Virus record (IMG/VR): IMGVR_UViG_3300042446_001701
Location: 1-30,020 of that record
DNA from: a virus
Length of the DNA stretch: 30,020 nt
Strand: one strand, 5' to 3'
The notes under the pieces are model-generated. The model made no database searches. It was given only the letters and a program-made list of their open reading frames with translations, and had not been told where the DNA came from. A program made the position numbers and the translations under genes. Shown one piece after another: positions 1 through 30,020 of this stretch. Position 1 is the first letter of the stretch, and each line of letters begins with the position of its first letter.

Positions 1-73
1 TATAGATGCGAACGATATCAACCTCGGATTCGTAAATCTTATTATCTACTTCTACTTCAAATGTATGTGTCAT
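1..73 (-). CDS. Partial hypothetical protein (N-terminus only)
   Basis: The first 24 codons of a gene that runs off the left edge are visible, starting MTHTFEVEVDNKIYESEVD. It is too short to assign a function; the visible part is acidic and looks like the opening beta strands of a small cytosolic protein. The ATG at 71-73 is chosen because a full copy of the repeated promoter-like motif lies exactly 6 nt upstream, as it does for nine other genes here. That makes it likely to be a real gene, probably the first of a transcript leaving the window to the left. Confidence 0.75.
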   Translation of the reverse strand, partial: MTHTFEVEVDNKIYESEVDIVRIY

Positions 74-79
74 GTTTCA

Positions 80-98
80 ATTGTATTCTAGTTTTTAA
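80..98 (-). promoter_or_regulatory. Motif A (putative early promoter), perfect copy
   Basis: Minus strand reads TTAAAAACTAG-AA-TACAAT, then 6 nt, then the ATG at 73. TACAAT resembles a sigma70 -10 box; no TTGACA-type -35 is seen. With a normal -10 to start distance, transcription would begin on the start codon. The promoter role is inferred from recurrence and fixed spacing. Confidence 0.7.
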
Positions 99-135
99 GC
101 ATAAGCACCATGTGCTGTGTCTGTCGTTGTTCGTA

Positions 136-438
136 TTATTTCGGGACGGACAACCATGTCAATACACCAGATGCCAGTGTCGTTACTATACGGACGAGAT
201 TTGCGGTTTCTCCATCAAGACCAATTTCTCGTAATAATGGGGATAATACAAAAAAAGATAATCCGTAAATAAAAATACCAATAACAAAAAAGGCAGGGAC
301 ACCATAATCCAGTGCCATGATTCTTGAAAGAATGTAGCAACCAATTAAAGCCAATCCAAAGGAAAATAATCCTGCATTCATAGCTATTCCAATTAGAAAC
401 AAAACAAGTCCCAATGCGATGTAAGGTAATTTAAACAT
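136..438 (-). CDS. Small multi-pass membrane protein
   Basis: A 100-residue, strongly hydrophobic protein with about three to four membrane segments: roughly residues 5-22, 25-42, 46-70 and a weaker one near 83-97. No enzyme motif or signal-peptidase site is visible, so it probably sits in the host inner membrane; a role in membrane takeover or superinfection exclusion would be speculation. The start codon is 6 nt behind a motif A copy (hexamer degenerate, CACACA), supporting the ATG at 438. It lies between two other motif A-driven small genes and has no recognised family. Confidence 0.75.
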   Translation of the reverse strand: MFKLPYIALGLVLFLIGIAMNAGLFSFGLALIGCYILSRIMALDYGVPAFFVIGIFIYGLSFFVLSPLLREIGLDGETANLVRIVTTLASGVLTWLSVPK

Positions 439-444
439 GGTTCA

Positions 445-463
445 TGTGTGTTCTAGTTTTTAA
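445..463 (-). promoter_or_regulatory. Motif A, degenerate hexamer
   Basis: TTAAAAACTAG is perfect, followed by AA and CACACA in place of TACAAT, then 6 nt and the ATG at 438. Its CTAG supplies the TAG stop of the gene at 453-659, so promoter and upstream coding end overlap. Confidence 0.6.
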
Positions 464-659
464 TAATATCAATTTCTTCGGAACGTAGGGACTCACCGAT
501 GGACAGTTGATGACCTTCGAAGATGTAGCGAGCGTATTCGCCATACTTTTCCATTACGTCTTCAATACTATTAGCTTCCACCCATGTTCTCTTAGTAAGA
601 CAATGATGATGCGAGCCTGATTGCCAACGATCCTCCCAAATGACTGTGTATTTTTGCAT
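453..659 (-). CDS. Small conserved-type phage protein
   Basis: A 68-residue soluble protein starting MQKYTVIWEDRWQSGSHHHC, ending in IIKN before a TAG that belongs to the next gene's motif A. The N-terminus is a beta strand followed by a His-rich loop, then a segment reading WVEANSIEDVMEKYG that looks like a short helix. Proteins of this look are common among small phage genes of unknown function. The start is fixed by a perfect motif A copy 6 nt upstream. No function is assigned. Confidence 0.75.
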   Translation of the reverse strand: MQKYTVIWEDRWQSGSHHHCLTKRTWVEANSIEDVMEKYGEYARYIFEGHQLSIGESLRSEEIDIIKN

Positions 660-665
660 GAAATA

Positions 666-684
666 ATTGTATTCTAGTTTTTAA
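666..684 (-). promoter_or_regulatory. Motif A, perfect copy
   Basis: TTAAAAACTAG-AA-TACAAT, 6 nt, ATG at 659. The TAA stop of the upstream gene (681-956) lies inside the motif. Confidence 0.7.
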
Positions 685-956
685 TTGCGTTCTTCTCTAA
701 GTTCGTAGCGCAAATCTTGTAATTTATCTTCAAGTTCAAAGACTTGTTGAGCAAGTGCGGTATTAGCATAACGAAGAACTTCAATGTCTTTTGGCAAGCA
801 TGGCAACCCTTCTGCGAGCTTGTCTGCATATGCTGAGAGTTCATTGTAGTCTTCATAGCTTACCCATTCACCAGAGCTATCTGCCTCCATTTCGGCGGAG
901 AAGCAATCAAATTTGCATTCGCGTAGAATTGGGGTGTATGTTTGGATTTTTTCCAT
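681..956 (-). CDS. Small acidic coiled-coil protein
   Basis: A 91-residue protein whose C-terminal third (about residues 56-91) forms a heptad-like helix rich in Leu, Glu and Arg, consistent with a short coiled coil and dimerisation. The N-terminal half contains three Cys residues (14, 18, 53) and many acidic residues but no clear metal site. The start lies in an A-rich stretch without motif A or late-type motif, so it may be read from a transcript beginning upstream, perhaps the one carrying the candidate structured RNA at 987-1169. Family not recognised. Confidence 0.65.
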   Translation of the reverse strand: MEKIQTYTPILRECKFDCFSAEMEADSSGEWVSYEDYNELSAYADKLAEGLPCLPKDIEVLRYANTALAQQVFELEDKLQDLRYELREERN

Positions 957-986
957 ATTTTATTTTTTAAAATCGATTAAAATTAA

Positions 987-1169
987 TTCGCTTCGGAACG
1001 GTCTGCGCCAACCTTTTCAGTATCCGAGTTTGAGGAGGATGGAATTTATGCCTGTCATTACTGACTTTTTCCGCGCACCCGAAGGCTCCATTTCTCGATC
1101 CCACCAGTCTCCGTGCTAAGTTAATAGTAGAGGGAGGTTCTGGTCATGTATTGATACTGCCGAAGCGAA
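987..1169 (-). ncRNA. Candidate structured RNA, about 183 nt
   Basis: A stretch with little coding signal and visibly richer in G and C than its surroundings. Its ends pair perfectly: TTCGCTTCGG (987-996) with CCGAAGCGAA (1160-1169). Just inside, CAGTATC (1018-1024) pairs with GATACTG (1153-1159). A third helix joins 1103-1107 plus 1109-1112 with 1140-1144 plus 1133-1136. On the minus strand two hairpins carry stable tetraloops: GCC-UUCG-GGU (1077-1086) and GUCA-GUAA-UGAC (1054-1065), the latter GNRA-type. These loops favour the minus strand, the direction of the flanking genes. TGCGC (in 1074-1078) can also pair with GCGCA in the bulge at 997-1017. It does not look like tRNA, tmRNA or RNase P RNA. 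Function unknown. Confidence 0.4.
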
Positions 1170-1175
1170 AAATCG

Positions 1176-1343
1176 TTATTTGGAATGGTTACGTTGATTA
1201 CCTTTGCGGCTTCTGTGTTTGCTCTCAGGGGCATCCCATCGAGTGTCACAAGCTTTGCCCTCAAAAATACGAGTGCCATTGTTGTTTTGATCTTTCTTGC
1301 TTGCGAATCCCGCAGCTTTAGCTTGTCGTGTGTTTTTGTTCAT
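1176..1343 (-). CDS. Small basic hypothetical protein
   Basis: A 55-residue open frame starting MNKNTRQAKAAGFASKKDQ, rich in Lys, Arg, Asn and Gln and ending KGNQRNHSK. The composition suggests a nucleic-acid-binding or disordered peptide. It follows the direction of its neighbours and fills the space between the HNH gene and the candidate structured RNA. Upstream is A-rich with a TACAAA 5-6 nt before the ATG, which may be a weak -10-like element. No family is recognised; the call rests on composition and position. Confidence 0.5.
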   Translation of the reverse strand: MNKNTRQAKAAGFASKKDQNNNGTRIFEGKACDTRWDAPESKHRSRKGNQRNHSK

Positions 1344-1382
1344 TTTGTTTTGTATTTTTATTTGTTTTGTGTTTTTATTTGC

Positions 1383-1388
1383 TAAATA
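1383..1388 (+). promoter_or_regulatory. Motif L (putative late promoter, TAAATA)
   Basis: TAAATA, then exactly 5 nt, then the ATG at 1394. It resembles the T4 late promoter core TATAAATA, whose start point lies 6 nt past the final A. The 19 nt ending in this ATG match the LAGLIDADG gene's start region (9595-9613) at about 15 positions. Confidence 0.5.
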
Positions 1389-1393
1389 TTATT

Positions 1394-2140
1394 ATGATTA
1401 AAGTATATGATACGTTTGAGAAAAAATCAATAGTCATGAATGATCCTTATGAATTTTTGAAAGAATATGGTTATTATAATTATAAAAATAGAAAAACTAT
1501 ATTTTTCTTCGCCACTAGAACCAAATATTGTTTGCATAGATTTATCAAAGAAGATTTTATTCATAAAATGTTTATCATGTATTGTATTGATGATGGTAGA
1601 GAGTATCACGGTGTTTCGTCTAATGGTTTTTTAATCCAAATTGGTGAGGAATGTTCGAGGTCTAATATTCATGAAATTAATAGAATTAGGTGTGGTGTTA
1701 GAACTACAATATCATTTTCGCAAAAAACATATTGTCTCAAAAAGAATAAAGATTCGATAAACAATCTCATGATAAGTAAGTATAAAGATTCTCATTTATA
1801 TAGAACAAAATCAAAAGATGTAAAAATACAAAGAAAAATTTCAAACTTACTTCGAGATAGAATAAGGTGTGCAATGAAGAGGAGTATCGCCAAGAAATCG
1901 GAGAAAACAATGGATTTGATCGGTTGTTCGATTTCATTTTTAATGAATTATCTGGAAGAAAAGTTTCAAGAAGGTATGACTTGGGATAATCAGGGTAAAT
2001 GGCATATTGATCATATTGTTCCATGTGCCTCTTTTAATTTATCAAATCCAGAAGAACAGAAAGTATGTTTCCACTACACCAACTTACAGCCTTTATGGGC
2101 GTTGGATAATATGCGAAAGGGTTCTAAAATTTTGAAATGA
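1394..2140 (+). CDS. HNH homing endonuclease (free-standing)
   Basis: A 248-residue protein with a C-terminal HNH nuclease domain: WHIDHIVPCASF, then CFHYTNLQPLWALDN about 20 residues on. It is preceded by the usual phage-HNH lead-in (RDRIRCAMK, LIGCS, LEEKFQEGMTW). The N-terminal 130 residues are not recognised and may hold DNA-binding elements. Such enzymes cut DNA at a specific site to spread their own gene. It is on plus against minus-strand neighbours, as expected of an inserted mobile gene. An in-frame extension reaches codon 1328, but the ATG at 1394 is preferred because TAAATA lies 5 nt upstream and the extension is a low-complexity hydrophobic run. No interrupted host gene is seen around it. 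Confidence 0.85.
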   Translation: MIKVYDTFEKKSIVMNDPYEFLKEYGYYNYKNRKTIFFFATRTKYCLHRFIKEDFIHKMFIMYCIDDGREYHGVSSNGFLIQIGEECSRSNIHEINRIRCGVRTTISFSQKTYCLKKNKDSINNLMISKYKDSHLYRTKSKDVKIQRKISNLLRDRIRCAMKRSIAKKSEKTMDLIGCSISFLMNYLEEKFQEGMTWDNQGKWHIDHIVPCASFNLSNPEEQKVCFHYTNLQPLWALDNMRKGSKILK

Positions 2141-2189
2141 TTTAGTATTGCGATTTGCCATATATATTATTTTGTTGTGTTGTTATTGT

Positions 2190-2387
2190 TCAAGCCATGT
2201 TATCACGAATTCTCATAAGTGTCAAGCGTTGATCGAGTTGTTCGTCAATCATTTTCATCCATTTATTTTTTTTATCCTCACTAGCATCTTGCCAAGATTC
2301 ACGAAGAATAGAAAGCTTTTCATCAATTTTTCGAATGGAAGATTGATTTTCGTCTGCATCGTATTGTTCTTTTAATTTTGTTACCAT
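2190..2387 (-). CDS. Small charged helical protein
   Basis: A 65-residue, highly charged protein (MVTKLKEQYDADENQSS...) predicted to be nearly all helix, with two amphipathic segments at about residues 15-32 and 38-62. It could be a small coiled-coil or DNA-mimic type protein, but nothing in the sequence proves this. A motif A copy lies upstream at an unusual distance (22 nt between hexamer and ATG), so this transcript would have a short leader. The HNH gene ends 49 nt downstream in convergent orientation. Confidence 0.65.
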   Translation of the reverse strand: MVTKLKEQYDADENQSSIRKIDEKLSILRESWQDASEDKKNKWMKMIDEQLDQRLTLMRIRDNMA

Positions 2388-2409
2388 TTTAATTCGTTGT
2401 CAGGTGTTT

Positions 2410-2428
2410 AGTATGTTCTAGTTTTTAA
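2410..2428 (-). promoter_or_regulatory. Motif A, long spacing
   Basis: TTAAAAACTAG-AA-CATACT, then 22 nt to the ATG at 2387. This is an exception to the 6-nt rule. The TAG stop of the gene at 2418-3002 lies inside it. Confidence 0.5.
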
Positions 2429-3002
2429 TATCTCGGATGATAAGTTCACAATTTTTAACGTTGGGAATTGTATCGAAGTCTTCCACACTCACGTTGTCAA
2501 TGATCATCAGCATTGTCTTGATAAATTCACCATGAGACACGATAACAGCAGTGTCAGCAGTGTCAGCCGCTTGAGTCTTCAACCAATTCAGAAAGATGAA
2601 TGCTCTCTGATGGCAATCAGCGAATGATTCCCCACCATCAGGACGACGATAGAAGTCAAACAGGTGTTTGCGTTCTTCTCTATTTTTACAGGCTTCATAT
2701 TCATTTCGAAGATTACCCCACTCACGTTCGCGAATCAAGACATGCTCTTCTTTATAAAATGGAATATAGAGAGGAAAGTGTGTATTGATAATTTTCATTG
2801 TCTCTTTTGCTCGCACATAAGGACTATGAATCAATAAAAATTCACTTGATGAGAGAAGCTCTGCACGAATCTCTTGCCCAACTTTATTTGCTTGCTCTTT
2901 ACCCTTTTCTGTTAGAGGAACAGACCAATCAGGCATTTTGAAATACACTGACTTGTTGATATTACCCTCTGACTGACCATGGCGTGTGATTAATAATTTC
3001 AT
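2418..3002 (-). CDS. Histidine phosphatase (phosphoglycerate-mutase-like)
   Basis: A 194-residue protein of the histidine phosphatase superfamily. The phosphate-accepting motif RHGQSEGN is at residues 7-14 (catalytic His8), an Arg in the SPYVRAKET segment at about 64 fits the phosphate pocket, and the second catalytic His is in VIVSHGEF (His157). Family members remove phosphate from small molecules, sugars, proteins or RNA ends; the substrate cannot be read from sequence. Its start overlaps the stop of the Rnl2-type RNA ligase (ATGA), so the two are translationally coupled. A role as end-healing phosphatase beside the ligase is an attractive but unproven guess. Confidence 0.88.
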   Translation of the reverse strand: MKLLITRHGQSEGNINKSVYFKMPDWSVPLTEKGKEQANKVGQEIRAELLSSSEFLLIHSPYVRAKETMKIINTHFPLYIPFYKEEHVLIREREWGNLRNEYEACKNREERKHLFDFYRRPDGGESFADCHQRAFIFLNWLKTQAADTADTAVIVSHGEFIKTMLMIIDNVSVEDFDTIPNVKNCELIIRDIKN

Positions 3003-4009
3003 AATTGTGAGATTTTATTTTGAAACCATCTGGCTATTTTTTTAGAACAAGCAGCACCAAATTCTTTTCGGGAAATATCCGAAGCTCTAATAGAATCGCC
3101 TTCCTCTTCCCAACAATCTTCAATTACCAAACGCACAAAATCTCCGATCTTTTGAGGAACTTTATCGGCTTCTGCCAGAACGATTTTATCGTAAATTTGT
3201 TGTAATCTATCTTCATGACAATGAGTATCGACAGCTTCTTGGATAGAGTCTAATTTTTGAACGTCAACCGTAGGGAGCTTTTTAATTTTGGAAATGGTGT
3301 GTTTCTCATCTTTTGTTTTAAATGCTGACGAATACCCGAAAGTGTTTGAAATGCGCCACACCAATCCTTCTCCTACTCCAGATACCCCAAATTCTTTTGC
3401 AAATGGACACTCATTTCCAATTTCCGTTGTCCATTGCGTCATTTGTTCAATAGCCTTATCAGGACGATTCAAATCAATATCAATTTCATATTTATGATAA
3501 TCATCGATATTATACACATGGATAGAATGATCTCGAATACCAGAAGAATCTAGCCATTGTGTGGTGTCATCTTCGAGAACTACTTTAAGACCGAAAATAA
3601 CAAATCTTTTGGTCAATTGATTCAGAGCAACCCCTTTTTGGATAGAACCGCCACACCATTCACCGAACAAAATCACATATTTCACATTGTCTTGGAAATA
3701 TGTTTTGATTCGATCCCAAATACCTTTTCCATCTTTGTTCACCCAATGAGCGAATCCAGCATTATCTTGAATCTCGCTAATAATATTTTCTCTTGATTGA
3801 CAATAGAAAGAACCTTCTCGACTAAAAACAATGGCAGCATTAGTACCATGTAGCTTAACTCGTCCTTCAAATTTAATAATATGCCAAGTATCAGGCTCTT
3901 TATAGATTGGTTCGTCGTTCTCGTCTTGCCCAACATAGGAAATTTGTAATTTAATATCACGGAGAACTTGATGATATTGTTTAATTTTTGGGAATGTATA
4001 GTGTTTCAT
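2999..4009 (-). CDS. RNA ligase, T4 Rnl2-like
   Basis: A 336-residue nucleotidyltransferase-type ligase. Motif I is VKLHGTNAAIVF with the adenylated Lys at residue 52; the Rnl2 hallmark is KxHGTN. Further along come FGEWCGGSIQKGV (motif III/IIIa region), GVGEGLVWRI (motif IV) and FKTKDEKH (motif V with paired Lys). Rnl2 enzymes seal nicks in double-stranded RNA using ATP, as in tRNA repair after host anticodon nucleases. It lies downstream of the RadA-like gene and the 27-residue membrane peptide and overlaps the phosphatase start by 4 nt. Length is close to T4 Rnl2 (334 residues). Family is secure; the in vivo substrate is not. Confidence 0.9.
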   Translation of the reverse strand: MKHYTFPKIKQYHQVLRDIKLQISYVGQDENDEPIYKEPDTWHIIKFEGRVKLHGTNAAIVFSREGSFYCQSRENIISEIQDNAGFAHWVNKDGKGIWDRIKTYFQDNVKYVILFGEWCGGSIQKGVALNQLTKRFVIFGLKVVLEDDTTQWLDSSGIRDHSIHVYNIDDYHKYEIDIDLNRPDKAIEQMTQWTTEIGNECPFAKEFGVSGVGEGLVWRISNTFGYSSAFKTKDEKHTISKIKKLPTVDVQKLDSIQEAVDTHCHEDRLQQIYDKIVLAEADKVPQKIGDFVRLVIEDCWEEEGDSIRASDISRKEFGAACSKKIARWFQNKISQL

Positions 4010-4012
4010 TAT

Positions 4013-4096
4013 TTATTTTTTAAGTAGTTTATAAAGGATATAAATTCCTGTTGCGTATAGTAACACAAGAGTAATGGTTGTCAATATTTTTTTCAT
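4013..4096 (-). CDS. 27-residue single-pass membrane peptide
   Basis: Encodes MKKILTTITLVLLYATGIYI plus YKLLKK: a positively charged start, one hydrophobic helix (about residues 4-23), and a basic tail. The ATG overlaps the TGA of the RadA-like gene (ATGA), and the stop is 3 nt before the ligase start. It therefore fits the coupled-gene pattern of this operon exactly, which is the main reason to believe it. Function unknown; small membrane peptides of this kind in phages can act on membrane potential, lysis timing or defence, but nothing here discriminates. Confidence 0.65.
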   Translation of the reverse strand: MKKILTTITLVLLYATGIYILYKLLKK

Positions 4097-5049
4097 TTCG
4101 TCAATTCTTTATGCAATTTCTGACACTCTTGAGCGATCTTCCACACAGCATTCACACCACGACCGAACTTCTGAAGCTTACCTTCTCCAACCATCTCACG
4201 CACGATGTTGCCAGCAGTTTGACCTGACACGTTCAGCTTATCACAGATACGATCTAATGTCAAGTGAGGGGGTTCATCCATAGCAAGAATTTCTTCTTTA
4301 CGCTTGTCGTTAGCAGGTTCTTTAGATTTCTTTTCTTTGACTTCCTCAGTAGGAGCATTGTAAAGACCTTTGAAATCAAAACCATTGGCATTCATCATAG
4401 CCATGTGAGTCTTAGTCTCACCGAAGCGATTCTTGTATACATTGAAAATACGTAGGGCATTGTCTTCAGGATCAACAGTGATTTTCAGATTCACATCGAC
4501 GGCATGAATAATATCAGTACCACCTTTTGGAAGACCTTGAGTTGTAACATGGAGAACGAATACCAATACACAACCAGTTTCTTTAGCAGTGGAGAGAAGC
4601 AAGTCTTGAGCATATTGATAGAACTCTCGCTTCTTCATGTTCTTGTTAGAGCGAAGAGCTTGAAAGCTATCAACGACCATCATGTCATAGGAATACATGG
4701 CAGCAGCGATTTCTTCCACATCCTTGATGTGAGCTACATCCACATCAGTAACACCTAAACGCTTACAAGCATATGCGATTTGAATGTGAGACTCTTCGCC
4801 AGATGCTACTGCCACACGCTTACCTTGATTTGTAAGCAATTGGGCAATCTGTAAAAGTGCGGTAGATTTCCCCGTACCTCCTGGAGCGCAGATGGTGATG
4901 GCACTACCTGCCATGAATCCTTTGAATTGTTCAGTGCCAAACATAGTGTCGATCTCATCGTTACCAGTTGACATGCGATTGTAGAACGCATCTGGAATTT
5001 CAATGGATGAGCATTTGGCGAATTTTGTTTCTAAAGTGTTAAGTTGCAT
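4093..5049 (-). CDS. RadA/DnaB-like ATPase with C-terminal winged helix
   Basis: A 318-residue RecA-fold ATPase. Walker A is APGGTGKST (residues 55-63), Walker B is YDMMVVDS (ending near 128), and KNRFG stands at residues 206-210, the motif typical of RadA/Sms. RadA unwinds DNA at recombination intermediates and speeds strand exchange. The zinc finger and Lon-like domain of bacterial RadA are absent. Residues about 250-310 look like a winged helix (LTLDRICDKLNVSGQTAGNI), as in some phage and plasmid RepA/AAA_25-type ATPases, an alternative reading. A motif A copy 6 nt upstream fixes the start. Likely role: phage recombination or replication. Confidence 0.8.
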   Translation of the reverse strand: MQLNTLETKFAKCSSIEIPDAFYNRMSTGNDEIDTMFGTEQFKGFMAGSAITICAPGGTGKSTALLQIAQLLTNQGKRVAVASGEESHIQIAYACKRLGVTDVDVAHIKDVEEIAAAMYSYDMMVVDSFQALRSNKNMKKREFYQYAQDLLLSTAKETGCVLVFVLHVTTQGLPKGGTDIIHAVDVNLKITVDPEDNALRIFNVYKNRFGETKTHMAMMNANGFDFKGLYNAPTEEVKEKKSKEPANDKRKEEILAMDEPPHLTLDRICDKLNVSGQTAGNIVREMVGEGKLQKFGRGVNAVWKIAQECQKLHKELTK

Positions 5050-5055
5050 GTCGTG

Positions 5056-5074
5056 AGTGTATTCTAGTTTTTAA
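5056..5074 (-). promoter_or_regulatory. Motif A
   Basis: TTAAAAACTAG-AA-TACACT, 6 nt, ATG at 5049. It would drive the RadA-like gene, membrane peptide, RNA ligase and phosphatase as one unit. The TAG stop of the YopX-like gene (5064-5438) is part of it. Confidence 0.7.
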
Positions 5075-5438
5075 TAAGTTCGGAGTTTTCGTTAATATTG
5101 CCAATAATTTCAATGTTTTCGCCGCTCCACAACCCTCTGATATCGCAAGAATTGATATAAGTTAGATAATTACCATCATCGAAAATCACATGCGCTATGA
5201 AATTTTCATTCGAATATTCATCAGATGTAGCTTTTACAATATCTCCACAATAAATTTCTTCATTATTTTTGTCTTTCGTACCAGTCCATTGTTCGATTTT
5301 TTGATTTGGAATATCTCCCAACACTCCATAAGACTCCAAAGACCTCGCTTCAAAATCACCGTCATCAGTTGGAAATAGACAGAATGAATCTTGTGGTAGA
5401 TATTTTTTACCGTTCCAAACTCTAAATTTTAATTGCAT
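5064..5438 (-). CDS. YopX-like protein
   Basis: A 124-residue protein starting MQLKFRVWNGKKYL, with the family's middle motif WTGTKDKNNEEIYCGDIVK and C-terminal motif IEIIGNINENSELIKN. YopX proteins are common in phages and prophages; their job is unknown. A longer in-frame start exists at 5486, but the ATG at 5438 is preferred because the family begins with the (R)EIKFRVW motif and the longer form overlaps the next gene. Two more complete copies lie at 16609-17300 and a partial one at 15574. The stop codon sits inside the next motif A. Confidence 0.8.
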   Translation of the reverse strand: MQLKFRVWNGKKYLPQDSFCLFPTDDGDFEARSLESYGVLGDIPNQKIEQWTGTKDKNNEEIYCGDIVKATSDEYSNENFIAHVIFDDGNYLTYINSCDIRGLWSGENIEIIGNINENSELIKN

Positions 5439-5443
5439 AATAT

Positions 5444-5710
5444 TTAATATAAATTTTCTGAAAAAAGTGTTCCATCCACAGAGCATTTTCTTCTAATCTG
5501 TCCTGCAAGTTGTGCTATAATCCAAGCATCTTGTCGATTAATGAATAAACCCGTTTGATCAACGAATCCTTGTTCTTTGACTCGCGTGTGGTATTTCTCA
5601 CCATAAGCTTTTTCCAGCGTTTTTCGCATCTCAGGAGAATAATGACGAACACCGACGATGACATCCCCGTCATCCATGAGCATTGCAGCGGCAACAATAA
5701 GTCTTTCCAT
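5444..5710 (-). CDS. Conserved phage protein of unknown function
   Basis: An 88-residue protein beginning MERLIVAAAMLMDDGDVIVG, followed by VRHYSPEM and later KEQGFVDQTGLFINRQDAW. Small phage proteins with the pattern VRHxSP...QGFVDQ.G.F..R..A are widespread in large phages, but no biochemical role is known to me. The alternating pattern of hydrophobic strand, His-containing loop and helix suggests a compact domain. Motif A lies 6 nt upstream of the ATG, which fixes the start. The YopX-like gene follows after a 5-nt gap. Confidence 0.8.
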   Translation of the reverse strand: MERLIVAAAMLMDDGDVIVGVRHYSPEMRKTLEKAYGEKYHTRVKEQGFVDQTGLFINRQDAWIIAQLAGQIRRKCSVDGTLFSENLY

Positions 5711-5716
5711 GGCGTA

Positions 5717-5735
5717 AGTGTATTCTAGTTTTTAA
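5717..5735 (-). promoter_or_regulatory. Motif A
   Basis: TTAAAAACTAG-AA-TACACT, 6 nt, ATG at 5710. The TAA stop of the upstream gene (5732-6001) is inside the motif. Confidence 0.7.
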
Positions 5736-6001
5736 TCTTCTTTTTCGAAACATAATCCACCCAACCATCCTGATCCAGATAAACAATACCTATGAGGATG
5801 ATAATAGAAAGATGTAAACCAGTCCCAATCAGAACTATTTGATTCAAAATCATCCATCCACTCCATCCCCTCAATTTCTTCAATACTACTGATTAATTCA
5901 TAAAGAGGAAAATGAAAATCCTTTTCCAACCAACCCTCACCACCTGTTTCCAAGGTGTGTAAGATCTTGGGGATTACCAATTCTTTAATTTTCTGTTTCA
6001 T
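5732..6001 (-). CDS. Small acidic, Trp-rich hypothetical protein
   Basis: An 89-residue protein with an N-terminal basic helix (MKQKIKELVIPKILH) and an acidic, aromatic C-terminal half containing WMDDFESNSSDWDWF and then YYHPHRYCLSGSGWLGGLCF. The two Cys and the His pair could form a metal or disulfide site, but spacing is not diagnostic. Only the 11-nt core of motif A is present upstream, and CTAG is just 3 nt from the ATG, so the usual spacing is lost; the true start could differ. No family recognised. Confidence 0.65.
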   Translation of the reverse strand: MKQKIKELVIPKILHTLETGGEGWLEKDFHFPLYELISSIEEIEGMEWMDDFESNSSDWDWFTSFYYHPHRYCLSGSGWLGGLCFEKED

Positions 6002-6004
6002 AGC

Positions 6005-6015
6005 CTAGTTTTTAA
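6005..6015 (-). promoter_or_regulatory. Motif A core, truncated spacing
   Basis: TTAAAAACTAG then GCT then ATG (6001). The TACAAT hexamer and 6-nt spacer are missing; TATGAA after the core could act as a poor -10, which would place transcription start inside the reading frame. Possibly a decayed copy. Confidence 0.4.
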
Positions 6016-6446
6016 ACGTAGTCCTCTTCTTTACCATAGGAAGAAAACGATGGTTCATTAAAGTCAATTCTACCATCATCGTAACCTTTCTCGTAACCAG
6101 AGCCAAAGGATTCATGTCCAATGGTTTCCAGCAAGTCAGTGATGTCATTTTGGTCTTCTTGGTTGATTTGATATTTACCAAGAATGTTTTCAATTTGTTT
6201 ATGGATGTTCATAGGTTCTTGTTTTCTTGTTATGTCGATTTCTATTTTATCATCATGAAATTTGATAATACCATCTTTCACTAATTTGTCAGTGATTTCA
6301 CCGCACTTCGGATTATCTCCCCATTGTTCTCTAGTTTTTAAAGAGAGATTTGGGGAGGCAAAGATCATACTTATTGTGGCGATTTCTTCAAGAGAGAATC
6401 TACCATCAAAAAGTTCCAGAGGTATTGTAATATTATTATTTTGCAT
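6012..6446 (-). CDS. Hypothetical protein, possibly two-part
   Basis: A 144-residue protein. Residues 1-76 (ITIPLELFDGRFSLEEIATI... LVKDGIIKFHDDKIEIDI) look like a winged-helix type fold with a terminal beta hairpin, as in small replication or transcription proteins. Residues 78-144 start with an internal Met (MNIHKQIENILGKY) and carry a Gly/Tyr/Asp-rich segment (GSGYEKGYDDGRIDF) and acidic tail. A motif A copy lies inside the gene at 6323-6341. It could therefore be a fusion of two small genes, or the second half may be made separately from 6215. Overlaps its upstream neighbour by 11 nt. Confidence 0.65.
   Translation of the reverse strand: MQNNNITIPLELFDGRFSLEEIATISMIFASPNLSLKTREQWGDNPKCGEITDKLVKDGIIKFHDDKIEIDITRKQEPMNIHKQIENILGKYQINQEDQNDITDLLETIGHESFGSGYEKGYDDGRIDFNEPSFSSYGKEEDYV
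6323..6341 (-). promoter_or_regulatory. Motif A copy inside a gene
   Basis: TTAAAAACTAG-AG-AACAAT within the 6012-6446 reading frame (codons for LKTREQW). No start codon follows at 6 nt. It could drive an internal transcript or be chance; an exact 11-nt core match is not expected often by chance. Confidence 0.35.
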
Positions 6447-6678
6447 ATTTTTCGCTGATTATCTTAGTGGCATCCCACCAATCTGTCAAGTCATTATTTT
6501 CGCTAATTAGGTGCATGGAATATTTCTCTTTATCTGTATATGATCGAGAGCATAAAATAATATCCTCTCGACCACAAAGCATCAAGGTTTCTTCCATGAG
6601 GTATTGATATTCAGGATCATAATCAAGAACAGCAGTCCCCCCCAATTCCATTGGTAACATATTAAGCTTGTAATCCAT
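6436..6678 (-). CDS. Small hypothetical protein
   Basis: An 80-residue acidic protein (MDYKLNMLPMELGGTAVLDY...) with a central stretch ETLMLCGREDIILCSRSY and a C-terminal amphipathic helix (DLTDWWDATKIISEKYAK). No domain is recognised. Two starts are possible: the ATG at 6678, overlapping the upstream gene by 17 nt, or the ATG at 6660 (MLPMELGG), which would leave a 1-nt gap and is at least as likely. It overlaps the next gene by 11 nt, so it is probably coupled to it. Confidence 0.65.
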   Translation of the reverse strand: MDYKLNMLPMELGGTAVLDYDPEYQYLMEETLMLCGREDIILCSRSYTDKEKYSMHLISENNDLTDWWDATKIISEKYAK

Positions 6679-6979
6679 CTAAGTATACTCCCAATGTTTC
6701 AATTTTAAAAATACCCATCAAATTAGTTTGACTAGCAGACCGATAGAAATTACCGCTTTTAAATCCAGAATTACCCCCATATACGAATGCCACTGCATTT
6801 GATTTAACACGTTGATAAAATTCTGGTAATTCTTTTGATACTCCAACATCCACCAAAAATTGTGCTAATCTTTGAATGGCATCATCAGAGGATTTTGTAG
6901 CACCGATAAACACAAACCCAAGATTATCATTATGATAATACTTGAGTTCATGAATAGGCAATGTTTTTTCGGGAATCAT
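6662..6979 (-). CDS. Hypothetical protein
   Basis: A 105-residue protein with an alpha/beta look: strand LGFVFIGAT, helix SSDDAIQRLAQFLVDVGV, strand NAVAFVYGG, a Gly/Ser loop NSGFKSGNFYRSASQTN, then strand LMGIFKIETLGVYL. The Gly-rich loop with Arg and Ser might bind phosphate, but no known family motif is present. The start overlaps the stop of the membrane protein at 6976-7182 (ATGA), indicating translational coupling, and its end overlaps the next gene. Function unknown. Confidence 0.7.
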   Translation of the reverse strand: MIPEKTLPIHELKYYHNDNLGFVFIGATKSSDDAIQRLAQFLVDVGVSKELPEFYQRVKSNAVAFVYGGNSGFKSGNFYRSASQTNLMGIFKIETLGVYLDGLQA

Positions 6980-7182
6980 TTTTTAAAAAATAAAAATATA
7001 ATACCAGTTACGATCAAAATAGCGACCAGCAACAAAAAAGAAATCCAGATAGGGGAAAGAACCCACCACCATGACCACGCAATTACTCCCATTAATTTCA
7101 GAACTATGAATGCCACAGTCAAAAGACCCGCAAATCCAATTCCACCATTACTATTATTATTACTATTACTATTATTACTCAT
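6976..7182 (-). CDS. Small two-pass membrane protein (Fragile-X-F-like)
   Basis: A 68-residue protein with a Ser/Asn-rich head (MSNNSNSNNNSN, encoded by a trinucleotide run at 7147-7182) and two hydrophobic helices at about residues 15-37 and 43-65, ending FKK. The segment GVIAWSWWWVLSPIWIS is characteristic of small phage and bacterial proteins annotated as transmembrane Fragile-X-F-associated. Its activity is unknown; topology suggests an inner-membrane protein. It begins 1 nt after the stop of the upstream gene and is coupled to the downstream one by ATGA. The repeat is in frame and keeps Asn/Ser codons, so it need not be a phase switch. Confidence 0.8.
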   Translation of the reverse strand: MSNNSNSNNNSNGGIGFAGLLTVAFIVLKLMGVIAWSWWWVLSPIWISFLLLVAILIVTGIIFLFFKK

Positions 7183-7183
7183 A

Positions 7184-7444
7184 TTATTGTTTGAAGTATT
7201 TGTTAGCGCGGGTTTTCATATGTTCAATTGCTTCACTCACCGATTTAAGGCGATTATCAACTTTAGGCAATTGAAATTCATTTGCATTTGCTCGCGCCAC
7301 AGCAATTTTGATACCAAGCTCACGATCCCATTTGTCGATAGGATTGTGGAGAGAGTATCCATAATGAATTTTTTCATCTTGTTTAAATGCCACAACGACT
7401 CCGTGTGGTTTCCGATCTGCGTTTCTGATATAATTAATTAACAT
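7184..7444 (-). CDS. Conserved phage protein of unknown function
   Basis: An 86-residue protein with the pattern KPHGVVVAF ... GYSLHNPIDKWDRELGIKIAVARANA, seen in small proteins of many large phages and of unknown role. The core resembles a small beta sheet followed by a helix (SVSEAIEHMKTRANKYFK). Motif A precedes it, here with 9 nt rather than 6 between hexamer and ATG. The membrane protein gene follows after 1 nt, so this is likely the first gene of a run continuing to 6012. Confidence 0.78.
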   Translation of the reverse strand: MLINYIRNADRKPHGVVVAFKQDEKIHYGYSLHNPIDKWDRELGIKIAVARANANEFQLPKVDNRLKSVSEAIEHMKTRANKYFKQ

Positions 7445-7453
7445 TGTCTGTAT

Positions 7454-7472
7454 AGTGTATTCTAGTTTTTAA
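7454..7472 (-). promoter_or_regulatory. Motif A, 9-nt spacing
   Basis: TTAAAAACTAG-AA-TACACT followed by 9 nt and the ATG at 7444. A transcript from it would carry about a 3-nt leader. The TAA stop of the gene at 7469-7774 lies inside it. Confidence 0.6.
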
Positions 7473-7774
7473 AAGTCAAGTTTCATTTGATTGAGGTCTT
7501 CAGGTTTTGGTCTTACTGGAAAGTATTCTGTCGCATCATAAACCTCGTAGAACTTAGCGGTTTCTTGTGATGTTTTCCGAATAGAATTGGTATCCAAATC
7601 ATCAGCCCATCCAAAATCGTCCCAATCACTTTCTTCAAGCGTTTCTTTGGCTACTTCGGAAATCAATCTACTATCTCTCGATGTAATCTCTTCGCCTTTT
7701 GGGACTTTGATATAGACCTCGGAGTAAGATTTTTTAATCACCTCCACAATATAGTAATCATGTTCTTCTTCCAT
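7469..7774 (-). CDS. Small acidic hypothetical protein
   Basis: A 101-residue, strongly acidic protein: a beta-strand opening (DYYIVEVIKKSYSEVYIKVP), then an acidic helix and loop (LEESDWDDFGWADDLD) and a C-terminal tail EYFPVRPKPEDLNQMKLDF. The acidity would fit a DNA mimic or a partner of a basic protein, but that is only a possibility. It ends inside the next motif A and begins 6 nt after the stop of the small membrane peptide gene at 7781-7879. Family not recognised. Confidence 0.7.
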   Translation of the reverse strand: MEEEHDYYIVEVIKKSYSEVYIKVPKGEEITSRDSRLISEVAKETLEESDWDDFGWADDLDTNSIRKTSQETAKFYEVYDATEYFPVRPKPEDLNQMKLDF

Positions 7775-7780
7775 ATTTTA

Positions 7781-7879
7781 TTATTTTTTGGGTTTATGTT
7801 CGTCACTTGCAGCTTTACATATAGCAATCACCGCAAGCAAAAAAAGACAGTAAAAGATGAATAGTATAGTATACCACAT
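7781..7879 (-). CDS. 32-residue membrane peptide
   Basis: Encodes MWYTILFIFYCLFLLAVIAI followed by CKAASDEHKPKK: one long hydrophobic helix and a charged tail, typical of a single-pass or lipoprotein-like small protein. It fits the gap between two better supported genes and is in the same direction. No motif A or L upstream; the ATG lies in an AT-rich stretch. Function unknown. Confidence 0.5.
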   Translation of the reverse strand: MWYTILFIFYCLFLLAVIAICKAASDEHKPKK

Positions 7880-7942
7880 ATTTTTTTATTTTTGATTATC
7901 TACGTTTTTCGTTGTTTCGAATTTTGAGCGCAATGCTTCATA

Positions 7943-8383
7943 TTATTTGATTGTAATCATTTTCGGCCAATATAATACGTGTTTTGTTCCTGATTTACCA
8001 GACGACCCAATGGTGATATGTAGTCCACGATAGCCATCGTTCTCCATGATATTAAGGTCTTTTTTCATATTGTCAATGGTTTCCGAATAAACTTTCAGAT
8101 AAAACATAATAAATCCTTTGGTATATCCACCCCGAATCATATATGGATCATACTGAAAATCTACACGTTCTCCATCGTAATACACAGCACGTTGCCAATT
8201 GACATCTTTGTGAAATTTGGGATTGGTGATGGTGATGTGAGCATTATGTAAAGGACGTTGTAGGAGAATCCAATATTTTTTCGATAGATGCCAGTGGTAA
8301 TAATCAATAATATCGGGAGAAGTCTCAACGACGATGCGTTGTTTATCTCTTTCTACTTTAATTACCCCACTGGCATTGATCAT
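7943..8383 (-). CDS. 2H phosphoesterase, Acb1-like (anti-CBASS) candidate
   Basis: A 146-residue protein with two HxT motifs: NAHITIT (His49, Thr51) and GLHITIG (His122, Thr124), the signature of 2H phosphoesterases. Size and motif spacing (about 73 residues) are close to phage T4 Acb1 (gp57B), which cleaves cyclic oligonucleotide messengers of CBASS defence; T4 Acb1 is reported to use two HxT motifs near residues 44 and 113. The segments KKYWILLQRPLHNAH and GFIMFYLKVYSE also look Acb1-like to me. If so, it blunts host signalling early in infection. Alternative: another 2H enzyme acting on RNA 2',3'-cyclic ends, which would fit the ligases nearby. A perfect motif A lies 6 nt upstream. Confidence 0.7.
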   Translation of the reverse strand: MINASGVIKVERDKQRIVVETSPDIIDYYHWHLSKKYWILLQRPLHNAHITITNPKFHKDVNWQRAVYYDGERVDFQYDPYMIRGGYTKGFIMFYLKVYSETIDNMKKDLNIMENDGYRGLHITIGSSGKSGTKHVLYWPKMITIK

Positions 8384-8389
8384 GCACCG

Positions 8390-8408
8390 ATTGTAATCTA
8401 GTTTTTAA
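8390..8408 (-). promoter_or_regulatory. Motif A, perfect hexamer
   Basis: TTAAAAACTAG-AT-TACAAT, 6 nt, ATG at 8383 of the Acb1-like gene. The upstream gene's TAA stop is inside it. Confidence 0.7.
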
Positions 8409-8614
8409 TTTAATTCTTCCCACCGATTTTTAGCTGCTTTCAAACACTTAATAATTCTCTTCAATGTTTCAATATCTTTAATTTCGCCATCATTCGGCAA
8501 TCCAGAGATAAGCACAAAACATTTATTTTCTTTGACAAGTGTGACCTCAAAATTGATGAGTTTATTATCGTTATATGTTTTAAATACAATTTCTTCGCTA
8601 ATTTCTTCTTCCAT
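8405..8614 (-). CDS. Small hypothetical protein
   Basis: A 69-residue protein: acidic N-terminus (MEEEISEEIVFKTYND), a beta-rich middle (FEVTLVKENKCFVLISGLP) and a C-terminal amphipathic helix (DIETLKRIIKCLKAAKNRW). This resembles a small beta-beta-beta-alpha fold but matches no family I can name. It starts 2 nt after the stop of the upstream gene, so both are probably read from the motif A at 9112, and its stop is inside the promoter-like motif of the Acb1-like gene. Confidence 0.68.
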   Translation of the reverse strand: MEEEISEEIVFKTYNDNKLINFEVTLVKENKCFVLISGLPNDGEIKDIETLKRIIKCLKAAKNRWEELN

Positions 8615-8616
8615 AA

Positions 8617-9105
8617 TTAATTAATCCAATCGGGTTTATTACGCTTCCAAGCATGAATATGCTTCTTATCTAAAATAATATATTTTACGTATTTTTCAGT
8701 AGCTGACAGTGACTCGAAATTTGGTATTTTCCGACACTCACAATCACCAGCAATGGCAATTGCAAAAGGTTTTAGATCGAAGTCATCAAATCCTAACAAG
8801 TGAGCATGATCTTCACACCATTCCAATACTGCTTGAGACTTGTGAATCTTACCATAACGTGCTGTGTATTCATCGAAGATAGCATGAGCATGAGCAATCA
8901 ACCATTGGAAGTTGTCCCAGCTTGCTCTTGTCCAAATAGATGAGGGATGCGAACGATGCGATGGTTTATAAGGAGCTTCGATACCTTGTTCATGATAAGC
9001 AGTACACAAAAGCTGAACCGATTCTAAGCCTTGTTTAACACAATGTTTGTCCACTAACCATCTTGCAGATTGATCAGGGTCTAATGACGTGCTGAAGATA
9101 TTCAT
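8617..9105 (-). CDS. Conserved phage protein (DKHCVKQ...HRSHPSSIW family)
   Basis: A 162-residue protein belonging to a set widespread in large phages. Hallmarks are SLDPDQSARWLVDKHCVKQGLESVQLL (split here: SLDPDQSARWL, DKHCVK, LESVQLL), YKPSHRSHPSSIWTR, and EYTARYGKIHKSQ. Conserved Asp, His, Cys and Lys suggest an enzyme or metal-binding protein, possibly DNA-related, but I know of no demonstrated activity. A CECRK segment near residue 125 adds two Cys. A perfect motif A copy 6 nt upstream supports the start. It seems to be the first gene after the terminator at 9201-9230. Confidence 0.8.
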   Translation of the reverse strand: MNIFSTSLDPDQSARWLVDKHCVKQGLESVQLLCTAYHEQGIEAPYKPSHRSHPSSIWTRASWDNFQWLIAHAHAIFDEYTARYGKIHKSQAVLEWCEDHAHLLGFDDFDLKPFAIAIAGDCECRKIPNFESLSATEKYVKYIILDKKHIHAWKRNKPDWIN

Positions 9106-9111
9106 GGGTGA

Positions 9112-9130
9112 ATTGTATTCTAGTTTTTAA
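9112..9130 (-). promoter_or_regulatory. Motif A, perfect copy in a true intergenic gap
   Basis: TTAAAAACTAG-AA-TACAAT, 6 nt, ATG at 9105. No long gene ends here; it stands just downstream of a terminator. So the conserved core is not a by-product of coding the end of the preceding gene, which strengthens the promoter reading. Confidence 0.75.
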
Positions 9131-9200
9131 TGAGTGATACATCAGTCATAAATCGAGTTAATGTTGTATATACCACACATTATCCTTTCCATAGTGAATA

Positions 9201-9230
9201 AAAAATGCCCCATATTTCAGGGGCATTTTT
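9201..9230 (-). terminator. Rho-independent terminator (bidirectional hairpin)
   Basis: Perfect 11-bp inverted repeat AAAAATGCCCC / GGGGCATTTTT with an 8-nt loop, ending in T runs on both strands. It lies 9 nt past the stop of the gene at 9240-9503 and would end its transcript before the motif A of the next gene. Confidence 0.9.
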
Positions 9231-9239
9231 AAGAGTGGA

Positions 9240-9503
9240 TTAGAACGAGCGGATACCGTTCATCCTAATCTCGGTTGCCAAGTCTCGAACATCAACACTT
9301 GCCCATTGTGTGGAGTGTTGGTTCTTAGAAATGGCAACATTAGCTCCTCCACCTAACAAATGGAACGAACCGTCTTTCAACTGCACCATCTGAACTGAAA
9401 AAATTTTCGGATGTTTGCGTTGATCTCGGCTACGAAGCCACTGTTTGTTTTTACGTTGGTTTCTAACTGTTGTTGTTTTTGTTGTTGTTTTATTGTTTTC
9501 CAT
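9240..9503 (-). CDS. Small basic hypothetical protein, separate transcript
   Basis: An 87-residue protein with a Thr/Lys/Asn/Arg-rich, probably disordered head (residues 1-33, e.g. NKTTTKTTTVRNQRKNK) and a more ordered C-terminal part: IFSVQMVQLKDGSFHLLGGGANVAI, then STQWASVDVRDLATEIR. The basic head suggests nucleic acid binding. It is a single-gene transcription unit: a sigma70-like promoter upstream (9513-9540) and a terminator downstream. That makes it a candidate for an immediate-early gene made by unmodified host polymerase. Family not recognised. Confidence 0.75.
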   Translation of the reverse strand: MENNKTTTKTTTVRNQRKNKQWLRSRDQRKHPKIFSVQMVQLKDGSFHLLGGGANVAISKNQHSTQWASVDVRDLATEIRMNGIRSF

Positions 9504-9512
9504 AACTTTTTT

Positions 9513-9540
9513 ATATTACTATTGTTTTTTGTTTTGTCAA
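9513..9540 (-). promoter_or_regulatory. Host-type sigma70 promoter
   Basis: Perfect -35 TTGACA (9535-9540), 16-nt spacer, and TAATAT (9513-9518) as -10, 9 nt before the ATG at 9503. It is the only clear TTGACA-type promoter I found in the window and differs from motif A. The predicted leader is only about 2-3 nt. Confidence 0.7.
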
Positions 9541-9599
9541 GAAAAATTACCCATGTTTCACTATTTCGCCCTAAAAACAAAAAAATATCACAAATTTGT

Positions 9600-9605
9600 T
9601 AAATA
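9600..9605 (+). promoter_or_regulatory. Motif L (TAAATA) before LAGLIDADG gene
   Basis: TAAATA, 5 nt (CTGAT), ATG at 9611. The same arrangement precedes the HNH gene at 1394. Confidence 0.5.
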
Positions 9606-9610
9606 CTGAT

Positions 9611-10525
9611 ATGGCTATAAGATGGAGCGATGAAGATATTAATAATTTGATAAAATGGTATCCAGAATTTGGTGGTGAATATTGCGCGGAGAAATTAGAA
9701 AGAAAAATATCCACAATAAGATTAAAGGCTTCTAGATTGGGGTTGAGGGTGAAAAATTGTGATAGAACAAAGGTTTCTCAATTAAATACCGAAAGATTTT
9801 TAAAATTAAGACAAGATGTTTTCGATTCTCGAAAAGATTTCTTAAAAAAAGATAAAATAACTCCAGAACAAGCATATTCATTAGGGTTTTTATGGGGTGA
9901 CGGTCATTTATCAACCCAAGGCGAAATGCTGTATATTACATTAGAAATAGCAACGGAAGATTTTACTGAAATATTTCCAATTTTGAAATCTTTAGAAATT
10001 GGAAAGAAGTGTTGGAAGACATATAATAGAAAACGAGCAGAAACATGGAAAGAAACAACTCAGGCTGGTTTATATGACCCATATCTTGGAAAATTTTTAG
10101 AATTTTATGATTATAAGAATAAGTCTGGTTGTGGTGCTGATAAAATAGTTTCATATATCCCAGAAAAATTACGACATTATTTTTTCAGAGGGTTATTTGA
10201 TGCTGATGGAACTTTTCATTTCAACGAAACGGCTAGTTCACACCGAGCTAGTATATCTTCGGTTTATGATCAAGACTGGAATTTTGTTTTAAATTTTTAT
10301 AAATCAATTAGTGTTGATCATGTGGCTACAATTAGTAGAAATATATCAGCAAATGGATATAAATACTCAAACATTTTTATACATAGGCAGAAATATTTAA
10401 ATGTTCTTTATGAAAATATTTTTGCATCATACACACAAGATAAAATAGGATTGGGTAGAAAACATGAAATTATAAAAGAAATATACGACAACCCGAAACA
10501 TATAAAATTATTAAAAGATCGTTAA
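9611..10525 (+). CDS. LAGLIDADG homing endonuclease (free-standing)
   Basis: A 304-residue homing endonuclease with two LAGLIDADG-type helices: AYSLGFLWGDGHLS (about residue 90) and YFFRGLFDADGTFHF (about 193), so it acts as a monomer with two half-domains. The first 45 residues (WSDEDINNLIKWYPEFGG... LKASRLGLR) form a Myb/HTH-like DNA-binding head. A TTG start at 9596 is possible, but the ATG at 9611 has TAAATA 5 nt upstream. It lies on plus between minus-strand genes; its TAA directly abuts the stop of the phosphoesterase gene. No intron or interrupted gene is visible, so it is free-standing. Confidence 0.88.
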   Translation: MAIRWSDEDINNLIKWYPEFGGEYCAEKLERKISTIRLKASRLGLRVKNCDRTKVSQLNTERFLKLRQDVFDSRKDFLKKDKITPEQAYSLGFLWGDGHLSTQGEMLYITLEIATEDFTEIFPILKSLEIGKKCWKTYNRKRAETWKETTQAGLYDPYLGKFLEFYDYKNKSGCGADKIVSYIPEKLRHYFFRGLFDADGTFHFNETASSHRASISSVYDQDWNFVLNFYKSISVDHVATISRNISANGYKYSNIFIHRQKYLNVLYENIFASYTQDKIGLGRKHEIIKEIYDNPKHIKLLKDR

Positions 10526-11179
10526 TTATCTAACATGATCAGTCACATAAATCTCTTTGGTTGACATAATATCTCTAATTTCTTCAAAACTCCATATATC
10601 TTTTTTCCAATCCCAAGAGCAATCTAAATATTTTCCCATTTGGAAGTTTGGATTTCTCGTTTTATCATTATTATGGCTATGACCATGTAAATGCCACGAA
10701 CCTCTGGAACATTGGTTATGCGTTCTCAATGGGAAATGATTTAAAACAATTCTAATTTTTCCAACCTGAATTTCTTGATGGTTCCCCATAAAAGTTAAAT
10801 TATTCAACCTGAGTGGATACACTTCAATGTCAGATTTACCATATTGATCCATTACGGCATTTTTATAGATACGATACATTTGTGATTCATGATTCCCAAA
10901 AAGAACCATAACATTCTGACACATGATATTATTCCACCAATTTAACACTTGATTATCTGTTGCTGACAAAAAGCTATCGCCAATCACCCATAAAAAATCA
11001 TCTTCTTTAACTCTCGCATTGATTTTGCTCACCACATCATCCACAGATTCTTGAGGGGAATTATAACCTCTCATTTTCCAAATGGGAATGTCCCATTTCG
11101 GATCGTGGTAATTATGCCAATCGCTTGAAAAAAAGATTTTGTTTCTATCTTCCCATTTGTGTTTGATATTTTTATTCAC
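10526..11179 (-). CDS. Calcineurin-like metallophosphoesterase
   Basis: A 217-residue phosphoesterase with the metal-binding motifs in order: FFSSDWHNYH (DxH), WVIGDSF (GD), LFGNHES (GNH), VLNHFP and LHGHSHNND (GHxH). Such two-metal enzymes cleave phosphomonoesters or diesters, including nucleotides, cyclic nucleotides and nucleic-acid ends; the substrate is not evident. The frame extends to an ATG-less start at 11239, but that would overlap the thioredoxin-like gene by 68 nt. The GTG at 11179 (VNKNIKHKW) gives only an 8-nt overlap and is preferred. A second, unrelated phosphoesterase is at 19452. Confidence 0.85.
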   Translation of the reverse strand: MNKNIKHKWEDRNKIFFSSDWHNYHDPKWDIPIWKMRGYNSPQESVDDVVSKINARVKEDDFLWVIGDSFLSATDNQVLNWWNNIMCQNVMVLFGNHESQMYRIYKNAVMDQYGKSDIEVYPLRLNNLTFMGNHQEIQVGKIRIVLNHFPLRTHNQCSRGSWHLHGHSHNNDKTRNPNFQMGKYLDCSWDWKKDIWSFEEIRDIMSTKEIYVTDHVR

Positions 11180-11426
11180 TTTGTTTAATTTTTTCAATAA
11201 TATCATCAATACCTTGAATGATTTCAAAGGTATCACCATCTTCCACTACCAAACATGGAACATTACGAATACCATGTTTTTTGAACCATTCAATGTTTTG
11301 TGGATCATTGTAATTTTTAATTTCCACAGTTAATTCCAATTTCTCCAGTCTTGCTTTAAGCAAGTGACATGGACCGCAAGTTGCACTCGTAGCCAATATA
11401 AAATTTTTATTTATTTTTTCCAACAT
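11172..11426 (-). CDS. Thioredoxin/glutaredoxin-like protein
   Basis: An 84-residue thioredoxin fold with the redox site ATCGPCHLL (Cys17 and Cys20) and the cis-proline segment NVPCLVVEDG. The CGPC site is that of thioredoxins, while the short length is closer to glutaredoxins such as T4 NrdC. Likely role: reducing ribonucleotide reductase or other phage enzymes in the cytoplasm; no reductase gene is in this window. Located between the phosphoesterase (8-nt overlap) and the Rnl1-like ligase (9-nt gap), in one transcription unit. Confidence 0.85.
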   Translation of the reverse strand: MLEKINKNFILATSATCGPCHLLKARLEKLELTVEIKNYNDPQNIEWFKKHGIRNVPCLVVEDGDTFEIIQGIDDIIEKIKQSE

Positions 11427-11435
11427 ATTTTTTGG

Positions 11436-12530
11436 TTAATTTTTGTGTTCCAATTCTAAGATTTTCTCCATTGCTTTGCGCACGATTTTATCATCAATGT
11501 CACGCTTGTCAAGCAAAATAAATGCAATCGGAGTCTTCCAATCGCGAAACTCTTCCTGAATCGCCATTGCTTGTTCTTTGCGAGTTTCATAATTCCGAAT
11601 AAAAGGAATTCGCTCATTCATATTATCTACACACTTTACGAATTTAGTATAGGCATCGGTAATCAATTTAGCCTCGTCTTTGATTTTCTCTGCTACTTCG
11701 AAGTCGATGTGATTGACAGTATAGTTATAAAAATCTTGATAATCAATGAATCTTGGAGATTCTAAAAAGAATTCTAAAACATGAGAAGTGCTACGCAATC
11801 CAGTTGCCAATCGGTGAACAGAACAATACCAACTGCCCTTTGCCTTGCGCATTTTTCCAGATTCAGAGTATAAAACAACACCCTCTTTACCTACCCACAT
11901 TTCAACATCTTCAAGACATTCTTGAATAGAGTCGTAGGAATATTTTGCAGGTCTGTCGATTTCAAGAGTGATAGCCAACTGATCTAAATATTCTTGTGTC
12001 GCCATCCATCCAGAATCTTTTTTAATTATTCCAATCAAAGACAATTTCGGTTCGGGAAAACCACCAATAACAATCACATTGCTATTAGTTTGCCACTCAC
12101 ATAAAAATGTAAATTCAGAATTACTCTCAACGTCTTTGATAAATTCAAAAAACTTTTTATATTTTTTGATTAAAAAATCAATCTCATGACCATTAGGCAT
12201 TTGTCTCGCATCTGCTGTGCCTCTAGTTCTGTGCAATAGATTGCCCTTGTATTGATCACAAATAAGCAAGCTACCATCTAATTTCTCGTAAGCGACAAAA
12301 GGTTCATCCAGAGGAAATTTATCCAAATCTGGCTGCTCCGTATAATTGAAAAACTTTGAGAACGAACGCGATACGATAAAATTATCAGAGACGCGAACGA
12401 TCATCGAACGAAATTTCATTGTATCTTCCGTCCACTTCACTCCGATTTCTTTCGGCGTAATGAGCCAACATTCGTCACCAGCGATGACGCAATCTTTGTA
12501 ATTAAATTCTTCTTTGTCTGGTAGTTTCAT
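11436..12530 (-). CDS. RNA ligase, T4 Rnl1-like
   Basis: A 364-residue ATP-dependent RNA ligase. Motif I is AYEKLDGSLLI (adenylated Lys about residue 83), followed by LLHRTRGT, FLCEWQTNSNVIVIGG (motif III/IIIa area), EGVVLYSESGKMRKAKG (motifs IV and V) and a helical C-terminal domain. T4 Rnl1 (374 residues) reseals tRNA cut by the host anticodon nuclease PrrC, after end healing by polynucleotide kinase-phosphatase. An upstream ATG at 12563 overlaps the preceding gene by 32 nt; the ATG at 12530 follows its stop by 1 nt and is preferred. Together with the Rnl2-type gene and the kinase at 17802 it suggests an RNA-repair set. Confidence 0.88.
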   Translation of the reverse strand: MKLPDKEEFNYKDCVIAGDECWLITPKEIGVKWTEDTMKFRSMIVRVSDNFIVSRSFSKFFNYTEQPDLDKFPLDEPFVAYEKLDGSLLICDQYKGNLLHRTRGTADARQMPNGHEIDFLIKKYKKFFEFIKDVESNSEFTFLCEWQTNSNVIVIGGFPEPKLSLIGIIKKDSGWMATQEYLDQLAITLEIDRPAKYSYDSIQECLEDVEMWVGKEGVVLYSESGKMRKAKGSWYCSVHRLATGLRSTSHVLEFFLESPRFIDYQDFYNYTVNHIDFEVAEKIKDEAKLITDAYTKFVKCVDNMNERIPFIRNYETRKEQAMAIQEEFRDWKTPIAFILLDKRDIDDKIVRKAMEKILELEHKN

Positions 12531-12531
12531 A

Positions 12532-12924
12532 TTAATAGCTGACTTTTCCAAGTCGATCTTCAATTGATTTGCCGCGAGTTTTTCCGTTGATTAAAACGAA
12601 CTTCTTTTTATTTTTACCATACCAACGCTCCTCATCTTCTTTTGTTTGCAAACATTGATTCGGCAATTCCCACTGTCTATCTTTTAATCTTTCTTTTATA
12701 ACCTCTTCGATTTGAATCTGCGCCTCTTCAGGGATTTCCCATTTTTGGTTACGCTCCTTCCAAGCCATCTCGATACTCCAACGAATAAAGTCCTCTGATT
12801 CTTTGACAAACTCTTGTTCGCAAAGTTGAATATTCATCCAATCATCAACATACCCATTCCACATTTTGATTTCGGGATTGCCTTTGATTTTTTGAAGCTG
12901 TTCAATTAATTGATTTTTTTTCAT
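12532..12924 (-). CDS. Hypothetical protein, LIEQLQKI-type
   Basis: A 130-residue charged protein. The opening (KKNQLIEQLQKIKGNPEIKMWNG, split: LIEQLQKI, NPEIKMWNG) matches a common phage pattern in which a short helix is followed by a strand describing an NGxxxDW segment; the gene at 20558 starts the same way. The middle is acidic and helical (WEIPEEAQIQIEEVIKERL) and the tail is basic (KKKFVLINGKTRGKSIEDRL). Function unknown. It begins 3 nt after the upstream stop and probably shares a transcript with both neighbours. Confidence 0.7.
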   Translation of the reverse strand: MKKNQLIEQLQKIKGNPEIKMWNGYVDDWMNIQLCEQEFVKESEDFIRWSIEMAWKERNQKWEIPEEAQIQIEEVIKERLKDRQWELPNQCLQTKEDEERWYGKNKKKFVLINGKTRGKSIEDRLGKVSY

Positions 12925-12927
12925 AAT

Positions 12928-13266
12928 TTAAACATAGTCTTCTACTTTGTATAAGCTATTATCAGTTGTAACGTAAGTCACGCCATTCCGCTCTTCCACA
13001 TTCCGAACAATCGAGCTATGGAAAACGCCACGCATTTCAACCAATGCTCCTGTAACGTCAGATCGGAAAAATCGATCCATGAGAATCGGAGAATCACATT
13101 TAATTTCACCGATTAATTCACCGACCATTTCATAAGAAATTGGTGGTGATTTTCCCTCGTAAATAGAGAACCAACCGTTTTCCTGATCTTTACGATATTC
13201 TTCGATTGTTTGCGCTTGAAGCACAAGACTGTCGGGATTTATGTCTATTTTCGTTAATCTTTTCAT
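12928..13266 (-). CDS. Small hypothetical protein
   Basis: A 112-residue protein of mixed alpha/beta character (MKRLTKIDINPDSLVLQAQT...). The C-terminal half alternates short strands (ALVEMRGVFHSSIVRNVEE, NGVTYVTTDNSLYKVEDYV), suggesting a small beta barrel. No known motif is present. It is the first gene of a run that continues through the Rnl1-like ligase, thioredoxin-like protein and phosphoesterase, and carries a motif A copy exactly 6 nt before its ATG. Confidence 0.72.
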   Translation of the reverse strand: MKRLTKIDINPDSLVLQAQTIEEYRKDQENGWFSIYEGKSPPISYEMVGELIGEIKCDSPILMDRFFRSDVTGALVEMRGVFHSSIVRNVEERNGVTYVTTDNSLYKVEDYV

Positions 13267-13272
13267 GCTATT

Positions 13273-13291
13273 ATTGTAATCTAGTTTTTAT
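13273..13291 (-). promoter_or_regulatory. Motif A
   Basis: ATAAAAACTAG-AT-TACAAT, 6 nt, ATG at 13266. One mismatch at the first base. It lies 13 nt beyond the upstream gene's end, so no stop codon overlap here. Probable promoter for the run 10526-13266. Confidence 0.7.
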
Positions 13292-13304
13292 CTTTCTTCA
13301 ATAC

Positions 13305-13772
13305 TCATACTCCACGACTTTTCAAAATGTATTCAATTACTTTCTTTGTCTCTGCTTGAATATGTTTAACATCTTTCAAAATATTCTGTAGATGATCGGT
13401 ATCGCAATTCTTTAGGAGAACGTATTTCAGAGGTGATTTACCATCTTTACCATAAGTCCCCCAAATAAAATTATCCATTTTCTCTTCGATGCTATCACAA
13501 TTTGGACGTTCTTCAGGTGGTAGGATTCTACCTTGTTTCACATCCCAAACACCATTGATTTCTTTTCGATTATATTTGTTATAAATTTCTGCGAAATCAG
13601 CATTAAATTCGAACCAGACTGTCTCACCATCAAAAGAAAAGCGATTATAACCTCCATAAAAATTCGTATGAGGTTGACCACCATCGCACATCATGTCGCC
13701 ATGAGTAACGTAATGATAATGGTGAAGCGATGCGATGAATTTCTCACCATCTGTTTTTCCTAAAAGTTTCAT
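13305..13772 (-). CDS. Conserved phage protein of unknown function
   Basis: A 155-residue protein containing HHYHYVTHGDMMCDGGQPHTNFY and, later, NFIWGTYGKDGKSPLKYVLLKNCDTDHLQNIL (here cut for length: NFIWGTYGKDGKSPLKYVLL). The second segment, with its WGTxGxxGKSPLKYV look, is familiar from small conserved proteins of large phages without a known role. The His/Asp-rich first segment could bind metal. Start supported by a degenerate motif A 6 nt upstream. Confidence 0.75.
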   Translation of the reverse strand: MKLLGKTDGEKFIASLHHYHYVTHGDMMCDGGQPHTNFYGGYNRFSFDGETVWFEFNADFAEIYNKYNRKEINGVWDVKQGRILPPEERPNCDSIEEKMDNFIWGTYGKDGKSPLKYVLLKNCDTDHLQNILKDVKHIQAETKKVIEYILKSRGV

Positions 13773-13778
13773 GATTAT

Positions 13779-13797
13779 AGTATACCTTAGTTTTTAT
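13779..13797 (-). promoter_or_regulatory. Motif A, degenerate core
   Basis: ATAAAAACTAA-GG-TATACT, 6 nt, ATG at 13772. The core has CTAA instead of CTAG, while the hexamer is closer to TATAAT than usual. The fixed 6-nt spacing is kept, suggesting hexamer and core compensate for each other. Confidence 0.6.
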
Positions 13798-14018
13798 TTT
13801 TTCACATTAAATTTAAGTTCATTATTAGTAGCTGGTCTTGTTCTTATAATAGGTATAATTACAAAATTTGGCACTTTTTTCAAAACATCAGGCATTTCTA
13901 CAATCTCCACAGGAACTTTGTCGCAGCTAGGTATCACGCCTTTAGAAGAATATTCGACTGGTTTGACAGTATCGAATTTTTCTGAGAAAATACTCCACAG
14001 TAAGATTAATAATTTCAT
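13794..14018 (-). CDS. Small protein coupled to the PEP-CTERM gene
   Basis: A 74-residue protein starting MKLLILLWSIFSEKFDTV: a short hydrophobic N-terminus that could be a weak signal peptide or membrane anchor, followed by a Val/Pro/Lys-rich region (VIPSCDKVPVEIVEMPDVLKK). A longer in-frame start at 14093 overlaps the PEP-CTERM gene by 79 nt; the ATG at 14018 overlaps its TGA as ATGA and is preferred. This coupling suggests the two proteins are made together, perhaps acting at the same envelope site. No family recognised. Confidence 0.6.
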   Translation of the reverse strand: MKLLILLWSIFSEKFDTVKPVEYSSKGVIPSCDKVPVEIVEMPDVLKKVPNFVIIPIIRTRPATNNELKFNVKK

Positions 14019-14497
14019 CGTTTGCGGCGTAATAATAACAACATACCTAAGAATGAAAGACCAACAACAGAAGGTTCTGGAATTGTTACACAAGAAGGTA
14101 CGTATTCCTTTGCAAATGTCTCTGTCCTTGCGTATTTAACAGCGACATCACCAATCTCTGGAGCATTGGGGCTATCAAAAGTAAACCATAATTGCTTATC
14201 GTTGTTATCGTCCTCAATACTATCGAATTTAAAAAATCTATCTCCCAATTCTTCAGTGAAGCGTATGTTCGATCTAGCGTTAAGAATTTTTGCATCCTCA
14301 CAAAAGAAAATTTCAAAGTTAGAAATATCGTAAGTAGTAAATAGCTCAGGTGTGATATTGTAGCTATATGTGTATAGTCCAATCCCATTATAAACTACGC
14401 TTGATGATACGTATGTGTCATCGTAAGTAGTTGTGACTCTAGCATTTGCGGCATTTGTCGCGATTAATAAGCTTAGTAATAGTAATTTTAATTTCAT
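14015..14497 (-). CDS. Secreted protein with PEP-CTERM sorting tail
   Basis: A 160-residue exported protein. Residues 1-19 form a signal peptide (MKLKLLLLSLLIATNAANA) with an AxA cleavage site. The C-terminus has the three-part PEP-CTERM signal: PEP at about 139-141 (TIPEPSVVG), a hydrophobic stretch (LSFLGMLLLL) and RRKR at the very end. In bacteria such tails are cut by exosortase (EpsH/XrtA) and are linked to exopolysaccharide and surface display. The middle (residues 20-135) is beta-rich with two Cys and is not recognised. Its ATG has CAAATA 5 nt upstream, a late-type motif. It was probably acquired from a host with an exosortase. Confidence 0.85.
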   Translation of the reverse strand: MKLKLLLLSLLIATNAANARVTTTYDDTYVSSSVVYNGIGLYTYSYNITPELFTTYDISNFEIFFCEDAKILNARSNIRFTEELGDRFFKFDSIEDDNNDKQLWFTFDSPNAPEIGDVAVKYARTETFAKEYVPSCVTIPEPSVVGLSFLGMLLLLRRKR

Positions 14498-14502
14498 TTT
14501 AA

Positions 14503-14508
14503 TATTTG
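14503..14508 (-). promoter_or_regulatory. Motif L variant (CAAATA)
   Basis: CAAATA, 5 nt, ATG at 14497, one mismatch from TAAATA. Further TAAATA-like repeats lie at 14514-14530. It would place the PEP-CTERM gene and its partner in the late class. Confidence 0.35.
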
Positions 14509-14537
14509 TTCTTTTATTTATTTATTTGTTTCCTGCT

Positions 14538-14765
14538 TTAATAAGTTTCATTGTTTTGTTTGTTAAATTCATCTAATGCCATCCATCCTGCTTTGTTTAT
14601 TTGATGTGGTAATTCATTTACCTTTTTCAAAAGCATTGTCATTGTAGTATCGTCATCATGCTCTCCTTCTGCTCTCTTGGCACACCAGTGTGACAAATTG
14701 TGCAGAGCTTCAATAAGACGAGCGTGTCTTGCTGTGTAAAGTGTTTTGTCTTGCTCGAAGGACAT
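14538..14765 (-). CDS. Small hypothetical protein
   Basis: A 75-residue, mainly helical protein (MSFEQDKTLYTARHARLIEA...) with a His/Trp/Cys segment HNLSHWCAKRAEGEHDDDTT and a C-terminal helix. His, Cys and Asp in the middle could bind metal, but no family motif is clear. It is downstream of a short MSGGHFDY-type frame and upstream of the PEP-CTERM gene, separated from the latter by a 40-nt AT-rich gap. Function unknown. Confidence 0.65.
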   Translation of the reverse strand: MSFEQDKTLYTARHARLIEALHNLSHWCAKRAEGEHDDDTTMTMLLKKVNELPHQINKAGWMALDEFNKQNNETY

Positions 14766-14777
14766 AATATTTAAAAT

Positions 14778-14840
14778 TTAATTCCCGCTTCTCTCAAAGC
14801 GTAATGTATATTGTTGGTAATCAAAATGTCCTCCACTCAT
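14778..14840 (-). pseudogene. Truncated MSGGHFDY-type phage gene
   Basis: Encodes only 20 residues, MSGGHFDYQQYTLRFERSGN, then TAA. The opening MSGGHFDYxQY is the conserved start of a small phage protein family that normally continues for several dozen residues, so this is probably a remnant or a shortened gene. TATAAATA, identical to the T4 late promoter core, lies 3 nt upstream of the ATG (14844-14851). Confidence 0.55.
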
Positions 14841-14843
14841 AAT

Positions 14844-14851
14844 TATTTATA
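14844..14851 (-). promoter_or_regulatory. Motif L, exact TATAAATA
   Basis: An exact T4-late-type octamer on the minus strand, 3 nt before the MSGGHFDY start codon (spacing differs from the 5 nt seen elsewhere). It may drive the genes at 14538-14765 and onward rather than the remnant itself. Confidence 0.4.
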
Positions 14852-14858
14852 TCGTCAG

Positions 14859-15572
14859 TTATGGCGAGTTATGGCGAGTATAACCATATTTGCACATTTG
14901 TGCTATTGAGAGAGTCCTTAACCATCCATTTTTAGAACATAAATATCCTCTCTCGCCAGTTTCTTCACAGATTTTATCTGACATCTTCTCTGCAAATGAT
15001 ACCATGCCTTCTATCCTTCCGTCCCCACCACTGTAGTAGAATCTGAGGGTTCCGAATTTCTCTTTGACTTGTTGGATAGTAACTGGTGGAATTGTTTTCT
15101 TTGTGAATCTTCTTGTTGGTCTTAGAAATGAATTAAGTTTCCACACACGGCGAACCAACTGTGTTAGAATTGGCGATGCCTTTCTCAATTCATCAGCTTT
15201 ACTAGCTGGAAGAAATCCCGATGGAGGATATACTACGGGATCGATAGCTCTGGAGACATACGTCAGAATTTGATGGATAAACAAATACTTGTGAATCCAA
15301 CTACATACTGCATGGTATTTGACGTATTTGGGAATCCATGTTTTGTTATTCTCAACATGATGGTTAATAGATTCGCATAGAGTTTCCACCATAGGTTGCC
15401 ATCCAACTGGACACCATGCTCCACAATCAGGTTGTTTTGGTTTCCCATCAGCATCCTTTGGAAAAAGTTGTGGATATGCTGCCATCAGACGTTCTGAAAA
15501 CCTTTCTTGAATCATTTCTTCATTTGTAAAATAACTCATCATCTCTCCTACGCTTTTAAATGTTTCGCTCAT
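14859..15572 (-). CDS. Conserved phage protein with Cys-rich C-terminus
   Basis: A 237-residue protein. The signature is in the C-terminal half: QQVKEKFGTLRFYYSGGDGRIEGMV, then a helix FAEKMSDKICEETGERGYLC and a Cys ending region. Phage proteins with KEKFGTLRFYY followed by paired Cys are widespread and of unknown function; the Cys pattern suggests a small zinc-binding site, although here some Cys appear replaced (CEETG, LCSKNG). The N-terminal part has CGAWCPVGWQPMVETLCESI. The last codons contain a 10-bp tandem duplication (14858-14877) that adds a few residues. Confidence 0.75.
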   Translation of the reverse strand: MSETFKSVGEMMSYFTNEEMIQERFSERLMAAYPQLFPKDADGKPKQPDCGAWCPVGWQPMVETLCESINHHVENNKTWIPKYVKYHAVCSWIHKYLFIHQILTYVSRAIDPVVYPPSGFLPASKADELRKASPILTQLVRRVWKLNSFLRPTRRFTKKTIPPVTIQQVKEKFGTLRFYYSGGDGRIEGMVSFAEKMSDKICEETGERGYLCSKNGWLRTLSIAQMCKYGYTRHNSP

Positions 15573-15573
15573 A

Positions 15574-15909
15574 TTATTCTTCTACTATTCCAAGTTCAAT
15601 TACGCTCGCCATTGCCAAGTCGTAACACTTTGTTATTTTAGACCATTCTCCAGTTTTGTCAAGTCGAATTCGGTATTTATTATTTGTCCAAATATCTTCG
15701 GGCATTTCAATACGATCATCATCAAAGCGGTTTTTGATTTTTCCAAGTATTTTAATGTTCATCTTATCAATACGATCCGCTCTTTCCAAAGCTTTTTGTG
15801 CCGCTCGTCTCAATTGTTCTGCTGTAGCAAACCCAGCAACCATGCCAATGTGATTTATAATAATGTCCCCCTCGTAAATGTCTTTTCCATTCTCTTGTTC
15901 TGTATTCAT
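15574..15909 (-). CDS. Chimeric protein with partial YopX motif
   Basis: A 111-residue protein whose start, EQENGKDIYEGDIIINHIGM, copies the middle motif of YopX proteins (KNGKDIYEGDI) but lacks the family's N-terminal KFRVW part. The rest is a helical segment (FATAEQLRRAAQKALERADRID) and a beta segment (NIKILGKIKNRFDD) that loosely recalls the YopX ending. It may be a truncated and rearranged YopX paralogue joined to another sequence. The gene directly abuts its neighbours (1 nt and 3 nt gaps) and shows no motif A. Confidence 0.65.
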   Translation of the reverse strand: MNTEQENGKDIYEGDIIINHIGMVAGFATAEQLRRAAQKALERADRIDKMNIKILGKIKNRFDDDRIEMPEDIWTNNKYRIRLDKTGEWSKITKCYDLAMASVIELGIVEE

Positions 15910-15912
15910 AGA

Positions 15913-16359
15913 TTATTTTTTTGTAATTTTTAATCCTAGCTTGGCGGCTTTTTCAGTTAATTCATCCATTTGTTTTTGAATTGTATATTTTTCGTAAGTA
16001 ACTAAATCTTTTTTGTATTGAATCATATCTGCTTCGTATTCTTTCATGTGTTGAGCATAGTCATCACGTTCAACTTTATACCAACGCAGATTGTTTTGAT
16101 ATTGTTTTTCATCTTGTTGGAGATTGCGTTCTGTTTTTTGAATTTTAATTCGTTTATATATACACGAATTGGCGCAGATCAATTCTTCGCCAGCGTTATC
16201 TTTTTGAATCTTTGCAAGTTTTTGAATAATATACTCAATTGGTTTGCTAGTTATTGTAGAAAACCCTATTAGAGGTATGTCTTTATAATAATAAGACTTG
16301 GGTTTATTTGGTCTGATCCAGTATTTTTCTGGTTTTATTGGTATGAAAGGATAATGCAT
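15913..16359 (-). CDS. Coiled-coil hypothetical protein
   Basis: A 148-residue protein. The N-terminal third is Pro/Tyr/Lys-rich (YPFIPIKPEKYWIRPNKPKS). Residues about 70-145 form a long charged helix (e.g. ERNLQQDEKQYQNNLRWYKV, YEADMIQYKKDLVTYEKYT) that should be a coiled coil. Two Cys in ELICANSCIYKR could form a disulfide or metal site. No enzyme motif. Probably a structural or adaptor protein; function unknown. Confidence 0.68.
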   Translation of the reverse strand: MHYPFIPIKPEKYWIRPNKPKSYYYKDIPLIGFSTITSKPIEYIIQKLAKIQKDNAGEELICANSCIYKRIKIQKTERNLQQDEKQYQNNLRWYKVERDDYAQHMKEYEADMIQYKKDLVTYEKYTIQKQMDELTEKAAKLGLKITKK

Positions 16360-16381
16360 ATTAGCGTGTGTTTATATTATT

Positions 16382-16612
16382 TTAATATTTGTTCTCTTTT
16401 CCAAAAATTGTTTCCATTGTTTTCATTTGCTCTAGCGTTTCGCTAATTTCTTCTTCACTGATTTGTTCATCATCTTGATTACAAATGCGAAACCGATAGG
16501 GCAACTCCCTTACCAATTCCATGATGGGCATCAAATAGCGGCGATAGTCACCCATCGTCCAAGTTTGCCCCCCATCGTCGGAGTATTCGTAGTAATAGTA
16601 TTTGTGTTTCAT
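16382..16612 (-). CDS. Small hypothetical protein
   Basis: A 76-residue protein with an aromatic N-terminus (MKHKYYYYEYSDDGGQTWTM) followed by MPIMELVRELPYRFRICN and an acidic helix (EQISEEEISETLEQMKTME). The YEYSDDGGQTW opening resembles short beta hairpins found in small phage proteins. Its ATG overlaps the stop of the upstream YopX-like gene (ATGA), so they are co-translated. Function unknown. Confidence 0.7.
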   Translation of the reverse strand: MKHKYYYYEYSDDGGQTWTMGDYRRYLMPIMELVRELPYRFRICNQDDEQISEEEISETLEQMKTMETIFGKENKY

Positions 16613-16962
16613 TGTTTTAAAAGCTCAGGGTTCTCGTGAATGTTACCAATGACTTCGTAATCCTCCAAAATGTCTGGTGATAAACTGTATGCGTGGTCAT
16701 AAAGTGGACCATCACCATCTATCATGAATGAACCTGCTGCAAAAAACACATGCCCGATATTAGCCTCTCCATCACTACCATCATGTTCTTCAGCTAGAAT
16801 ATCACCCTCATACACCTCTTTACCAGAAGTCGTTTTCATTCCAGTGAATTGCAGAGGTATGAATTCCTTGTGACCAAATCGCATAACCATTTCCCATGAA
16901 TACGCTCTATCACTCATTCTTTTAGTATCAGAGTGATACGTTTTAAATTTAATTTCTCTCAT
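16609..16962 (-). CDS. YopX-like protein (second copy)
   Basis: A 117-residue YopX-type protein: N-terminal REIKFKTYHSDTKRM, central FTGMKTTSGKEVYEGDILAE, and C-terminal DYEVIGNIHENPELLKQ. All three family segments are present, so it should fold normally. It sits in tandem with the next copy (16959-17300), both joined by ATGA overlaps, and is more diverged at its N-terminus than that copy. The tandem suggests duplication followed by divergence, perhaps for different targets. Confidence 0.8.
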   Translation of the reverse strand: MREIKFKTYHSDTKRMSDRAYSWEMVMRFGHKEFIPLQFTGMKTTSGKEVYEGDILAEEHDGSDGEANIGHVFFAAGSFMIDGDGPLYDHAYSLSPDILEDYEVIGNIHENPELLKQ

Positions 16963-17300
16963 TTTTGTAATAGTTCTGGATTTTCGTGGATGTTACCAAT
17001 GATTTCGTGTTCAATTGCCCAATCTTTTGAAGCAATATCTTCATCAATCATAAATGAACCGTCATCGAAGGATACTATACTAACACCATTACCAACTTTA
17101 TGTATTCCTCCATATGATAAGATATCTCCCTCGTAAATGTCTTTTCCATTCTTATCTTTAAGACCAATAAATTGTTGAAAATCATACTCTTCTACAGGGT
17201 TCATGTCATACATCTGCCACTCCACGATATCAAAGTTGGCGAATGGTTTCCATTCCTTCTCAACCTTATCCCAAACTCTAAATTTTATTTCTCTTCGCAT
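16959..17300 (-). CDS. YopX-like protein (third copy)
   Basis: A 113-residue YopX-type protein with the canonical REIKFRVWDKVEKEW start, FIGLKDKNGKDIYEGDILSYG centre and HEIIGNIHENPELLQK end. It is the closest of the copies to the usual family pattern. Overlaps its upstream neighbour by 16 nt and its downstream paralogue by 4 nt. Biochemical role unknown. Confidence 0.82.
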   Translation of the reverse strand: MRREIKFRVWDKVEKEWKPFANFDIVEWQMYDMNPVEEYDFQQFIGLKDKNGKDIYEGDILSYGGIHKVGNGVSIVSFDDGSFMIDEDIASKDWAIEHEIIGNIHENPELLQK

Positions 17301-17470
17301 ATTGAAAATAAATCTTTAACGGTGTCTTCGTTGAAGGTTTGATGGATTAAAATTGTTTTAAATGTTAGAATCCAATCATCGACATTTGAGTGTCGATTCA
17401 TGGTGATTCGAAGCTCATTATCAGATGATGGGTCGGAAACGGTAATTATTATTGTTTGTTGTTGATTCAT
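17285..17470 (-). CDS. Small hypothetical protein
   Basis: A 61-residue protein: a strand-rich start (MNQQQTIIITVSDPSSDNEL) and a helix (NVDDWILTFKTILIHQTF). Its ATG overlaps the stop of the upstream gene (ATGA) and its end overlaps the YopX-like gene by 16 nt, so it belongs to the coupled run 16382-17778. No family recognised. Confidence 0.65.
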   Translation of the reverse strand: MNQQQTIIITVSDPSSDNELRITMNRHSNVDDWILTFKTILIHQTFNEDTVKDLFSICEEK

Positions 17471-17778
17471 TTTTTAATGTTTTTAGGTGCTTCTTTTATT
17501 GCTTCTTCTGGCAACGGAGGGCATTTTTGATACTGCCACCATTCACTCCCATGATATTCGCCGCGATCACTCCATGAGCCATCGTTATACCAAATTGTGC
17601 CGAAGAGTTCTTGACTCCCATAGCCGCTATTATAGTCAAAGTCGAGACGAGGAAGTACCTCTTCAAGAGTTCCCTCGATCTTTATGTTACTATCTCCCCA
17701 GTCGAGTTCGTGGTTGATTTGAACATACTTTACTTCACGGTCTTTGATATGTTTTAATAATTCTTCTTTAGCATTCAT
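17467..17778 (-). CDS. Conserved-type phage protein
   Basis: A 103-residue acidic protein with a characteristic aromatic block: LFGTIWYNDGSWSDRGEYHG, then SEWWQYQKCPPLPEEA. Small proteins with GTIWYxDGxWSxRGEYDGxEWW are frequent in large phages and their role is unknown. The N-terminal helix (AKEELLKHIKDREVKYVQI) precedes a strand-rich core. It is the first gene of a coupled run that includes two YopX copies. Confidence 0.75.
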   Translation of the reverse strand: MNAKEELLKHIKDREVKYVQINHELDWGDSNIKIEGTLEEVLPRLDFDYNSGYGSQELFGTIWYNDGSWSDRGEYHGSEWWQYQKCPPLPEEAIKEAPKNIKK

Positions 17779-17801
17779 AGTGTTTTTATTAATTTGTTCG
17801 T

Positions 17802-18206
17802 TTATCGTAATTTCAAGCTATTTTTAATATTTTGTTCTTGATGCTCCAGAACATGTTCAGGCACATTATGAATGTTTTTACCTCCATGACGATTCTCAAG
17901 CACCAACGAGAAAACCATAATACCACGTTTTTCTGCTTCGTCAAGATAAAATTTGTAATCGCTTTCTTTCGTGGAGGTATTTGCAACTACGATGGTATCG
18001 GTTGAAGAAGAATCGATCAATGATAGATACTTCTCTTGGCAAGCTTTATGAGCCTGTCCAAGCTTGGAAGCATCAAAATTATAATTACCCTGTCCATCTG
18101 TGAAATAATCATCAGCACAGCAGATACAAGAATCAGGTGCAAAGGTTTTGGCAAAAGTGGATTTGCCAGCCCCACTGACTGCTCTAATTAGTATTAATTT
18201 ACGCAT
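17802..18206 (-). CDS. P-loop kinase, polynucleotide-kinase-like
   Basis: A 134-residue single-domain kinase: Walker A is AVSGAGKST (residues 9-17), CADDYF at about 30-35 provides the conserved acidic residues near the phosphate acceptor, VVANTSTKESDY stands in the place of the T4 Pnk DTN segment, and a lid helix (NVPEHVLEHQEQNI) carries the usual VP pattern. This fits the kinase half of T4 Pnk and the N4BP2-type kinases, which phosphorylate 5'-OH ends of RNA or DNA. No phosphatase domain is fused. It could prepare ends for the two RNA ligases. A perfect motif A lies 6 nt upstream. Confidence 0.75.
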   Translation of the reverse strand: MRKLILIRAVSGAGKSTFAKTFAPDSCICCADDYFTDGQGNYNFDASKLGQAHKACQEKYLSLIDSSSTDTIVVANTSTKESDYKFYLDEAEKRGIMVFSLVLENRHGGKNIHNVPEHVLEHQEQNIKNSLKLR

Positions 18207-18212
18207 AGCCCA

Positions 18213-18231
18213 ATTGTAGGCTAGTTTTTAA
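18213..18231 (-). promoter_or_regulatory. Motif A, perfect hexamer
   Basis: TTAAAAACTAG-CC-TACAAT, 6 nt, ATG at 18206. This is the rightmost copy I found; none follows in the 11.8 kb of mostly structural genes. The upstream gene's TAA stop lies inside. Confidence 0.7.
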
Positions 18232-18413
18232 TTCATTCGCACCCACCAATCTGCAATTTCCATGTGAAATTGTCGCTCATTCTTAATTTCACCTTCTTTG
18301 AGGTAGATGTAGGACTCTGGAAATTCCGCATCCGTGTCTGACCACACTTCAATTACATCATCACCTTCCTTCATAATGAAGGTGTAGCTATTAATATTAC
18401 CTGTGTATTTCAT
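18228..18413 (-). CDS. Small conserved-type phage protein
   Basis: A 61-residue protein with the pattern YTFIMKEGDDVIEVWSD ... EFPESYIYLKEGEIKNERQFH and an ending DWWVRMN. Small proteins with EFPESYIYLKEGxIKxExQFHxEIxDWW occur in many phages and have no known role. Its ATG overlaps the stop of the upstream 57-residue gene (ATGA), which links it to the metallopeptidase run, while its stop lies inside motif A of the kinase gene. Confidence 0.78.
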   Translation of the reverse strand: MKYTGNINSYTFIMKEGDDVIEVWSDTDAEFPESYIYLKEGEIKNERQFHMEIADWWVRMN

Positions 18414-18583
18414 GCTCTAAATTTTTTAATCAAAACATCATGATAACCTAAATCTTGTAATTTGTGATGCTCTTTCAAAGCATCTTCTAATGTATCGACC
18501 TTTTTTGTCAAAAAATGGAGTAATCCATCTTTTTCTTTTCTATAAGAAATAATATAATTTCCGTAATTAAATTTCTCTTTCAT
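18410..18583 (-). CDS. 57-residue hypothetical protein
   Basis: Starts MKEKFNYGNYIISYRKEKDG, followed by a helical segment (VDTLEDALKEHHKLQDLGYH) and a basic end (DVLIKKFRA). Both ends are joined to neighbours by ATGA overlaps: with the metallopeptidase stop at 18580 and with the next ATG at 18413. That double coupling is strong evidence that this short frame is translated. The helix after a small sheet resembles compact beta-alpha regulators, but no family is recognised. Confidence 0.7.
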   Translation of the reverse strand: MKEKFNYGNYIISYRKEKDGLLHFLTKKVDTLEDALKEHHKLQDLGYHDVLIKKFRA

Positions 18584-19443
18584 AATCTTGTAATAACTTT
18601 TTTTAATATTTGTTTGAATTTATATGATATCATATTGTTTGGTAGGTTTTTCCAATTGGCAATCAATTCAGCAAACCACTCGTCGAAATTTGTGGCAGCA
18701 TAATCAGATGGTAATCCCATTTTCTGTGCTACTTGCGTTCTCAATTTTTCATTCCTTTTACCTTCCAAATTTTTACGTCTTGTTTTCCTCTCGAAAAAAG
18801 CATCCAACATTTTTTTGTATTCGTTTCTCAAAAATGGTTCAACTTGTTTTGACATTCTATCAGATAAAAAGTGAGCATATTCATGTGTCAGAGTATCGAT
18901 ATCATCAACACTAAATTGATCTAAATAAATAATTCGTTCGCTGTAAGCTCCTGCTGTCGATGTTTTACCACCAATAATACTTATATTTTTCAACTTTGGA
19001 TTTATTTTTGTATTTGTAATAAAAATCTTTGGTTTTCTATTAGGTAATAAATCACGATAATCTGTCACCAACATATAGATAATATTTTTCAAGGTTCTCA
19101 TATTAAGAGAACCTTTTTTAAAGTCCTGATCAACATACTCGTCTTTGAATACCTTGATACCATAGTCAGTAAAAAGTAGTTCACCCTCTACTTTAGCTCT
19201 CAGATAATCATTTTTAAGAATCTTTTCGTATTCTGCCTTTTTAGCATTACGAAATTTATCAATCAATTCAGAAGGAACTTTTAGTTTCTCCATTTTCTTG
19301 ATTTTATTTAATTCTTCGGGAGGTAGATTTTCTTTTTCTTGATCTACCCAATCTTTATTATTAGGTATATCATTGTCTCTCAACTCCTGTTTACGAAGTC
19401 GATTCCTCTCGCGTCTTTCAACGAATAATCCAAAAGATTCCAT
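18580..19443 (-). CDS. Zinc metallopeptidase-like protein (HExxH)
   Basis: A 287-residue protein with a zincin motif THEYAHFLSDRM (HEYAH, first His about residue 187) and a downstream FDEWFAELIANW segment whose Glu (about 259) is well placed as third zinc ligand. The N-terminal 110 residues are charged and coiled-coil-like. No signal peptide, so it acts in the cytoplasm or within virions, perhaps in structural protein processing or against a host protein. A TTG start 18 nt upstream overlaps the phosphoesterase gene; the ATG at 19443 is preferred because TAAATA lies exactly 5 nt before it. Confidence 0.8.
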   Translation of the reverse strand: MESFGLFVERRERNRLRKQELRDNDIPNNKDWVDQEKENLPPEELNKIKKMEKLKVPSELIDKFRNAKKAEYEKILKNDYLRAKVEGELLFTDYGIKVFKDEYVDQDFKKGSLNMRTLKNIIYMLVTDYRDLLPNRKPKIFITNTKINPKLKNISIIGGKTSTAGAYSERIIYLDQFSVDDIDTLTHEYAHFLSDRMSKQVEPFLRNEYKKMLDAFFERKTRRKNLEGKRNEKLRTQVAQKMGLPSDYAATNFDEWFAELIANWKNLPNNMISYKFKQILKKVITRL

Positions 19444-19448
19444 CTGAT

Positions 19449-19454
19449 TATTTA
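19449..19454 (-). promoter_or_regulatory. Motif L (TAAATA)
   Basis: Minus strand GTTAAATA, 5 nt (ATCAG), ATG at 19443 of the metallopeptidase. It overlaps the TAA stop of the phosphoesterase gene, paralleling how motif A overlaps stops. Confidence 0.55.
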
Positions 19455-20540
19455 ACCACAAATGGTTTTACCCAATGTTGAGATATTGGCTACTCCACTG
19501 TTGATCATTACTTGTTCCACTCCAAATGAGTCATCATTTAAAGCTATGATATTAAACCCTTGCTGCCAGTTACAAGTGGATGAGTAAACTGCATCCAAAC
19601 TGCACAATGCGCCACCTTCGAATCCATAAATCTGTTTATCTGGTCTATTTCCAAATGCTGGTATTCTCTTACACGAACTCCCGATTCTGTGAGTGTGTCC
19701 ATGTAAAATACTTGTATGCCACTTTTCAATCTCTCCTTTAGCTGAAGCACCGCCAGCGGCTCTTACAGTTGTTCCGTGAGTAACAATCAAACCATTTAAG
19801 TCTACGTAATCAACATGTTCAACTTTATTTTGGTAATCGCCCATGAATACATTCTGATAACTCAATCTATCTGTGATTTCAGGAAGACATCCAAGTTCAC
19901 CCAAACGATCCGATAGATAACGTCTCCACCTACCATCAATAGATTGACCACTGTGATTGGAAACGGTTTCATAGATTTTAGCACCATTGGAGATAGAAAT
20001 CAAATCATCCAAAAATTGGTGATATGCCTTTCTCTCATCCAAGAGACTCCAATGTTTTTTAATATCTTTTGGATATTTGGAAATGGCAAGCATGTCCATG
20101 GTGTCACCGTTCAATACAATCGTTCTTGGTTGCAATTCAGAAATTGTTTCAAGGAAGATATTGATAGCTGATTCGTCATGACAACCAAAATGGAAATCAG
20201 AACCAACAACAGCATATTCATTCAAAACATAAGATACCGAATTATTATTCAGACTATTGACTTTGATTGGTGCTAATTGTTCCAGAAATGCAAAGACTTC
20301 ATCCTCTGTCTTTTTGAATTTCTGAGGTTTGTCACGCTGCATGGTTTCCACCACATACCCTTGTTTATGAAATGCGGTTGGTTTCACATCTTCATATTCA
20401 GATGTGATTTCGTTATCTTCATAATAACGTTTGATCCAGCCTTGGGCTGTTGATTTAGGCACTCCGTATGTATCGTAGATCATTGAAAATGTCCAACCTT
20501 TATCAATACGCGCATCGATTACTTCTTGTTTATTTATCAT
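19452..20540 (-). CDS. HTH-containing calcineurin-like phosphoesterase
   Basis: A 362-residue two-domain protein. Residues 1-40 are a helix-turn-helix (TFSMIYDTYGVPKSTAQGWIK) like those of transposase or terminase small subunits. From residue 110 comes a metallophosphoesterase: VVGSDFHFGCH (DxH at 115-117), VLNGDTMDM (GD 145-146), SNHSG (196), VTHGT (255) and HGHTHRIG (280-284). The combination suggests a DNA-directed nuclease or phosphatase, possibly in genome processing or repair. It is not related in detail to the phosphoesterase at 10526. No clear motif A or L precedes it. The HTH-phosphoesterase pairing is seen in some large phages, function untested as far as I know. Confidence 0.85.
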   Translation of the reverse strand: MINKQEVIDARIDKGWTFSMIYDTYGVPKSTAQGWIKRYYEDNEITSEYEDVKPTAFHKQGYVVETMQRDKPQKFKKTEDEVFAFLEQLAPIKVNSLNNNSVSYVLNEYAVVGSDFHFGCHDESAINIFLETISELQPRTIVLNGDTMDMLAISKYPKDIKKHWSLLDERKAYHQFLDDLISISNGAKIYETVSNHSGQSIDGRWRRYLSDRLGELGCLPEITDRLSYQNVFMGDYQNKVEHVDYVDLNGLIVTHGTTVRAAGGASAKGEIEKWHTSILHGHTHRIGSSCKRIPAFGNRPDKQIYGFEGGALCSLDAVYSSTCNWQQGFNIIALNDDSFGVEQVMINSGVANISTLGKTICG

Positions 20541-20557
20541 CGCTTTTATTACTTATA

Positions 20558-20908
20558 TTACATTATGTGTTTTTTAGCCAATTCTTTACCATGTTGGTAT
20601 CTTTGGATAAATCTATCATCTCCTTCAATTATATAATTTATATCAGGGTTATCGATTTTATCCCATTCCTCATCATAACCCAAGTCATCCACTGTCATGG
20701 TATGGACATTGATCTTATCGCCATCGTTTGCTGTAGCTTCTCGCATTCCAATGATTTTTCCTTCATCGTCTTTGATGAGAATAGAGTATTTTCCATCATA
20801 ATACCATGGGAGTCGCATGAGATAGATAATAGCACCTCCGAAATTGATTTCACAATTTCCTTCAGGATCGAGTTTGTTTAACTCTTCAATGAGTTCTTTA
20901 GTTTTCAT
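20558..20908 (-). CDS. Hypothetical protein, LIEELNKL-type
   Basis: A 116-residue acidic protein starting MKTKELIEELNKLDPEGNCE, the opening common to many small phage proteins (helix ELIExLxxLDPE followed by a strand), also seen at 12532. The middle (AIIYLMRLPWYYDGKYSILI) is strand-rich, then VDDLGYDEEWDKIDNPDINY. A longer start at 20950 lies well inside the RmlB gene; the ATG at 20908 overlaps the RmlB stop by only 11 nt and matches the family opening. Function unknown. Confidence 0.72.
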   Translation of the reverse strand: MKTKELIEELNKLDPEGNCEINFGGAIIYLMRLPWYYDGKYSILIKDDEGKIIGMREATANDGDKINVHTMTVDDLGYDEEWDKIDNPDINYIIEGDDRFIQRYQHGKELAKKHIM

Positions 20909-22943
20909 ATTTGTTTCTATAAAATTCAACAGTCTCTTTGAGAGCTTCATCGTGATTTCTCAATTCAAAAGGAAGATGAGATTCAATGGCATAACGGAAG
21001 TCATGCCCCTTTCTATCTTCGACAAATTTGATATTAGGTATCAATCCCAATATATTACCAATATCTTTGATCATGTTAAGGTTTGTTTTTTCGATTCCCG
21101 AACCAATGTTTGTAGAACAGTGTGGATTAGATGCAATTTCAAGCAACCATTTGTTGTGATCTTCAACATGAATCCACTCACGGATGTTCTCTCCTGTTCC
21201 ATAGACAGGAATTGGTTCGCCTCTTACGATAGAGCGAATCACTGTGGGAATAAATTTCTCATCTGCTTGGTGCTTACCGAAATTGTTACAGCAGTGTGTC
21301 GTGGTGATGTCTAATCCATAAGTCGTGACGTAAGAATTAGTAATCAGATCAGCAGACGCTTTGGATGCAGCATAAGGACTTCTTGGATTAAATGGTGATT
21401 CTTCTGTGAATGCGGGGTCATTCACGTTCAAATGACCAAATACTTCGTCAGTATTTCCCGATAGATGAGTTATACCATTTCTAACAGTGATAAAATTTTT
21501 ATTATCTCTCACCTTCAAACACCAAACTTTACCATCATATGGTATTTTACTATATTTATGATTAATTCCGATTTTATTTTTTCTGAAATAGATACAATTT
21601 GAATCACCCTCAATTTTACGCCCATCAATATAAGATATCGATGATCTTTTAGAACATCTTGAAGAAAATCCCAACATATTACCCAAGAATAGCGCATTTT
21701 CAGCTAATTTATTAGACGAAGTATTTAAAACCCAAGGATGATCTTCCCTATATGAGCCATCAGAATCTATCAATCCGTGAAACAATGCTTCAGCTTGTTC
21801 AAAATTTAATTCGCTAATGATATCATCTGGTATAAATTTTTCTTTGGCTCGTTTACCAAAACATTGGACTGAATCATATAACCATTTATCTGAAGTATAT
21901 ATATAGTCATATGTTGCATTTTTTTGAACAGATGTCCACTTTATCCCCAAAATGTTTAAAGCTTTTTCAGTATTTTCCCTTGCTTTGTCTCCAGTTGGAA
22001 CATGAATAAATACCCGTCTACCTTTCTGAATCACATATTCTTGATAACCTTCATCACCAATCAATGCTTGATTTTTGGTAAAATGACCTTTAGAATCTCT
22101 CACCTTTTTTAAGTAAGATTCTCGATTCAATCCCGACAATGATTTACTTTTCTTTATCTGCGTGTCGGAACAACCGTCACCTATGTAGATACCAAACAAA
22201 TACCATTTCGCCCATTCTTTTTCATTAAAATTTCCAGATTTTTCTATTTTACCTCTAGGAAAGTATTTAACTGCTTTATGATTTACTAGACTTTCCGCAT
22301 CTTCAAACAATAATTTTTGTTCATCGCTATCGGTGTAATACATTCTGTGGTTTGGAGTGACCATCAAATCATTTCTACTAGATTTAAAATGAATCATTTC
22401 ACCGTTATAATCTTGTATAAGAACTTTCTCAACTTCTTTCCATTCCAATACAAATTTATCATTCAACGATAACACTTTATCACCAATTTTTATGTCTTTA
22501 TAACCCAAAATTCCACGATTTGTTAAAGCCTTTGTTTCTTCGTCGTAACAACTGATATTAATAACTTTTGCTTGAGGTTGATAATTTCGCACCCATTCCA
22601 ATAGAGACACCATACCCATCACATTATTTTCAATAAATGGTGAGGGAGAATTGATACTACGATCAACATGAGATTCAGCAGCAAAATGGAAGATGTAATC
22701 GAATTTGAAATGTTCGTGGGTTGCTACTAAATAATTCATGTATCGAATATCACATTTTAAATATGTGTATTTATTTTTATCATTGTTTGGGATTTCTAAA
22801 AGCGTTCTGCTCCCGATACCCATTTTATCCATATTGATTATCGTGACATTTTCATATTCTTTCGAAACCATTTCAAGGAAATTGCTACCAATAAATCCAC
22901 ATCCACCTGTTACAAGTATCGTTCTATTTGTTAAATCAACCAT
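20898..22943 (-). CDS. rmlB: dTDP-glucose 4,6-dehydratase (RmlB-like) with intein
   Basis: A 681-codon gene for a 315-residue short-chain dehydrogenase split by an intein. The host part has the NAD-binding motif VTGGCGFIGSN (residues 10-21), FHFAAESHVDRS, the catalytic TDEVFG, and SPYAASKASAD with the Tyr and Lys of YxxxK. RmlB converts dTDP-glucose to dTDP-4-keto-6-deoxyglucose, the entry to rhamnose and other deoxysugars, which a phage might use for glycosylation of DNA, virion or host surface. The intein splits S131 from TDEVFG, inside the most conserved catalytic segment, so activity depends on splicing. SD-like AAGGG stands 5 nt before the ATG. Divergent from the plus gene at 22995. Confidence 0.92.
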   Translation of the reverse strand: MVDLTNRTILVTGGCGFIGSNFLEMVSKEYENVTIINMDKMGIGSRTLLEIPNNDKNKYTYLKCDIRYMNYLVATHEHFKFDYIFHFAAESHVDRSINSPSPFIENNVMGMVSLLEWVRNYQPQAKVINISCYDEETKALTNRGILGYKDIKIGDKVLSLNDKFVLEWKEVEKVLIQDYNGEMIHFKSSRNDLMVTPNHRMYYTDSDEQKLLFEDAESLVNHKAVKYFPRGKIEKSGNFNEKEWAKWYLFGIYIGDGCSDTQIKKSKSLSGLNRESYLKKVRDSKGHFTKNQALIGDEGYQEYVIQKGRRVFIHVPTGDKARENTEKALNILGIKWTSVQKNATYDYIYTSDKWLYDSVQCFGKRAKEKFIPDDIISELNFEQAEALFHGLIDSDGSYREDHPWVLNTSSNKLAENALFLGNMLGFSSRCSKRSSISYIDGRKIEGDSNCIYFRKNKIGINHKYSKIPYDGKVWCLKVRDNKNFITVRNGITHLSGNTDEVFGHLNVNDPAFTEESPFNPRSPYAASKASADLITNSYVTTYGLDITTTHCCNNFGKHQADEKFIPTVIRSIVRGEPIPVYGTGENIREWIHVEDHNKWLLEIASNPHCSTNIGSGIEKTNLNMIKDIGNILGLIPNIKFVEDRKGHDFRYAIESHLPFELRNHDEALKETVEFYRNKYEN
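21453..22550 (-). mobile_element. Intein with LAGLIDADG homing endonuclease
   Basis: Residues 132-497 of the RmlB reading frame, 366 residues. It starts with the nucleophile Cys132 (CYDEETKALTNRG), contains the block B motif VTPNHRMYY, two LAGLIDADG helices (LFGIYIGDGCSD and ALFHGLIDSDGSY), and ends NFITVRNGITHLSGN, with Asn497 as the cyclising residue and Thr as +1 nucleophile of the C-extein. The penultimate residue is Gly rather than the usual His, a known but less common variant. The endonuclease motifs keep their acidic residues, so homing may be active. Confidence 0.92.
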
Positions 22944-22983
22944 ATTTCCCTTACTTTAGCGTTGAATTAAACAATGTCAAGGG

Positions 22984-22989
22984 TAAATA
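22984..22989 (+). promoter_or_regulatory. Motif L (TAAATA), decides a start
   Basis: GGTAAATA, 5 nt (TCAAC), ATG at 22995. It lies inside the longer reading of the gene (ATG at 22974) and so favours the second Met. Confidence 0.5.
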
Positions 22990-22994
22990 TCAAC

Positions 22995-23459
22995 ATGGAT
23001 CACGATGAAGATGATGATTTTTTAAATGCAGAGGTAGATGATATTATTTCACAAATCAAAAATCAATCCAAAATTGTTAATCAATTACCGAAAGAACGAC
23101 CAAATCTCAAGAAAGAAGATTTGGAAGAATTTATTATTACCAATGCTGGTAAAGTCGTAAATCATTCTTTAGAAATGGTGGAGAACCTTAAATTGGAAGT
23201 TCTTGCTGGTGCAGATTCCAAGTTAATCGAGTCTGTATCAGAGTTGGTAAAAGCTACCACATCTGCAATTGATGCTCTTTCCAAATTAAAAATATCGGAG
23301 GACAAAATCAATGCACAGAAAGAAATCACTCAAATGAATATTCAAGCAAAAATCATTCGAGATGAAGAGGAGAGCAATACTCCAAAATTAAGTTTCACTA
23401 GAAACGATATCCTCAAATTGTTGAACCAAAAAGACGAATCATTGGTAGTGGATGTTTAA
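22995..23459 (+). CDS. Small acidic helical protein, possible small terminase subunit
   Basis: A 154-residue protein starting MDHDEDDDFLNAEVDD: an acidic head, then long helices (residues about 50-130) including LIESVSELVKATTSAIDALSKL and a Gln/Lys-rich helix, ending LLNQKDESLVVDV. The layout, with a central helical domain and tail, recalls small terminase subunits of T4-like phages, but no diagnostic motif is present and a scaffold or chaperone is equally possible. A start at 22974 (MSRVNIN) is possible; the ATG at 22995 has TAAATA 5 nt upstream. It is on plus and its end overlaps the convergent gene's stop by 4 nt. Confidence 0.65.
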   Translation: MDHDEDDDFLNAEVDDIISQIKNQSKIVNQLPKERPNLKKEDLEEFIITNAGKVVNHSLEMVENLKLEVLAGADSKLIESVSELVKATTSAIDALSKLKISEDKINAQKEITQMNIQAKIIRDEEESNTPKLSFTRNDILKLLNQKDESLVVDV

Positions 23460-24367
23460 TTACCCAATTGTCCATCGACAGTATTGAGTTTGTATTCTTC
23501 GTTCTTATCTGGTTTTTGAATTTTGAGAACGGTGTCTCTATTATCAAAAACATCACCGAAGATATCCTCTTCAAATATTTCAACATTACTCTTTTCTTTC
23601 ATTTCTTTCTCAAATACGTAATTTGAAGATGTGGCATTGTTCTTCTCCGAATCGAAAGGATTAAAATCTTTTTTATCTCTAAAGATTCGGAAATGCTCTT
23701 CTCCAATAACTTCTTTAACCTTATCAAAAATTTGACTTCTGATGTCTGTCATCTTCACACGATAGTAAGAGTCTTTGACATTGATTGTGCCATGAGATTT
23801 TTGTTGCCATTCTCCTGTTTTCTCCAATGAATATCTTTGTTGTGGTGCTTTATCAATAATAGGTAAAGTATTGTCATTCACCACACTAGCATTCAAAGAA
23901 GAACGAAACATTTTCTCTACTTCTTTATTGGCAGATACTATCAGGTTCTGTATGAATTTTGGAGATTTATTATAAATATCCACTGGTATTTCCAATGGGT
24001 AATCACCGTCTTCGTATAAGGTGGTGTTGTGTCGTGTTATCTCATTGTTACCAACATTTCCAAGTATATCAGGAATTGCAGTAAAATATTTTTTATCTTT
24101 TGCCAATTCTTTAGCATAAGACGATAATGGACCATTCAATAATTGCTTAACATAATAGGCAATGTCCCATGGTTCCAAATCTTTTCCTTCTTCATCCAAT
24201 TTATTAATAAATTTCTCCAATTGGTTGAGTCCCAATTCGTAAATCTTTTTAAATTCTACCATGAACTCAATTTCCACTTTGGAAAATTGGTCATCAATAT
24301 TTTTATAATTCACCAAATCTTCTTTAGTGAATAGAATGCTACGGAGTATTTCAATTTTATTTCTCAT
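23456..24367 (-). CDS. Structural-region protein, unknown
   Basis: A 303-residue soluble protein, charged and mainly helical in the first 130 residues (KIEILRSILFTKEDLVNYKN...), with a strand-rich central part (TGEWQQKSHGTINVKDSYYRVKM, given as separate strands) and an acidic C-terminus (FEEDIFGDVFDNRD). It follows the gp27-like hub gene with an ATGA overlap, so it is likely a baseplate hub or tail-associated component made in the same amounts. In T4 the hub genes 26, 28 and 51 occupy comparable places, but I see no direct similarity. Confidence 0.7.
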   Translation of the reverse strand: MRNKIEILRSILFTKEDLVNYKNIDDQFSKVEIEFMVEFKKIYELGLNQLEKFINKLDEEGKDLEPWDIAYYVKQLLNGPLSSYAKELAKDKKYFTAIPDILGNVGNNEITRHNTTLYEDGDYPLEIPVDIYNKSPKFIQNLIVSANKEVEKMFRSSLNASVVNDNTLPIIDKAPQQRYSLEKTGEWQQKSHGTINVKDSYYRVKMTDIRSQIFDKVKEVIGEEHFRIFRDKKDFNPFDSEKNNATSSNYVFEKEMKEKSNVEIFEEDIFGDVFDNRDTVLKIQKPDKNEEYKLNTVDGQLGN

Positions 24368-25674
24368 TCCACGTCATTTTTTATTTTGCTTGAACCACCA
24401 ACGTATGTCTTACAGCATTTGAATTCATTGGTATAGGTATCATTTGAAAAAATATGGCGCACTTCTGTTACAAACCATCTACCATACATTTTCGTATCAC
24501 CTTTTTGTTTCACTTCTCCAATTTTAACAATATCCAAAAATTTACCTGCTTCTCTACCAGTAAATCCCACGTTACTAAAAATACAATTCAAATTATAAAA
24601 TGTTAATAAATTACACATTTCAGCTTCCACCATTTTTACAGTATCTTCAACTTCATATGGTGTTCTATAATGTCTAAATTTTTGTTTCGTGGTTTTATTT
24701 TTTACAACAAACGGTTTAGCACTACCACCAATTGCTGAGAAAACATCAACAAATTTTGTCTTCCATTTTTTCTCAATATCTTCCAATTTTAAAATTTTCA
24801 TTTTTTGAACACCTAAAAATTTGTCATATCCATGAACAACTGAATTGATGAAGAAATCATTATTCCATTCATACAGAGGTGTATTATATGCGAAATTTTT
24901 CAAACCACTGGAAAATTCACTAACTTTTGCATCAGGTGGTGGGTTATTTTCGTTTTCAGCAACACCTTTATCCGACAAATCAGCAGTAGTGAAAGCATCG
25001 GTTGTATTTTTTTTATTTTCCGAAAAAATCTTGGAGAGATACATCATTTGATATTTCCCATTTTTTTTATTTTTCATTATGAGTGCTTTGGTGTAAAGTT
25101 CTCCATCTTTACCATAAAAATATTTTAGTAGATGATACATTAAATCAATATATCTGAAAGACATGGGTGGTATATAAGAAAAATCAAAATCTCCGCTTTC
25201 CCAATTTTCCTTGTCGATTTTATCTTCGCCCAATAATTCAATAAAAATGTCTTTCAAGATATCACCTATTTTACCACTGAACGATTTGTTATATGGGATG
25301 GTATCCATAAACGGTAACATGTCTTTATGGATTATTTTAAATTTTTTAATATTTTCCGAACGAACTTCCATATCTCCCGTATTATCTTCTTGTAATAGAA
25401 TGAATTCTTCTTCTATTTTTTCTTTCTCATCTTTGGGTTTTAAGAAAATTTTAACTTCATCTCTTCCATCACCTCTTAAAAGATATTTCTCTTCAAATAA
25501 ATCATAGGGGTTCGCCACAGCAATCGTTCCTCTCAAAAAAGGATTAAAAACGCTATCAATCAAAGTTAAACCTTTGACAGCAGAACTAGCGTATTTATTT
25601 TCATCTCCGTCAGAATTTTTAAACGTGTATTCGTATTCAAATTCTACGTCATTTATTTTACATATCTGAACCAT
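24364..25674 (-). CDS. Baseplate hub protein, gp27-like
   Basis: A 436-residue protein with features of the T4 gp27/phage tail protein D fold: an N-terminal strand block with VKGLTLIDSVFNPFLRGTIAVANPYDLFEE (here in pieces: VKGLTLIDSVFNPFLRGT, ANPYDLFEE), DEVKIFLKPK, a central helical pair around residue 130 (SGKIGDILKDIFIELLGED) and a C-terminal sheet (VKQKGDTKMYGRWFVTEVRH). gp27 forms the trimeric hub joining tail tube to the puncturing spike. Position behind the gp53-like gene (TAATG junction) fits a baseplate cluster. Confidence is moderate, based on layout and pattern rather than motif. Confidence 0.65.
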   Translation of the reverse strand: MVQICKINDVEFEYEYTFKNSDGDENKYASSAVKGLTLIDSVFNPFLRGTIAVANPYDLFEEKYLLRGDGRDEVKIFLKPKDEKEKIEEEFILLQEDNTGDMEVRSENIKKFKIIHKDMLPFMDTIPYNKSFSGKIGDILKDIFIELLGEDKIDKENWESGDFDFSYIPPMSFRYIDLMYHLLKYFYGKDGELYTKALIMKNKKNGKYQMMYLSKIFSENKKNTTDAFTTADLSDKGVAENENNPPPDAKVSEFSSGLKNFAYNTPLYEWNNDFFINSVVHGYDKFLGVQKMKILKLEDIEKKWKTKFVDVFSAIGGSAKPFVVKNKTTKQKFRHYRTPYEVEDTVKMVEAEMCNLLTFYNLNCIFSNVGFTGREAGKFLDIVKIGEVKQKGDTKMYGRWFVTEVRHIFSNDTYTNEFKCCKTYVGGSSKIKNDVE

Positions 25675-26075
25675 TAAAAATGCCTTCCATTAAATATAGT
25701 ATTTTTTGTAATATCGTTATACAGCAATACTCTGTATTCCAATTTAATATATTTTAACCTTATACCACCATCAACCCAAAATGGAGGGTTTTGAATTTGA
25801 TCTTTATTCATTAGATACAAAATCCACCATGATTTAATATCACCATAAATTTTATATGATAAAGTTGTCATGGGCAGTCTGGTTGTAACATCATAAAAAT
25901 CCACGAATTCTGGATCTAAATCTACTAAATCAAGTTTATTTAAAATATTATAAAAGTAGAAATCTTTATCATCTACTTTTTCTGTGTATACTCTAAAAAT
26001 ACGTTCATAATCCCCAACATTTAATGTTGAAAGGGACTCTATATTATTTTGGTAATCTCCTCGTTTTTCTTCCAT
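25674..26075 (-). CDS. Baseplate wedge protein, gp53-like
   Basis: A 133-residue protein with the segment TTLSYKIYGDIKSWWILYLM followed by NKDQIQNPP. This 'short-lived, slow tail' pattern (a Leu/Tyr/Gly then xWWxIxxxN then NP) is typical of phage baseplate wedge gp53 and related LysM-like wedge proteins. gp53 in T4 (196 residues) joins neighbouring wedges, so this copy is a shortened form. Stop and start codons of its neighbours touch it (TAATG with the hub gene), and the gp48/54-like gene lies directly upstream. Confidence 0.7.
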   Translation of the reverse strand: MEEKRGDYQNNIESLSTLNVGDYERIFRVYTEKVDDKDFYFYNILNKLDLVDLDPEFVDFYDVTTRLPMTTLSYKIYGDIKSWWILYLMNKDQIQNPPFWVDGGIRLKYIKLEYRVLLYNDITKNTIFNGRHF

Positions 26076-26076
26076 A

Positions 26077-26928
26077 TCATTTAACTTTGTCCATAAAGTT
26101 GCTAACTTCCGTTGTCAATGAAGTGAGTGACATTGTAATTTGATAACCATCAGGTGTGATAGCACCGTTTACGAGTCTTCTTGCTCCGATCATACTAACA
26201 GAAAAATTGTTACAATAAGCCCATCTCATGTATCTCAAACCTTTCAATTTTACTTGGTAAATATGGGGAGGTTCCATAGTAATAGATGTTAGCCTTTTTG
26301 GTCTATTGATTCTTGTTAATTTATCAATCAAATCATAATTTTTTTGAACTGCATCACCATTTATCGTGTTGAATAATGGGAATGTTATTTCCAGTGGACC
26401 GTCATTCTGCGCATATTGATATAATTTAGGTGTTTCGATATAAGAGCCAGGTGCGGAACTCATTCCTTTACCAACTTCACCAGCAGCTTTTTTAAATTCA
26501 TCCATATTACCTATACTAGAAGCCATTGCTCCCATTTGTCCTCCCAATTTAGAAAAATTTTCTTTAGCTTTAAATTCTCCTAAAGGTGCTAATATCTCAT
26601 TCGCTCCAGTTTGTAATAAACTATCAATATTCCCCATAACTCCATTTTGAAAAGTATCACTAAATTCATTGGAGAACGATCTAATACCATCGCCAAAGTA
26701 TGGTATGAAAAAATCATCAACTTTTTCAACGTTTTGATATAATTTTTCATAAAATTCATCAGCACTTGAACCATTCACTAAACTTAAATAGCTAGTTATT
26801 CTGTTTAGAGCAGCACTCGATGTTATTTTATAGGATGTCAATTTTACGTAAGGCGCAACATTTCGATATGGACTATTTCTGGGAATAGAAGTCCAGTCGT
26901 ATTGTGTATGTATATTTTCCGTAGCCAT
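26077..26928 (-). CDS. Baseplate tail-tube protein, gp48/gp54-like
   Basis: A 283-residue protein. The last 80 residues read as a beta-rich domain: PPHIYQVKLKGLRYMRWAYC, SVSMIGARRLVNGAITPDGY and QITMSLTSLTTEVSNFM. That arrangement (an AYCxxxxVSMIG strand, then PDGYxITMSLxxLTTE) is what tail-tube initiator and cap proteins of T4-like phages (gp54, gp48) look like. The central part is Gly/Ala-rich and helical (FKAKENFSKLGGQMGAMASS). It lies between the tape-measure-like gene and gp53-like gene, as expected. A TAAATA stands 6 nt before the ATG. Confidence 0.65.
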   Translation of the reverse strand: MATENIHTQYDWTSIPRNSPYRNVAPYVKLTSYKITSSAALNRITSYLSLVNGSSADEFYEKLYQNVEKVDDFFIPYFGDGIRSFSNEFSDTFQNGVMGNIDSLLQTGANEILAPLGEFKAKENFSKLGGQMGAMASSIGNMDEFKKAAGEVGKGMSSAPGSYIETPKLYQYAQNDGPLEITFPLFNTINGDAVQKNYDLIDKLTRINRPKRLTSITMEPPHIYQVKLKGLRYMRWAYCNNFSVSMIGARRLVNGAITPDGYQITMSLTSLTTEVSNFMDKVK

Positions 26929-26934
26929 TGATAT

Positions 26935-26940
26935 TATTTA
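26935..26940 (-). promoter_or_regulatory. Motif L (TAAATA), 6-nt spacing
   Basis: Minus strand AATTAAATA, 6 nt (ATATCA), ATG at 26928, in the 13-nt gap behind the tape-measure-like gene. Confidence 0.45.
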
Positions 26941-26941
26941 A

Positions 26942-28897
26942 TTACGCGAATGCATATGGAGAACTAGCATAATCACCTCTACTTGTATTCAAAGATACTT
27001 GAGAGGATGGTTTGCTTTTAGAACCACCACCAGAATTGGAAATGATTATTGGACTCGCAGAGCCTCCACTACCATTGGAAAGCACTTTATATGTTTGCAT
27101 ACCAATGTTTCTGATATCAGTCAGAATAGCAATTTGTTCTCTTCCAATCAATACCAAATCATCTACGTGTTGTTTACGTTTCTCGTCAACAATTTCCACT
27201 TTCTTTTTATTGGGATTTTCCTTCCAACCAGATTTTTCATACTCTTCGACAGAATTCCAACCCATTTTTTTGGCGTTTTCTTCTGCTTCTTTATCACCAC
27301 CTCCAAATAGCTTGCTGAAACCCGTAACCGCAACTAAAGCACCTTCTACGATAGATTTTATAGTGCCAAATATGGTATCAACAATACTCATAACTGAACT
27401 TGCAATATTTTTAATACTATCAATAATACTAGTCATGAAATCACTACCTAAAAATTCTTTTACCTTTTTCCAAATATCAGAGAACCATTCAACTATTTTT
27501 TGTCCAGTATCAACTTTTCCCAATGATCCCATGTTTGGTTCCGATTCCGATGAATCATCTATGATTCCAAACCATTCCAGAGGTTTTCTCAAAAAAGAAG
27601 GCAATTTTTTCAATTTATTCTTAACCCATTCTTTAATGCTACTAAGCCAAGAAGTTTTTGGTTTTTTTTCCGATGATCCCATGCTTGGTTCCGATTCCGA
27701 TGAGTCGTCTAAAATTCCAAACCATTGTAGAGGTGTTTTCAAAAAAGCAGGTAATTTTTTCAATTTATTCTTAACCCATTCTTTAATGCTACCGAACCAA
27801 GAAGTGCTTGGTTTCAAATCTTTTTTCTCTTCTTTATCACCGAAGAAGCCCATCAGAGTTTCAATACCCATAATGATCGGTCCCATACCTCCAAATGATA
27901 GTATACCTAGTCCAAATTGTTTTAGACCTTCCATGATGTTACCACCTTTGAAAGCATCGTAAGCCATGCCCCAACGCTTAAAACCACCAATTACTGGCAA
28001 CCACAAAGCATTGTCCCAAATCCAATTTCCGATTGTTTTACCAATCTCTCCCAAAATATCCATTTCACTCTTACCTTTATTTGCAGGGTCACTCATCTTA
28101 GAATCCATCCAAACGTTTAATATATCCAACCCCAAAGACAAAGTAAACCCGACTCCAGGTGCTACTAAATCGATCAATCCAACTAATCCGCTTAAAACAT
28201 CAATAACACCTCTGACGTTTTGACCTTTATTAAAGCGTGATATGGCAAACCCTATGGAAATGAAAGTGCCTATGAATGGGATTCTTTTAAATATTTTACC
28301 CAATGGTTTCAGAGCATTAAAGATTTTACCCATGAATCCTTTACCCAACAATTTACCAGCAAATTTAAAAGGTGCTGTCACGAATTTAGAGAATGTTCCC
28401 AACAATCCTTTAGCTGCTGACATAAGCATCTTGATACCACCTGATATACCAATTTTGGACAGTATTTTCAAAGCACCTTTAAACGGACCGTCAGTTAGAA
28501 GACCCATTATCAAAGCACCGACACCACCTAATAACATCAAAAGACCTCCGAGCATCGATCCTTTTTTGGGTGTTTCCAAATCGCTTTTACGACCACCAGT
28601 TTCTATTTTCTTGGCATTTGGTGTGATTTTTTGAACAGATGTTTTAAGTGCTTTGTCACCCTGAAATTTTCGCTGCATTTCAAAAAATGTCTTTGCGAAA
28701 ATAGATGCAACTTCCTTTGTCTTTTTCTGTTCTTCATTAGAAAGAGAGCTTTTGACTTTTTTGTTTGGATTGGAATTTCCTGTCTGAAGAATATTCTTAT
28801 CAGATATATTCTCTCCTTCAGGTACACCCTTCGTCTCATTGATCGTTTGTAACAGACCAAGAACTTCTTCTAATAAGGGAACGATATTAACACTCAC
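26942..28897 (-). CDS. Tape-measure-like protein (gp29 position)
   Basis: A 651-residue protein with a charged N-terminus, a Gly/Leu-rich hydrophobic region (about 115-260, e.g. MLGGLLMLLGGVGALIMGLL), further hydrophobic helices near 320-352, and a flexible Gly/Ser tail (SNGSGGSASPIIISNSGGGS). Residues 361-460 are two copies of a 50-residue unit. This profile and its place directly before the gp48/54-like gene match T4 gp29, the tail length ruler, but a fusion of hub functions is possible. A 651-residue helical ruler would give a tail near 100 nm. GTG start: TAAATA 5 nt upstream supports it, and no ATG lies near. Confidence 0.6.
   Translation of the reverse strand: MSVNIVPLLEEVLGLLQTINETKGVPEGENISDKNILQTGNSNPNKKVKSSLSNEEQKKTKEVASIFAKTFFEMQRKFQGDKALKTSVQKITPNAKKIETGGRKSDLETPKKGSMLGGLLMLLGGVGALIMGLLTDGPFKGALKILSKIGISGGIKMLMSAAKGLLGTFSKFVTAPFKFAGKLLGKGFMGKIFNALKPLGKIFKRIPFIGTFISIGFAISRFNKGQNVRGVIDVLSGLVGLIDLVAPGVGFTLSLGLDILNVWMDSKMSDPANKGKSEMDILGEIGKTIGNWIWDNALWLPVIGGFKRWGMAYDAFKGGNIMEGLKQFGLGILSFGGMGPIIMGIETLMGFFGDKEEKKDLKPSTSWFGSIKEWVKNKLKKLPAFLKTPLQWFGILDDSSESEPSMGSSEKKPKTSWLSSIKEWVKNKLKKLPSFLRKPLEWFGIIDDSSESEPNMGSLGKVDTGQKIVEWFSDIWKKVKEFLGSDFMTSIIDSIKNIASSVMSIVDTIFGTIKSIVEGALVAVTGFSKLFGGGDKEAEENAKKMGWNSVEEYEKSGWKENPNKKKVEIVDEKRKQHVDDLVLIGREQIAILTDIRNIGMQTYKVLSNGSGGSASPIIISNSGGGSKSKPSSQVSLNTSRGDYASSPYAFA
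27518..27817 (-). repeat. Two tandem 150-bp (50-residue) repeats
   Basis: Residues 361-410 and 411-460 of the tape-measure-like protein share the core SIKEWVKNKLKKLP, then FLxxPLxWFGI and DDSSESEP. DNA copies are nearly identical over stretches of tens of bases (e.g. around 27608-27643 and 27758-27793), with mostly conservative changes. It indicates a recent duplication in a ruler-type gene. Confidence 0.9.
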
Positions 28898-28902
28898 CTA
28901 AT

Positions 28903-28908
28903 TATTTA
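28903..28908 (-). promoter_or_regulatory. Motif L (TAAATA) before GTG start
   Basis: Minus strand GTTAAATA, 5 nt (ATTAG), GTG at 28897. The 5-nt rule holds even with a GTG start, which argues that the spacing is set by transcription start rather than chance. Confidence 0.55.
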
Positions 28909-28917
28909 ACTATATGA

Positions 28918-30020
28918 TTACCAATCGCCGCAAGCCGCTGCTTTGGGGGAACCTGATTTTGCTGAAGAGCATTTGTGCCTTGCACGGAAAGACTTCCTGC
29001 GTTTTGGGTTGTCTTTACCAACTCTTACACCAGCTTGCCCCCAATGAATTCTTTTATATGAACCATCTGGTTGTCTAGCACATTTAGTCCATTTTTTACC
29101 TTTTCTATCACTAGATGCTTTTTTTGTCGAACCAGTGCATTTACTTTCGAGTAATGAATGGACTTCTTGAAGATCGATCATGAAATCGTTCATATCCAAA
29201 TTAAACGAAGATGCATATCTCGATGCCAATTCATCAAAAGATTCACTTATTACTTCTTTTTTCATACTTTGAACAGTGGACAACAATTGTTTTGCGACAC
29301 TAAATCCTTGGCTATTTCTAAACCAGAATGATTTTAATCTATTATTTATGATTTTTTTATCTAAAGTAGTGAATGGTAATTTTGCGATCAATGGTTTCAA
29401 AACAGTTTTAGCATTCTCCCAGTCTTCTTTATTCCCAATACTTTCCAATTTACTAATAAAAGTTTTCAAAACTACAAAAGCAGGATTACTATCCAGATTT
29501 TCCAAAGGTATTGTTTTTCTATCTAAAGAGTTTGACGCGATACTTGTGAAGTATTTTCCCAACTCTTTAGCTGGTAACTTATCAAACATTCTCATAGCTC
29601 CTACGTTTATATTAGAATTCATCAGTCTGGAATCAAACTCTTTCATTCTATCATCAAATTGTTTTTCATGTTCATCGATAAATGAAAAAATTGGATTATC
29701 GTCGGTTGTTAATGTTTGTAGCAATTTTAATTTTGATACAATATCTTTTGGAACTTTTACAAAATCAACATTTTTAGAATCTATCTCATCATCAGAAACT
29801 TTATTAGCTATTTTAGTTTCGAGGTAAAGTTTTTCAGCAGTGCGCTTGATCAAATTTTTCACCAATAAAATAACATTATCATTATTTTTGATATTTTCTT
29901 CAGTTACAGTGCTTATTTTGTCCTGCAACTCTTCTAACTTTTGTCTAGCTTCTAAAAATTGTTTTTCATCTGATACAAGTTTTTTACCTAAAATATCTAT
30001 TTCTTTTTGATATGTTGTAA
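28918..30020 (-). CDS. Partial structural protein with basic C-terminal tail
   Basis: The reading frame stays open to the right edge, so the true start lies outside; a TTG at 29928 is not a credible start. Visible: 367 residues with a coiled-coil N-terminal part (QKEIDILGKKLVSDEKQFLE, EARQKLEELQDKI), a helical middle, and a striking C-terminal block of about 65 residues with KGKKWTKCARQPDGSYKRIH, WGQAGVRVGKDNPKRRKSF, RARHKC and ACGDW. Basic Cys/Trp tails with KSFxARHxC...A..W occur in several phage internal or structural proteins of unknown role; the tail may bind DNA or fold around metal. It precedes the tape-measure-like gene and likely belongs to the same late transcript. Confidence 0.75.
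   Translation of the reverse strand, partial: TTYQKEIDILGKKLVSDEKQFLEARQKLEELQDKISTVTEENIKNNDNVILLVKNLIKRTAEKLYLETKIANKVSDDEIDSKNVDFVKVPKDIVSKLKLLQTLTTDDNPIFSFIDEHEKQFDDRMKEFDSRLMNSNINVGAMRMFDKLPAKELGKYFTSIASNSLDRKTIPLENLDSNPAFVVLKTFISKLESIGNKEDWENAKTVLKPLIAKLPFTTLDKKIINNRLKSFWFRNSQGFSVAKQLLSTVQSMKKEVISESFDELASRYASSFNLDMNDFMIDLQEVHSLLESKCTGSTKKASSDRKGKKWTKCARQPDGSYKRIHWGQAGVRVGKDNPKRRKSFRARHKCSSAKSGSPKAAACGDW

Follow-up and report, generated by a model that had tools for sequence, protein, structure and literature searches.

T4 has nearly 60 middle promoters, in which a MotA box, (a/t)(a/t)(a/t)TGCTTtA, is centred at -30 and lies 12 bp from the -10 element (PMC2988021). In these promoters the -10 is of the sigma70 type, a phage box replaces the -35, and the genes served are non-structural. 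The late promoters of T4 (TATAAATA) are associated with gp55, gp45 and gp33. Leaderless genes of bacteria and archaea start on the A of the ATG and have no Shine-Dalgarno sequence, and phage transcripts are often leaderless (PMC5312081). T4-type phages also contain PeSLs (named in PMC4503421), mobile promoter-stem-loop cassettes in which an early promoter is combined with a stem-loop.

We analysed a window of 30,020 nucleotides from IMG/VR record IMGVR_UViG_3300042446_001701, which carries a repeated element upstream of genes. The element is like the T4 middle promoters in having a sigma70-type -10, a phage box in place of the -35, dozens of copies per genome and non-structural target genes. 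It differs in the box itself, TTAAAAACTAG, which has its centre at about -20 and is separated from the -10 by only 2 bp, so that the MotA arrangement (TGCTT at -30, 12 ± 1 bp) is absent. MotA and AsiA were not found by profile search, and the transcripts are predicted to be leaderless whereas those of T4 are Shine-Dalgarno-led. The literature search returned nothing on this motif class or on leaderless T4-type phages. The repeat is very probably a phage-specific middle promoter class of an uncultured T4-like lineage, which would be used by a host-type polymerase and would make leaderless mRNAs.

Copies of the motif in the window

With up to three mismatches allowed, the pattern TTAAAAACTAG-N2-TACAAT matched the window 13 times, always on the minus strand and to the left of position 18,232, whereas 0.37 copies were expected from dinucleotide shuffles of the window and no shuffle exceeded three. 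A fourteenth copy at 13779 (TAAAAACTAaggTATACT) has CTAAGG where the others have CTAGnn. The same 14 sites were retrieved by a weight matrix built from three other genomes, about 0.2 being expected in random sequence. The original prediction had placed 14 minus-strand copies in the left 18 kb and none in the right 11.8 kb, and the recount gave the same numbers. It had also described ten copies with the hexamer ending 6 nt before the start codon, and exactly ten were found (Table 1). The four remaining copies comprise one with the ATG at 9 nt, one with the ATG at 22 nt, one without a -10 and one that is intragenic.

Table 1. Candidate middle, early and late promoter elements in the window, with the position of the start codon relative to the hexamer (middle and early types) or of the box relative to the start codon (late type).
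Element	Position	Strand	Start codon	Gene and remarks
Candidate middle promoter, TTAAAAACTAG aa TACAAT	80..98	-	ATG 6 nt past hexamer	Predicted start 73 = A of ATG; gene leaves window at left end
Candidate middle promoter, poor hexamer CACACA	445..463	-	6 nt; ATG at 438	
Candidate middle promoter	666..684	-	6 nt; ATG at 659	Predicted start = A of this ATG
Box with CATACT	2410..2428	-	22 nt to next ATG	Gene 2190-2387
Candidate middle promoter	5056..5074	-	6 nt	Gene 4093-5049 (RecA/DnaB-like ATPase); kept in 31/31 orthologues examined
Candidate middle promoter	5717..5735	-	6 nt	Gene 5444-5710; pattern match
Upstream box alone, without -10	5997..6015	-	ATG 2 nt after CTAG	Gene 5732-6001
Intragenic copy, hexamer AACAAT	6323..6341	-	None at expected place	Within gene 6012-6446
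Candidate middle promoter	7454..7472	-	9 nt	Gene 7184-7444; predicted 3-nt leader ACA
Candidate middle promoter	8390..8408	-	6 nt	Gene 7943-8383; pattern match
Candidate middle promoter	9112..9130	-	6 nt	Gene 8617-9105 (phrog_624); pattern match
Candidate middle promoter	13273..13291	-	6 nt	Gene 12928-13266; pattern match
Divergent candidate middle promoter, TAAAAACTAagg TATACT	13779..13797	-	6 nt	Gene 13305-13772; weight-matrix match
Candidate middle promoter	18213..18231	-	6 nt	Gene 17802-18206 (phrog_2071 ATPase); pattern match
Candidate early promoter, TTGACA -35, 16-nt spacer, TAATAT	9535..9540	-	ATG 9 nt on	Gene 9240-9503
Candidate early promoter, TTGACA -35, 16-nt spacer, TAAAGT	22975..22980	-	ATG 9 nt on	Gene 20898-22943
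Late-type box CTAAATA	1382..1388	+	-12 of ATG	Gene 1394-2140 (endonuclease VII-like)
Late-type box TTAAATA	9599..9605	+	-12 of ATG	Gene 9611-10525 (endonuclease-like)
Late-type box TTAAATA	19449..19455	-	-12	Gene 18580-19443
Late-type box TTAAATA	26935..26941	-	-13	Gene 26077-26928 (tail region)
Late-type box TTAAATA	28903..28909	-	-12 of GTG	Gene 26942-28897 (tape measure)

Lineage and distribution of the motif

Seven whole IMG/VR records were fetched for comparison, and gene starts were taken from the output of a simple ORF caller. The whole relatives contain the T4 core genes gp17, gp18, gp20, gp21, gp23, gp41, gp43 and gp55, by which they are T4-type phages. Their best-ranked cultured matches reached about 37% identity for TerL and about 33% for gp23, which places them on an uncultured far branch of this group, and a near-identity search of cultured phages with the window gave no match. 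The window has tail, baseplate and rnlA/rnlB-type genes. The motif defines an uncultured T4-like phage lineage.

When IMG/VR was scanned for copies of the motif followed by an ATG at 6 nt, at least 117 stretches were obtained, the 80 matches listed falling on about 52 contigs. In whole IMG/VR records of 116-207 kb, one strand contained as many as 58 exact TTAAAAACTAG boxes and the opposite strand 0-1. Counts by strand were 58/1 (207 kb), 24/1 (184 kb), 27/1 (178 kb), 37/0 (117 kb) and 39/0 (59 kb), and the reversed pattern occurred 0-2 times in the same records. A search of 84,980 bacterial and archaeal genomes gave one match, about the number expected by chance, so the motif is phage-specific; tracing the host through this single match was dropped.

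Counting copies upstream of genes and elsewhere across a whole genome had been set beforehand as a check of the promoter idea, and the result in one relative (G003) was favourable. An independent matrix found 109 matches there against none in shuffles, and 73 of the 109 were followed by an ATG at 6 nt. A single sense match lay deep within a gene, and most sense overlaps touched just the final bases of the gene upstream, which has its stop codon inside the motif. The near absence of copies within genes, together with the position bias and the strand bias, argues for the phage-specific promoter that had been proposed.

Anatomy of the putative promoter in related genomes

From the relatives, 265 sites with an exact core were aligned, and a relaxed core gave 477 sites. 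Two of the records (G002 and G007) are nearly identical, and G007 was excluded from the 477-site and -34 TTGAC counts; several records are near relatives, so the sites are not all independent. Among the exact-core sites, position -11 was A in 95-100%, -7 was T in 97% and -12 was T in 79-90%. In a sigma70 -10 element no bases matter more than A-11 and T-7, and their conservation gives these sites a -10 of the sigma70 type, as the original prediction had it. The columns from -40 to -26 of the same 265 sites showed no conservation and hence no conserved -35. The conserved box TTAAAAACTAG spans -25 to -15, leaving 2 bp to the hexamer, and hardly varies among the relaxed-core sites, which agrees with the suggestion that it takes the place of the -35. 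An extended -10 (TGn) was not seen, position -14 being A in 82% and -15 being G through the core selection.

The first ATG lay 6 nt past the hexamer in 324 of the 477 sites and 9 nt past it in 75, while distances of 7, 8 or 10 nt accounted for 23 in all. The base preceding the predicted start was C or T in 324 of the 328 sites with the ATG at +1. When the ATG was displaced by 3 nt (76 sites), the pyrimidine-purine (YR) step did not move with it and stayed 6/7 nt after the hexamer in 71, which argues that the start point is set by the promoter and not by the ATG. TTGAC was present at exactly -34 in 14 of the 477 sites, against 0-1 at adjacent positions. This is the position that it has in the early promoters, and it is a second independent tie of the start to the promoter. 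Transcription would begin 7 nt after the hexamer, on the A of the ATG, or 3 nt before the ATG in about one-sixth of cases. The fixed register and the YR initiator anchored to the motif thereby uphold, at the level of sequence, the start that had been predicted at this A.

Upstream of the orthologues of gene 4093-5049, the motif was kept in all 31 that have a usable upstream region (77-100% identical), and in many of these the DNA immediately upstream of the motif was unrelated, the flanks having been swapped. In three unique orthologue sequences the ATG has shifted downstream by 3 nt (ACA-ATG) without any change in the -1/+1 step. Alignment boundaries between the records were also found to cluster at the motif, with 196 HSP starts no more than 10 nt away against about 17 expected. 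This pile-up is kept as a side observation because it arises in part from alignments that run to the edge of a conserved motif, and gene-level mosaicism would add to it.

Putative early and late promoters and Shine-Dalgarno sequences

Two further putative promoter types were recognised in these genomes. The early type has TTGACA beginning at -34/-33 from the ATG, mostly a 16-nt spacer and then a TAnnnT-like hexamer (39 genes listed). The late type has a T4-late-like box, [ACT]TAAATA, beginning at -12 (134) or -13 (26) from the ATG. Early, middle and late boxes hold one common register to the ATG in the same genomes. The late box was found in most or all orthologues of many virion genes (gp17, gp18, gp20, gp21 and gp6), and the middle motif serves non-structural gene families. 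The gene content by promoter class matches T4 logic. A gp55-like late sigma was detected in six of the seven relatives and a clamp-like protein in G003, also as in the late system of T4. The late box at -12 would make these mRNAs leaderless too, whereas the same pipeline puts the T4 late box near -35 (about -31 to -36).

Shine-Dalgarno tetramers before the ATG showed no excess over the control position in the clade, and the same pipeline detected them as clear peaks in T4 and in Pseudoalteromonas phage XG4, with a weaker peak in Rhodothermus phage RM378 (50 kb). With the -10 placed for a start at the ATG and no Shine-Dalgarno sequence, the genes look leaderless. A phage-encoded ribosomal protein S21 was not found, and S21 was dropped as the cause of the missing Shine-Dalgarno sequences. 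The genes without these promoters have a "Kozak-like" composition (A-3/A-6), which suggests Bacteroidota-style initiation. The early TTGACA promoters of these phages, however, are unlike those of Bacteroidota, so that this composition gives at most a tentative pointer to such a host.

Search for a regulatory factor

The MotA/AsiA profiles (PF09114 and PF09010) matched in T4 and in none of four relatives (G001, G002, G003 and G006), although these may encode remote homologues. PF09158 had no match in the relatives, in a search without positive control, and a sigma70 region 2 domain was not found in the relatives searched. The T7-type polymerase profile PF00940 matched in none of the 7 records, nor in any positive control. 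Among 111 conserved unknown proteins, no DNA-binding domain appeared in the best 25 Pfam/PHROG families listed. A conserved basic early protein of 87 aa (window 9240-9503) is present in all motif-bearing phages but two fragments. Its AlphaFold model is poor (pLDDT 49) and unusable, and no claim is made for this protein as the activator.

Discussion

The hexamer would act as the -10 element at -12 to -7, contacted by host RNA polymerase with its primary sigma, and TTAAAAACTAG at -25 to -15 would be the phage-specific box standing in for the -35. In place of the -35 contacts, a phage-encoded activator most likely binds this box, or it is read through an altered sigma contact. The polymerase may also be modified, which was the other option in the original prediction. 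Such a scheme would work like sigma appropriation in T4 but would not be the T4 system, since the box, the spacing and MotA/AsiA all differ. mRNAs that begin with the ATG itself, or with 3 nt ahead of it, would be leaderless and translated without a Shine-Dalgarno sequence. Promoter activity, start site, leaderless translation, middle timing and the activator are deduced here from sequence, and the label "middle" is taken from the analogy with T4 and from gene content.

The main alternative, which we regard as unlikely, is that all 19 bp of the element form a single promoter recognised by a phage-encoded alternative sigma or a phage RNA polymerase. A nearly invariant box lying closer to the hexamer than a typical activator site would suit such an enzyme. 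Against this, sigma70 region 2 was not found, the gp55-like sigma fits the late box, and the co-occurring -35 at normal spacing suggests host-type sigma contacts; the T7-type polymerase search also gave no match, but it had no positive control. A role of the motif at the RNA level, as a signal for ribosome binding or translation coupling that replaces the Shine-Dalgarno sequence in polycistronic mRNA, seems quite improbable to us, even though the distance from motif to ATG is constant, Shine-Dalgarno sequences are absent from these phages and the stop codons of upstream genes often lie within the motif. The conserved A-11 and T-7 mark a sigma70 -10, and the early and late boxes hold the same ATG register without the TTAAAAACTAG box. 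An initiator that keeps its distance to the hexamer and not to the ATG, and a TTGAC at exactly -34, which would be meaningless in RNA, tell most directly against a translational element. The least probable reading takes the repeat as mainly a recombination or mobility element (a cassette linker or homing target) whose promoter look is secondary. It would account for the clustered breakpoints and the swapped flanks, but a conserved promoter between cassettes gives the same breakpoint pattern, and a linker does not need the precise constraint seen on the -10, the initiator and the ATG register.

Taking the middle promoter as the preferred reading, we lean towards the wider view that the whole lytic programme (early, middle and late) runs on leaderless mRNAs with one fixed register per promoter class, and that a middle factor unrelated to MotA/AsiA reads the box 2 bp upstream of the -10. 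The predicted starts on the A of the ATG without Shine-Dalgarno sequences resemble those of leaderless bacterial and archaeal genes, but here they would extend to all three promoter classes in the genome of one lytic phage. If this is true, a lytic T4-type phage can do entirely without 5' leaders and Shine-Dalgarno sites, its host would have unusual translation initiation, and the phages would offer a natural system for leaderless mRNA competition. The analysis also points to a putative new sigma-appropriation factor. For an uncultured T4-type lineage represented in dozens of contigs from metagenomes, it provides a sequence-level early, middle and late promoter map, with single-nucleotide transcription starts predicted for hundreds of genes.

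The breakpoint pattern suggests that the promoters may act as joints of mosaic gene cassettes. PeSLs likewise have promoters at gene-cassette junctions, but the promoter in a PeSL is early whereas the box described here is of the middle type.

Homology breakpoints and repeated genes at the predicted promoter copies

The orthologous genes carrying the predicted middle promoter, comprising the RecA/DnaB-like ATPase gene of the window and those in L172-L202 from motif-bearing relatives, have the motif and the coding sequence in common, and the DNA 5' of the motif is unrelated in many of them. When eight records were compared, the homology breakpoints were found to pile up at the motif start. In L178 and L180, the DNA upstream of the motif resembles the end of a tRNA gene. 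Several YopX-like paralogues, having repeated C-termini (GNI.ENPEL), either adjoin one another or terminate at a promoter copy.

Start-codon context and other genes of the clade

The non-promoter genes of the clade are without Shine-Dalgarno sequences and show A enrichment at -3, -6 and -13, similar to the initiation signals described in Bacteroidota; the early promoters, however, are of the TTGACA/TAnnnT type. The basic and conserved 87-aa early protein was present in all the motif-bearing phages examined except two fragments, and its copy in L217 is interrupted by a premature stop. The very conserved 95-aa protein encoded upstream of gp32 in L125, in the position that gp33 occupies in T4, is possibly a late co-activator, as judged from gene order alone. 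The 681-aa protein matches the nucleotide-sugar epimerase family at its N-terminal start and again at its end. Between the two, at residues about 128-265, its matches are to families that take their names from anaerobic ribonucleotide reductase and thymidylate synthase; the epimerase gene looks like one containing an intein.

Coordinates of the features (window, unless a relative is named)
Feature	Coordinates	Strand	Upstream element
Motif copy before the ATPase gene	5056-5074	minus	
YopX-like (phrog_98) paralogues	15574-17300; 5064-5486		
87-aa early protein	9240-9503		
95-aa protein	L125:13086-13370		
681-aa epimerase-like protein	20898-22943		
Endonuclease-like gene	1394-2140	plus, opposite to neighbouring genes	late-type box at -12
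Endonuclease-like gene	9611-10525	plus, opposite to neighbouring genes	late-type box at -12
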